Shown piece after piece: positions 1 through 64,000 of a DNA stretch of 64,000 bases. The DNA comes from Paracyclopina nana. Taxonomy: Eukaryota > Arthropoda > Copepoda > Cyclopoida > Cyclopettidae. Positions within the stretch are counted from its first letter, which is position 1; the number at the start of each line of letters is the position of its first letter. The stretch lies in NCBI GenBank assembly GCA_019096065.1, contig JAGUCH010000001.1:9424001-9488000 (forward strand). Direction: 5' to 3'. Position numbers and translations under genes: made by a program. Below the pieces are notes generated by a model. That model had not been told where the DNA came from. It saw nothing but the letters and a program-made list of their open reading frames with translations, and made no database searches.

Positions 1-556
1 CAACACTTGCAGTCAAAAAGCCTCGTATTCGGCCGTCAAATCAGCCTCGGATTCGGCCGTCAAAAAGCCTCGGATTCGGCCTTCAAAGCAGCCTCAACAT
101 TCACAGTCAAAAAGCCTCGGATTTGGCTATCAAAAGGCCTCGGATTCGGCTATCAAAAGGCCTCGGATTCGGCTATCAAAAGGCCTCGGATTCGGCCGTC
201 AAAGCAGCCTCAAAATTCACAGTCAATAAGCCTTGGATTCGGCTATCAAAAAGCCTCGGATTCTGCCGTCAATGCAGCCTCGGATTCGGCCGTCAAAGCA
301 GCCTCAAAATTCACAGTCAAAAAGCCTCGGATTCGGCCATCAAGTAGCCTCAAAATTCACAGTCAATAAGCCTCGGATTCGGCTATCAAAAAGCCTCGGA
401 TTCTGCCGTCAACGCAGCCTCGGATTCGGCCGTCAAAGCAGCCTCAAAATTCACAGTCAAAAAGCCTCGGATTTTGCCGTGAAAAAGCATCGGATTCTGC
501 CATCAAATAGCCTCAACATTCACAGTCAAAAAGCTTCGGATTTTGCCCGGAAATGT
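1..556. repeat. Minisatellite array, left arm
   Basis: Tandem repeat built on a 23-bp unit containing CCTCGGATTCGGC followed by a (T/C)(A/G)TCAAAA segment. It is interspersed with a second, longer unit containing GCAGCCTCAAAATTCACAGTC. Near-perfect 23-bp periodicity is clear around 120-200. All three frames stay open because the unit has few stops, so the open frames here are not genes. The same repeat returns in reverse orientation at 1313-1945. Confidence 0.9.
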
Positions 557-719
557 GGGGAATTGGGGGCTCTGAAAGTCAATTTCAGCTTTGAGTCCTA
601 GGAAAATTGACTCTTGTTAATACACTGACTGGACTCGTTGAGAGAACTGTTGCAATTTTGCTGAAAGCTGCTTTGCATGTTTTCCCTGATGGCCAAGGAG
701 ATGCTGAATGCTTGAGACA

Positions 720-1171
720 CAACTCAACCAGATGAGCTTGACCTTGTCAATGTCCCTTCAGAGTCATCCCACTTGGTCCTAGATGATGAGCCATCCATAG
801 CAGATGTATCTGAAGAAGAGGAACCAGAAGAAGCTATGGATGTTGATGAGGAGCCCTTGGGCAGCTTCAATTATCAGGCTCAAAGTGAGTAGCCTTTTTA
901 ATTGTCACTCTCTTAGGATGGAATTTGACTGTATTTTTATATTACAGTTCATGCAACTGGCATTGGTGGAATACTTGCAATACCAACAATGGGGGAGTCT
1001 GCTAGATACCAGCTGGTGTCAGCTATTGAGCACAAAGGCTCTTTGGATTCATGGCACTACACTGCTCATGTCCTTGATGACAGCTCATTTTTTGAGGTGG
1101 ATGGAGGCAATCCCATAAAGATGTCTACTGGAGTTTCAAAATGCCAAGTGTTTTTGTATAAAAAACTGTGA
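720..1171 (+). pseudogene. Ubiquitin-specific protease-like C-terminal fragment
   Basis: Two exons can be joined. The first runs to 884, with an acidic stretch rich in E and D. An intron follows at 885-947 (63 nt, GTGAGT...TTACAG), and the second exon is 948-1171, ending in TGA. The phase matches across the junction. The second exon encodes YQLVSAIEHKGS, then SWHYTAHV, a DD pair and the ending VFLYKKL. This resembles the C-terminal end of the USP catalytic domain, where a His in an S/G-HY motif is catalytic. The Cys box and fingers region are absent, since minisatellite lies directly upstream. An in-frame stop occurs near 717, so the 5' end is lost or in another exon. I call it a fragment; a short functional gene is not excluded. 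Confidence 0.5.
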
Positions 1172-1312
1172 TAAACATAATATATTTAATAGCAACATTT
1201 AAGATGATTAAAGATTGTAGTTGAGTAACTTTTATTTATCAAGTCCATTCAGTTTAATAGAGGACCATTATTAGAGAACTTTATTTTTTTCCTTGGCATT
1301 TAGCATATGGGC

Positions 1313-1945
1313 TCCGAATCCGAGGCTTTTTGAATGTGAATGTTGAGGCTGCTCGATGGCCGAATCCGAGTTTTTTTGACGGCCGAATCCGATGCTTTTG
1401 ACGGCCGAATCTGAGGCTTTTTGACTGTGAATGTTGAGGCTGCTTTTAACGGCCAAATCTGAGGCTTTTTTGACAGCCGAATCCGAGGCTTTTAGACTGT
1501 GAATGTTGAGGCTACTTTGATGGCCGTGGAGCGTATATTACGGACTCGCACGCTGTCACAATAAGGACAACACACATCATCATATAATCACCTGGAATAG
1601 GCGACAAGCTTGTAGTTCATGGCTTTTTGACTATGAATGTTGAGGCTGCTTTGACAGCCGGTTCCAAGGCTTTTTAATGGCCGAATCCGAGGCTTTTTGA
1701 CTATGAATGTTGAGGCTGCTTTGACAGCCGGTTCCAAGGCTTTTTGGCAATGAATATTGAGGCTGCTTTAATTGACGGCCGAATCCAAGGCATTTTGACG
1801 ATGAATATTGAGGCTGCTTCGACGGCCGAATCCAAGGCTTTTTGGCAATGAATATTGAGGCTGCTTTAATTGACGGCCGAATCCAAGGCATTTTGACGAT
1901 GAGTATTGAGGCTGCTTCGAAGGCCAAATCCATTTTTGAATGTTT
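1313..1945 (-). repeat. Minisatellite array, right arm (inverted)
   Basis: This is the reverse complement of the 1-556 repeat family (GCCGAATCCGAGGCTTTTTGAC units). It is broken at about 1518-1621 by unrelated sequence. A higher-order repeat of about 97 bp recurs around 1742-1930. The arrays at 1-556 and 1313-1945 face each other across an island of about 750 bp. Confidence 0.85.
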
Positions 1946-2309
1946 GGGCTTTTGACGCCAAATTCCGTAATGGAATTTCGTTAACTCGGAGAGCTCGAAT
2001 TCTGTTTCGCGCAGCGCACATTGCAGCTGCTTTTGTTTTTTCAGCTAAGTGCTGAGTGACGTCACACACTACAGTGGGAGCGATACGCAATTAACGCGCG
2101 GCAATTTGACGGAAAAATTAAAACTCCGTGATTAAAAAAATTCGCGAAATGGTGGATGGCAAGGGGGATGAAAATCCTCAATTTGAGGCACTTCCCGGCC
2201 ACTCAGGAGAAAAATCTTTGGTGTTTAGGCGATCCCATGGGGCCCCTGAAGAGCTGAGCAAAAAAAATCGGGTAGGCCTATAGTCAAAAAAAGCAATGCC
2301 TCATTTGTG
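1946..2309. other. No clear gene; decayed pol sequence at the right edge
   Basis: Nothing coding is supported in 1946-2224. From about 2225 to 2309 the minus strand appears to continue the retroelement protease region in a different frame, which indicates a frameshifting indel and decay beyond the protease. Confidence 0.4.
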
Positions 2310-2653
2310 TCAAACCCTGGCGTCACATTTGCCAGCCCCTTTATGTTCAAAGTCCGTGTCCTTAAGTTTGAATTGCAGCTTGTGGATGCCCTTAATGTGG
2401 AGTTTTGATCCAGAAGCACATTTTGCAATCATCGGATGAGTGCACGGAGTTATTCTGGCCTCTGGTAAATGTCGTCTCAGAGCCTTTGTTCCTAGTAGGC
2501 TGATAGTGGCACCTGTGTCATATAATAGATTAATTTTTCTGGTGGGGGATAATGTGAGAGTCACAAAGGGTCGCTTGGATCCGCTCCTTACTTCATATAC
2601 ATTGGTTACCCTTTGTGAGTAGCGGCTTTTAGGGGTTTGCAAGCCGCCTACAA
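2310..2653 (-). pseudogene. Retroelement protease (retropepsin), truncated
   Basis: Aspartic protease domain of an LTR retroelement, reached from Gag by a -1 frameshift at 2654-2660. The active-site motif LYDTGATISLLG is clear (the DTGA class of retropepsins). The frame has no ATG near its beginning, as expected for a frameshift product. It stops after about 110 codons, and no reverse transcriptase, RNase H or integrase follows. The polyprotein is therefore broken just past the protease. Confidence 0.75.
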
Positions 2654-2660
2654 GTTTAAA
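2622..2660 (-). promoter_or_regulatory. Programmed -1 ribosomal frameshift signal (gag-pro)
   Basis: On the minus strand, at 2660-2654, the heptamer T TTA AAC lies in the correct frame, just before the Gag stop codon. A 6-nt spacer (2653-2648) follows. Then comes a GC-rich hairpin with arms GCGGCTT (2641-2647) and AAGCCGC (2622-2628) and a 12-nt loop. Slipping back one base reads directly into the protease frame. UUUAAAC with a 5-9 nt spacer and a stable stem is the standard viral -1 frameshift arrangement. Confidence 0.85.
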
Positions 2661-3727
2661 TAATAAGATTCCCCTTGATTCTGATCATAATCCAAAGCCA
2701 AGATTTGCTTTTGCTGAGCTTCTCGGGACCATTTGCTCCCTTGAGCCGGTTGATTCAATCCTTGTTGATTGTCCCTTATCTTTTGTCTGCATTCAGAGGA
2801 GATGTGGTTAGGCTTGTTGCAGTAGTAGCAGACAACACTGGTGTTCTGTCGAGTTCCTCCACGGCCTCGACCACGGGCTCCTCCACCACGGCCACGAAAT
2901 CCTCCTCTAGATGACCTCAATCCTTTAATAAGGTTCACCAATTCGTCCATCTTGTCCAATTTCTCATCATTGTTGTCTTGGCCAGCCTGGATAGAGTGGA
3001 TTTCTGGTGGGGGAACTTTAGGTTTTACCTTTTTGTCGACAGCTTCGTTGGCCTTCTCTGCACTGATTGCGCTCTGGACCAATTCGTCAAGGTTCTTGGG
3101 GTCTCGGGCGATGACCGCTTGTTTGATGTCGTCCCTCAGTCCTTGGAGAAAAGTGTTCTGGAGTGTCCACTGGTAAACTGCATTTTCATGGATGTTGTTG
3201 ATGTTTTGGATAATACGTCCAACTTCTGTGTTGACCAAGGAGCTGCTGACGATGGGCACTTTTGGCAGGGCGGGCAGGCCGGTTGTAAGGTTTTTGCTAC
3301 CTGTAACACACCTGTCATAGAATCTTTTTACCTTCTCATCTGCCTTTTGAGTCAGATCTTGGATGATTGCTGCTCTGTCTGCCAAAGTAACCTCATAATC
3401 AAACCAAGCCAAAAATCTCGATTTCATTCCTTTATTTGAGTTTCCATCGTCATCCCAATTGGTTGCTTCAAAGGGTTGTGGGACTTGCTCTAATAACCCT
3501 TGGTACCATACGCCAGCCGGCCCTCGTAGAGCCATGCCGGCATATTGGGCTGTCAGCTGGGAATCCCAGTTTCCTATTTTCTTACAGATGTCGATGCGTT
3601 GAGTCCACCCTCTGGCGCCGAGTTGATCAATTTCAGGGTCACCGTTCCAATTAGGGATGTCAATCCCTTTTATGCTCCTTCTCTCAATTGCAGCAGGGGT
3701 AGTCATCGGGGAATCATTCGTGGCCAT
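2648..3727 (-). CDS. gag: Retroelement Gag (nucleocapsid with CCHC knuckle)
   Basis: A 359-aa capsid/nucleocapsid protein of an LTR retroelement. The N-terminal two thirds resembles a retrotransposon Gag capsid domain, with conserved aromatic and W positions and a YDRCV segment. A basic RGG-rich tract (about residues 270-295) precedes one zinc knuckle, CYYCNKPNHISSEC (CX2CX4HX4C). The ATG at 3727-3725 is the natural start, shortly downstream of the putative LTR and primer site. The frame is intact although the element is truncated after protease. It is not closely related to the Gag of the giant element at 35734. Confidence 0.85.
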   Translation of the reverse strand: MATNDSPMTTPAAIERRSIKGIDIPNWNGDPEIDQLGARGWTQRIDICKKIGNWDSQLTAQYAGMALRGPAGVWYQGLLEQVPQPFEATNWDDDGNSNKGMKSRFLAWFDYEVTLADRAAIIQDLTQKADEKVKRFYDRCVTGSKNLTTGLPALPKVPIVSSSLVNTEVGRIIQNINNIHENAVYQWTLQNTFLQGLRDDIKQAVIARDPKNLDELVQSAISAEKANEAVDKKVKPKVPPPEIHSIQAGQDNNDEKLDKMDELVNLIKGLRSSRGGFRGRGGGARGRGRGGTRQNTSVVCYYCNKPNHISSECRQKIRDNQQGLNQPAQGSKWSREAQQKQILALDYDQNQGESYYLNL

Positions 3728-3818
3728 TTTGGAACTAGTTATTTAATTTCTGTTTGTGTTTCAAATACTTATGTATATTCCCTCCCAGGGAAAGTGAGGC
3801 GTGGAAGTTCGTGTAAAA

Positions 3819-4065
3819 CCGCTGCCACCAAATAGTGGCTCCTGGAACCGCGATACAAAATGGCCTAGTCTCTGCGAATCTCTGAATATAACTAGTTGCT
3901 TTATTTGAAGGACCAAGCTTATTTATAGACTCAAACAGGGAAGTGTAATGATAAAGGCAGCTTAACGGTGGAAGGGTTGCTATGCGGAATCGAAGGTTGC
4001 AAGGAAGTAGGAAGACGCGATGTGCAAGTCCATTTTGCACATTATTTTGGCTATTAAGTGCTACA
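3819..4065 (-). repeat. Putative LTR remnant and primer-binding site of the truncated retroelement
   Basis: Upstream of gag on the minus strand, TGGTGGCAGCGG (plus coordinates 3819-3830) is placed like a primer-binding site. The preceding ~230 bp, starting with TGTAGCA near 4065, contain a TATAAATA-like motif and AATAAA, as a short LTR would. No second LTR copy exists in the window, so the boundaries are guesses. Confidence 0.35.
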
Positions 4066-4189
4066 CATTTAAGTCCTTTTGAGCAAAATCAATAGTTGAA
4101 TTTCATCTTTTATCAAAGAAACGTGATGAAAGATAGTTTGTTTTCAAATATGCTGAAAAGAATGAGACAAAATAGCAAAAATTGCCATT

Positions 4190-4423
4190 AAAAACGCTGC
4201 TCGGCCCCAAGCTGAACTCGTTGAGTGGCAGTCAGCAACAGATTCACATTTCCTTATGACAATTTTTTCCATACCTTAAGGCATTCTTTATACATGAACA
4301 GGGCATAAAAACGCTGCTCGGCCCCAAGCTGAACTCGTAGAGTGGCAGTCAGCAACGGATTCACTTTTCCTTATGACAATTTTTTCCATACCTTAAGGCA
4401 TTCTTAATACATGAACAGGGCAT
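4190..4423. repeat. 117-bp tandem duplication
   Basis: Two adjacent 117-bp copies (4190-4306 and 4307-4423), each starting AAAAACGCTGCTCGGCCCC and ending in GAACAGGGCAT. They differ at only a few positions, so the duplication is fairly recent. No coding potential is seen. Confidence 0.9.
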
Positions 4424-4430
4424 AAGGCCC

Positions 4431-4842
4431 TGTTCACCTGCGATGTCATCGGCTTAGTCTCTTCTGATATTTCATAGTGACGAAGCCACGGTTATTATCG
4501 ATTCTTATGTACTGAGTAGGTTGCGATGGAAATACATAAGAATCGATAATGACCGTGGCGATAACCAATATGAAATCTCCAGAAGAGACTGAGCCATCAA
4601 CAAAACAACGCGCGATATTTTGGTGATATTTGCATGATTTGAGGCATTTGCGAAATCATTTTTTAGCCTGGTTCAAACTATGAAAATGCTTAAGTTTTCG
4701 TACTTCTGACTAATCAAAACATTTCTAGCTCATATGACCAAAAGAGGTCAGAAAAGTGGGTAAAAATGATCAGTTCTGGAATAGGAAGCTTAAGTGAAAC
4801 GCAATTTAACGGAAGGAAAAAATTTCCTTGGTAGGTGAACAC
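4431..4842. mobile_element. MITE with TGTTCACCT termini (copy 1)
   Basis: A non-coding element bounded by TGTTCACCT at the left and AGGTGAACA at the right. It contains a large internal palindrome (arms 4451-4511 and 4533-4595, about 60 bp each with some mismatches). Its right half (from about 4688) is shared with the element at 10505-10736, so both belong to one dispersed family. No transposase is present, so it depends on an element elsewhere. Confidence 0.7.
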
Positions 4843-6225
4843 AGCATTAAGTTAATGGAAACAACACAGTAATTAGATGAGCAATATTGATCACCGTCGT
4901 AGGTAGCTGACCAGGAAAACTTTAGTGCGGCTCCAATGCTCCGTTCATATAAACTCCTTAAGGAATCGGAACGCGAAATTCCTTTGCGCAAAGGAGTTCT
5001 CAGTACATAAACTAGCTGCGTAGAGTTGTCATTATGCATGGATTTGTCATAATGCATATTATACTTAAGGAACGGTAGATGAACAGTATACAAATCCGCC
5101 TACTCAAACTGCAAGCGAACTCCATACTTGGACGCACAAGAAGTTTCTGCTGTACGTACATAGATAAATTGATTGTCCAACTGGCACAAAACATAAAAGG
5201 CGGCTTCACAAAAAGAACGATTAGCCACGAATTGGCTGGATCGAAAGGCCTTCTAATTTTAGGGGCAGTGGGTCAACTGCGGATAGCTACTCGAACTAAA
5301 AAAAAACAAGATACAATATCGTAGGGGTTGTTCGTAGTTTGGGAAGCTGCGGGGAACCACGAAGTTTGGACGTGTTCGGAATAGTGTGTAGCTTGCAAAC
5401 TTTTTAAGTAAGAAGATGATGCTAGCAGCAATGCTCTACGCGGGTGCCGTCACGAAGGCCTAAAACGAGGTTGGTTTTAAGGTCTAACAAGAGTGGCTTT
5501 TAAAGCTTGCACTTTTTGGAACATGTGTTCACCAACAAACTCCATAAGGAATCGGAATGCGCAATTCCTTAGCTCAATGTTCATCACAACTCTAAAAAAA
5601 ATTTCGAAAAGGCATCGTATCGTGTTCAGAACCTTAAAATCTCGATCATCACAAATTGTAGATCTTAAAACTTTAGAGTTAAGATACCCTATCAAACGCC
5701 TTTGCATCCAAAAAATTACAGCTTAAACTCGGAGCAAAAAAGTGCATGCTTTAAAACCCACCTACGTTTTAGATCCTAAAATCCACCCCTATTTTAGGTG
5801 ACTTCTCCTCTGTACGCACGCATGCGAGTCCATACTCAAGGAATGTCCAGATTTTTAGAATACTTTTGCCCGAAGCTGATACATTTCCTTGAGTGATATT
5901 TATCTTCAAAAGTTTTCACCAAGATAAGCTTGTAATGCAATTTTTCAAGTTCATATTTTGCACAAATCGTTTAGCCACTAGGGTGATCCCATATTCGAAT
6001 TTTTAGTCAAGTTACGTTGCTTACTTGATCAGTTAAGTTCAGCTTGTTCTAGCCAAGTTCGGTTCGTTTTGTTCAATGTTCAGTTGACCGCTTAGCTGAC
6101 ACGCCAACGCGTTGTGCATCAGCAGCTGATGAGCAAAGTTAGCTTTTCTCAATTGAGCAAGCTTCAGTTACTACCCATATGAGAACACTTTTTGTAGGAT
6201 AGTTGCTTCACAAAAGAGCATCATT
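4843..6225. other. No gene recognised
   Basis: AT-rich sequence with scattered short open frames and no splice-supported exon. I see no repeat or RNA gene. Confidence 0.4.
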
Positions 6226-6436
6226 AGGCCGTTCTCATATTGCCGGAAAAAGCTAAGCTAAGGTAAAATTAGCTAAGCTAAGGTAAATATTATGCAACGA
6301 AAACCGGTTATTTCGCTCAACATTCACAAAAAGCAGCTACTTTGCTTGAAATGTTGAGCGTTTGCTTAGCTATTTTTACCTTAGCTTAGCTATTTTCACC
6401 TTAGCTTAGCTTTTTCCGGCAATATGAGAACGGCCT
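6226..6436. mobile_element. MITE with long terminal inverted repeats (AGGCCGTTCTCATAT type)
   Basis: The left end AGGCCGTTCTCATATTGCC is matched by its reverse complement at the right end. The arms run about 60 bp and contain duplicated GCTAAGCTAAGGTAAA blocks. ATT flanks both sides (6223-6225 and 6437-6439) as a candidate 3-bp target duplication. The terminal CGTTCTCATAT resembles the ends of the elements at 13080 and 17268, which suggests transposition by related transposases. Confidence 0.8.
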
Positions 6437-7443
6437 ATTGTCTTTGACTAGGGAAATCCTTGAAGAACATTCATGCAAAAATGCTATGTGTTCATGCCTT
6501 ATTTGCCAACTCGGCCAAAACTCTTTCAGGCGCAAAAGTACTCCAATGCTTTTAGCCAAAAGTACGAAAAGGCATTTCCGTTGGATTGAATTTATGATGG
6601 AATCGGAAAAGTTTGGCTTACTTTCAGTGAAATCGATTCATCTCAATCAAGATGATATGATTTTTTCTTCGCTGCATCCTTGCACGAGTGACATCAAAGC
6701 AAAGAATAAAACATGAAACTTCTAATACTAGCTAGTAGTCCAAGACACTTTCGCCACCCTGGATGATTTGAGCGGAGCATTGCGCAAATCGGAAGCAACT
6801 GAGCCCCTAGTGTGCACTATGAGGGTAAACTGGACGAAAATAATACGCTGTAAAAGCACCAATAAGTGATCATTATCAACTGTGGGTTAAAATGAACAAA
6901 AAAGGCACCTTCAAAAGATTGCCAATGCTGGACTGACTGTGGGGTTAAGTGGACAAATAAAGCTCACTTTCAAAACTGATAATGCACCACCACATTTCAA
7001 TCCTATGAATTTTGTCCGATCAAAATTAGGTGCGTCCAAAATTAAGGCTTGTTTCACATGCTCTTAATTCAGGCGATATTATCAACGTAAATGGCGACTC
7101 ACCAAACCTCTGCAGCTTAAAGTTCATAATTTTGAAATCTCAGTCTCATGAGCAACCCTTCCAACTTTCAAGCAAGAAATATCTTCAGGGGAAGAGAAAA
7201 AAGGCTCTGCTATCGCAGGATTGAGAGTTTGTGGGAGCGCACGATTGACCGCGACCGGCGGGATTGACCGGTTGTATCAGCTGTCTTGACACATGGTAAT
7301 CATCTCATGTGATGCTAGTGAGCCATGGCCTGGATACATGCGTGTGGCAAAAATTTGCTTCCAGAAAAAAAGTTGATCTATGAAAAATCTAACGAGGCCG
7401 TCTGGACGGTGCTGCACTCGCACAATTGGTCGCAATGGGTATA
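6437..7443. other. No gene recognised
   Basis: The short open frames here lack ATG starts, splice support or recognisable motifs. Nothing else is seen. Confidence 0.35.
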
Positions 7444-8074
7444 CTGGTAAAAGGCACTTTTTGGGAAAGGCACCTACATGAATTGGCACTACTGTAATAG
7501 GCACCTTACAATATTAGCACTTTAATAAAAAGCACTATATAATATTGGCACCCCCAGCATAAGCCACCCATCTCATTTATTTGATCGTTTTGGATTAAAA
7601 AAATCTGCGTTTTCTGATACACTTGGCTGAGATGACATTAGATTGGTCAACATATGAAAGATCTCGATTAAATTGGCTAGAAACAATACTTACTTGATTT
7701 GCTGAGAGGCCTTGTGCTTTGAAAGTGTAGATTCAAAAACCTTGGTTGGGTAGTGTAGGTTGCACAGTGAAAAAAAATACTTTATGGCACCAGTACATTT
7801 TCCACTTTTTGTGATTTTCTTATCATAGACAAAGTTATGATCAGGAATGTTAACACCGACATTTTGCCAAATGAAACTATTATGTCACCACCTTGCGGAA
7901 TTTTTAGTTCCTGATAAAGCTCATTTGTCTTGCTTGCTATTAGTTGAGGCAGTTCCTTTTATGAATGGTGCCTTTTATTGCAGTGCCATTTATTGCAATG
8001 CCATTGTACAATAGTGCCAATTGTTGCAGTGCCAATTTATGTAGGTGCCTTTCACAAAAAGTGCCTTTTACCAG
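7444..8074. mobile_element. MITE, about 630 bp, GGCAC-rich inverted ends
   Basis: Left end CTGGTAAAAGGCACTTTTTG is matched by the inverted right end CAAAAAGTGCCTTTTACCAG. The similarity runs inward for about 60 bp with repeated GGCAC/GTGCC blocks. The interior is AT-rich and non-coding. No clear target duplication is seen. Confidence 0.75.
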
Positions 8075-8589
8075 CAGAGACGTTGCAATCAGTCAATCAC
8101 AAATGACGACATTAAGTGAGCGTAAAAACTGATGAAGCGGGCTGGCGAAGCGCACTAAGTCAACGCTAATTTATGACGGTAAACGCAAAAACAGGCCCTT
8201 TTTAAAATAATGAAAAAGAGCAGTTTCATCACGATACCTGCGCTATCTGAACCGACTTAGCATTAAGAGTCAAAGGCAAGCGTTCCAGAATTCTATTTTT
8301 ATCACAAGACCTTTTAAAGCAACCTTTCAAATTGATGAGTTTTATGCACGGAGCTGTACAACACCATATCTTACGACTAGCTAAAAAAGCTTCTTGTAAC
8401 CACCGCAATTACAATGACGAAACTATTACTTAGTAAGCATGAGGAATCGTTCTTTAAAGCTTTAGCTAAAAAGGCCTCAACAGCCCATTAACAAAAAGTC
8501 TACCAATTATGAAGCCTTAATTAGTAGGCACTCTTATCTGCATGCTGATGCGAGAAAGGTAGAAAAAAAGTGAGGCTTGGCGAACTTAC

Positions 8590-8706
8590 CGAACCACTGG
8601 ACTGTTGAGGTTTCAGCAATGATGCGAAATCCAAGGTAAATCGAGTTCTCCAAAGAGCTTTCCGCTTCACGGCATGACTCGGCAATCCAAGCGTAATCAC
8701 CTTCAT
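8590..8706 (-). CDS. Isolated candidate first exon
   Basis: Minus-strand frame of 39 codons from the ATG at 8706-8704 to a consensus donor (GTAAGT starting at 8589), ending in phase 0. The peptide is basic and mixed, with no recognisable domain. No downstream exon could be linked in the next few kilobases, so this may be a chance frame or a first exon with a long intron. Confidence 0.25.
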
Positions 8707-10504
8707 ATTGGAGTCCTCAACCACCGGTTTCAATTGGCATAAATATTCGGAGCTCTTCAAAAACGTCTGCGCGCCGCAGCCAACCCACGCGCTTCGGCCA
8801 GGCTTAGTTGTTTTTGTTTACAAATCGGGTTGGCAGAGCGACCAGATGAAGTCTGCCGAACGTTATTGTTCAGGCGGAATTCGCGTCATTTAACGGTTTA
8901 CCTTATGTAATTTTTCGCCTGCAATCATTTAATTTTCAATTATAGCAATTGTTTCTAAATTAACAAAAGCTATATTTTACTCAATTTCTGAGAAAAGGGA
9001 AAAACGCAGTTGTGAAAGTCTGGTAGCTCACCTTGCGCTCAACACGTCGGTGAGCGAGGGGCCGCAACCTGCACTAAAGGCTCGCTGCGGCCCGGCTCGG
9101 TCCAAAAATGAGCAAAACCACCGGCCTGCTTGGTAACTACAGCCTTAGGCAGCCAAGACGGCCCAATTCTGAAATTCTCAATCGTAAATTACAAGAAGAA
9201 ACTAGGTTTCTTGATATTCCTCCGTGACTTCGTTTTACTAAGTTAAAATTAGAGGCATCAGCTGACCCCATTTTGTTGAATTCATGGGGATTTCTATGAA
9301 GCGAATTGAACAAAATGAGTACAGCTAATTTTCTCTACGGTTCACCCTATTACGTAGTGGGAGGGAATATTTAGAACCCTAGAAGAAACTCCAAATGTGA
9401 ATTAACCATCATAATTAATCTGAAGTTTATGATCTCTGAAGGCCCCTGAATTATGGTAGCGCAACATTTTCACTACGTTAAAGCGCATTGGTAAGCAATT
9501 GTTGGATATCTTAAAAATACTTTTTTTGTTATCGTTGGTGTCTGCTTTTCGAACTTCAGTCAAAACAAAAATTCTTAGACAGGGCTAATCAAACATGTAG
9601 GTTTTTTTAACGAACACAAAGGAAAAGCTTAGCCATGTCTCGCACTCAGGAGCTGGCCAATGATCGGGGTTTTTTTTAAAGGAGCAAAGCTCAGTTTTCC
9701 TCTCAACCAAGCATGCTTTTGGAGCAGTGCATATCAAGTTAAGAGACTGGGTAATGTTGAATTTTCTTATTTGCCCAACCTTCAAGCCCTTTCACATTGC
9801 CTGCTAGCTTCTACTTTTCCTCCTTTTTGCTTGGGTAGCGACAAGGGTCCGCGTGCTATATTTTTCTAATCTCATATCTCATGCTATTCCAAGAATCCCG
9901 TGCCTTGTTTATATGCTACTCTTCAGCAAAGCTGTGTTAAGAACACTTTAACTTGTATATGGCTTGATACATCAATCAAATCCTTTTTTTTTCTTGTTTC
10001 CATCTGTGACGCGTACTATGTACTACAATGACAGACATGACACAAGTACAAGAACTGCATTTCGCAACGGCTACGATTGCTAATTTTTTATGCATTCATC
10101 CGACTGACAGGTATGAATTTTTCAGCTTGGCAACAGCGTCATTTTGTTTCAGCAAAACTGCCGTTCGCTTGCTTTCTACCATGGGCTGCAGAGTCGTTAT
10201 TTTTGGCTTGTTTACCACGAAGTTGCAAGTCAGCAAACTTTGCAGAAGGACTTCACATTTGCTGCACAGAAAAAAGCTCCCCACGCAAAGCACACATGCC
10301 AGTTGTGAAAGGTCAATGCAGTTTTAACGAATTTTTAGCACTTATCAGCTATTTGCCAATTACATTTGTGTATTTGAACATATGAGCTGCTGACTGACAC
10401 GAAAAGGAGGCGAGAGTACATTTTTTTAAATGCATCGGGAAAGTAGGGAAACTGCTCTCCTTCGCATCGGTACAGCTGTACGTGTTTGTCACAAACTTTA
10501 TGGG
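8707..10504. other. No gene recognised
   Basis: AT-rich intergenic sequence. A GC-rich patch at about 9020-9110 stands out in base composition but has no identifiable product. Confidence 0.35.
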
Positions 10505-10736
10505 GTGTTCATCTATGCCTCGTTTCCTTAAAATCTTACGACAGCCTTAAATGAAATGCCTAAGTTTTCGTACTTCTGATTAATCAAAACACTTCAAACT
10601 CATGTGACCTAAAGAGGTGGGGAAAGTGGTTTACTTAAAGCTATCAAAAGTGAGTAAAAATGATCTGTACTAAAATAGGAGGCTTAAGTAAATCGCAATT
10701 TAACGGAAGGAAAAAATTTCCTTTATAGATGAACAC
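10505..10736. mobile_element. MITE with TGTTCATCTAT termini (copy 2)
   Basis: Bounded by GTGTTCATCTAT at 10505 and the inverted ATAGATGAACAC ending at 10736. The interior matches the right half of the 4431-4842 element over about 170 bp (shared blocks TTCGTACTTCTGA and GCAATTTAACGGAAGG). It lacks the large palindrome of copy 1 and is a shorter family member. Confidence 0.75.
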
Positions 10737-11930
10737 AGCATTAAGTCGCAAAGCAAACATCAAGCTCACACATTCCTATCGCAACGTCTTCTTGTACTGC
10801 AAAATGAAGGACTTTTTTACAGTCTCCATAAAGTGATTTTTATGAATGGATGTCAAGGCGAAAAAATGTATGTTTAGTGTCACCATGAAACCGCATTTAC
10901 ACATGTTCAATGTCAAAATTGATGTCAGCTAGCTATGCATGCCCGCATAGTATTTTTTTTGTTGACAAATCTTTTTTTAAGTTTCGTCAATTTCCGCTTG
11001 GTGAGCCTTTTGCCCAGAGGCCTCAAGATTGTCTCGAAAAAAGGCTGCAGGCGTTTTGCCAATTGAATTTAGGATTTGATTTGAGCAAGCGCTTCGGTAG
11101 CACAATATGCCTAGTTGAAAACGTGTGAAATGTGACCGTGCAGTGTGCATGCACATTTCAATAACATAGCAAGTGAATTTTGACCTATGTGACGGATCAA
11201 TGTTTAGCTGTTGTCAATTGGAGATTAAGAATTTCTTCTTCAGTCTGGTCTAGCTGATTGAATAGACAAGTCGCCTTTTTCTATTGGTCCTTTATGTGCC
11301 AGAATCATGGTAGCAGGGAAAGTGGTGCACTTCTGCTCAAACTTCAACAACCAAATTTAAGGCTTTCCATGCAAATTAGAGGATTAAATCAGCCATCCGT
11401 CCGAGGGGCCTACAGACTTCCATGCCAAACAGAACTATTGTGAGTTTTATTGTAGGTTTTAATGCGGCCCATGCTCCGCCTTGGGGATTTGCATGCTGAT
11501 TTTTCGAAAGTTCGCACAAAATGGTGTCTCGTTATTGTTTCAAAGTAGCAGTAGGTCTCATTAGTTTTCACAGCTCGTTGCAGCTTTGACTAACGAACCC
11601 AATTGGGTTATGAATGCACCACATGCATGGTTGTGTACTCTCGCGAGGTGCCTTTTAAGGAAAAGCATGAGAAAAATAAGCACTTACATCAAGATATGAA
11701 ATCTTACACGTGTACGCACATTCTAACTGATAATGGGTTTTCCCGAAGATTCATTATCGAGATATTATGCCCTCCTTTCATTACTGATTGGCTTCCATTG
11801 AATTTTTGTCTTATCGTCAAATTCTGATAAGCTCAAAAGTTGTTGTCTTGTGTCACAGAAAATTAACTTTTCCAGGATCCTTCTATATTAAATTCCCTAT
11901 CTCTCTCTCTCTCTCTCTGCAGAAGCTAAA
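10737..11930. other. No gene recognised
   Basis: No supported exon. A (CT)n run at 11899-11919 ends in TGCAG and could be an acceptor for a 5'UTR exon of the gene starting at 11958. Confidence 0.35.
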
Positions 11931-11957
11931 AATGAGACGCGCTTTCCGAAAGAAATA

Positions 11958-14245
11958 ATGGGATTCGGTAAGTTGGTGAAAACTTTGGTGGCAATTTACG
12001 TCTCCGTTTGGCTTCTCATCTTGAAGAAGCTGAGAATTGCAAGACACGCTGGGCATCATCTCGACCAGCAGAGTAGCAAAGACTCCTCCAATTTGGGCCT
12101 TTTCCTCGGCATTTTGGCGTTTCTCAAGAGCCAATTCACTCGGAAGCCGACTGAGGCGCGAAGAAGCGGTTCGCTACCCGTTCAAATCCACCGCTCAACT
12201 TCGATTCGAGAACGACGGCGATTCTTGAGTGCGGACAATGATCCGAATTATCAGCTTGGCATATTTGCCCACCACCAGTTTCTGCTGAAGCGGAGGACGC
12301 CGCCAACGAAGGAAAACCAAATTGACAGCACCAGCAGCTTGAAAATGAAATGCAAAAAGTCGCTCATTCAAGCTAGGGAGGCGAAGAGACAGATGTGAGT
12401 TGCCTTCATTCCCGAGAAAACGTAGATCTCGTTTGATTTGTCCCTGCTATCGGATCAGCTGCCATGCATAAAAAGCCATTGGAGGGAGCATGTGCTTAGC
12501 TTACGCTTGATGTACCAGCTGAAGAAAATCATGTGGTGCTTATTACGAGCTCTCTTATAGCTTTCTAACTACCAGCCTTCGAAGCATCGCTACTTCAGCT
12601 GTACTTCTTAGTGACTATGTTGTTAGCCTCGTAGCCAGTTTTGCGTTGGTTTGATGACTTTCTAAAAACAGTCGGTATGCAGAGTTCCCAATCTCAGCCA
12701 CGCATTTCGCCAAGCGTACGTTAATTGGCCTCTTGGTCAAATCTAGTAGAGTGAATGTTTTAATCTCTCTTTAGGCAAAGATCAAGTCCTTCATCTAGCT
12801 CTGGGGAAGAGACGGTGGGAGACTTGAAGCAAACATGTTCAAACATGTCTAGAATGAGGCAGCAAATGATGCATCAGCGTGGGAGAGCTTTCACTTTTCC
12901 GGACATCGAGGCTCCTGCGCCCAGAGCCAGAACCATCAGTGAAAAAGGAGAAGAAATGGATCTGGTAATAACTTTTCCTTGGAAATTACAATTACCTCTG
13001 CACTATTACCTCCTATTATTTCGCAAGAACATAATCTCTGACCTTCGAGCTTTTCCCCTGGTCACAACTGGCTTTAACAGGGCGTTCTCATATCGCAGTT
13101 TGGTCTAACCAAAACTGATTTTAGTTAAACCACGCTGATTCTGGTTAAACTAAACGCTACAAGAATGCTGACTTTTGTCCGGACAAAAGTCAGTTTGCTT
13201 TAACCAGTATCAGTTTTGGTTTAACTAAAATGCGATATGAGAACGCCCCGCAGCTGAAGATAGCCCGGTTCCATCAAGGAAAATCAGCATAGACAAAAGA
13301 CGTAACTTGACTTTTTAGCATCAGGCCACAGCTAGCTCGCGCGCTCAGCTCGACCTGACTTAACTGGTTTACCGTACTACACTATGCTGATATCCCGTGT
13401 TGGAATCGGGCTGATGTCTCTGCACACCATTTGGGAAATTTTAAGGTCATCGTCCGAGCAGCTTTTACCAGCTTTCTAAATGCTTTCACTGGCCTGCACC
13501 TCATTCCTCGGTCATCATTTCTTGTTCGTGATCTAAATTCATCGACTTTCATTACCTAATTGCCAATTAGCATTCGTTGATGAGCTAAAGAGCAGCGGAT
13601 TAGTCCAATTATGATCCATTCATTTTGCGTGTGTCGCCAATTGCAAAATGTGCTAATGTGTTTTCCTTAGCTTTCTAGAATGGGCTCGGTACCTTTTGAT
13701 TCATGTTACGTCCACTTTCTCTGGCTCATTTAAACAAAAAGAAAATTTTCACTGAAACTTGCCCTGTGAATTCAAGTTTTTTCTGGTGTGCGTAGCGACA
13801 AAGTTAAATATTTAATTTTCTAGAAAAGGTCATGTGACCGCACGGTCGAGTCACGTGATTCGTGATCTAGTTATGATTCGTGAGAATCTCTCTACTTCTC
13901 AGTTTTCCTCGATGCGATTCAGTGTGCTGATGAAATTGATGATTTTTTCAGGTTATGCCCCTTCCCAAGATTCCTCGGCATCGAGGCTGGAAATCTTGCA
14001 ATTCGATCCATCAAAATGGTGCCAAATCAATGGGAAGGATTGTTTCACATCATAGCTCCCATCACAAATTGAAGAAAGTCATCTTGCACAACAACAATAA
14101 CCTTCTTGACAAGCGGGAAAGCACCGACCAACTGTGGCGCAAAATTCAAAAGCTGCAGAAAATGGAGATCAATGGCTTACAGCTCAAAAAGCACTACGTG
14201 CAAAACAAGTCACTGACGGCTACCAAAAGCAATCGAGGTCCGTAA
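11958..14245 (+). CDS. Orphan three-exon gene, 306 aa
   Basis: Exons 11958-12394, 12775-12964 and 13952-14245 join in matching phases (2 then 0), with GTGAGT and GTAATA donors and pyrimidine-rich acceptors (CTCTCTTTAG, TTTTTTCAG). The product has an N-terminal hydrophobic segment (about residues 6-22), a second hydrophobic stretch near residues 46-57, and then a long basic, Ser/Lys-rich region. The C-terminal exon contains a mixed-charge helical stretch rich in K and Q. I recognise no family. Intron 2 carries the MITE at 13080-13248. The phase matching argues for a real gene; an upstream UTR exon is likely. Confidence 0.6.
13080..13248. mobile_element. MITE (GGGCGTTCTCATATCGCA ends), copy A
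   Basis: A 169-bp element with inverted termini GGGCGTTCTCATATCGCA and TGCGATATGAGAACGCCC, and an internal TTTTGTCCGGACAAAA palindrome. It lies in intron 2 of the gene at 11958 and is the same family as 17268-17421. Confidence 0.85.
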
Positions 14246-15210
14246 TTTGGCCATTTTTCACTGCGCCTTGGCTGTGCCTTACAAGATAACTACATACTGA
14301 GATAATACTTTAACTATAGATGCTCTGTAAATATTGCTCAATTATGGCCACTCTTTGCCAAGCGAAATAGCTAATATGTGTATCGATATTATGGCAAAGA
14401 TCGCTACAATTACTATCATGCTTGATATTAGTTTGAACGCGTTCGAGTTCATGTACTTTTAGGCCAACATCACTTTTTATGTGCAAAGAATGGCCAGCTG
14501 CAAATTTTGTCAGAAAATATATATTTGATCTTTTTTCCTAGCTGAACTAACTTTGAGCTTTTATTGTTTTCTTGGCGAAAAGGGCAAATTACATCGCTCA
14601 TAAGACGCAGCTTAGCTATTGTTTCTCAAGTTATTTACACAATCTTTGAACGTCTGGTGGCTTCTACTGCAACGCGAAGTCATTCAACTAATAAAAAAGC
14701 AAAATCTTGAGCTTCCGGATTTCATTTTGCTTTTTTACCACAATTACGTTCACCAGACTGATTTTTCACAGTTGAGTTGCCAAACGGCCAAAAAGAAAAG
14801 TCTCTAAAATTGCAAAGAGGACTGGAGTAGAAGCCAAAAGTCAACATGGGCCAAAAATTGAAAATCTGAAACGAGGCAGCGCATTGCCTTTGATCATTTT
14901 GAAGTATTGAGTGTATGGAGAAAATAGAACCTGTGCGGGTGGCTCACACAAACAGCATTTTCCGCGGCTGCGCCTTAATCCTACAATTTGATTACTTTGA
15001 CAATACGAACCCTGATTATCGAATATCATGTCAAATATTTTTTTATGCATTTTGTCCGTTCTCGGACGAGGAAAACCTCATGAAGTACGGTAGAGCTTCT
15101 CAATGAATTTTGTCTACATCGGTCCACTCTGAGCTCTGTAAAGAAACTAAGTTAGGGCCGAAAGCAACTTTATTTTAATTAGTTCTATCACAACAAATGG
15201 GGAGGCCAAG
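14246..15210. other. No gene recognised
   Basis: AT-rich intergenic DNA. The short frames have no support. Confidence 0.35.
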
Positions 15211-15805
15211 TCAACAAGAAGCATCAAGAAGGATTTCGCACAGTGGCATCAGGGCTTGGAGGAAAGTTTTGCTTGCTAGCTCCCTTCTTACCATTTGAGG
15301 CCTCTGCTGCGATAATCCCTCACAAAGGCATCCAAATCTATGATCAGATTTTGCCAAGAATTTACCCAGCCAGTGTGAACTTTCACTTAGGGCCTCTGTC
15401 ATGGCATTAAGAGGCCTTATAGCCTTGCTCTTTGAAACCATGCCTTTAAAAAGAGAAATGAGTTTGTGTATTGCTACCAAAAACATCAGGGAAATGCTTG
15501 ACGCGTTTCTTTCTACCATCTTGGGACTCCCTACAGAATGATCGAAGCCGGATAGATGATTGATAAATGCTAGGCAATGTTTTAATTTCGCGCATTTTTG
15601 CAGCTTGAGGTGCTCCTCGTCCCAAGGGACCGTGTAGTCGAGTGGCTAGATTTGCTATTGTTGGAGCAGAATCCTGTAGACATCGAAACGAAAAGCTAGG
15701 ATTTTTGACCATTTGTGCCAGTCTTGGATTATCAATCGTACAAGAGAGCATCTGAAATTGGCACATGATAAAGAAATCATATATAGGAAGGTAACATCTG
15801 AGCAT
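15211..15805 (-). pseudogene. Decayed coding region of unknown family
   Basis: Two overlapping minus-strand frames (15446-15805 and 15211-15519), 119 and 102 codons, read like one protein interrupted by a frameshift near 15500. The upstream part has a protein-like composition (ATRLHGPLG, PSFSFRCLQD) and the downstream part has a Cys- and Leu-containing segment. No domain is recognised; it may be a relic of a transposon or domesticated gene. Confidence 0.3.
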
Positions 15806-17267
15806 TTAGTATTGTTGAGTATTTCAATTTAGGCTATTTGAGAATCACACGAGGGTTACCAAAATTACCCAAGATAATCAAAAGGATTGACACTTTCCAG
15901 AATTTGTAGAACCAATTCAGGCTATGGGGACGCGGCTCTTGCGGCAATAGTTGATGGTCTGGATAGAGTTGCGGGCCTAATATTGATCAAGGAAAGTTTT
16001 GGAATGACTCCAGTGAAGAGGAAGAGTTTGCCAAAGGTGAAGGAGACTTGGAGTTGTTGCTTCTTGTTTTTGAGAGAAAGATGGCCTAATAGAAACTCAA
16101 TGAATATTTGTATCCATGCGCTTAAAAATTAGCGCATGAAAAGAAGTTCCGCCGCTACTTGGTTTCCTACAATCACGAAACCTATCTTCTAAATGTATAG
16201 CCTAGGCTAAAAGATTTAGTTCAGGCGTTTTGCCACTACACAATTTGATGGCGCTAGCGTAGGGGGGGAAGGTGTATCCAAGCTTGGATATTTTTATTAT
16301 GTTTACATTTTGGCGCTTTGAATGAAAGAACGGCTAAAATATATTTAGAGCGCATGGTCGCTTACGCAAATTCCGCCAACAACAAATCTTAGCACCTTCT
16401 AGCGGAATAGTTCCGAACGAGTTTTGAGCTAGCCTATTGAGACGTTTAGAGCACTGAGATTTGATGAGAGTATCTCGTTCTTAACAACAGCTCTAATGAA
16501 GATGCCAGTTCATTTGATGACGAAAAATCAGCTTTTTTAAGCCTCTTTTTTTTATATTTGTACACGACTTTGACTTCATTAGCGTGATTCGGAAGTCTCG
16601 TCAGACGCACAGCATCACTGCTCACTGGGCCAGGGAGGATTTTTTTTGTCCATTTCCGCCAAAATCTTGAATCTGTTTTTTTTTTAACTTTTCATTCTTC
16701 TACACTCAGTTTATGGTCCAAGTCATACAAAATCACTTAGCAGAGAATTCAGTTGAATCAGTTCAGCTGATCATGAATGTCCGATTTTGAGACCAAGTCG
16801 AAGCAGTAAAAATGTTTGGCTAGGAAAATGGTGACCACAAAAATCTGATCTGAGCTGGATGTAGTATATGAAAATTTGTATTTCAATATGATTTTTGATT
16901 TTGCTAAAAATATTCAAGAATTTAAAGTTGATTTTGGCTAATGCTAAATGCCCCAAAATCGGCCTCAAAAAAGCTGTTCACTTTCAAAAACAAAATTAAA
17001 GCAAAACAAGCCGAACTCTCTTGGATCAGTACTCAGCTTGGATCAGCAAAATTCAAGGCTTATGAGCATCCCTGACACTCAAATACTTGATTCCAAGGTT
17101 GAAGGTTTCCTTGGCCAAAATTTGATTTATTTCTGAGCGCCGCTATAGTAGCTTCAATCAAATGGAAAAAATCAAATCTGACGATATTAAGCATCAGTGG
17201 CCCCGTGTGCATTGGTTTCTTCTCTTTGCTCTGATTCGGAATCCCCTGAGGTGAGCACTTGATTTTA
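15806..17267. other. No gene recognised
   Basis: Intergenic, with homopolymer T runs near 16540-16690. No exon, RNA or repeat is supported. Confidence 0.35.
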
Positions 17268-17421
17268 GGGCGTTCTCATATCGCATTTTAGTTTAGCCAA
17301 AACTGATACTGGTTAGTCCGGACAAAAGTCAACATTATTGTAGTGTTTAGTTTAACCAGAGAACAGTGTGGTTTAACTAAAATCAGTTTTGGTTAGACCA
17401 AACTGCGATATGAGAACGCCC
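17268..17421. mobile_element. MITE (GGGCGTTCTCATATCGCA ends), copy B
   Basis: A 154-bp element related to 13080-13248 but in inverted orientation. The termini are GGGCGTTCTCATATCGCA and TGCGATATGAGAACGCCC, with the internal TCCGGACAAAAGTCA block. It is flanked by TTTA on both sides (17264-17267 and 17422-17425), a probable 4-bp target duplication. Confidence 0.85.
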
Positions 17422-17730
17422 TTTAATCAAAAATGACATTCTTTCAATCTTAGTTGTGTATATCCCTCATTGCTTACCGTTTGTTTCCCCCAAGTCAATT
17501 TTATTATTTGATTAGTTATTAATAAGTATGCTTCACATGAAATAGCTGCTATTTAAATACATTTTTACTACATACGGTATTTAAATAGCCGTTGAAACGT
17601 GAAAAAAACTTGCTAAGGATCGGGCCAATGAAATATATTAAGAGAAATCATGCTAAAAAGGAAATGTGCGATGTAAATGACATACATACATGCTGTAATA
17701 ATGATATTCAAATACTTTAGTTGCTGTAAC

Positions 17731-19063
17731 TTAAAAAGTACTTGTTGCAATAAAAGAGACATTCAGATTGGTTGAAGGTGCTGCTGACATCTCGGTGAAT
17801 TTAAATTGTATCAGCACAATCAGATAGGTCACAAAATTAGCGGCAATCGAGGTCAATAGAGGATAGCCTAGGCGAAAAAAACCCATGGCCTCAAATCCAT
17901 TGAAGGTTGACAAGTTGGCCATAATTTGGAACCGGCCGTGGTTAGCATCTATCAAAGCTCCATCCAGGATAACCGTGGAATCTTTGGGAATGGCCATGTT
18001 AACCAGTTGTAGCTTAAGCTCTTCCAACTCATCGATCATGACTTGCGAAAAGTGATTGATGAAGGCCAAAAAGTCAACAAGTATGAGGCCAAATCCTGCA
18101 TACGCAATGAAAATGCAAAGGAATGGCGTGTCAAAATTAGCGTCGCCAATAAACGAAGACAAAAGTCGAAAGGTTACGCAAACCAAGGCGAATAAGTCAA
18201 CGGAGACGATGAAAAAAAGTTGCACTGAGAAGGCCTCAGATGACTTTTTCAAGGCGTAGTTGAACTTCATGCATTCGTCCATGTCCATAACTTTCAAGTC
18301 ATTCCTTAATTTAGTGCTCCAGTTGATCAAACTTGTAATCACGTCCCCATAGACAGCCAAAAATGCAAATATCGGCGTCCAGGAGAAGAGAACGTGGACG
18401 CTTGTATTTAAAAATAGCCAAGTACAATGAAGGAACTCGACGTCTAAGTTTTTGCAGAAGAGCCACATTAATCCCAAATTCATCAGTAGCAAGCAAATTG
18501 CAAATGTTGCGCCACAAGTGCTCAAAATGAGGTGGGCGGATAGCCACGAAGACCTCCTTTGAGTTGATTTAGCATAAGAAGAGAAAAAATCCTGCATATT
18601 GGCCAAGTCTCGAGAAAAGTGACCATTCCTCACAATCACATCAATTGGAAGTACCATCATGCCTAACAGAGTTGTCCAATATGCCAAACTGTCGGTAGTT
18701 GATGAATTCAGCCCTCTAAAGGCTAGAGATGCGCCTGCAATATGCATGGAATTAATAACTGTCATATGACTGAGTAGATGTTTTGGTTTTGGAATCACCT
18801 TCCATTAGGCTCAATGAAGCATGGCCTGAATGAATTAAAAGATAATAAAAGCTCGCTACCAAGCTACCATTGAGGAAAATGGCCAGAAAAGTGTAAATGG
18901 CCAATGTTAACGCAAACGGTACTGGAACCAGACTTATTTTTCCAGATTCCTTGCAAATCACCCTCTTGCATGGGAAACAGCCAACAAGTTGAGCTATCTT
19001 GAGTAAAGGCCAAAAAGTGGACAGTAAAAAGAACCTTTTTCCTCTCACTCCTACAGCAGTCAT
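17731..19063 (-). CDS. Gustatory receptor-like seven-transmembrane protein
   Basis: Two exons, 19063-18799 and 18734-17731, are separated by a 64-nt intron (GTGATT...TTGCAG, phase 1) and give a 422-aa protein. There are seven or so hydrophobic segments through the length. Near the C-terminus TYLIVLIQF matches the diagnostic TY(5x)QF motif in TM7 of arthropod gustatory receptors. These are ligand-gated cation channels of the insect chemoreceptor superfamily, with an intracellular N-terminus, acting in chemosensory neuron membranes. The length fits the family (about 380-450 aa). The ATG at 19063-19061 is the first in frame. The ligand cannot be inferred. Confidence 0.85.
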
Positions 19064-20324
19064 TTTGACTTATGAAGGACGACTGGCGTGAGTTGAAGGC
19101 CCTCTCTTAAATATTTGCTTAATTTGGGACAGTTGGGCGTGGTATGCAAATAGGACTTCACATGAAAAAATAATTTTACCGCGCTGGCGCTCCGAGAACC
19201 CACTATTGTAGGCATTAATTGCGCTCAAAGTAGATGTATCATTAAAATTCTGAAAGAAACGCTAGCCGTTACTTGTTAAAATCTGTCTTGAAAATTATTT
19301 AATCAGTTCCTAGGTCAACATTTATTTTCCTTTGACATAGTGAAGAATAATAAAAGAAAAGGGGAAGGATTGAGAAGTTCTTCCTACTAGCATTTCATGA
19401 TTAATCACCGTTTTAAGCCATATTTTAAACGCAAAAGTTCAATATTGGAGTCACGGAACCCCTTAAATAAATAAAAGCGGGCTCGGAGCAAAGCTGTGTG
19501 CACTAGATGGCGTTGAATTCAGATGGCTTGACGCCATATTCTCGGCCATTTAGGAAAAGAGTCGTTACCAGAATTTGACCTAATTAAAAGCCCTAAAGAG
19601 CTAGCTGAATACATTAAACCAGCCACTTTTGCTGCTAAACGCTGATTTGGTGGCTTTTTTGTACTAGTTTGTACTAGCAGGCCCAAACGTCAGCCTTAAA
19701 ATTGGCTAAAAAGTTGATTACAAAGCAAACAAGACTTTGCTCAATAGTAAGATTTTTAGAGCCATAAATAAATTGGGCTTCAAAAATATCTCTTTCCTAT
19801 ATAGATTAATAAGAACTAAGCATTTAGCCATCTGAGATGGCACACTCGGGCAGCTTTCAGCCATCTGAGAATTTGGACCCATTTCCATTGCCCTTTATAA
19901 GAAAAATCTTAGCGGTCTGCGAGATAAGCTGACGTGACTTGAGAAGTTGATATGGTGCGATAAATCAAAAGCTCGATCATTTTTCCTTCCGACTTTTTGA
20001 ACTGATTTTGAAATATTCACTAGGTGCTCGCTTGATACAGTGCTGTACGGTTTTTTTTATTGCTGATTGACCCCTTTGTGTTCCTACAAGAAATACAGAT
20101 CGGCTCGGATGTAACTGCAAATTGAGTTTCTTTTTTTTGCTACCATATTTAGGGCCTACAGAGTGATTCAGCACTTTTGGGATTTTTTGGACATATCCTC
20201 CATTCTCAACAATGAAATAAAATCAAGGCAAGATCTTGTTCGTCTTTCTGTATTTCAAAAAAATATGCTTATCACAGATGAGGGATGAAGAAGTATATGG
20301 CCCAAAATGGAATGAGAGAGCCAT
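19064..20324. other. Intergenic, nothing recognised
   Basis: Separates the receptor gene from the bHLH gene. A TATTTAAG motif just upstream of the receptor start on the minus strand is a weak TATA candidate. Nothing else is seen. Confidence 0.35.
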
Positions 20325-20789
20325 TCAAAAATTATGAATATTTTCATCTGTTTCAAACTGTGGTTGATGGTGATCTTGATACTGTAGAGTGAGAGACAGC
20401 TCTTTGATGTAATTTTGGGCCATTTGGAGAGCTTCCATTTTTGATAATGGTCGATCACGATGATCTTGGTTGGGCAGAATCTCTCTCAATTTCTCAAAGG
20501 CCTGATTCAGGCTTGTCATTCGCTTCCGTTCTCTCGCGTTCGCCGCCAATCTGCGTTTCTGTCGAATATGCAACGGCAAAGTCATTTCGAAAGCTCGCTT
20601 TTTTTGCCACTTTGTCACTTTTTTTGCCTCGCCCACTTTCTCTTGATTGTCATTCAAGTTGGTGTTGTAGTAGCAATCTTCAGACGAGTTGCAATCGGAA
20701 ATCTCGGAATTACTCGACGGCCAATTTTCACCAGATACAGATGAATAATTGTAGTTGTCGTAATAGTAGCCTTGGTAGTACTCCTCCAT
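20325..20789 (-). CDS. Atonal-family bHLH transcription factor
   Basis: A single-exon gene of 154 aa. The N-terminal 60 residues are rich in Tyr, Asn, Ser and Glu. The bHLH domain spans about residues 79-134: basic region RRLAANARERKRM, helix 1 SLNQAFEKLREILP, a loop, then LSKMEALQMAQNYIKEL. The RRLAANARER and L(S)K(M/F)E(A/T)LQMAQ(N/S/T)YI patterns are characteristic of the Atonal superfamily, proneural factors that bind E-boxes as heterodimers with Daughterless/E proteins. Short length with no sequence after the bHLH resembles Atonal/Amos-type proteins. Which member it is needs a tree. A TATA box lies about 55 bp upstream. Confidence 0.9.
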   Translation of the reverse strand: MEEYYQGYYYDNYNYSSVSGENWPSSNSEISDCNSSEDCYYNTNLNDNQEKVGEAKKVTKWQKKRAFEMTLPLHIRQKRRLAANARERKRMTSLNQAFEKLREILPNQDHRDRPLSKMEALQMAQNYIKELSLTLQYQDHHQPQFETDENIHNF

Positions 20790-20841
20790 TCTTCAAGCTA
20801 GTTGCAACGAATAATGATTGGAGTTACAAGGGTTGCTGCTG

Positions 20842-20851
20842 TATTTATAAG
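20842..20851 (-). promoter_or_regulatory. TATA box of the bHLH gene
   Basis: On the minus strand CTTATAAATA lies about 55 bp upstream of the start codon. A TCATTA initiator-like motif occurs about 34 nt downstream of the TATA. Spacing is reasonable for an arthropod Pol II core promoter. Confidence 0.55.
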
Positions 20852-21196
20852 GCGAGCGTGCGCTCACTGCTGTGCGTGGAGCATGCAGGTCAAGTGTGCG
20901 CGCGGGTACGCGTTGCGATGGAGCTTGCGGTCAACTGCTAGAAACTGAAAATCCTCATCGCATTTTAAGGAGAGAAAATTAGACTTTTATTTCTGCTCAG
21001 TCAACGCAATTAACACTAACGTGGCGAACGTGTGAAGAGACCGAATGTACTCGTATAAGTGTGTGTGTGCATTTCGGGGTGTAAGCATATATATAGCTAA
21101 TAGAGAATGGGCGTGTGCACATAAGCGCACGAAGGGGGTGGATGAGTCATAGTAGTAGAGAGGGTGTGTGCACATACGAATATACCAAACACTTTT

Positions 21197-22634
21197 TCAA
21201 TCTGAATCAGAGCCGCCTCCGGCAGAAGATTTTGCTACCAATATCCAGATGCAGATTCCTATGGCAAATGCCCAGATAATGATGAGGAGCAAGCCCAGAA
21301 TTGGTTTCATGTATGAAGGACTTTGACTTTCCAAGAACTCCTCATTCTCTACCTGGTTATGATTGTTGCAAGTCTCCCTGATGGTCAAGAGGACATGCAT
21401 GATCACATAAATGACCACAAAAGCTATCAATACTGCTACCATTGACTTGGGCATGGCCACATCATCATAGTGAAAGCCATAAAAAATGGCTAAAAGCCCA
21501 AAGCCCAAAGCAATGTGGCCAGCCCCGCCATGGACTAGATTAAAAATCCACCTGTTCTCAGAAATTGGCCCAGGTCTGCAAGCAGCCAAAAGTGGGTTCA
21601 AAAAGGCCAAGCTCATGCAGACAAGGCCAAATGCTGGATGTGGATTTTCCACCACTTCATTCCACGCAAGAGGCTCGAGCTTTTCCTCGATTATAACAAG
21701 GATCAGTCCAATGGTGGACAAAATGACCACTGAAGTCATGAGGAATTGGTGAAGCCTGAACCAGCTGTCTTTTCCGGCAATTTTGGCATTGCAAATTTTC
21801 TTGAAATGCTGAGCCACCAATATGCCCGAACAGGCAGAGCCCATCCATGCTATGATCATCAGAATGGCATGGAATACAAGCAACCATTCCACTTTTGATC
21901 CTCCTGAGCTGACTTGACTGGTTGATGCCAAGCTCACTGGTTGACTTGACTTATCTTTTGTATGCCTCAGGAGATTACCATTAGAAGAAGGCCCATGAGC
22001 CAAGAGAAGATTAAATTGGGTAGCCTTCAGGTCCAAGGTCATTTTGGATCTTCCTGGAGGGGTGTAGCTCACTGTTGGTGCAAGGTTGACCTCACAAGTT
22101 TTGATCTAGAGGCAAAAGTACGTTGAATGCACAGCCAATAGTGTGACTCATTAAAAATATGACTCATGAAAGTTACAGAATACATAATCAAATGCATACC
22201 CCGTTGTCGTCTTTAGTGGCAAGGGGAACAGGTTGAGGATTGTCAAACACAAGCCCAGGAGAGTTGGAATGCCCAAAATTGTACGAGTACTGAATGACGC
22301 TTCCAACTTGGTTTGTGCAAGATATTACAGCTTCTTCACCCATTTTAGAGTCTGTTGAGAGTCCAAGAGCAACATAGCTGTTGCTGCCAGTCCCAGCAAA
22401 ATTATGGTGGAGTAGGAAATAAAATTGGTTGGTCTGGGCATCCAACTTGAATTTCACCATCGATAAGCAGTCGCCATTGGTGACACAACTTGTTGCAGAT
22501 GAGTCGTATTTGGTGCCAAAGCATCCAAACTCGGTTCCACATCCATTATAATTGGGATGTAAGCAATTTGCTTTCGGGGCCCATAAAAATAGGCAGCCAA
22601 CCCATATGAGTGCTTTGCAACTCGAGGCCATCAT
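21197..22634 (-). CDS. DOMON-cytochrome b561 protein (ferric-chelate reductase 1-like)
   Basis: Exons 22634-22200 and 22105-21197 join in phase 0 (donor GTATGC, acceptor CCTCTAG) to give 447 aa. It has a signal peptide (about 1-24), then a Cys-rich start (GCGTEFGCFGTKY, CVTNGDCLS) and a DOMON domain. A linker containing IKTCEV follows, and the second half carries a cytochrome b561 domain of about five to six membrane spans. Candidate heme-ligand histidines lie in HAILMIIAWMG, RLHQFLM, NPHPAFGL and VHGGAGHIALGFG. Such proteins are predicted transmembrane electron transporters and ferric reductases. The next gene downstream (23304) is a paralog of the extracellular half only. Confidence 0.85.
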
Positions 22635-22701
22635 GACGACTACTCAAATTAATGCCAGGTATGCTTGAGCATACTAAGAACCACCAGCTATATAGTGTAT
22701 A

Positions 22702-22709
22702 TATTTATA
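22702..22709 (-). promoter_or_regulatory. TATA box of the cytochrome b561 gene
   Basis: TATAAATA on the minus strand about 70 bp upstream of the start codon, within an AT-rich TATATA context. Confidence 0.45.
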
Positions 22710-23303
22710 GGAGTGCTCCCGTTAAGGAAAATCCCCATTTAATTTTTGTAGTAGCAATTTACAGGCACTCGAAAGCAAAACTTTTCAAAAATTAACATGA
22801 GAGAAGTGATTCCACATTATTTCAGCGAAGGCTATTTTCCCGAAACGTTTTACATGCGTTGGTTGTTACTATCTAAAGCCCTTTCATTCCCTAAAACAGT
22901 TCATAAATGTAGGTGTTTTTAATGGAAAAAGATTTATTGATGACCATTTTTTAAAAGAGAAAGCAGCATGAGTAATTTACAGTAATGAGGCCAGGAAAAA
23001 ATTGATTTTCAACCATGCAAAACGAACCATGAATAATAGATAGGCCTTGGCACCATTTTGAACAAACATTAATTTTCTTTTTTCGATTTACCAGACATTA
23101 ATGAAAAGTACATGTTTAATTTAAGAGGCTACTATATTTCTTCTACTTTTCTTTTACATGCGTCTTCTCTAAAGCACGAATTTGCCTACAGTTGAAGGGT
23201 TAATTACGATTAAAAATAGTGCGTTTATTCACTCAATGCTTGCTGCTTGACAGAAAAGCGATACATTTGTCTGCTGAAGAATAATCAATACATAGCTGAT
23301 AAA
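22710..23303. other. Intergenic, nothing recognised
   Basis: Short spacer between the two DOMON genes. No exon or repeat is seen. Confidence 0.4.
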
Positions 23304-24072
23304 TTAGAGCCTCATTGTCGCCATGACGATAAAAGTGGTCACAAGCGTTGCCATATTTGCCGTTTGAATTGCAGCTCCAGAGGGCATTTTTACCATTTTC
23401 AAATCCATGGCCTGACTGGAGTGCATTTTCTTGTCATGCTTCGTCAAAGAGCTTCCGCTTATGGTGCCAGTAGCCACAAGAAGGTAGAATTTGCTTGTTT
23501 TCAAGTCAAAGGTTTTTTGAGCCGTTTCCTGGGGTGGTTTGAACATGAGTTTGCTCACTGTTTCAATTTCGCAAGTTTTGACCTATGGCAGCAAATAGGA
23601 GCAGATAAAACAATGATTTTATGTGTATACTTACTCCATTCACGTCCGATGTTGCTTGAGTGGTTGGAGCGGTTGAATCAAATACTAAATTGTCCAAATT
23701 CGCACGGCCTTTATTGTAGGTATATTTGATGGCTGCACCATTGGTGCTAGTGCATGAAAATACCAAATCATCCCCCATATCATCATCCATGGAAAGTCCC
23801 AATGCCACGTAATTGTTGGTTTCAGAGCTTGTGAAGTTGTGGTGAATATTCAACTTGACCTTATCGGTGCTGTTGTCGTATTTGAACTTTATCAAAGACA
23901 AGCAGTCACCAGCGCTGACACAATTCATCTCATTTTCAACGTATTTGGTGCCAAAGCAGCCATAACTCACTTGGCACCCATCATAGATTTCATGCAGTGC
24001 AGCAGCATGCTCAAAGCTGAGCAAAAGGCCAATTACCGACATAAATTGAGTAAGTTTGAAGGTGGGCATCAT
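23304..24072 (-). CDS. Secreted or membrane-anchored DOMON-only protein
   Basis: Exons 24072-23635 and 23582-23304 join in phase 0 (donor GTAAGT, acceptor GCCATAG) to give 238 aa. It has a signal peptide (about 1-26), then GCFGTKY, CVSAGDCLSLIKF and a DOMON domain that aligns closely with the protein at 21197-22634. The intron is at the same position (after NG). The second exon begins VKTCEIET like its paralog but ends with a hydrophobic C-terminus (about the last 20 residues) instead of cytochrome b561. That suggests a GPI anchor or single membrane span. It probably arose by tandem duplication with loss of the b561 part. Confidence 0.8.
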
Positions 24073-26097
24073 GTATAATTCTCGATGCGTAAGGTCACGT
24101 GGTCCAAGGGCAACTAAGTGAAAGTCCCCAGAACGGGACTTACCTGGATATTGCTGTAATTAAACTGGCTAGTAATTGCAAAAAATAATTATCCAGCAAT
24201 CGCAAGAGAATTGATTACATGACTCCCAAATTATTGTCAACTCGCTCGATCGTTGCACGCATTAGGTCAGCCATTGCAAACTGCAAATAGGTTCGATGAA
24301 GATCCTCATGATTGTTGGGCTCAAATGTTTGACCGTGACATTTTGTGGCTTTACAAGGGTAGTCTACTTTTTAGGCCAATCAATTGTTCATAGCGAGATT
24401 GCACTCTATGCGATTATGGTATTCTGCAACGCAATTTATGCAATTTATTCTCTAAAAGGAACATTTATTGTTGAATTTCTATGACAACATCATGGGCAAC
24501 TACTAGTTTTAAACAAGAGCTGTAGGTTAATGGCATGAGTACCCATTCAAAAACCTTTTCCATTCCTGTGAAACGCAATCTGTCAAGCCTGCAAGTTCAT
24601 TTATGACACAAATTAGAGGTCATAGAATGGCTCGCGTGGCGAGGCGCCGCGCCGGTCAAATTGGTAGCTAGGCCGGTCACCGCTCCACTGACAATTGAAG
24701 GGTGCTGAGAATTTGATTACAGGACTCACCATGAAACCGGCGACATTTGAAAGAAGCCGCACGCACCGGTCAAGAAGATTTGGGCTATAAATAAATTACA
24801 CACTCTCTCGTTAATATTACTCTACCTTTAAAGTCCAGACAATTGAAAAGGGAGCAAAATCATGGCACCAGACCTGAAAAGTACGAATTACGCGACCATA
24901 GCTATTTCAAATTGAAATTGCTCACCTCCCCAGCTCTGAATGGAAAATTCAACTTTCTTCTTAAAAATGGGCTCCGATCGCCTTTTGCTGATTTAAACAC
25001 CTTAATCAGCGTGCCCGGCGCGCGGCTGGGCCACCAAGTCGGCCAAAGTTGCGCGGTTGATGACAAAAACAAACAGCAACCGCGTCAGTTTTGACACCCG
25101 TTAATATTGGGAAGCAATTAACAGTTCTTCGCTGCTCTATTTATTTATGTTTGTGTGGTCCAATAACAACTGACCCGAACTCAACCAAATCAGTGGGAAT
25201 TTTGGTTTCTGCGATAGCCAAGACTGAAATATTCATTTTGTCTTAGATGGTCGGCTGATCTTATCAAGTTGATGACATGTACTGCAATAAATCACCAAAT
25301 TAAAATCAGTTTTCTCAGTGGAGAGCCCAATCATAAATTGCCGAGTGTTCAATTTTCACTGAGCAGTTATTATAGCACCCCACGATGCCAAAAATTGGCC
25401 ACACTTGCCGTTATTCCCTCGTACTTTATGCTTTTTGGGCTTTAAACGTTCCACTAACCGCGAAATCTATGCGAAAACAAAGTGCATGTACCTCCCACGT
25501 TGTTTGTTCAAATGTGAAAGGATCATCCAATTATGTATGTCGCGCCGGTCAACTCGTAGCACTCAGCCAAAACAAATAGCTGAATGACCGGCCTAGTCAA
25601 GTGTTCAAACACTCCATCGCAAAACTCTTGCAAAATCGTTTGCAGATAAATGGCGAACTATAATAGATTCGGTCCGTTTAAGATTACATAGCAGCTAAAG
25701 AATGCATAATTTCATAAGGCAAAAATGCCAACGAGTACAAAAAGAGTAGCCAACAAACGAAATTCCAGTTTAAGCCTCATTTATCCCATGAAAGAGAACC
25801 CGGTAGCATTTTGTTTGTTTACATTCAAACTTTTTCATTGTGTGCGCTAAAGTGAGGGATAATTATGATGATTCACCATTGTGTGGGGTCTGTATAATCC
25901 TCTTGACCAGAGCAGGTGACCGGCATGCTCCTACTGCTGCATCCCCGTTATTGATTTGGTTTTTCCATTTGAAGTAAACAAAATCATTTGTGGGAAACTA
26001 CTAATTTAGGTGCATTAAACTAATCCTAGATTATTATTAACTCACTTTAGCCGAAATTCCAAACAAAATACATAGGTCGTAATCAGTAAGTATGTGT
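24073..26097. other. Intergenic, nothing recognised
   Basis: About 2 kb with short unsupported frames. A GC-rich patch (24640-24690) contains repeated CCGGTCA words, which recur near 24770 and 25540, but no defined element could be bounded. Confidence 0.35.
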
Positions 26098-26179
26098 GAC
26101 GAGGTGGCCGAGTGGTTAAGGCGATGGACTGCTAATCCATTGTGCTCTGCACGCGTGGGTTCGAATCCCATCCTCGTCG
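26098..26179 (+). tRNA. tRNA-Ser (GCT)
   Basis: 82-nt tRNA with a perfect acceptor stem (GACGAGG/CCTCGTC), A box (TGGCCGAGTGG), anticodon GCT at 26131-26133 in loop ACTGCTAATC, long variable arm typical of serine, and B box GGTTCGAATCC. A T6 terminator follows a few bases downstream. It lies on the plus strand, 21 bp beyond the stop codon of the minus-strand acyl-CoA oxidase gene and thus antisense to its 3' end. Confidence 0.97.
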
Positions 26180-26200
26180 ATGACTTTTTTATTTGAATTC

Positions 26201-29200
26201 TTATAGGCTGGCTTTGAGCACAGGTTTGATGTATTTTTGGAATGCCGGCAAGACGTCTTTTTGATTAAGTGGGCTCTTGAGGGCGGCGTCGAACATCCTG
26301 GCGTACACTTGACCATCGTAGGCTCCCAAGGTGGACAAAAGGCTCTGGTCGTGGATATCAAACGAGTCCACTACGCTCACAGCCACAGGGCGGACTTCGG
26401 TCAAGCAACCCGTGAATTTGTTCTTGAGGAATTCCAAATGCTCTCCATTCAGGCCGGCGAACAATTGGAAGTCGCCCGAATGCTTTAGAATCCAGGAAAT
26501 TGACATCAAGAAGAACATTCGCGTCAGCTGTAGCTTGACCGGGTCAGACACCGACAAAGTGGACAAGGCTGTGCAGTTTTCTTGGATGACAAAATATCTT
26601 ATATGTGCCATGGCAGCGGTTGCCAGCTCGATCGAAGATTGGTTCCAGGCAATTTCAGGCCTGGTCGATTGAGAGTCCAAGATACGCACCACGTTGAGCA
26701 CTTGAGCTCGAGCCACTTTTTCAAAGAGGAGAGCAATGCCAGTGGGCGTGGCCAAATCAAATGTTTGAGATGGCTTCTTTGCCAAATAATGGACTGATTG
26801 GGCCAGGCTTTCTTCATTAGTTTGGCGACAACATTTGACCAAGTAACGAGCGCACTGCAAACAAGAAAAGTTTGGTAGTTACTTTGCCTACATCATCAGC
26901 GTTACATTACAGGAAGGACAGTCTTGCTATATAAAGTCACGGCACGCATCTATATCTTTTTAAAGAATGATGCAAAAAGCAAAGCAACATACTTAAGCGT
27001 AGTTCGGAACGTTGAAAGAGAAAGCTCACGCATCCTCCTAGCTACGACTTTAAAAGTACCTGCAGTTGCAAAACGGTGTTCTCCCCTTCATAAGTGCAAG
27101 CAGCTGTAACTAGTCCCCAAAGTCTGGGTAAATTTGAGCTTGACATGAATCCATGACCTCCACAGGCTCTCCTGAGGATGTCTATGGTCTCTGCAACCTC
27201 TTGAGTGACCAAGGCCTTTAGGCCGCAAGACAAGGCGTGTAGCTCAGGCAAGCGCTCAAAGTTTTGCCCAGACTCCATTTGATCTTGCACCTCGTTATAA
27301 GAATGCCATAACGTTTGCCCTGCGAAATGAAAGCTGAAGGCCATGGCCAAGGCGGGAAAAAGCTTGGCCTGCTGGGTTTGATAGTCAATTATTTGCACTT
27401 CTTCGCCATGAGCACATATTTGGCCCTATAGAACAAACATATGGAAGCGGTTATTTCGATTAGCCTCAACTTCCAAAGACTCGTCAAAATTGATTTGATA
27501 AATATTATAAGAAAGGAAGGACGAGGTGGCCGAGTGGTTAAGGCGATGGACTGCTAATCCATTGTGCTCTGCACGCGTGGGTTCGAATCCCATCTTCGTC
27601 GAAGGACTTTTTTGCATATAGTACATACTCCTCAAGTACAAGTGGGTCATGCATAATGTGAGGGGCAAAAAAGTGGCTTTTTTTCTCATCTAAAAACGGG
27701 GTGTAGATGGAGTGTCAAAAGTGACATGTGCTATCATGGATTGCATGATATTACAAGCATATGATGCGTACTCCATCTCGTGTCGCCTTTTCAGATAAGC
27801 TTGACTACGAACCTGCCTACGGACAGCGCTGTATCTTATGGCGATGGTGACTGCTTTTTTCAAGTGCGCCGCAGCATCTTGGCAAATTGCTACCCGAACA
27901 AAGACCATTGTGCCATAGCTGAGCTTGGCTTGATGAGGCTTCACGTATTCTCCGTCGGGCAAAACTTGCGAATTCTTCATCAACATATTCTCCCTTGGAA
28001 TCCGATGGTGGTCAAATCCCAGAAATCCATTGTCGTTCGCGTTCATGCCCAGCTTGGGGCCGATTTCGCCCACCTTGATGCCTATTTCGAGATACCTACA
28101 GCTGATGGCCTTTTTTCGTTGATCGTAGGACCTTACCTTTGAGGGGCTCGTGCGTGTCCTCATCTCGCAGCTGGACAAAAAAGGCATGAGGCCCTCGCTT
28201 GATACCCTGAGTGATCAAATTGGCCATGACAATAGCATGATTAGCAGTTTTTCCCAGGCCTCCAGGCCACCATTTGTACGCAGTCAAAGTTGGAGAATGG
28301 AGGACAAATTCTTCTGTCTTGGGATCATAAGTTGCTGTTGTCTCCAGGCCACGAATAAAAGTTCCATGGCCCAATTCAGTTTGGGCATAAGTTCCTGCAA
28401 AATGAGAAAAAGGGCCCTCTCAGCAGTACACAAAGCTAGTCGTATGTTCATAGTGATGAAAGTTGTCGAGTTGAGCCTAGTCATGCATCAAGATGGCTTC
28501 ATTCATAAAGCAGAAGAAGGCCATCATGCTTTTAAGCCTGCCTCACAGAAGCACAAAAGTTACGATGACAACAACTATGCTCAACTACATTATCATTCCC
28601 TCAAAGAAACGTCATTTCAAATCGAATTTTTCAAATCTGCTGCGTTAGAATGCATTCCGCAGCTGAGCTCGTCTCTCAGGTTTTGGAAGCAAAAAGAAAA
28701 GGGGGGAAAACCTATAATGTCGAGGTTCCAAGCCTTTCCCAGCCATTTGACTTGTTGTTCCAAAGTCCCTTGGCCCATAAGAGTGGGTTGAAACATGACA
28801 ATATGTAGGCCTAAAGGATTTCCATCAGGTAAAATTCCACAACCAATGCCAGCCCCCAACATGGCTCTGGTGGCTTCCATCGTTCCATTTTGCTTGGCAA
28901 TTTTGTACAGCTCAGTGGCCTTTTTGATATCGTCCTCGTAGCGTTCCGATGCGCTCATTGAATCAATGGCAGTTCCATTGCAAACCAGCTGAAATAACAT
29001 AATTAAGTGGCCTTATCAAAGCACGAAAAGTACGGTCCCATTTTTGCCATAATACAGGATGACCCCGAGATATTGAAAAGTTTACTGCCAATCCCTGAAC
29101 AGAGCGAGAACCAGATAAAAAACGAGATGGGCTAGATCTGCAAAGCAAAAAGCCAGAAAATGTAAGAGGCATTTTTGATGGGTCGCCCTGTCTACACAAA

Positions 29201-29574
29201 ATGTATCAGCTGATGCGCTAGCCTTTTATGTCTCTCGCATTGTTCGCCATTTTATAGGGAAGAACAAAACCATTGAGCAGACTGGAATGGTGTATCGTAG
29301 AGATCTATGGATTTGATTAGCCTTTTTATAGAAAAAAAAACTTTTTCTCCCCTCATAACGGAAAACGATAGCAATAAATAGCTAAGAAGAATTTTACCTC
29401 TGGAAAGCTGAAAAAGTACTCCTCCAATGCCCTTCGTTCGGCAGTTTTGTCTGCTCCGCCATCCATCAAGTTTGTAATTTCTTCCTGGGAAAATGGGCAA
29501 TTTTGTCGCTCCCTTTCCAGATCGGGGTGAACTTTCGACCTCTCAGCCAACTCGCGGCCATTCCTCAGCGCCAT
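26201..29574 (-). CDS. Peroxisomal acyl-CoA oxidase
   Basis: Six exons are phase-matched: 29574-29398, 28988-28712, 28394-28137, 28081-27813, 27425-27060 and 26854-26201, giving 666 aa, the usual family length. Diagnostic segments include [13 protein letters not shown], then [19 protein letters not shown] and [14 protein letters not shown]. Later come [38 protein letters not shown] and YEGENTV (the last Glu is the catalytic base). The enzyme oxidises acyl-CoA to enoyl-CoA with FAD and makes H2O2, the first step of peroxisomal beta-oxidation. The C-terminus ends in ASL, which is not a canonical SKL-type PTS1. Donors of exons 2 and 4 are weak (GTTTTC, GTTCGT). A tRNA-Ser lies antisense in intron 4. 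Confidence 0.92.
27520..27601 (+). tRNA. tRNA-Ser (GCT), nested in an acyl-CoA oxidase intron
   Basis: 82 nt, identical to 26098-26179 except for one base in the 3' acceptor strand (CTTCGTC versus CCTCGTC), which makes a tolerated G-U pair. Anticodon GCT is at 27553-27555, B box GGTTCGAATCC is intact, and a T6 terminator follows. It is on the plus strand, inside intron 4 (27812-27426) of the minus-strand oxidase gene. Confidence 0.95.
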
Positions 29575-31187
29575 TTTGTCAAAGACTGGCTTGTGTATAT
29601 TATCTGCTTTATCTTGAGGTCAAACTCCAAGTGCATTCTACCTCAAAGCCTTCACAAATATGTCTCGTTACTTAATTAGATGCATTAAATCAGGGCCTTT
29701 TGTTCAACACAAAAAGTAGGAGTTGGCAAGAAATGAAGGCAGTTCTTAGAAAGTAGACATAAAATTTTAATTCCAATCAAAGTCAAAAATACAGTCGAGT
29801 ATAAGCAAGATGTACACTGAATATGATGATGATGTCATGCCACACTGGTGATGAAGGCATCAGTCCTGCATTCGTCTGTAAGCCAGCAACTTGATTACCT
29901 ACATTGAGAGATGCGCTTATAGTGTTCATGTATTGAATCAGGGCTGCTGCAGACCACAACTAAAATAACATCATTACTGTATGTAGTGGAAAAGAGTCAA
30001 TCTCTCTTTGACTGCATGCTCATGTGACATTAACGGATATGCTTAATTTCATGCAGCTTTCCTTAAGAAAAGAAAGCAAAAGTTGAGTGAGGCCAACTAT
30101 CGCCCAAAAGTCCATCGGAAGTTAAAAATATAATAGCTGGAATATCTTTAAAGGATACATCCAATTGTAACCCCACTCTGAATGACTAAAGTAAATGAAC
30201 AAGGCCAAAGGCCAGAAAAGGACAGGTCAATCTTATTCCAGGATGATAGAAGGTCTATGTGTTTTCCCAAGACAAGGAGTCATAAATTACTTTGAAGTGC
30301 TACATCATCTTTGAGCATAGTGAGCCTGGCTCCAACATAGCAATTTACTCACTCAAGGCATACACACTTGATTCATCATGAGAATTCTCCTCATGTCCAC
30401 ATTTAATTCCAGCTAAAATATTGATGTGAGAACTTTTTTCATGTAGGTATCTAGCCAAAGGAACATGTGCTGTCGAAAGTTCCAAGGCCTCTTAAAATGG
30501 AAATTCCTACATATGCCACGCCTACTCGAAATACTTTTCTTTTTTATCCTGCAGTAAAAACTTGCTTCTGCGCACGGGGCAATCTCAAGATCAAAGGTAA
30601 AAAAACTGATCCATGTGGTGTGCGCACCAACATACAGCTCAAAAAAGAACGCCAAAAAATATTTGACCTCTGAATTATGATTTTTCCCCCCCAAAAAAAG
30701 GATTTCTTTTTGTGAGGAGAGTGCTGCCTCTAGGAAGAATTTGTCACTTCTTTTCGATTAAATTGCTTCCCTCACTTATTGCCATTTTCCAACCAAAATG
30801 TAGGAAAAGTTTTTATTTGCAAATATCGGTTGCAGTCCTTGACCACAAAAGTGCATTTCTACGCAAACAAACAATTTTTTGTCATATACTAAATATCTTG
30901 GCTGCGAAGCTGTGCAACTTTCATAAATGCGAGTCACGCACCCTCCTCGGAAAAGTAATCGTTCCTTTTCGCCCAACCTTGCCACTTAGCCTAGTTTTGA
31001 TTAATTTTCATTCAGTGCTTATCTAATGAAAATAAAATGTTGTTAGCTCCTGGTAGTTTGGGAGAAAACAAGCCGTTCAGGTGAGGTTATCTGAGATGTC
31101 TTTGCACTTACACAGATTAGAAAGCAATTTGCATAATAGCTGTTTCAGAGCTCAGCCAAAATAATTAATTGTCTGGAGATATATTAC
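29575..31187. other. Intergenic / 3' part of the dpr-like gene, no exon identified
   Basis: The last dpr exon found ends at 31188 with a donor-like GTAATA, so a C-terminal exon may lie here. I could not identify one with confidence. No repeat or RNA gene is seen. Confidence 0.3.
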
Positions 31188-34100
31188 CTGCTGTCAAAAT
31201 GTGGACCTTGATTTGGGCTGGTGGGGCATTATCTGGAATGCACTCAAAAATGCCCGAATCTTGGCCATTGGCGCCTTGCATCAAGAGATGAATTGTAGTT
31301 TGAGCTGCCTTCTCAGTTATCACCTGGGAAGAAAAACGGCTTTTATTATTGCTGCCACTTGTCTGCAATGTTGTTGAGATCATCTTAGGTGTTGCCACAT
31401 CTTATCTTTAAAAGGTACCTAATTGGCCTCGTTTTAGCCAACTTTTGCCTAGATTAGAATGACACGCAAAAACTTTTTTTAAAAGCTAACCTAGAATACA
31501 TGTTGCAAAGTGTGGACTTGATGGATTGCCTTCTTTAATTTAGGATGGCTTAAAAAGTGCACAAACATTTTTGCAACAAGCCATCACAAAAACGCTTTAT
31601 GCGTGCGTTTCAGGCTTGTGCCGTTGATCAAAAAGAAATTTTTAGCTCGATTCTAGGTTGACAGGAAAATTACGAAAGGGGCAAATATAGCTTCCTAAAA
31701 ACGAGGATTTTTTGCCTCTTTTGAACTTTTCCCCTCAGAGCTGCATCAGCGTGGTAAAAGAAAAAGTTGGAGCAATGGCCTTTTCAAGAGGCCTAGTGGG
31801 CCTTTGCAGCATCAACTGTAATTGCTGTATTCGTGGCTTTCCAGGCTTTTAACGTTGGCCTGGATCATCTGCACAATTTTGAAGGATCATCATTAAACCA
31901 ATGTTGTTTTCATAATTGTCCCATTCGGGTCGTAAACTTGCAAAATGTAGCAAAGTTGTGGAAAAAAATATCGTTGGTATGATCAAGGTTCGCCAATTCA
32001 GTTGCTTTCCTGATAATGTCACCAAGTTTTTTGTTAATTAAAACGCGGCGGTGTGTGACACATGACAATTTTAGCTTACCGAAACCCCATTTCTGGGACC
32101 TCTGAAGGAAATTTCGATTCCATTATGAAGCCAAGACACTTTGATGGGTGGCCTTTCCGTGTAACTGACAACGCAGCTGAGGTTTAGCATACTCCCTATG
32201 TCTACGAACATGTCAGGCCCGCCAATTATGTATGTTTTTGGCTCTGGAAGAAGCAAAAGGATGGTTTCAAAAATTGACTTGATGTCGGGACCAGATAAAA
32301 GCTATCTCTGCTTTTGAGTGACTGCAAGCAACTTTTACTATACTAGAACTTTATGAGCAGATCAGAATTTACGGCTGTTCCATCAAGTTTAGCTGAAAAA
32401 ATGGCCAACATGGGGATTATTACAGGGAATTTTTGATATCACAAAAAGTCCTTCTCCCTTTTGTGATGTCTGAAGCATATAGTAGGCATATGCTGACTAT
32501 AAATCACACCCTATTCAAGAATCCTTTTATCTCCAAGCTTCAAGTTTTAGCCAGATTGCTTACCTCCCAAGGGACGTATAAAATACAGACTGAATGTGAT
32601 TTTCACTATTGATGCCATTTCATAGGGAGGTCTTTCTCTCATAGAAGAGAGTTGCCCAAAATTAGCCCACCTAAACAATGTATAGTGCAAAAAAAAGAGG
32701 CCATCATGATTAATTAATGAATGAACCGAATCGTCTTTTGTGATGAGCAAAAAATAGTAGTAAAAAGAAAGCATTTACAGTCTCATATCTAATCCAACAG
32801 CTGCTTACTGCATGCTGTCTACCGCAACAAGCATGCAACATTAACAGAAAATGCATCAAACGATACCATACTGCATTAGATGATAATCCACATGATTACG
32901 GGGTGATTCAACTCAAATTGTTTTTGGGACACCCTGCGAGGCTTACCACATTATATGTATGAATAATAAAACAATCAACTCTGTCTATTGCGGACCAATG
33001 ATGCCCTACTTTAACAATGATAAATTCATGATAGATTCCAAGAAGCAGAAAAGCCAAGTATATTTCGGACACTTCATCAAGCTCTCGGGTCTTTTACATG
33101 CAAAACAAATGGCAATTTCATACTTTTGAAGCGTGACATATAGTGGGGCCCGATGAGCGCAGGCAGCGCGCAGGCAGCTTCGCAGAGGACGAGAGCGAGG
33201 GAAGGCGCCGAGCAAGGAACGAGCCGGATCATTGAGGAGTCGCTTGTGGGACGCCATATCGCGATGTCCAAATAAGTTGAGCTGTACTTAGTGATTGCAG
33301 ACTTGAGACCTGGAGGGTCTAAGATAGCAATAAAAGCAGCCTATTGAATAACAAAACAGTGGTTTTTAGTGAACAAACTCCATCGAGAACTCAGCCTTTC
33401 AACCTGAGTTGTTCGCGTAGCGCTGACTTGAAGCCTCAGTTCATCCAGAGGCCTCTCAATTCAGTAGTGATCCTACGGTGTGGGATATCTCGCCTCTCAA
33501 GAGTCTCGTCTCCGGATCTGGAGGTGCATAGACGCTATAGAGCCTTGAGGTCACAAGGGGCCGAGGAAGAGGCCGATCAGGACTGTCGTACTTGCCAGTC
33601 CACGAGGAGACCAGAGTGGTAGACTAGAGAGGTAGAGGCCCCTCGTCTCAAGGGGAAGTCGATCCAGCCTCAGAGTGCAGAATACGTATTTAGGCCTCTG
33701 AGGCCCCGGTCATCCAACCCCTTTCAATGGTGCCGCGACCCGGGAACGACCTGACAGGCGGAAGGATGGGCCTGTCAGTAGACCTCTAGGGAGTCTTCTT
33801 TGTCAGACCAACTGGCTTTGCGGGGGCACGGGCGGTGCAAGTGCCTAACTCGCGGGTTGGCCGATCTCGTCTGTCTCATCCTGACAGAAGATCGCGAATA
33901 GTGTAAAGTCGGCCTTCGGTGAAGGCAAAAAGGACCACGTGCGCGAGGAGAAGGGCCCACGAGTGTGTATAAGACCCCATTTCTTGTCTCGGCGTGAGAG
34001 GAGTGCCGGGTACCCTCAGAGTCTTCGAGAGATATAAACCTTTGTAGCCCGGGCTCTGAAAATACATTAGTCAAGTGGTGCGTTTGACTGCGGGGGGATC

Positions 34101-37100
34101 CAGGATTCCTAGCTTACGCGACTCGAGCCACGCCCTCTGCGAAGAAAGTCGAGGTCGGAAGGGTTGGACTTGACTTTGGACGCCCCGATCGGAGGAATCA
34201 GAAGAAATCTCGAGATTGGGCGGAATTTACGACTCCGCACCTGCGAGCCGGACACTGGAGTGATCCCGAGAAGAAGGAGGGGACAAGACGTTTAGAAAAA
34301 AGAAAGCCGAACTCAGGACGAGTTCACGGGAATTGCCGCACAGTCAGGCGAAAGTCGCAGTAGACCGCCGCAAAATCCCAAAAGTTAAGATTTAAAATAC
34401 AGTATATTTTGCTCTGCCCACAGCTAACGAAACGCTTTGCTTATTTCTAGCTCCACGAAAAAATTAGGGAAAGTTTTACGAAAAACTTTTCCCCCTTCTC
34501 AAGCTCGCACTTGAGACCAGATCTGCTCACTGCTAACGTAGCTTTTCCCGGTTTTTGCTATAAAAAACCTCTTCTCTCAAGCCCAGCCTTGAGAAGTGCC
34601 CACGTTGCTTTTATTGGTTTTTGCTGTAAAAAACCATTCGCCTACTCTCAAGTACAGACTTGAGACCTCTCACACTTTGCATATACTACAGTTAATCACG
34701 AATTCAAATAAAAACGGACAAGTGATTGACAATTAAATAAAACGACTTTTCTGCTCAAATTATTACGCAAAAGTATCACCAAATTCGCACATTTTGCGCG
34801 CTGAAAAAGAGACCTTTTTCGCAGATTAAATCAGAGTAAAAAAGAGACATCTTTTGAAAAATTCTAAGCTTTGCACTGCAACCCACTTTCAAAAGTTGCA
34901 GAGCCAAGTTCAGCCACATCAAAACCCTTTTTTTTTCACCAGATAAAACTAGTTTGCCTTCAACTCAAAACCCAAGCAAGACAAGCCCATAAATAAACTA
35001 GAAGGGCCTATTATCTTGCCAACTCACGCACACAATTTTGCAACCTTATTCGCTACTCTCGAGCGTGGGCCGCAAGCTGTGTAGCCCCGAGTCATTTCAG
35101 CTCAGAAGAGAAAAACAGGTTTCTGCACAGCCAAATCTGGCCATCTACTCCAAGCATTCCTGCCTTATTTGGGACCCTTTTTCAAAAGAACCCATTATAT
35201 TGCTATAATAAACGAATCAACTGCACTTTACTCGATTTTACGCGCACTTCGCACGCGGAAAAAGAGAACGTGTTTGCTACTCAACTCGCAGAAATAATTT
35301 CAGCTTCCACACTTTTATACGGAAAATAAAGAGTACTCTCTTGAATTAAACTTTGATTCAGCTGCAACCTACTTTCAAAAGTTGCAGAGCCAAGTTTAAC
35401 CACACAAAGAACCCTTTGTTACTTCAATCCAGCCATAAATTGTGAAGCCCAAAATCCTCTTACACACAACCAGCAAAAACCGGCTCCACTCTAATCTTTT
35501 GCACACTTCACGATTCAGCGAGACGGCCCAGCATAAATAGTCTTGAAGGGCATCCAATCCAGCTGACTCACACCACAATTTGGCCAAGCACTCAGCTTCA
35601 AGCCATCATCATCATAAATCTTGCCTGAAGGTTTTAAAGGAGCGGCCTAAAACTGCACCGGCTAAACCACTTTTTGCACACTCGAGACTTCAATAGACAT
35701 AACTTGAAATAAAAACCTTTTGCAAAAATCACCATGGCTTCCAATGAAACCGACACTCACGACACTATGACCCGCGCACTTTATATCGCGAGAATTGCCG
35801 GTCACCTTGACCGAGATGAAGGCCAGGTCGACCGGGAAATTAATGCACTCACGATTCTAAAAGGACCCATCGAAAATGTCATGCCTCTGTGGACCAAACG
35901 CGCGCGTCTCCCCGAGGAGCTCCCTGAAACACAATTGACCCAGCTACAGCTAATTGAAGCCTGGAACACAGCCAGAAGTGAGGAAAATGACATTTGGCCA
36001 CGTGAAAAGTCCGCCTCGGTCTCCGAGCACATTGTGACGATCATGTCAGGCCTGAGGGAGGGATCTGCCTTGATGCAACTTATGCAAGTCATACGCTACA
36101 TCCTACACATAAAAAACTCTGGTATCGACCCGATTGTTGTTCAAATCATCACGTATTTTCTTGGCCTTGAGGCCTTATCCGAGCTCATGGCCGTGAAAGA
36201 GAAGCTTACCGTGGTGGATAACATTCGAGCGGCCATCATATCCGCACTGCCAAACCCTCGCGAAAACATACTGCCTCTAGCTAGAGGAATCGAGATTGTT
36301 TCCATCATACTCGACCAGCAACAGATGCCTCAGAAAAATACTAATGTGCAACGAGAAGCTCAATTAGGAGGCATGAAAAAACCAGTGACTTTCGGGAATA
36401 CGACAACACTTGGAGCCCGGGACCACCTCTCGAGCACACAAAATAACACGAGCCAACCCCAAATGCCCAGCTTTGATGCCAGCCGCTTCCACACCTCGGT
36501 AGATGAAGATACATTATCAGAGGTTCAGACTAAAGTCCTAGCAGGGGAGAATACGACCCCTGAGGAGCAGCGAATATTTTACAACCACTTACGCGATTTA
36601 TATAACGATCAGATAGCGACTACAGCATTAAACGCACTACGAGCCATCTACAGAAAATACGTAGGGAGTGACAAAAACGCGCACCGAGCAACGGAAATTA
36701 AAGCCAGGATTGAGGCCATTACTCGAGATGGAATAGCCCTGGCAGAAAGCCGGGTTCAGCACGAATCCTTCGAGGAACCCATATTTAATAGAATCAGCAG
36801 AATGGATATCTCTAGCGTCAACAATCGTGAAACCGCTTTAGAAGCGGCCTCGCAGCTTGTCGACCCATCGACAAACGAGCGCGACAAGCAGAGAGAGATT
36901 TCAGCCACACTATTATTACTCACGAATGAGCCTAACCTTACTAATCTGCAGAAAGCAGCTTTTCAAGAAGCCTTCGTTAAAAACAGTCAAATGCTCGCAG
37001 CCCCGTCTGGAATTAGCAGCGTAACCTACTCACTCGAAAATAACGAGCTATACGTGCAACCTCCCCCGTGCGGAGCGGTTGCTCATCCGGATGCTAAGAC

Positions 37101-40100
37101 TATTAAATTGATCCGACAGTCTCTGTACACAACGAAATTCGATGCGAATTCCCCTGATAATCTGGACTCTTCGACGATGACCTTTTTTCGAGCCCTGGCC
37201 GACCAAGCATCTCTCAAGCAATGGTCTTGGAAAGCCACAATCGAAGCCCTATGCCTCATGTGCTCTCAAACCACGGTAGCAACAATACACACACTCATGA
37301 TGGAAGGAGAGCAAGCCTTCCCCACCGTTTGGTCATATCTGCAATCATCGTCCCACACTAAGCCATCTTATCATGAAATCACACGAAAAATCAACAATTT
37401 GTATAACAACAATCAGCTAGGCTTCGGTCAAGTGATGGAACGTTTCTTAACACTCCGCACTCACCAATATAAAGGAAGATCGCTAGGCCCAGGATCAGCG
37501 GTCGCAGCCACACTCCTCGACGGTAAATCCTGGTTGGACAATTTCTACCCTAACGATGCCAACTTAATTGACGATCAATTTGAAAAACATTTGGCCAGCT
37601 CGGGCATTAAACCCAACAGCTCAGAGGCTTACCATGCACTAATTCGACTAGTACAAAAGATGATTGGGAACAGTCCTCCACGTGCCCAGAAAGAAAAAGA
37701 GAAGGATCATAGATTGCCTCTCATCACAGGAGCTGAAAATCCAAGGCCACGCGTCCATGCCATTGAAATCGAAGGATCTGACGCAGGATCACAGGCCGAT
37801 TTACGCTCCGTAATACAGAAAATGATTAAAGACGAAATTCAAATTGCCGCTTTACAAGCCGTAAACGCTGGAGCAGCAGCTCAACCCGCTTCAAGCTCGA
37901 ATGAGTTGAACCAATTCACCGACCCTGAAAAGACGGGAGCATGCTTGCTCTGCAATCAAGCAGGCCACTTATTTAAAGTGTGCCGCGAATATCCGAATAC
38001 GCCACGCACACACTTTCGAAACGTAGGCCGCTGCAGCTTTTGCGGAGGCTACCACAGAGCCTTAGAAAATCTACTTTGCTGGAAAATCAAAAAAGAAGCA
38101 TTAAAATGAGCACCAACAATAAAGATTTAATTACACCAAATGCCTCACTAGCAGAGCCTCAAAAAGAGGCTGACAATACAAAAAACGCTGACGCAGACGA
38201 AACTAAGAGTTATAACTACGAGCTACCCCCTTTCATGCAGGGACACTTTTCCCGAGAATGCGGAAAGGCCAGTTTTTCATTCTACAGAGCTCAATCTGAA
38301 GCCAGGAAACTTAAGGAAACAGGAGTAGCAGAAGTAGCCAAAGTGTCCACGAAAACCCAGACTGAGATCGAAAGCACTTGTCATTACTTTGACGACGAGC
38401 CTGCCGATATCATCGAAACGTGGGACTCGGTCAGTAACCAGGGGAAACCTAAAACTGACAAGCCCGTAACAACAATCGAAAATAGCCCACTAGCCGACTC
38501 CAGCGAGGAGAAAACCTTACTAGAGCAAGGCAATATATGGGACTATGCAATTTACTCCTCACTGGCCATACTAGGAGCCTCCTTGGCCACCCAAGCTGTA
38601 AGGAACCCTCTAATTACCAAAGCAGCCTCTACGGCCATCATCATCGCAGTCACTGGCAAAACCGTAGCCGAATACGCTAAGAATAACTTAACCAATTTAA
38701 CTAGATTATTAGGCCTAAATAAGGAAAGCAAAGAAAAAGAAGTCGCATGCCTGAAAATAACCAATCGGACCGTGCCTTGCGAAAGCAGCACTGCTGAGCT
38801 CAACAAAGCACCAGTTACCGAAACAAAACTTGAGACTTCCACCCCTGCTGAGGCCCCAGTCTCGGCCACAGTCGTAGCCGAGACAGCAGAAGCAACAACC
38901 AATAACACAGGTGCAGCTGAAGATGATGATATAATGACCGTAATCCAGTCCAAAATTAATTCAGTGCAGGCAGTAAACTTTAGCACACACGTAAAGAAAT
39001 CCCTAGATGAAGTAGACGTCTGGGGCAACGAGGACATTCAGAGTTGTCATTCACTAGAGTTAAATGACTTGGCAGATCGCCCATTTATTCACGTACAGCT
39101 ACCAGGCCCAGTTTTCATCAAAGCGATGATCGACACGGGCTCGCAAAGCCAAATAATTTCGACGAAGCTTGTAGAAATCATCGAAAATAAATTAGGCTAC
39201 AGCCTACCAAGAGTAGCAACCAGACACAAGCTAAAAGTATTCAACGGCGACTCGATACCTTCTTCCGAGGCAGTAATACTACAAATTCTGCTAGGAGGGA
39301 AAATTCTACTAAGAAAAGTCATGTTTCTAAAAGCAGACGTAGAAACGATGCTATTAATAGGCAATTCGCTTTTCGCACACAACGATGTAAGACTGACTTG
39401 TAAAGGAACCACACAATACGTAGAATTAATTGGAAAAATGTCAAAATACGGTAAAATACCATTGGAATTATCATCGCAGGAGTTTTACCCAGTAATACTA
39501 ACCCATTCCGTGGCGTTGAGTCCAGGAGAGGAAATTACCACGTTGGCATACATCAAAGACGAAGCCCCCATACTGCCAGGCCTCGAGTATAACGAGGACA
39601 CAGAATGGGAGGCCGACGAAGATGACGAATCGATTATCAGCCATATATCCAAATTTGAAAACCAACCTATGCTTTTCGAAGCGGAAGAATTCCTAAAGCC
39701 AGAGTTAACGGATGGCGCAATCACAAAAGCTGACCACAACGGAATGGTGGCCATCAACTTGAGAAACACATGCGAATTTCCAATACGACTTGACGGACAG
39801 CAGATAGTTGGACATGTAAATCTAATCGATTCGCACCGATTTAAAAAGACGGATAAAATAAATCGCATCAACCTGGGACTAAAAGCCATAGCTAGATATC
39901 CTTCCCAGTGTTATTGCCAGCCACACGGAATAATTGCTCAATTCTCAGACGTTAATGGACTCACACGCACCACGTTTAATGCCTTTGACAGAGCAAACCC
40001 ATTAAAAGGTAAAAATAGACCTAAAATTGTATACCGGGACATGCAGCTATTTTTGGCCAGCGACCAACAAGACTCGTACGACCAACTCACAGATGAGTAC

Positions 40101-43100
40101 CTGCAAAAATGGCTCGCGAAGAAAGAGATAACTCACATCCCATGCATATTCGTAATTCCCGTTGAGCAACACTTATCGGGAGAAATGAAGAGGATTCTTT
40201 GCACATGCAATCGACTATTCAACAATTTTAAGCTCTTACACTTAAGGCACAATCATTGTTGCCACCGACACCAAACATTAGCCACAGCCCCTATTACCTC
40301 CTTCCTAGCTGGATACGAATACACAGTTTTAACCATCTTCGCTGACGGCCTTGAATGCTTCAACTTCCAATACCAAAAGAACAAAGGAGAGGATTTCTAT
40401 GACCTCAAAGTAATGGACTCACGGTTGAGACTATACAAATTGGCCAACGATATTCATATAATCCTACACATCCGTCAAGAGGACGTGGAAGACATCGAAT
40501 ACACCACGGCCCTGATATACACTATATTAGGACAATTACGCTTCAAGCAAACGAGCGACTACATTTACGTACGGGCCGTGACCGAATGTCTAATAAACTT
40601 AAACGATAACCCTCTATTTTTGGCCAGTGCAGCAGCCCTCACACTTCTTTCCGGGCAAAAATACTACCCCGAAGAAAGCACTTTTCAAGACCTACGAACA
40701 GACTATAATATACACCACTTTGTCTACATACCCGAAGGCTGCCGCTGCAACCTATGTCTAAAGCGAGAAAATGATCAACCAGTCACGGTCTGCGGAGTAA
40801 AGACAATCTTCGAAGGTCACCTGGGAGAGTACCACAACCGCCAGACACTGATCAGAAAAACCTCAGAACTGGACTTAGTGAGCGCATCACTAGACATAGC
40901 CGAACATACCGAGACGGAGAAACAGCTATTTGAAGAAGTATATCAGCTTCTAATAAATCACCCTTCAAGTATAACGGAGAACACGATATTCAACGGGCTA
41001 GGCGGCTATTTTTTCGCCACCCCTGATGAAGAGTTCGACAAGTTCGATCTGAGCCACATACCTGAAAGCCACAGGGAGAAATTTAGGTCCCTTATGAAAT
41101 CATACAACGACTGCTTCACCAATGACCCACGCGCGTACAAATTATGGAATAGCCCTCCTATAGAGTTCGAAACAAAAGATAACGTAAAGGTCGTGGCCAA
41201 GGCCTATAATATGGGACGACAGGACGTCGCACTCTGTGACCGAAAGATAGGCCTTATGCTGGCCAGTGGCTTGATTGAGCCCGTAGATGCAAGCCTTAAT
41301 AAATTCGGCTCGAGCCCCTGTTTCATTCGCAATAGAAAAAACGATGAAGACACCCCTATGAAGCAGCGCAAAGTCAGATTACTATATGACCTTCAGGAGC
41401 TAAACAGCCACATTGTGTACCGTGAGACAGGCCATGTAATCCCACCAATACAAACACTTTTGCCGATGCTTAATAAGGCCTGTCTGCTAACCACAGTAGA
41501 TTACGCATCGGGCTTCGACCAATGTAGATTAGCAGAAAGCTCAGCTGATTTATCTTGCTTATGCGTAACCTCTCCACGAAGTATTTACAGAGGCCACCTT
41601 TTCAGGCCCAAGACCATCCCGATGGGACTAGCACTATCACCAGTAGTTTTCTCTACAATTGTGCAACAATCCTTACATCCCGAAATACTCGACAGATGCA
41701 CATGCTATGTAGACGATTTGTGCCTGGCACGGATCAAAAACGAGCCCGCTCCCGCAGATGATAACGACTACGAATGCCATTTACGAGACTTCCAGCTCAT
41801 GCTAGAAAGCATGCGCAACTTAAATGCTCTACTTTCATTAAAGAAAAGCAAAGTAGCAGTAAAAGAAGTTGAAGTCTTAGGCCACATAATAAAGATAGCA
41901 CAAAACGGACGAGTAACAATGGAAATGCCACCGAAATACAGGGACGCATTTGACAATTACCCGCCGCCAAAAACCAGAAAGCAACTGCAGCGCTTCGTAG
42001 GCCTCACAAATTGGCTCAGCCAATATTGCCCTAGCCTGGGAGCGTACATAGCCCCGATATTAGATATCCTTGGCACCGACGATGGCCGATCTGGAAAATT
42101 TACCCTTTCTCCATTCCAAGAAAAATGCTTTAAAGCCATTGTCGAAGAAATAAAATTAGGCCTTACGCTAGCCTTACCTTCTTACGGAGAAACATATGTA
42201 ATAGTTGACGCCGGGACGATAAGCTACTCAGCACTGCTGGCGGAAGTGGACTCTCAAGGCAAAATGGTCTGCCTCGGAGCCCACTCGGCCAGATTCCCAT
42301 TAGCTATTGTACTCAATTACTGCTCATTCACAAAAGAATGCGTGGGAGTATTAGCAGCAGTCACACATTATAAGAAAATTCTTGATGCATGCACACGAGT
42401 GATAATTATCACAGATTGCATGGCAATTGCTTCCATCCTCTCGCATTCATTTACCACAAACAATTCGTTCATGACGCGTTTAGCATCTCGATTATATGCA
42501 CTACCATACTCCTGGAGACTGAGAACGGTCCCAAGGGACCAACTAGACGTGGTAGATGTTCTACTGAATAAATTTAAATTCTCGACTGACGAAACGATGT
42601 TTTTCGCCCCTTACAGTAACTCATGCCAGCTTACAAAAGACCTATATGCAGGCAAGCTAGAACTGCCAGAGGATGTGAAAAATAAAGTAATAACCACGCA
42701 GGAACTTCTCACTCATATCTACAACACGTTACTAAATAATGGCCTTCTTTCCAAGCAACTATTAGACAAACGTTTAGCATCGCTCCGAGACAAGTGGACT
42801 GACTTGATAGGCCCATGTGAAAACGAGCCATGGGACGAAGATAGCCTGGTCATTGTCAAAGATGACCCGCATGAAGAACCTATCAAGCACACTCATGAGG
42901 AAGAGATAAATCCATACTCAGCCGTTAGCTACTTAGAAAATAACCCCGTAGTGGAGATACTCTCAGTAAAAAGAGCACCCGAGCCGAGGCTACCGGGAAT
43001 TACTCGCAATTTGCTCATTAAACTTCAGAGAAACTGCGAAGAAACGCAAACTATTGTAAAGCTACTACTCATCAGCGATAAAAAGCACATACCTCCGGAA

Positions 43101-46100
43101 CTTTCAAGCCGCTTTAGAGTACTTGACGCATCGATACTAGTGGCCCGCAAGAACCTAAAAAGGCCCTTTTCGCAGGCCAGCAATACGAAAATATATATGA
43201 GCACTCATAATACAGCATATTTACTAGCATGTACTCACCTATTACATAACCACTTAGGTGCGAATAAAATGAATCTACTCTTTACACAATCTATGTACGG
43301 CACTTACAGTGCAAGAATTGCACGCATTATATCCTCAGCATGCATCCACTGTAGCCTAAACAAACAATCAAACTCCCGTTTTATAGGAAAAAGCCGGTTC
43401 CCACTACCGAAAGCCCCTTTTGACATGGTCTCCATAGATTTAGCATTCTTCGACGAAACACTGATAACCGGCAGAAATGCCACAGTGGCTTTTATAATGG
43501 TAGACATGTTCAGTAAGCTTCTTATAGTCAAGCCTCTCACAGATGCCAAGTTCAAACAAATATCAACCGCCATGGAAGAGATATTCTCCACATATGGCAC
43601 CCCAAAGCACATAATTGCTGACAACGGAGGTAACCTTACTCGAAATCTAGCCATGCAGGAATTAATAAATAAGTATAGCGTGGAGACCGTAGGATTACTA
43701 TTTACCACTCCTCATAAACACACAAATAGTTATGCAGAAAGTAACATACGCCTCTTAAGAAAAGCTCTACTGCTAAATCTGCAATGCTATAATAAAAAGC
43801 AGAGCGAAGTACTAAAATATACAGTGTTCGCCCTCAACAATCGACCGCTAACCTTTTACAAATATGTTGATGAAAAAGGTCACACCATCATTCCTACACC
43901 GTTCAGCCTATTTTTTGACCGAAAGCCCGTCTTTGACATCGGACATGACATTTATGACATTCTTTCGGAAACAGAAAAATTAGTACAGAAAAAACAATGG
44001 GCCGAAATAATACAGGAATACGATGAAAAGGAAGAAGAGAGGATAAAAGTAATGTCAAAGACTGAATCCTTGTCCTTCAAACCAGAAATTGGTAGCCTCG
44101 TGTTCGTTCGACGGTTGCCGGAAAATAAACACAGGCGAAGATTTATGGCCGAGTTACACGAAATTGTTGATATAACGCGCACTCAGGCCACAGTCAAGCC
44201 CTACTTACGTAAAGGAAAAGAACGACAAGTCGGCCTAGACCAAATTAAAATATATCGCTTTCACGAGTTATACTCCATGCTTCCTGAAAAAGTCACCGAT
44301 TTATTACTGCGTACTTATACTCCAGAACAAATTAGCAAAAATGAGAGCTCAAGGGAGATGAGACAATTTCTGACCAACCCTTTGGTCAAACCTCCTCACA
44401 AAAGGAGAACTGACGAGATCTCTGAAAGAGAGCTGGTAGAACAGCTAATTTCGGAAACCACGTCTGACACTACAACCTCGTACGATAGACAACTGCAAAC
44501 CGCCTTAGATGCAGGCAGCATCTTGCAAAGAAAAGCCGCTGATATATTTAAGCCTGAGGACATCGCACGAATAAGACAAAAGGCACAAGATGTGGTTCTC
44601 GAAGATTGGAAACAGTTCAAAATTAGACATAAAGATTCCCCCGAACAAATAAAGGCCCAACTAGGCCTTGACAAAAATATGCCCTCGTTCAGACAGCTAG
44701 CATTAGATAGGGTCAAAAATCAGGCTCCACATCAAGACCCTAAAACAATGGAATACTCCACACCAGACAAACCATCTGAGCCAGTTAACCCAGACTACAG
44801 TTCCATTTCCAAAGCATTCCCGAAGGACCGGGAGCAAAATCAATCATTCGACACTGACGGAAGTTTTTCTCCTGACCACCCTATACTAAACGAGAATAAT
44901 CTACAGGCCGAGCTTTCTAGAATCAATTTCCCGAACCGAAACATGGACCTTGAAATCGAGTCTTTAGCTGACTCCTTCGCTAAGGCCTCCATTGAGCCCC
45001 AAGACCCATTGTTCTCGGGATTACTGCAACCTACAGACCTAACCAAGGCCTTTGACAATACTAAAGAATTCATCGAAGAATTCGAAAAACAGACCAGCTT
45101 TGTCAGCCCAGAGAGTAAAAATAAACTACTAGAAGGCTTTAGGAGACTGTCACGAGCTTTCACTTCTCCTTTTAAATCACCCAAAACACGCCCAGAGGAG
45201 GCAGGCACAGAAATGTCACCCCTGATTCCAAGCACTAACGATCCTTCACACGATCCTGACGTATACGAGGACGTGGGAGAATATGGAGCCACTGCCAGGC
45301 CGCCCACACCAGATGAAGAAGACGAATTAGTCTCACCACCTAGTATAGCAGACGAAATGCTGCGTAGATTGCGAGGCAGAAAACCAATAAATTACAGAGA
45401 AGCAAGAGCATACACAAAAAAGGTACACTATGTGCCACTCGAGCCCAGAGAAGGACCTCTGCCACTGGCTGAAAGGAGAAAACTCCGCGAAATATTCAAC
45501 AGCGACAATGGTGATTCGCCTTATCGAGTCCAGTTGAAACATCACGTATTAAGAGATTGGAAAGGAAAACACGTCGTAGCACCGCGTTTCGACTACGCCA
45601 TCTTCCTCAAGGCGATGGGGTTAGACAGCGAGAGCGACGAGCTACAAAAAACATTAATGAAGCACAGAGTTACGCGAGACGACATGTACCACCTATATAA
45701 AGGAACACTATAGCCCTCAGGCGCCAGGCGTGCCGTCTCTTCTTAGCAACCCGTGCAACACTGCTCCCCAGTACACTCGCTTAAGCCTTGAAAAATGGTG
45801 CTTAACGCATGCAACCTATTAGCTTGGAAATCTGAGAAAAAACAACTAGCACTTGAATTGATAAGACAATATTGGGTGAGAATGAGCTTCTCATCGCCTA
45901 CACTTCACGAACAGGACATTTTACACGAACTGTATGAGTTCGGAGTATACCAACACGTGAAAAAGGTTGGTAGACACAAAGCCTTTGTGCGGGCCACATA
46001 TGACCTCCTGAGGCCTTCCCCATGGCATTCCTTAGTATCACGAGAAACAATATCTTCCCACGGCACCTCAAGCTTGTACAACTTCGACGAGCTAATTGGA

Positions 46101-49100
46101 CTTACCGAAGGATTTATAAGAAAAAATAAAGGGATGGCCTATAAGCAGGCACTAAGTGAACATTACCTCAGTAACCGACACTATCCAGAACATTTCAGGG
46201 ACGAACAGCTGCGCCCTACACCAATGCCTCTGGACGCGTTATACGAGAGCCTAATTAGCTTAATGGCTTGCCGCTGGAGACTACACCTCAGAGGCAACCC
46301 AGAAATGGATCACGAGAAATTGGTGGCCATTCCTGAGCAATTCTTAGAGGACCACTGCCAGAATTACTGCGAAACAGACAAGCTTCGAATTAAATCAATT
46401 TTGGCCCTCTCAAACAGCAAAACATAACAAAAAGGCTTGTCAATAAAGGCCAAAGAACACGAAATTGCCGATAAAAATATGAATAAAAAATAAAAGCCTT
46501 ACATGTAACATCAGGACAAATAAACTAATATAGCCTTTCTCATAAAAGTTTGTTGCACAATTGTAGAGAAATTATTAAATTAAAATTATTTCATAATGCA
46601 TAACACTTTTGGACGAGACAGCAGACAGTCTACTCATCACATTCTCTCGCTGCTACAGGAAACTTCGCAGTCTCTTCGCGATCACTATGGAGCCTACAGC
46701 ACAGAAATTAATAGTCAGAACTCCCGAATGGAAAAATACAGCTATACGGCTCATGAAAAAACACTGGATAGACAAAAATCCAATTCCACCCCCAATTGGG
46801 ATGACAAACCTTATGGACCGCGCCATGTTACACGAGCTGGCACGATTCGGCATCGACCAGTACGTACAGCAAGTATGCACGCACAAAGCCTTTGTGACCA
46901 AAACTTTCGAGCGCTTCATTCGCCCGCCGTGGGAAAACGTAATCTCGCGAGACGAGATCGCAGCCTACGACGACTCCTCATTATATGAATTCGACGAGTT
47001 GGTTGGCCTGACCGATGGCATTATTCATGGCCGTAGAGGAGCTGCCTACGACAGGGCCATCAGGCATCATTATCTGCGCAACCAGCACCACCCAGAACAC
47101 TACGTCGACGGAAACGGCCGGCCCACTCCTATGCCGTTTGCACCCCTCTTAGCAAGCGCCTTAGGTCTAATTGCCACACGCTGGGAGAAACAGCTACAGG
47201 GCGACCCACAAGTCGACGACAAAACCTTGTTAATGATTGAGCCCCAAACACTGGACAATTACCATGAGCTTGACAAGATGAGAATTATGGGAATTATGTC
47301 GCTATTTAGGACACAATAAACTAGCACCCACAGCCATAAATATGAATAATAAATATATATATATACATATTAACATTCAGCACACTTTCGCACTCTAGTG
47401 CGATATATAGCTCCCAAATATGGCCACAAATTCGGTTAGGGTGACCAGGTCACCATAACCTCTCACAACCTCAAATAGTCACACACATCACACCAAATCT
47501 GGTTAGGGTGGTGTCCGTGACACCAGTGCGTAAGATGGAAGCCAAAAATAAGACAAAATTTTTTTTTGCCACCCACCCTTTCCGAAGGGGGGGGGGGGGG
47601 AATGCAAGGCATACACACACGGATAGATCAATACGCTTTTTTGCATCAAATACGGTGTTTTATTTAGCAAATCCCAAAACCTTAATCATGACACCCAAAA
47701 ACAACTTTACTTCAGTCACATAAAACCAGATACAGCCGGCTGATTCACCCAACTGAGAGTTCACCCACTATAAAAGGTTAAGCTCAATCAGCAAAGCTCT
47801 CATTCAGCCCAAAAAGCAACCAGCGGAAGGACCGCATTGAGTGCTCTCTCAACGGAGCTATCACGGATCAATCATAGCCAGAGGAAATCTCTCATCAGTT
47901 GCCTCAGTTGAGTCTACCACATCAGCCTTGGAATCTTCAGAAATACGAAAACGCAGCCCAGCGTGCTCAGCAGTTGGCCTTTTACAGAAACCCTATCGTT
48001 GTACAAGACACCGGCCACCTGACAAAAAGAGAAAAATAAACCTCTAAATTAGCACCGCATTGCAACTGTGACTTACCAGATTCACGCACCCGCGCTTGCA
48101 ACCAATGCCAAGCCTACCAAGGGCACAGCTCTCCAAGGGGAACAAATACCATTTCGCAGCAGTTCCAAAACCAACCAGGTATACGCCTATCAGGAAACTT
48201 GCCCATGATGCGGCGGCGCCTCCAAGGGGAACAAAAACCATTTCGCTACACGAGCCGGGCCCACCCAGCCAGCCGCATTGGCCCCTCCCACCGGCCTCGG
48301 CCTCGCCCATCGGCCTAACCCCTCGAACATGCCGGACCACGCCTTCACAGAGAGGCAGGGCCGCCCTCGAAGACCGAGGCGTCCCCACAGCACATTGACG
48401 AGTACAGGCCACAACTATCGAGCCAAACGCAGAGAGGCAAGCGACACGCCCAGTCCCGCCCATCGTCAGCGTGCCCCGCCCTCTCACCACGTCGGCCACC
48501 ACGCCCTCGCCACGAAGATGGAACAGCAGGATAACTATAACTTCGATTTTTATAAAACCACACTCTGTAACGAAAAAGAAAAAATATAACCTGTACTAAT
48601 CACTTTGGTGTAACAAAAACACTTACTTGACTTCCACGGGGACCATTCAATCCGAGAAGAAGCTCGCCGACGGCCACACCCACATTTTGCGCCCGGCCAC
48701 GCCCAGGACCTGACAATGACTAGGTCACACGCGAGCTCCACCCGCCTGATCACCAAGAGGATCATTATAACAGCGATTTTTATAAAATCACATCCTACAA
48801 CAAAATACAATTTGTATATGCGATACTTTCGAAATTAGATTACCTACTAGACTTCTATAGAGTCGTCGATGACCCGCTCCTCGAGTCCCAGAATTCGGAC
48901 GACGAACCGGGACCCCCGGGGCAAGTCATGCGGCTCCAAGTAAAGCTGACTCACCACCGGGAATAAAAACCGCGGCCGCCTCCGAAAAACCCACACGAGG
49001 AACGGCAACCCGAGGTAGATTCGGCATATCAGCCCCGCCGCTACCGTAATTAAGAGGCTGACACAGCCCCAAAAAGCGGCCTAATCAAAGCCCTGGAAAA

Positions 49101-52100
49101 CAGAGCTACCTCAATTAAAAAAGTAAACAAAATTGTCAAATTCCACTCACACTTTCTGGAGCCGCGACAGCCACGGCCGGCGCCGTCGAAGTCGAAGTCG
49201 GTTCAGTCCCACCATAAAACTTTAAATTCAGATAAGTCAGGTTACAAAGCCACGATTTCCCGAACAATTTTACCTCTCGCACTATAAAAGACATTTCAGC
49301 CGCCTCAAGCAAAAATCACAAGTCCAAATAGAGCTACCAGACCGAATTCAACCAAAAGTCCCCGTTCGCAATGCGCAAAAGCCAAAAGGAGCTTAGAACG
49401 CGTCAACTATGACATCTGGTACCTCTGCTAGACAACGCGACCATATATTAGGACTCAGAAAAAGGCCAAAACCGTCCCAGAAACGCCGAAACCGCGAGCT
49501 ACAATATCAAACGAAAGCTAGCAACCCCCAAGTGAAATGTATTTGCCATGATTTATTAAACAAGTAAAATTAAAACTCCATGAACAAATAACTAGGCACG
49601 CAAAACGAGGCTGTAATTACGAATCGGCCTCGCCATCGTCATGAATTTCCACGAGAACCTCAGTTTTGGTGACATCACCAACAGTGTTAGCAGCTTTCGC
49701 GATGGCTTCAAGCGCAACATCAACTTGTCTACCCAAATCATCAAGGATAGCACGCTGGGCCACTGTGCAAAGTGCCCCGTTGACCTTATCATGCAGCGCC
49801 TGCTGCGCTGCCCGATTGCGAGCTTCTATACCCGCAATTAGCCCCTCCACACTTGGACCCGCTACACCCGGGCGTAGCCCACCAGCCTTCGCCACGGGGC
49901 CACCAACAGCTTTTTGGCCCGTTTTAGCCGCTGATCCACACTTCTTACGGCCACTTCTACTCGCATCATCACACGAATCCTCCTGCTTCTCGGCCGACAG
50001 AACTTGAACAGTGCTTGTTCCTCCCCCTCCAACGACCACCTGCTGGAGTTCGACATCATAGGTCACAGGCTCACTCGGGGGAAAACGTCGGTGGTATCGG
50101 TTCAAACACCAATTGTCGAGGCGACGATACCCCCAGATGCAGCCCCAGGCCAATGCCGACAAAATAATCTGCAACAAAAGGCCGAGCATAAGATTGAGCC
50201 CTCAAAAAGGAAGTCAACTAGAACTTACTATGATCCACACACCAAAGGAAATGGTGCCAAAAATGCCAAGTAAATCCACACTTTCGGGTTCAGCTGGCTC
50301 GCCCTTGGGAGCACCCGGGCATCCAGGTGCGGCCTCCGATGAAAACGCAAATTGCGGAGCAGCTGTGGTAAATTGGGCCACCGCTGTAGTCACTTTATCC
50401 ACTATTTCACTGACTGGCAAATCCTATCAAGCATAAATATAAAGCATACAGAATTACTATCAGATCAAAAATCATAAGTAAATAATTAGCATTACTGGAA
50501 AATACAAGTCGACCACTTCGCCCAAATTGAACGACCGCAGTGATTGGAGCACAGCCGATAATTTGGTGCAGGGAAAGGCAGTCCAAAACTGCTCTGCATA
50601 ATATCGGTCTGCCTCAAATTCCTCCCGGCCCAAAGAGAGCTCATAAAGCAGTCGACCAAAGTAATGTCTTACCTCAGTACTGCCCGCCTCTTTCGTAGAC
50701 GGGAGAACGAAACTCATGTCTCGTATATGTGAGCGTACAGGAGCAATACTTCGAGCTTAATGAGAAATAATCACCTTTCTTCCTGGCAGCCACAGATCGC
50801 GCCCTAGATCATCTCCCCCCGCGAAAGACATCGCGCATGCAATATCAATTCAGCAATAAATCAGGGACATCATAAACGCCCCCTTTTAAAAAAGCGGTAG
50901 AGAGAAAAATGTAAACCGGTTTTTGCATCTTGAAAACGAGACTATACAACTGCAAGTCGAGCTCACTCCCCGCAGCGAGGTCACATTTCCTCAACGCAGC
51001 TTTAAGCTCCTCGCGCCGTAAATCAAGCTGACATCAGCATTCAGCTCGAGCACTGATTTCACCACAAATGAAGGGAAAAAATGAATGCAAAATTAACTAA
51101 AATATTGTGATATAAATATACACAATGGGTACATGCACCCTGAAAAAGAGTGAATGGCCCGCTCATAACGTCGCACGCTACGCTTAAAAATCCCGAATTC
51201 ACACTGCTCGAAACAAGACAAGAAACAAGACCATAAATCTTAGAGATGAACACTTACTATGTTAAAACTGCGAGGAAGAAAAACAAGGCAGGGGGACGAA
51301 ATCAAAATTTCCCATGGCCATAAAGCATGAGGAGTTATAACACATTACTTGAGTAAAACTCATGTAACTCGGCCATAAACCACTCAATCATCATCATTAT
51401 TCTTGCTTGTACAGTCTTGCCAGAAAAAAGGGCTTGGCCCCAGGGCAAAAACCCACGCTTTAAAAATAACCGGTTCCCGAGTGCTCAACCCTTTGTGACT
51501 ACAAGGTCACACAGAAATGGGCCAGCCAGAGATGCAGATAAATACAGCTTGCAAAAATGAGAAGGACTCATTCCACTCGCAACCAGCATTGCAGCCAGCA
51601 CTACGACTACGTTAAGCCCCACGAAACGAAATGAGCCAAGATAACCAAGCCGAGACCCCCGGGGTCCCCCTAGGCCCCATGGAAGTCGACCGTAGCGACA
51701 CTCAGGAAACTCCAGCTCAGCCCAATAATGAACGTGAGGTCGACGACGATTCACCCGCGGAACCTGAGCGGCCCACCCTGGAAAAATGGGCACGCGATCT
51801 CGACTACTACTACAGCTTGGAGGAGCTAACCGCGCACCACACTCCTGAGCGCTTTATCGAGGGCCTAATAGCAATAGAAAAAGCCCGACAACCAGTGCAA
51901 AGCCCATTTATTCGCCAATTGAACCTATTAAAAGGTACACTAAAAAGTAACTCTCTTTTATTAACTTGTCATGCTCATTGACACATTATAAATCAGGTCC
52001 CAGGCCAGAAGTTCAGTGGGGCATGCAACTGGAAGCCTGGCCCATGAAAAATGGCGAGCGATATGAGCCATCCTCTTTTCGCCAACCAATACGCATTCGT

Positions 52101-55100
52101 AACTTGGCAAGGTTGACCTTCGAAATCCGCCCCGGAGCAGCTGAAAGCGACGAGATTCCACGAGTAGCCCTAGTTCTTCTGGGCGGAGAAGAGGCTAACC
52201 CATACCCACTGTACAACACAACGGGCAACGCACTTGAGATTCAAGACATGTGTCCAGTATTGAGTCCCACACTGGGCTCCCACTACAAGGTGGCCACCAT
52301 CGGAAACGAAGGCTTGCCCGGCGTCTTCGTAGAAGCACCGGTGCGCAACAGAAAAGTCGACGTTTTGATTAAACTTGACGAGTCTTACGTAGAGCCCTCC
52401 TTATACATCGACCCATCCACCATTGCAGTCCAGATCCTGGTGATCTCGCCTGAGTATCTGGCCAACGGCCTGCTTAGTTTTGGAAGCTTCTTCCCACTCA
52501 AAGTAGACATGCGCTACCAAGCCTGCCCGGAGGTCCAATCCTTCATCGCTCAACTTGAAGAGGAGAACCCCCGCATGGTGCGCTACTTGCAAGGATGTTT
52601 CACCCTGCAGGAGCGCAAAGCCCTACAACAACGTCAGCGAGAATATAAGGAACGTGAGAATAGAGAAAGGACTACTTCACCACCGACAAGCTACGCAGCC
52701 GCTGCCAGAGCCAGTCATCGCCCAGCGCCCTCCAGAAGACCAGAGAGGACCGAGCCCTCGACTCAAATCGAGCGGGAAATCGCGTCCGCGCTTGAACAGC
52801 TCGAGCCCAATAAAAGAGAACGCCTAAAACGGGAGCTGCTCAGCATGGTGAAAAAATAACCCGATGACCTCACTCCACCATTAAAACTTACTGAAACGGC
52901 CCGGACCTCTGCGAGAACAGGATTGCACAATTGCCTTGTACATAACTGTCAACATAAATCCCCATAACATTTTTGAATCAATGCTCACTAACCATAGAAC
53001 TGGCGCCAGCATGAATGAAATAAAAATACTTGCATACCACACAAATGCGCGAATTCTTCCCAGACGCGCACCCGACCAACAAATGCATCCCAAAGATGCA
53101 CTTTTACAGCACAAATGCGCACGCCCGGGACCAGAAAAATGCAGCCTAAAAATGCACTTTTGCAGTATAAATTAGAGGCCCCTTGCACATTGCACTCAGT
53201 TCAACAAGAACAACGTTAAAGGCAACATGAAAGTGTTCACTCACGCAACCGCTTACTTAATACTAGCACTTGCTGACATCTCTGCGCCCGCATTTATTCA
53301 CGAATATGGGCAAGTGACGGAGAATTCAATTTGCATGAACAACTTCGCACTTAGGCCGTACCGTCGACTATATCATGTGCAAGAAGAAGCTGAGATGACA
53401 GTGCTGGACCTTGAACCTTACGCACAAGCATTAACCAAGGTCAGGGCCGAAACGAAAGACTCATTAGTGAAAATACGCCGCCACCCGCAAGATTTAAGCG
53501 TCCCCAGATTCCTGATGGACTACAACAATAAAATAGTAGCCCTGACCAACGGAGACGTGAAAGATTTGGACAAATTGTGCAACAAAAGGATCCCCGGCTT
53601 CGAGGGATTCGAACCCGAGTCAAACGAAGAAATGTCCGAATTCCTACGTAAGGCATTAATCCTACGGTCAGGCTCGGGAAATAAACACACGTTTAATATG
53701 AAGATCGACGTAGTCTTTAAATCCATTGTGACCCTCGATAAAAAACTGGTATTCGAAAACATGGAAGGAGCAGAGCCCAGTGGCACCTATGTCGAGGGCT
53801 TTCCTACACTCACAGTTGAAACAGAGCCACAATTCCCCAGCAAAATCAAGAAAATGACCGTGTTTCCACCCGTCACAGCAGTGCAAGACGCAGTCTGCCA
53901 GCGGAAATATCCTGCCTTGATAAACGACAAGAGTGCATTCAACAAGTTTACCAACACAGTAGACTCTTACCTGAGAAAAATGGAAAGTGCCATCAAAGTC
54001 TTAGGGGAGCTAGCACTCTCCGGGTCAGCCCGCGAGTTCGCGACCAACATGATGAGAAAAGCCAAAAAAGCAACACTACCTGCCGCTCTTCGACAAGCCG
54101 TGCAAATGATAGAAAAAATCTCCAGCATAGTAAAAGTAGGTGGCATCGATAGCGAGGAACTTAACACCCTCATGGGAGGCCTCAAGCTAGTAGCCCAGTT
54201 CAGCAAAGCCATAAAAAGATTAAAGAATGTATATCGCTTTCCATACGCGAACGAAGCAACTGAGGAACTCGATGAAATCAGATACGTGGGAATTGCCAAC
54301 ACTATCGAGGCCAACGATTACATAATCCGAGGGGTAATGCGTCAAGACTCGCGGGATCCTGATCCGGAAACAACTTACCTCATAATTAGCAGAAGCCTGG
54401 ACGGCAAGATTCTCAGGCCCAAATACTTAACACAGTACAAGAAGAAGGCCTACGTGACCAACGAGTTGCCCCACTACACCGATTGCTACGAGGAGGAAGA
54501 CGGGACCATTGTGTGCGAGCCCAACGAGTATCAGCCTATTCCCCAGGAGACATTATGTGCACACAGCCTGTTGGGAAAGGCAATAGATGACCCATTCGAC
54601 GTGTGCGAGCTCCAGCAGCTAGGCGATAACACGCTCACACCCGTGGACTGCGACTTATACACAGGAATTGCAAACGTGGTCAAGGAAACTACCCTCAACC
54701 GCACTTGTGCAGACGACGACACGCAAAAAATCATCTTGGAGCCCGGATCTTACCAAATCAAGTCGAACTGCCAACTGGAACTGAATGATCAAACCATCGG
54801 CGTGCCAGAGATGGCCAAGGAGTCGGACATCGCACAATACATACACAAACTGCCGGAAAAGACCTGGCTCAATATTTTCACTCGATGGGAAGTGTACACC
54901 ACTGTTGCATGCCTCTCAGGAGCCATCGGACTAATACTGGCCTGCATAATCTGGAGAAAGCGACATCAATGCTGTAAAACACGGCCTACTCGCCCAACGA
55001 GACGAAGGGGCTCGCGCGACACCGAAGAGACACGATCACTGCAAACGCGACAACGATATAGCGATAAATTAGCCAACAATTTAACTCCACTTACCACATA

Positions 55101-58100
55101 TCCCTCAATTTCTAGACTAGAATAAACACTGCAACTAACTTCTCATCAGGGAACATCCCCCACGTCCTGTGGCCACCCTTTCTTTTATTTTTTAGGTTAG
55201 TGACCTCGTCATCCAAGGTCACGCTGGACTTGGCCTCCGAGGTCAAAATTGGTTAGGGTGATTGAAGCGTGACATATAGTGGGGCCCGATGAGTGCAGGC
55301 AGCGCGCAGGCAGCTTCGCAGAGGACGAGAGCGAGGGAAGGCGCCGAGCAAGGAACGAGCCGGATCATTGAGGAGTCGCTTGTGGGACGCCATATCGCGA
55401 TGTCCAAATAAGTTGAGCTGTACTTAGTGATTGCAGACTTGAGACCTGGAGGGTCTAAGATAGCAATAAAAGCAGCCTATTGAATAACAAAACAGTGGTT
55501 TTTAGTGAACAAACTCCATCGAGAACTCAGCCTTTCAACCTGAGTTGTTCGCGTAGCGCTGACTTGAAGCCTCAGTTCATCCAGAGGCCTCTCAATTCAG
55601 TAGTGATCCTACGGTGTGGGATATCTCGCCTCTCAAGAGTCTCGTCTCCGGATCTGGAGGTGCATAGACGCTATAGAGCCTTGAGGTCACAAGGGGCCGA
55701 GGAAGAGGCCGATCAGGACTGTCGTACTTGCCAGTCCACGAGGAGACCAGAGTGGTAGACTAGAGAGGTAGAGGCCCCTCGTCTCAAGGGGAAGTCGATC
55801 CAGCCTCAGAGTGCAGAATACGTATTTAGGCCTCTGAGGCCCCGGTCATCCAACCCCTTTCACTTTAGTCCTTGAAGTAGATGAAAAGTTAGATGAGTTT
55901 GAGGAGAGGAACTTGGTCTTATGAACTTTGAGACTAAAGGGCCATCATCCTTACTCATATACTGCCACCACTACACAAAAGCCATTTTTGTTGTTGCTCC
56001 ACAACGGCTTTTCCCGGCTTAAAATTCCACCACCAGGCTTTCGAATAAAGCCTATGGTGATGAGGCCTTCTCATGAAGAATTTCAAGTCCGGTCTATATA
56101 CCATGAACAACTTAAATAACCCTATCTACTGCTCATATGGAGTTATGAGGCAATGACAATTCGGACCAGTAGGTTCAATAGTGTGTTTGTCTAATGTCTC
56201 TATATTCAATGATGATATTTGAACAGGGCTATTATTAAGACTGGTCATAAGGCCAAAGCTGTAAACCTTTTTTGACCTTTCTTTGGCATGTGTGGACCTT
56301 TCTCAGGGAGAAATGGCTCGAGTGAATCGCAAGTTGTTTATGGAAGTTGGTCACGCAACCGAGCCAAACTCAATTTCGTGCAATTTCGAGGCAAAACAGT
56401 AAGGAAGTAATCCAATTACAATCGTGTGCAAAACAGAATTATCCCAATTATCTGCTAACTTTCTATAAGGGGCTGAATCATGAGAGATAAACGATTTGTA
56501 GCCTGGATAGTTTGGAGCAAGGAGACATTTTAATGGTAATCTAATCAGTTCACTACGCGAATAGTTCCGCAGGAAATGCGACACGTTTTTTGTAGCGTCA
56601 GTAATTTTTAGCGGTATCTCTCGCACAAATTCTGGCCAAAGTCTCTTTCATTGGCATTCAATAGGTGCTAACGCCAGCGTTTTCGGAGTAGCAAAGGAGG
56701 TCACTTTTTCTCTCTCCCATCCTGAACTGCGCACCCATTTTTGCTCAATTTTCAATGATAGTTTCTATCAGAAACTACATATTTCGAGCATAATGTGCGA
56801 CAATTTGGCCACAGCAAAAAAGTCCTTTTGAAGAAAGTTGGCAAACTTCAAAATCTGGTTTTAAACTTTTTTTCTGCTGGTGTGACATCTTTTGTTGAAA
56901 TCGAGTAAAATTCTACATTTTTGGTGGCAAAGAGAAGCGCGTGGTTTGCTGTAAATTAATCAAGCGTCTTGAGTAAGCTTGCTTTCCAGGGAAAGCTGTC
57001 ATCTAGCTACAGCAAAATTGAATGCGGCACTTCTGCAGAAGAGACAACTTTTGAAGTTTTGTCCCAATACTCGAAAGAGAAGGAACTTTTACAGTTGCCT
57101 AGATGAACCTCCAGTAGGCCTTAAGGCCAAAATTAGGCGATACACCACAATAGCCCGAAAAAGTAAAGAAACTCCTCCCCACCACAATAAATTGATCTCT
57201 CCAGTTTGCTACCATATCTACTTGTGTGCAGACTTAAAAACTTGATTCATAAAAAATGATTCAAATGTACTAGAATCCCTTTTTCCCTGTGTGCTTTTTC
57301 CCCTATAGGCCTCAATTTAGAATGTACCAATTTGTGGTATATATTCAGTGGTAAACTTTATGGGACAGGTGTTGTTGCCAATCTGTGGCCACATTTGCAT
57401 TTCTTGGGGAAATGCATTGGATGAGTACATCACTTGAAATTAATCACAGCAAACCGAGTCTCCAATTTTCAGTTCCACTCGATGCTACTGAGTGAAAATA
57501 ATTTAGGGTATAATTCCGGTTCACCAGTTCAACACCTTAGTATACAGCGTCATGGTTATATTTTGTAAGTCAACAAGTATGGAGCGAGGCCTTGAATTAT
57601 ACCATGCGCGCGATAGCTCAATTTTCCACCAGATTATACCATATGGTACAGAGTGTGCCATAATAAATGCAAATATTTAGTATAGGCTTACCATGCACAG
57701 TGAGGTAAACCAGTTGAGTTCTGTGTGGCGTCGTAGAGATTTGGCATCCATAAACGCCGGAGTCTGACGTCCGTGGATCTTTGAGCCTCACGATCCAATC
57801 ATCCGTATGTGGTGAATGGAAGGCCTCAAATCGGAGGTCGGTCGTGTATGTGTAACGGCCCACAGTCAGGAGACTCGTGTCTTTATACCGTATCCATGAA
57901 ACCTGGAAAAAGAACCATGCCGAATATTACAGCTACTAATCAGAAACGGAGCCAAAAAAGGCAGCCATTTTTTGCCATTTTGAAGCATACGCTCAAATTT
58001 GTTAGGGCTCCATTGAGTCTCAAATGAAACGTTTCATTGCCACAACTTGGACTTCCTGCGGAAAGTTCGCCTCGAAAACTTGCTCCAGCTAGCTTAATGG

Positions 58101-61100
58101 GCAACAGATTTCTACGCTACTCGTTTTATTTGGGTATAAACAGCCCATAAAAAGACTGCGCGCCTTACCGTGTGATTTCCCAGGCGTCTGACCCTGCAGA
58201 TCAGATTGGTGGTGACGCCACGCAAAGCTGTGACATTCCTCGTGCGATGCAGATCAAAAAAGGGCCCAGCTTCAGGGTACTTTTCAGGGTGCAAATATTG
58301 ATCTTCATCCAGGTCAAAATCAATGGGATTAACCAAAGATTTGAGCAACTCCTCCGCTCGATGAGGTAAATTATGGTGATTGGGGTTATACGGGGGTAAA
58401 CTTAGCTTAGCCAGAAAGTTAACTGTAGTTGTTGACTCGGTTGTTGACGTTATGACATGCGGAGAGCCTGAAAAAGATCGATCTAGTAACACTTTTTCTT
58501 ATTGGTGAAAAAGAAGCGCTAGCGCTTTAGCTGATCCTGGTTAGGAATACGCTCCTGAATCTGAGCAGGGAACAAATGATTGTCGTTACTATTTTGGGAA
58601 ATGAGGTCATTTTCTTCGTGTCACGAGGTATATGCAGAGAAAAACGCAGGATGTAACTTACTCTTGTACAATCTGAACTCTGGAGCCTCTTCAGGTACAA
58701 ATTGCTAATGGCCCAAGAAAAAATTGTTAGCTAAAAATAAGTGACAGTCGCCACTCTTCCACTCTTTTGGGGGGAAGAAGCCTTTTTCTGCATCCTTTTT
58801 GCATCAACTGTGCTACTCTACAATTTGTTGACACCTACAAATTTGTCACACGGTTTTTTTTTTCATTTCAGAGATCATCTACTCTGTGGTCATGCTGCTA
58901 GAAAGAGACCTTCTCCAGTGGGGGCTCTTATGTAATGCTTTCAATTCTTGGAGGGTAAGATGAGAAAAGTGCTTCATTTAAATTCCAGGCACAAAAGATT
59001 CTTTCCTGAGCAAAGTTGTCGATGTCACTTGCCCTGAAACGAGCTGAACAGGAAAAATGTGAAATCCTTGATACTCATGTTCTTCCCTCGTGCTTTTTTC
59101 CGAATCGATTTTTCATACAGATTGATAGTGGAGCTATGTCAAATAAACGCCTTCTAAAGGTATCTCTAAACGGATTACATTTGCACCCAACTTTCCCAAA
59201 CATTTGATGACACATTATGATGATCTAGTATTTGAGTATCTCAAAACTCCTTAAATTGGGAGCACTGAGATGAATGTTAAGCTGAATCTTAGCTCAAAAT
59301 TACTGAGCTTACGTCAGATATAAGAAGCTAGGCAACTAAGAAATCAAGTGCATCAAACATATGAGGAGTAAGAGTGGCAAGCAAATAAAGAGGGTATTAA
59401 GGTACCCGAAGGACACTCAATTATATATACAAGGCAATAAAAGAGACATGACTTGCTTGTTTTCCAAGCGAACGTCACTCTTGCCCATAGTATACGTTAA
59501 TACTGAATGCTACGGACAAATTGCTTCCCCCTGATGAGAAGTGGAATAAAATGAGAAAAAATAGTGATTTCCCCCCTTAAATTGGAGGTAGAAACGAAGA
59601 CCTGAATCGACAAAATGGCAAGAAAAATACCATTTGAAGCAAATTACATCTCCTTTCGGGTAACCATTATGGCCTACAGCTCGATCTGCTCTACGTTTTA
59701 TGATCTAGATCGAAATCACAATACAATTCTAAGGCTTTCTTGCAATCCAAAGGGAAAGAATTGCGCCCAAAAAAGCAAAGCAGGTAAGTATCATGTTAGC
59801 ATATACTTGTATATTTTATTTCGCCTCAGAATATTTGGCTCGTCTTTGGCTACGATGAAAAAACCGCAAGAATAGACAAAACGACTAGCCTATTCTAGGC
59901 ATATACCGAGCGTGAAAATCATAAAAAAGACCAAGTAAGAAAAGAGTTGGTGTCCTATTTATAAGCATCTTGAGCGAAGGAGAGTGCATAGCCTAATTAC
60001 TGTCAAGAAGGCCCTAAATGGAACAAATGAACGGAAAAATAGGGCGCAAATTTCCTGCTTTCAAATGAGGCCAAGGATGATATTTTCCCCCACAACCTCC
60101 TGTTTGCTTTCCCCTTTGAATCCCATGACCATTTAATGAATATTAAACATGAATTTCAACTGGTTCCCATTCGCGGTTCCTTTTTAGAAAGCTCTACAAC
60201 ATTGCACTGTTATGAATGTGTTTTATGGCTAGAGTCATGCTTTGGCGGTATCATTTCCTTGAAGAGCATAGTGCATGCTCTCAAAAGGGTCAACTATGAC
60301 CACAATTGCTTTTAGCATTCAACTCTTCAGTTGCTTGGAATATGACAATTCGAAGTATTGAACAAACAACACCTTGTGGAAAAATTACTCGGGTCGCAAG
60401 AGTTTTCCAAAACAAAGGCTTATATTTAAGGCTTGTATTATTGGAGATGGTCCCATGCTTGAACCATCCACCTAGATTGGTATTAAGCTAGGTGGGGAAT
60501 CAGAAAAAGTGGCCAGAATTCGAGAGTGTAACAGTGCGAAATATGGTCTTAGGGTAACATTGATCTTGGTGCTTTAGAGAGGCCTGTTCTCCAATAATGC
60601 GAGTAGGATTTACCAACATACACACTTCAGAGACTAGCAGTTGTTGCAGCAGAAAAGCTGTAGTAGCTGGAATGTACTTCAACAACAGAAGCCTGAGTAG
60701 AATAAAGAGCTTGGGAACTTTGCTTTTAATCCTTTACTTGTCCTAACAAAAAAATTACGGTCAAGATTATTTCTAGGATAAACCAATTGCTCTGCTTAAA
60801 AGGATTAACTGGATTAGGCCAAGGAAAGTTTTACTCTTTTATTTACGCGAGGCAAATAAGAATATTAGGGGACTCCTTCGCAAAGTTCCGTATTTTATAT
60901 GATTTGAAGTGTGGCCTTGTTTGGGGTTAGCAAAGCAAAAAACAAAACAAAAAGCCACTGAATGCTTGAACCAAGCAGTTAATAGTTATTACAAAGACAA
61001 TTTCAACTAGTTAATGAGCCATAAAGGGAAATGAAGCCAACTGCTTCTGTAGACTCCAAAGTAAACAAATCTAGTGCAAAAGTTACAGCAAGCAATTTGC

Positions 61101-61179
61101 ATTCATTCATATACTTACCACTGCTGTTGGCAAGTAGCAGGACGACTAGAAGACAACATGACAATACAAAATTTGACAT
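31188..61179 (-). CDS. dpr-like immunoglobulin cell-surface protein, interrupted by a giant intronic insertion
   Basis: Five minus-strand exons join in consistent phase: 61179-61119 (signal peptide), 58467-58169, 57902-57692, 32243-32080 and 31323-31188. The first Ig domain spans exons 2-3, with ALRGVTTNLICRVRRLGNHT, then WIRYKDTSLLTVGRYTYTTD and SGVYGCQIST. The second spans exons 4-5, with LNLSCVVSYTERPP, VSWLHNG and SGIFECIP. The W-I-R..LLTVG.YTYTTD.RF pattern is the signature of Drosophila dpr proteins, which pair with DIPs in synaptic matching. The frame could end at 31165 or splice on to an unseen C-terminal exon. The third intron (57691-32244, 25.4 kb) contains the 22.7-kb retroelement in opposite orientation; without it the intron would be about 2.7 kb. 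Confidence 0.85.
33127..33726 (+). repeat. 5' LTR
   Basis: 600 bp, TG...CA. By eye it differs from the 3' LTR at one position (C versus T in CGATGAG(C/T)GCAGG). It contains AATAAA at about 33328 followed by a GT-rich stretch, a likely polyadenylation signal, and a TCAGTT initiator-like motif at 33436. The open frame of 92 codons inside the LTR starts with TTG and is not considered a gene. Confidence 0.97.
33728..33745 (+). other. Primer-binding site
   Basis: TGGTGCCGCGACCCGGGA begins one base after the LTR. It resembles the reverse complement of a tRNA 3' end including CCA. From general knowledge the closest animal match I can name is tRNA-His, with one or two differences; the exact primer needs the species' tRNA set. 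Confidence 0.8.
34497..34665 (+). repeat. Three conserved leader hairpins
   Basis: Hairpins at 34497-34516, 34575-34594 and 34646-34665 all have stem TCTCAAG/CTTGAGA with 6-nt loops that differ (CTCGCA, CCCAGC, TACAGA). Spacings are 78 and 71 bp, with TTTTTGCT(A/G)TAAAAAACC between the units. The invariant stem with varying loop suggests selection on RNA structure. Confidence 0.8.
34786..35700 (+). repeat. Diverged leader duplication with conserved stem-loop
   Basis: Two diverged direct copies, offset by about 460-490 bp. The most conserved part is CTGCAACC(C/T)ACTTTCAAAA followed by GTTGCAGAGCCAAG, at 34876-34901 and 35362-35387. It can fold with CTGCAAC pairing to GTTGCAG. Both copies continue with a CCACA...AACCCTTT segment. 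Confidence 0.65.
35734..38109 (+). CDS. gag: Gag of the giant element
   Basis: 791 aa with ATG in a strong Kozak-like context. Most of the protein is helical in appearance and has no family I can name; it presumably contains the matrix and capsid regions. The nucleocapsid end has a CCHC zinc knuckle, C737-LLC-NQAG-H-LFKV-C750 (CX2CX4HX4C). A second, irregular Cys/His cluster C767-SFC-GGY-H774 follows, with C782 further on. Gag is large for a gypsy element (usually 300-500 aa). Its TGA stop overlaps a Pol-frame ATG in the tetranucleotide ATGA (38106-38109). Confidence 0.9.
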   Translation: MASNETDTHDTMTRALYIARIAGHLDRDEGQVDREINALTILKGPIENVMPLWTKRARLPEELPETQLTQLQLIEAWNTARSEENDIWPREKSASVSEHIVTIMSGLREGSALMQLMQVIRYILHIKNSGIDPIVVQIITYFLGLEALSELMAVKEKLTVVDNIRAAIISALPNPRENILPLARGIEIVSIILDQQQMPQKNTNVQREAQLGGMKKPVTFGNTTTLGARDHLSSTQNNTSQPQMPSFDASRFHTSVDEDTLSEVQTKVLAGENTTPEEQRIFYNHLRDLYNDQIATTALNALRAIYRKYVGSDKNAHRATEIKARIEAITRDGIALAESRVQHESFEEPIFNRISRMDISSVNNRETALEAASQLVDPSTNERDKQREISATLLLLTNEPNLTNLQKAAFQEAFVKNSQMLAAPSGISSVTYSLENNELYVQPPPCGAVAHPDAKTIKLIRQSLYTTKFDANSPDNLDSSTMTFFRALADQASLKQWSWKATIEALCLMCSQTTVATIHTLMMEGEQAFPTVWSYLQSSSHTKPSYHEITRKINNLYNNNQLGFGQVMERFLTLRTHQYKGRSLGPGSAVAATLLDGKSWLDNFYPNDANLIDDQFEKHLASSGIKPNSSEAYHALIRLVQKMIGNSPPRAQKEKEKDHRLPLITGAENPRPRVHAIEIEGSDAGSQADLRSVIQKMIKDEIQIAALQAVNAGAAAQPASSSNELNQFTDPEKTGACLLCNQAGHLFKVCREYPNTPRTHFRNVGRCSFCGGYHRALENLLCWKIKKEALK
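38106..45713 (+). CDS. pol: Pol polyprotein (protease, RT, RNase H, integrase) with large extra regions
   Basis: 2535 aa from the ATG at 38106, which overlaps the gag stop; the frame is open upstream to 37980 (-1 relative to gag), so frameshifting is the alternative. Numbering from 38106: a hydrophobic stretch at about 147-195; retropepsin IDTGSQSQIIS with D343; an unrecognised Cys/His-containing region of about 500 aa between protease and RT. RT carries D1132 in VDYASGF and YVDD 1201-1204. RNase H has D1368, E1411 and D1437. Integrase has zinc residues H1711, H1716, C1746, C1749 and catalytic D1778, D1839, E1878 (D-38-E). An SH3-like tail follows (GSLVFVRRLPENK). About 480 more residues, Glu/Pro-rich, have no known domain. 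All catalytic residues are present. Confidence 0.92.
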   Translation: MSTNNKDLITPNASLAEPQKEADNTKNADADETKSYNYELPPFMQGHFSRECGKASFSFYRAQSEARKLKETGVAEVAKVSTKTQTEIESTCHYFDDEPADIIETWDSVSNQGKPKTDKPVTTIENSPLADSSEEKTLLEQGNIWDYAIYSSLAILGASLATQAVRNPLITKAASTAIIIAVTGKTVAEYAKNNLTNLTRLLGLNKESKEKEVACLKITNRTVPCESSTAELNKAPVTETKLETSTPAEAPVSATVVAETAEATTNNTGAAEDDDIMTVIQSKINSVQAVNFSTHVKKSLDEVDVWGNEDIQSCHSLELNDLADRPFIHVQLPGPVFIKAMIDTGSQSQIISTKLVEIIENKLGYSLPRVATRHKLKVFNGDSIPSSEAVILQILLGGKILLRKVMFLKADVETMLLIGNSLFAHNDVRLTCKGTTQYVELIGKMSKYGKIPLELSSQEFYPVILTHSVALSPGEEITTLAYIKDEAPILPGLEYNEDTEWEADEDDESIISHISKFENQPMLFEAEEFLKPELTDGAITKADHNGMVAINLRNTCEFPIRLDGQQIVGHVNLIDSHRFKKTDKINRINLGLKAIARYPSQCYCQPHGIIAQFSDVNGLTRTTFNAFDRANPLKGKNRPKIVYRDMQLFLASDQQDSYDQLTDEYLQKWLAKKEITHIPCIFVIPVEQHLSGEMKRILCTCNRLFNNFKLLHLRHNHCCHRHQTLATAPITSFLAGYEYTVLTIFADGLECFNFQYQKNKGEDFYDLKVMDSRLRLYKLANDIHIILHIRQEDVEDIEYTTALIYTILGQLRFKQTSDYIYVRAVTECLINLNDNPLFLASAAALTLLSGQKYYPEESTFQDLRTDYNIHHFVYIPEGCRCNLCLKRENDQPVTVCGVKTIFEGHLGEYHNRQTLIRKTSELDLVSASLDIAEHTETEKQLFEEVYQLLINHPSSITENTIFNGLGGYFFATPDEEFDKFDLSHIPESHREKFRSLMKSYNDCFTNDPRAYKLWNSPPIEFETKDNVKVVAKAYNMGRQDVALCDRKIGLMLASGLIEPVDASLNKFGSSPCFIRNRKNDEDTPMKQRKVRLLYDLQELNSHIVYRETGHVIPPIQTLLPMLNKACLLTTVDYASGFDQCRLAESSADLSCLCVTSPRSIYRGHLFRPKTIPMGLALSPVVFSTIVQQSLHPEILDRCTCYVDDLCLARIKNEPAPADDNDYECHLRDFQLMLESMRNLNALLSLKKSKVAVKEVEVLGHIIKIAQNGRVTMEMPPKYRDAFDNYPPPKTRKQLQRFVGLTNWLSQYCPSLGAYIAPILDILGTDDGRSGKFTLSPFQEKCFKAIVEEIKLGLTLALPSYGETYVIVDAGTISYSALLAEVDSQGKMVCLGAHSARFPLAIVLNYCSFTKECVGVLAAVTHYKKILDACTRVIIITDCMAIASILSHSFTTNNSFMTRLASRLYALPYSWRLRTVPRDQLDVVDVLLNKFKFSTDETMFFAPYSNSCQLTKDLYAGKLELPEDVKNKVITTQELLTHIYNTLLNNGLLSKQLLDKRLASLRDKWTDLIGPCENEPWDEDSLVIVKDDPHEEPIKHTHEEEINPYSAVSYLENNPVVEILSVKRAPEPRLPGITRNLLIKLQRNCEETQTIVKLLLISDKKHIPPELSSRFRVLDASILVARKNLKRPFSQASNTKIYMSTHNTAYLLACTHLLHNHLGANKMNLLFTQSMYGTYSARIARIISSACIHCSLNKQSNSRFIGKSRFPLPKAPFDMVSIDLAFFDETLITGRNATVAFIMVDMFSKLLIVKPLTDAKFKQISTAMEEIFSTYGTPKHIIADNGGNLTRNLAMQELINKYSVETVGLLFTTPHKHTNSYAESNIRLLRKALLLNLQCYNKKQSEVLKYTVFALNNRPLTFYKYVDEKGHTIIPTPFSLFFDRKPVFDIGHDIYDILSETEKLVQKKQWAEIIQEYDEKEEERIKVMSKTESLSFKPEIGSLVFVRRLPENKHRRRFMAELHEIVDITRTQATVKPYLRKGKERQVGLDQIKIYRFHELYSMLPEKVTDLLLRTYTPEQISKNESSREMRQFLTNPLVKPPHKRRTDEISERELVEQLISETTSDTTTSYDRQLQTALDAGSILQRKAADIFKPEDIARIRQKAQDVVLEDWKQFKIRHKDSPEQIKAQLGLDKNMPSFRQLALDRVKNQAPHQDPKTMEYSTPDKPSEPVNPDYSSISKAFPKDREQNQSFDTDGSFSPDHPILNENNLQAELSRINFPNRNMDLEIESLADSFAKASIEPQDPLFSGLLQPTDLTKAFDNTKEFIEEFEKQTSFVSPESKNKLLEGFRRLSRAFTSPFKSPKTRPEEAGTEMSPLIPSTNDPSHDPDVYEDVGEYGATARPPTPDEEDELVSPPSIADEMLRRLRGRKPINYREARAYTKKVHYVPLEPREGPLPLAERRKLREIFNSDNGDSPYRVQLKHHVLRDWKGKHVVAPRFDYAIFLKAMGLDSESDELQKTLMKHRVTRDDMYHLYKGTL
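45795..46427 (+). CDS. DUF5662-like accessory protein, copy 1
   Basis: 210 aa. It has HKAFV near residue 60, then SSLYNFDELIGLTEGFI, HYLSNRHYPEHF and PTPMPLDALYESLISLM. The His-rich N.HHPEH region with a preceding HK..V and acidic FDE segment resembles DUF5662, a putative metal-binding HD-like family known from phages, large DNA viruses and scattered eukaryotes. It is paralogous along its whole length to the protein at 46687-47319. It lies 81 bp after pol with AATAAA motifs after its stop (about 46443 and 46480), so it may have its own mRNA end. The family assignment is from memory of motifs and is moderately certain. Confidence 0.7.
   Translation: MVLNACNLLAWKSEKKQLALELIRQYWVRMSFSSPTLHEQDILHELYEFGVYQHVKKVGRHKAFVRATYDLLRPSPWHSLVSRETISSHGTSSLYNFDELIGLTEGFIRKNKGMAYKQALSEHYLSNRHYPEHFRDEQLRPTPMPLDALYESLISLMACRWRLHLRGNPEMDHEKLVAIPEQFLEDHCQNYCETDKLRIKSILALSNSKT
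46687..47319 (+). CDS. DUF5662-like accessory protein, copy 2
   Basis: 210 aa from the ATG at 46687; the frame is open a little further upstream but without another ATG. Motifs in order: THKAFVTKTFERF, then SSLYEFDELVGLTDGII, AIRHHYLRNQHHPEHY and GRPTPMPFAPLLASA. It matches copy 1 in order and spacing and keeps the second His of the HHPEH motif that copy 1 lacks (HYPEH). This copy is therefore closer to the canonical family, and copy 1 may have diverged in activity. AT-rich sequence with AATAAA-like motifs follows at 47340. Confidence 0.7.
   Translation: MEPTAQKLIVRTPEWKNTAIRLMKKHWIDKNPIPPPIGMTNLMDRAMLHELARFGIDQYVQQVCTHKAFVTKTFERFIRPPWENVISRDEIAAYDDSSLYEFDELVGLTDGIIHGRRGAAYDRAIRHHYLRNQHHPEHYVDGNGRPTPMPFAPLLASALGLIATRWEKQLQGDPQVDDKTLLMIEPQTLDNYHELDKMRIMGIMSLFRTQ
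47320..47768 (+). other. Intergenic region of the giant element with hairpins and PPT-like repeats
   Basis: No gene. It holds a perfect hairpin TCGCACT-CT-AGTGCGA (47388-47403), the palindrome GGTGACCAGGTCACC (47440-47454), and two copies of GGTTAGGGTG (47434 and 47501) that also occurs directly before the 3' LTR. A G11-12 run lies at about 47586-47600. Confidence 0.6.
47769..47833 (+). promoter_or_regulatory. Arthropod core promoter: TATA, initiator and DPE
   Basis: TATAAAAG at 47769-47776, initiator TCATTC with the +1 A at 47802 (33 nt after the first T of TATA), and GGACC at 47829-47833, exactly +28 to +32. GGACC fits the DPE consensus RGWYV. All three elements at canonical spacing make chance unlikely. 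The plus-strand transcript it would start has its first AUG at 48105. Confidence 0.7.
47914..48794 (-). CDS. Opposite-strand spliced gene C (partial 5' end), with duplicated exon
   Basis: Three minus-strand exons keep one frame: 48794-48627 (phase 1 in, phase 1 out), 48564-48077 (to phase 0) and 48018-47914 (ends TAG). Donors are GTAAGT (twice); acceptors are TTGTAG, GTTACAG and TTTGTCAG. The first two exons begin with related sequence encoding C(D/G)FIKI(A/E)VI and a hydrophobic run, so one exon looks duplicated. The rest is Gly/Arg/Val-rich with no known domain. The true start is not found; an ATG at 48765-48763 is possible. Alternatively the shared TTTTATAAAAATCG is a duplicated TATA region rather than coding. 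Confidence 0.4.
48105..48398 (+). CDS. Possible proline-rich small protein
   Basis: 97 codons from the first AUG downstream of the 47769 promoter. The product is basic and Pro/Ala-rich. It overlaps opposite-strand exon C in a GC-rich stretch, so only one strand may be coding. Low confidence. Confidence 0.25.
   Translation: MPSLPRAQLSKGNKYHFAAVPKPTRYTPIRKLAHDAAAPPRGTKTISLHEPGPPSQPHWPLPPASASPIGLTPRTCRTTPSQRGRAALEDRGVPTAH
48847..49294 (-). CDS. Opposite-strand spliced gene B, 125-aa membrane protein
   Basis: Minus-strand exons 49294-49151 and 49080-48847 join in phase 0 through a 70-nt intron (GTGAGT...GATTAG). The product starts MSFIVREVKLFGKS, has a Thr/Ala/Pro-rich stretch, then one strong membrane span (LLITVAAGLICRIYLGLPFL) and a basic RRRPRF stop-transfer. 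A short cytosolic tail ends IDDSIEV. The first residues (MSF) and the layout (short N-region, membrane span, basic cluster) mirror gene A upstream, so the two may be paralogs. Acceptor choice is uncertain: a better pyrimidine tract ends 12 nt earlier but does not keep the frame open. Confidence 0.5.
49617..50717 (-). CDS. Opposite-strand spliced gene A, 322-aa single-pass membrane protein
   Basis: Three minus-strand exons, 50717-50496, 50423-50229 and 50168-49617, join in phase 0 twice. Introns are 72 and 60 nt with strong borders (GTAATG...TTGATAG, GTAAGT...TTGTTGCAG). The N-terminal domain (about 1-110) starts MSFVLPST. Then come a Pro/Gly/Ala linker and a membrane span (about residues 124-151) that is built exactly across the second splice junction, which supports the model. 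A basic segment (YRRLDNW, NRYHRRF) follows, then a C-terminal Ala-rich helical region ending in acidic residues. No family is recognised. The gene runs against gag, pol and env. Confidence 0.65.
50718..51536. other. No gene recognised; divergent promoter region
   Basis: Lies between opposite-strand gene A and the sense gene at 51631, so it should contain both promoters. TTTAAAAG near 50884 on the minus strand is a weak TATA candidate. No open frame is supported. Confidence 0.4.
51631..52859 (+). CDS. Spliced sense accessory gene, 388 aa, unknown
   Basis: Exon 51631-51934 joins exon 51997-52859 through a 62-nt intron (AAAG|GTACAC...AATCAG) in matching phase. The N-terminus is acidic and Pro-rich (about 1-50), the middle is a globular domain of about 200 aa rich in beta-type residues, and the C-terminus is a charged helical tail with many R/E pairs ending in a Lys-rich stretch. 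No family is recognised; a nucleic-acid-binding or structural protein is possible. Promoter candidates are GATAAATA (51537-51544) and initiator TCATTC (51568-51573). The ATG at 51631 is the first in frame. Confidence 0.65.
53039..53165 (+). repeat. Tandem repeat just upstream of the env promoter
   Basis: Two imperfect copies (about 53039-53108 and 53109-53165) of a unit that starts CACAAATGCGC and ends AAAxATGCACTTTT(A/G)CAG. The second copy abuts the TATA box at 53166, so it is placed like an upstream enhancer. Confidence 0.6.
53166..53201 (+). promoter_or_regulatory. Internal promoter of the env-like gene (TATA + initiator)
   Basis: TATAAATT at 53166-53173 and the perfect arthropod initiator TCAGTT at 53196-53201, with +1 A at 53198, 32 nt from the TATA start. 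The ATG of the env-like gene follows 29 nt later. This suggests its own mRNA rather than splicing from the LTR transcript. Confidence 0.7.
53227..55125 (+). CDS. Env-like type I membrane glycoprotein
   Basis: 632 aa with a hydrophobic N-terminal signal peptide (about 1-22), a large ectodomain, one C-terminal membrane span (about residues 557-579) and a cytosolic tail of about 50 residues starting with basic and Cys residues (RKRHQCC). The ectodomain has long helical stretches in the middle (about 245-340) and a Cys-rich part (about 420-520). The location before the 3' LTR and the topology fit a retroviral envelope. No clear furin site or family could be identified, so the fusion class is open. 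AATAAA overlaps the stop codon region (55122). It has its own promoter. Confidence 0.75.
   Translation: MKVFTHATAYLILALADISAPAFIHEYGQVTENSICMNNFALRPYRRLYHVQEEAEMTVLDLEPYAQALTKVRAETKDSLVKIRRHPQDLSVPRFLMDYNNKIVALTNGDVKDLDKLCNKRIPGFEGFEPESNEEMSEFLRKALILRSGSGNKHTFNMKIDVVFKSIVTLDKKLVFENMEGAEPSGTYVEGFPTLTVETEPQFPSKIKKMTVFPPVTAVQDAVCQRKYPALINDKSAFNKFTNTVDSYLRKMESAIKVLGELALSGSAREFATNMMRKAKKATLPAALRQAVQMIEKISSIVKVGGIDSEELNTLMGGLKLVAQFSKAIKRLKNVYRFPYANEATEELDEIRYVGIANTIEANDYIIRGVMRQDSRDPDPETTYLIISRSLDGKILRPKYLTQYKKKAYVTNELPHYTDCYEEEDGTIVCEPNEYQPIPQETLCAHSLLGKAIDDPFDVCELQQLGDNTLTPVDCDLYTGIANVVKETTLNRTCADDDTQKIILEPGSYQIKSNCQLELNDQTIGVPEMAKESDIAQYIHKLPEKTWLNIFTRWEVYTTVACLSGAIGLILACIIWRKRHQCCKTRPTRPTRRRGSRDTEETRSLQTRQRYSDKLANNLTPLTTYPSISRLE
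55126..55262 (+). other. Region before the 3' LTR with polypurine-tract candidate
   Basis: Non-coding. GGTTAGGGTG at 55251-55260, two bases before the LTR, sits where the plus-strand primer (polypurine tract) should be. It is only partly purine, which is unusual. Identical words occur at 47434 and 47501. Confidence 0.5.
55263..55862 (+). repeat. 3' LTR
   Basis: 600 bp, one visible difference from the 5' LTR, ends TG...CA. It is followed by CTTT, which repeats the four bases before the 5' LTR. Confidence 0.97.
55863..57691. other. Host intron sequence of the dpr-like gene
   Basis: The rest of intron 3 upstream of the insertion. Short frames are unsupported and no repeat was noted. Confidence 0.5.
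58468..61118. other. Intron 1 of the dpr-like gene
   Basis: About 2.65 kb between the signal-peptide exon and the first Ig exon. No exon, tRNA or inverted-repeat element was recognised. Confidence 0.5.
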
Positions 61180-62212
61180 TGTTCCACTTTATTTCCAGGC
61201 AAAAATGGACAAAATGTTGAGGCAATGGCAAGAGGGGATGCAACCTGGAAAAGAAGCTGGAAATGCATCACGCACATAAAAAATGTTGTGCACAATATTT
61301 TAATATTCCACCAAAGTTATGACTTTTTGGCTGTCAGGATTTCAGAGCATCTGCAGCGATATTATTCGCATAGTATGATTTTTTAGATGTCTTCTTGCTT
61401 CAAAGGTACAAGGACAATGCCTACTAATATTAGCCTTTATTTTACTTTTAAAAAAATGTCTTTTTTATTTTGCTTTCTCAGCAGTACAGATTCAATATGG
61501 CATGGAAAGGCTTTTAACTATGATGGAATGTGACTCTTAGAGATTGCTCGATTTATCTCTTGTGGAAGCTTTCTAATCCACTCTGAGGTCAAAGGGATGA
61601 AAGGGAAGCATTTTATGACCTTTTTTGTCTACTCTTATTATGAAAAAAGCACCCAAATAATAAAGTTGGGGATTTTTTCAAGACCAGTGTCTCGAAAACC
61701 AGCTCCCATGGGAGCAATCTTCCTTATCAAGAGTTATGCTATTTTCCAGGGTACAACACTAGAATCTTTGTTAAATAAAGACTCTCTCGCATAAATCTCT
61801 TCTTCCTAAGCTTTTCAGAGCTGGAGAAAATGGCAAAAATTTTCGACTTTGGTAACTGGCAGATGTCAATTTGAAAGCATGTCAATAAAGCGACTCTTCC
61901 GCCAAATTAAAGGCATTCCCTCAGGAAAACAAGTGTGAGGGGTGGTACATAGTTGTCACTTGAAATCTCTCCCTTTGGAGCTATGTTTGCGAGACTTTGT
62001 GGTACTCCTTACCTAACGAGATACAACAACTGAATGTCTTATTTTACCGTCTATAACACACTAATCACGGTCTTGTACCCTCGAATTCCTAACGATATTT
62101 AATGCACGCCGAATGCTTTACGGCAAGAAAAAAATTGTCTAATGACAACTACAAAAGTAATTTTCTCTGCTGATGCTTCACATAATTTTCAATAATCACT
62201 CTAGTGGCACTG
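61180..62212. other. Upstream region of the dpr-like gene
   Basis: Should include its promoter and 5'UTR on the minus strand. No clear TATA/initiator pair was found. Confidence 0.35.
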
Positions 62213-62497
62213 CCCAACCAGAAATTTTCCCAAGTTTTCTGAAAGTTATTTGGACGTGTTAGCACTCCTTCGTTTTACCCAGGTTGAGTTTATGTCATTA
62301 TGTAACATTAACTTCCATACCACCTATGTAAAAAAATTGGAAAAAATCGAATGTGACAAGGAAAATGGGTATTTTCGATTTTACCTAGGTGTCAAGGCAG
62401 TTAATGTTACATAATGACTAAAACTCAATGTTGATAAAACGTATAAGTTTCACTAAGAGTTTTTTTGGCGTATGAGGGCTCAGAATTTCTGGTTGGG
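62213..62497. mobile_element. MITE with CCCAACCAGAAATT termini
   Basis: 285 bp with 14-bp inverted ends CCCAACCAGAAATT. A second inner inverted repeat (about 62284-62312 and 62399-62428) contains ATGTAACATTAAC and its complement. TG flanks both sides as a possible 2-bp duplication. Non-coding. Confidence 0.75.
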
Positions 62498-63152
62498 TGA
62501 GAGCTTTTTGAAAAGTCTTATGGACCATCTTGAGGGGCTACCCCTAGATAGTAACCATGCCAAAGGGTTTTGCCCTTGGGTCCCAGGGAGGGGAGACAAT
62601 GGCCCTCAAAGTTTTAGGGAAATTCTTATGTAGTAATTTGGACCCCTCTCACAGCCATATGAAGCAATTTTTATCTACCCATTTTTAGGCCATTGTTAGG
62701 CCCCCTATAGGTGTCTTTGGAAATGGGATAAAAGTTGTTGTCATTATAAAAAATTTCATTCATCTGAAGTCTGTTAAACCAAGTTATATGGGCTAAAATT
62801 AGCAAAACTTTGACGGACAATATCTGGCTTCAAACAAAAATGGGCCATTTTTTAATTTTTTTATTTGAAAGTACTCATCTTTGACTGACTCTGTGCAAAA
62901 AATGAAAAAATACTTCTGGGGGAAGTTCCCGCAATTTTGCTCCAAAGTTAATTGCTAAAATTTGCATTTTTGTCAACTTGGCGGTGGGTTCACTACATAC
63001 GGCAGTGAAGCGAAAATCCTTGTATTTTGCTGAGATTTGGCGTGCGCTCGCATCTACCGTACAATAATGACCTAGTTTTCATCACATGTGACGAAATATT
63101 ATCCATTATTGTACGGTTGGCAACTTGAGAGTTCTTCTTCAATTAAAAAATA
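62498..63152. other. No gene recognised
   Basis: Intergenic. No repeat or exon is supported. Confidence 0.35.
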
Positions 63153-63222
63153 GACTTGACCGGGATTCGAACCTGGGTCTGCTGAGTGTAGAGTCTGCAC
63201 TCTGCCAATGTACTATCAGAAC
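63153..63222 (-). pseudogene. tRNA-like sequence with intact Pol III boxes
   Basis: On the minus strand, A box TAGTACATTGG and B box GGTTCGAATCC are intact and 70 nt can be laid out as a tRNA. The acceptor stem has mismatches (about 5 of 7 pairs) and the anticodon stem does not pair. This is a decayed tRNA or the head of a tRNA-derived SINE rather than a working gene. Confidence 0.55.
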
Positions 63223-64000
63223 ACACTTATTTTCATTAATACTATGGCATAGTAAAAAACTATAACATTGCATTTTTAGAAATTCTTCGAAACCATTCCT
63301 AATGAAGAACATAAAAACTAGAGAACTGCATGGTAAGAGATCGGCGGACACAATATTACTAAGATTTTCCGTGTTCTCGAAATTCGCTAAAGGGAATCAT
63401 GAAGTGAGCAAATATTTTTAAGGCATTTAGTGAAGGGAAAAATTAACAATTTGCCCTTTAAGCAGCATTAAACCTCATTGATTGTGTTTTTAAAGCCTTA
63501 GTGAATTTGTTCATCTTACATTTAGTGAACCAAAAATTGGCTTTGAATTGAAGCTAAAGATTGTGCTTAATTGAGCCATTATCAGTTGACAGTAAAATTG
63601 TGAAGGGTTGAGGGAATTTTCGCTCAAAATTCCGCCAAGTTTTCCCTTTGCGGTTAATTGAAAAGCGTGCGATGAGTGTTCTCTCTCTTATTATGGAGTT
63701 TCTCTAATAAAAATGCATGAAGCATTCTCAATCAATTTCAAGCCAAACTCGTTATTTTGGTGCTTTTGAGAAAAATTCTGGCTAAAAATCACTCAAAATA
63801 TCTGGTTACCCTGCAAGTGCTGAGCTCTAGCTGGAGATGCGCGTGCGCGATTGACCGCAAAGTTTTACCTGCAAACGAGCTGTCTTTTTTAAGGCTAATT
63901 TCTTGATTAAATTGATAATTTTTTAGCATTCAAAAGTAGTGTTGAGACTTTTAACAATCACGAAGCTGACAAAAATGTCAATACTGTCCTGATGACTCGT
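63223..64000. other. No gene recognised
   Basis: Intergenic to the window edge. If the tRNA-like sequence heads a SINE, its body would lie at lower coordinates. Confidence 0.35.

What the first reader, a model, noticed from the sequence alone, without database searches (positions are those of the whole stretch)
33127..55862. A 22.7-kb, apparently intact LTR retroelement with a virus-like gene set
600-bp LTRs with one visible difference, TG...CA ends, CTTT target duplication, primer site, complete PR-RT-RH-IN catalytic residues, and about 10 kb of non-gag-pol genes. Ty3/gypsy elements are normally 5-10 kb. The accessory set (paralogous DUF5662-like pair, opposite-strand spliced membrane proteins, sense spliced gene, env-like gene with its own promoter) is not an arrangement I know from a described family.
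Basis: partly seen in the sequence, partly recalled or inferred. Interest (0 to 1): 0.95.

Follow-up and report, generated by a model that had tools for sequence, protein, structure and literature searches.

The report
Giant virus-like jumping gene family
An animal genome carries seven very similar 22.7-kb copies of a retrovirus-like jumping gene that, besides the usual genes, keeps intact-looking envelope, membrane-protein and other extra genes on both DNA strands, which suggests a large virus-like agent that spread recently.

Summary
Confirmed and extended. The element at 33127-55862 has 600-nt LTRs (1 difference), a 4-bp target duplication and a tRNA-Phe primer site. Six more full-length copies lie elsewhere in this 92-Mb genome, each with its own 4-bp duplication and 0-3 LTR differences; so it is neither a misassembly nor two insertions. 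The extra genes are real: between copies dN/dS is 0.01-0.06 in pol segments, 0.04 in the main exon of a spliced gene upstream of env, 0.10 in env, 0.20-0.23 in two DUF5662 paralogues and 0.32 in an antisense three-exon membrane-protein gene open in 7 of 7 copies. One copy lacks exactly a 62-nt GT-AG intron, so spliced RNA was reverse transcribed. Further env matches (60 rows, 28-31% identity) show related families in the same genome sharing RT, the pre-env gene and env. Env is predicted to carry a C-type-lectin-like domain (low-confidence model). Best reading: a giant, Ty3-type, retrovirus-like lineage that spread recently, probably by reinfection. Giant env-bearing Ty3 elements are known (planarian Burro), so: new variant of a known kind. 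Host, RT tree, expression and infectivity are untested.

The parts
33127..33726 (+). 5' LTR, 600 nt
55263..55862 (+). 3' LTR, 600 nt, 1 difference to the 5' LTR
33123..33126 (.). target-site duplication CTTT, left
55863..55866 (.). target-site duplication CTTT, right
33728..33745 (+). primer-binding site, 18 nt complementary to tRNA-Phe
33746..35712 (+). about 2-kb 5' leader; no ORF of note
   Evidence: not compared between copies
35713..38109 (+). gag ORF (stop to stop, 798 aa) with CCHC-like fingers at the C terminus
   Evidence: zf-CCHC_2 below cut-off; only its last 179-385 nt were compared in the six other copies
37977..45713 (+). pro-pol ORF (2578 aa, stop to stop; -1 relative to gag; an ATG overlaps the gag stop)
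41460..41891 (+). RT, Pfam RVT_1 match
   Evidence: best PDB match Ty3 RT
42192..42491 (+). RNase H, Pfam RT_RNaseH match
45795..46427 (+). DUF5662 paralogue a, 210 aa
46687..47319 (+). DUF5662 paralogue b, 210 aa
48853..49294 (-). possible second antisense membrane-protein gene (ATG 49294; hydrophobic exon about 49080-48853); exon structure uncertain
   Evidence: dN/dS 0.19 in segment 48850-49080
50496..50717 (-). antisense gene 1, exon 1
50229..50423 (-). antisense gene 1, exon 2
49617..50168 (-). antisense gene 1, exon 3 with stop; one TM segment spans exons 2-3; AATAAA follows at about 49555
51631..51934 (+). pre-env spliced gene, exon 1
51935..51996 (+). 62-nt GT-AG intron, precisely absent from copy C3b
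51997..52859 (+). pre-env spliced gene, exon 2
53166..53200 (+). TATAAA plus TCAGT, putative env core promoter
53227..55125 (+). env-like gene, 632 aa, ten ectodomain cysteines, TM 558-576, basic tail
55121..55126 (+). AATAAA overlapping the env stop codon

Best explanation
This is one copy of a recently active, autonomous, retrovirus-like element of the Ty3 type with an unusually large genome (about 22.7 kb). Shown: paired LTRs with 4-bp target duplications at seven loci; a tRNA-Phe primer site; a gag-pol layout with a Ty3-like RT; a spliced RNA that was reverse transcribed back into the genome; purifying selection on pol, on the pre-env gene, on env, on both DUF5662 genes and on an antisense spliced membrane-protein gene; and a pre-env/env pair shared with other families in the same genome. 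Inferred: the 5' LTR drives the genomic RNA; env is made from its own TATA/initiator promoter and AATAAA signal; minus-strand transcription from inside the element makes a single-pass membrane protein; the product is an enveloped particle whose envelope carries a lectin-like domain; and spread includes reinfection of the germ line, because env would otherwise be expected to decay. The DUF5662 pair is the most family-specific part and may be a captured HD-like hydrolase plus a paralogue whose histidine is changed (tentative).
For: Seven LTR pairs spaced 22.05-22.26 kb and one solo LTR, all with 4-bp duplications, LTR differences 0, 0, 1, 1, 1, 1, 3. tRNA-Phe PBS. RT best PDB match Ty3 RT E 4e-17, then Ty3 Gag-Pol, then a gammaretroviral-type RT/RNase H at 1e-11 (virus type of that entry recalled). 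dN/dS in pol segments 0.01-0.06; DUF5662a 0.23, b 0.20, pre-env exon 1 0.14 and exon 2 0.04, env 0.10 in 6 copies; antisense gene 0.32 with a 969-nt CDS open in 7 of 7 and all indels in introns. Precise intron loss in copy C3b. Of 69 env rows used, 66 have an RT row 8.9-21 kb upstream on the same strand and 67 have a pre-env row within 5 kb upstream. Ten ectodomain cysteines invariant in 8 of 8 aligned Env.
Against: No RNA, protein or particle data. Env matches no Pfam family and no PDB sequence convincingly; its model has mean pLDDT 56. No clear furin-like site was seen by eye. Integrase core unsupported by Pfam or PDB. Not all copies are intact: of the six other copies, one has a pol frameshift, one has a stop in pol and another in env, one has env frameshifts. 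Gag was compared only at its 3' end. dN/dS pairs are not independent (two copies differ by only 0.4% in the accessory block). Low dN/dS can reflect selection on few ancestral source lineages. A functional poly(A) signal before the 3' LTR would cut the genomic RNA unless it is bypassed.
Confidence: 0.8

Rival explanations
1. An intracellular retrotransposon whose env and accessory genes are recent passengers with no role in spread.
For: Some copies have broken env or pol; no evidence of particles. Bdelloid and plant LTR elements carry extra ORFs of unknown role (PMC5408684 and PMC7264820, passages).
Against: dN/dS 0.04-0.32 in the accessory genes over up to 6.0% divergence. The pre-env/env pair is shared by families whose Env are only 27-31% identical.
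Confidence: 0.12
2. A composite: an LTR retrotransposon that trapped a fragment of an unrelated large virus or of host genes between its LTRs, moved along passively.
For: DUF5662 is rare: beside the element copies and a relic only one other gene in this genome has it, and 0 of 14 control genomes. Some genes sit on the opposite strand with their own signals.
Against: All seven full-length copies carry the whole block, and its exons evolve under constraint. The pre-env and env genes accompany related RTs in other families. The DUF5662 pair itself may well be a capture; that part of this rival stands.
Confidence: 0.06
3. Assembly artefact or two separate LTR insertions flanking unrelated DNA.
For: Reads were not available; the assembly is only given as contigs.
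Against: Seven loci with the same spacing and different 4-bp duplications, and copies that differ from each other by 0.4-6.0% in the accessory block.
Confidence: 0.02

Closest known systems
Burro / GYPSM1 giant gypsy-like elements of planarians (PMC6431247, passages read)
   Same: Ty3/gypsy-like, internal region over 20 kb, env homology, several accessory domains, proposed to be integrated proviruses.
   Different: In Burro the env homology lies in frame between gag and PR in one huge polyprotein, and the accessory domains named are AIR1, Smc, MATH/TRAF, BIR, ankyrin, BCL2-like, SUMO-like and dUTPase-like. Here env is a separate 3' gene with its own promoter-like signal, gag and pol are separate ORFs, LTRs are 600 nt, and the extra genes are DUF5662, a pre-env gene and antisense genes. 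The passages shown mention no antisense genes.
Insect endogenous retroviruses / errantiviruses (PMC12992720, two passages; gypsy, ZAM)
   Same: Ty3-type gag-pol with a 3' env of about 600 aa; proposed spread by infection.
   Different: Their env is baculovirus F-type; here no Pfam match and only weak F-like fold matches. Size 22.7 kb against the usual under 10 kb (length recalled).
Plant Retand/Grande-type Ty3 elements (PMC7264820, PMC11963269, passages)
   Same: Antisense genes between pol and the 3' LTR, with their own promoter in Grande.
   Different: Plant antisense proteins in those passages are nuclear or carry a TRP28 domain; neither paper's text holds the word intron (searched). Here a three-exon antisense gene encodes a one-TM protein, in an animal element that also has env.
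Bdelloid TelKA elements (PMC5408684, passages) and hookworm Atlas virus (PMC9094657, abstract and outline only)
   Same: LTR elements of invertebrates with captured viral fusion proteins of about 600 aa (paramyxovirus-like) or of class II type.
   Different: Env here has no sequence match to either type; gene number and size differ.
Foamy viruses (recalled)
   Same: Internal promoter inside a reverse-transcribing virus genome, accessory genes.
   Different: Retroviridae, not Ty3-like; there the internal promoter lies in env and serves accessory genes, here TATA/TCAGT lies just before env.

Membership tests
LTR retroelement | paired LTRs, TG...CA, short target duplication, tRNA primer site | tested here: met
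   7 of 7 copies for LTRs and duplication
LTR retroelement | mobility through an RNA intermediate | tested here: met
   precise loss of a 62-nt GT-AG intron in one copy; near-identical LTR pairs
Ty3/gypsy (Metaviridae-like) | order PR-RT-RH-IN | tested here: inconclusive
   RT and RH by Pfam above cut-off, PR below cut-off; IN only by eye, no Pfam or PDB match to its core
Ty3/gypsy (Metaviridae-like) | RT closest to Ty3-type RTs | tested here: met
   best PDB sequence matches are Ty3 RT and Ty3 Gag-Pol; PDB holds few lineages, so this is a coarse test
Ty3/gypsy (Metaviridae-like) | RT/IN placement in a tree with reference lineages | not testable with these tools
   protein database switched off; no reference RT set at hand
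Errantivirus / insect ERV | F-type (baculovirus-like) Env | tested here: inconclusive
   no Pfam match in 8 members; a baculovirus fusion protein and RSV F0 fragment among top structural rows but TM-scores about 0.1 with a low-confidence model
Burro | env in frame between gag and pol in one polyprotein | tested here: not met
   env is a separate ORF 53227-55125 after pol
Retroviridae | RT of retroviral type | tested here: inconclusive
   Ty3 RT scores above retroviral RTs (65 against 47 bits); no tree
DUF5662 (PF18907) | Pfam curated cut-off | tested here: met
   35.5 and 34.7 bits against 27
HD-domain hydrolase (for DUF5662a) | HD fold | tested here: inconclusive
HD-domain hydrolase (for DUF5662a/b) | HD dyad | tested here: inconclusive
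   HD at the aligned place in paralogue a of 5 of 7 copies (HG in the window copy and C7), YD in paralogue b of 7 of 7; that this is the catalytic dyad is my inference from the alignment with L061
C-type-lectin-like domain (in Env) | CTLD fold and conserved cysteine pair | tested here: inconclusive

The most novel reading that the evidence does not exclude
The genome houses a distinct lineage of reverse-transcribing viruses with genomes of about 22 kb or more and a gene organisation closer to a DNA virus: gag-pol from the LTR, an env unit with its own promoter and poly(A) signal preceded by a lineage-wide conserved partner gene (perhaps a matrix-like protein), spliced membrane-protein genes on the opposite strand, a lectin-headed envelope protein of no known fusion class, and a captured, duplicated HD-like enzyme pair, spreading by reinfection.
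Probability: 0.35. Interest if true: 0.9.

Novelty: new variant of a known kind. Interest (0 to 1): 0.72.

Why it matters
It shows, with seven independent copies, that a Ty3-type element can keep a 22.7-kb genome with constrained genes on both strands, well beyond the 10 kb that a review names as the traditional limit for retrotransposons (PMC6431247, passages). It makes open questions testable: how such long RNA is packaged, how opposite-strand genes coexist with a genomic RNA, and how LTR elements turn into viruses. The shared pre-env/env pair gives a marker to trace the lineage in other animals.

Tried and rejected
Misassembly or two separate insertions: rejected by seven loci with distinct duplications. 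'Antisense ORF not conserved': at first the 194-aa antisense ORF looked broken in five of the six other copies; the cause was an indel inside an intron, and the spliced model is open in 7 of 7. The 183-aa antisense ORF 48044-48595 is interrupted in four of six other copies and is not claimed; the window copy lacks 133 nt and copy C3c 136 nt there that five copies have. A 56-nt gap in copy C7 at about 51225 was checked as intron loss and rejected (no GT-AG at its ends).

Gag/pol expression: an ATG overlapping the gag stop (ATGA) and a six-A run were seen; downstream RNA structure is unremarkable (z -1.34). Left open. TATA..TCAGT in the window: 3 matches against 0.34 expected, so the pattern alone is not specific; two of the three are not before env. 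Spacing between the boxes read by eye: 24 nt here (7 of 7 copies), 23 nt in family C (TATAAA in 2 of 4 loci, TATAAG and TTTAAA in the others), 25 nt with TATATA in the one family-D locus; the one family-B locus lacks a fitting TCAGT.

Searches with no relative found: PDB sequence for integrase (41), Env alignment (87: only E 0.055 or worse), pre-env alignment (89), DUF5662 alignment (114); PHROGs, nothing under E 0.1 (42); viral contigs with DUF5662, Env, RT and a DUF5662 alignment (14, 124, 125, 126) and genome contigs with the DUF5662 alignment (127). These collections are mostly prokaryotic or viral, and the scans need close peptide patterns. Papers: 8 searches; DUF5662 in 0 papers (16). 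No paper describing this element was recognised in the listings; most subscription journals are not held. I guessed at a crustacean or other arthropod from the flanking genes (chemoreceptor-like 7tm_7 below cut-off), but the host is unidentified.

Rows left out: one search used 84 of 125 RT rows (left out: short fragments and the 30-34% group) and 69 of 70 env rows (left out: second fragment of copy C3b). One search used 105 of 105 pre-env rows. Genome searches score only the best candidates, so counts are lower bounds. The grouping into families W, B, C and D is mine, from identities and ORF lengths.
Full report
What is there. The window lies at C1:9424001-9488000 of a 92-Mb, 10-contig genome. 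The element spans 33127-55862: two 600-nt LTRs with one difference, TG...CA ends and CTTT on both sides. An 18-nt primer site complementary to the 3' end of a tRNA-Phe gene of the same genome follows the 5' LTR. A 2-kb leader, gag (798 codons) and pro-pol (2578 codons, in the -1 frame relative to gag) come next.

Copies. The LTR finds 31 places. Fifteen are at 96% or more: seven pairs spaced 22.05-22.26 kb and one solo LTR; the other 16 are at 70-85%. All seven pairs and the solo LTR have a 4-bp duplication, different from site to site (CTTT, GTAA, CTCA, TCTA, CTTA, GGTG, CCTT; ATTT for the solo). LTR differences within pairs are 1, 0, 0, 1, 1, 1 and 3 of about 600. Between copies the accessory block differs by 0.4-6.0%. 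So each insertion is young while the source lineages are older: several lineages were active, or reinfection took place.

Pol and class. Pfam gives RT (51 bits, cut-off 29.6) and RNase H (26.6, cut-off 24.8); the protease is below cut-off. The best PDB sequence match of RT-RH is Ty3 RT (4e-17), then Ty3 Gag-Pol (1.9e-16), then retroviral enzymes from 1.2e-11. The integrase shows the zinc-binding and DDE-type residues by eye but no Pfam or PDB match to the core. Four pol segments have dN/dS 0.06, 0.02, 0.01 and 0.06 (six copies for the first, seven for the others).

Accessory genes. DUF5662 a and b pass the Pfam cut-off, are 41% identical and have dN/dS 0.23 and 0.20. The pre-env gene has two exons (51631-51934, 51997-52859); copy C3b lacks exactly the 62-nt GT...AG intron, which leaves its frame open there. 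Its exons have dN/dS 0.14 and 0.04. Env (632 aa) has dN/dS 0.10 in the six copies without a frameshift; one of these has a TGA. On the minus strand a three-exon gene of 322 aa (exons 50717-50496, 50423-50229, 50168-49617) keeps a 969-nt CDS in 7 of 7 copies, with GT-AG introns in 7 of 7; the length changes fall in the introns (57-72 and 60-62 nt), and dN/dS is 0.32. A hydrophobic segment (2.3 on the Kyte-Doolittle scale) spans the exon 2/3 junction. Exon 3 occurs in the seven copies and one relic only. A second antisense gene has one constrained hydrophobic segment (48850-49080, 0.19) but unclear exons.

State of the copies. In the tests, one copy has a 1-nt pol frameshift, one has one stop in pol and one in env, and one has env frameshifts. 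Gag was compared only over its last 179-385 nt.

Related families. Env finds 70 rows in this genome (70 of 118 candidates scored): ten of this family and its near relics, 60 at 28-31% identity. RT finds related pol ORFs, several of 2488-2669 codons, at 46-59% identity over long stretches. Of 69 env rows used, 66 have an RT row 8.9-21 kb upstream on the same strand, and 67 have a pre-env row within 5 kb upstream. The pre-env proteins of this family and of family C are 23% identical (E 7e-16); the gene is found in all groups (105 rows). Thus the pre-env/env pair belongs to the lineage, while DUF5662 was found only in this family, a relic of it and one separate gene, and the antisense exon only in this family and a relic.

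Mechanism. Shown: RNA-mediated copying, integration with 4-bp duplication, selection on the genes. Inferred: internal and antisense promoters, enveloped particles, reinfection. Selection on env is the main argument for reinfection; it is indirect.

Comparison. Burro elements of planarians are longer and carry env homology (PMC6431247, passages), but with env inside the gag-pol polyprotein. Antisense genes before the 3' LTR are known in plant Ty3 elements (PMC7264820, PMC11963269, passages). Captured viral Env proteins are known in bdelloid and nematode elements (PMC5408684 passages; PMC9094657 abstract and outline). I know of no described family with this combination; the literature check is limited to the eight searches named. 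Verdict: real, apparently recently active, new variant of a known kind; interest 0.72.

Noticed in passing
C2:11424858-11425286 minus (L061:438-1067): A separate 209-aa DUF5662 ORF, the best DUF5662 match in the genome, outside the seven copies; possible source or relative of the captured pair. Its surroundings were not read beyond 1.5 kb.
   Followed up: partly
L032 (C7:5672574-5682570): A mosaic of an old env and pre-env relic of this family, a family-C pre-env piece and long simple repeats in ORFs rich in NTAN/EHGRTQ-like and CSPCSL-like strings.
   Followed up: no
44301-45713: About 470-residue C-terminal extension of Pol after the integrase, constrained (dN/dS 0.06), no Pfam match.
   Followed up: no
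26097-26180 and 27520-27601: Two near-identical tRNA-Ser(GCT) genes (95% over 93 nt) beside acyl-CoA-oxidase-like exons.
   Followed up: no
12-542 and 1314-1932: Related tandem arrays in opposite orientation, period about 23 and multiples.
   Followed up: no
2648-3742 minus: A gag-like ORF of another retroelement (zf-CCHC above cut-off).
   Followed up: no
own genome: 150 RT matches were scored of 658 candidates, many with open frames over 1300 codons: several other retroelement families look young.
   Followed up: no
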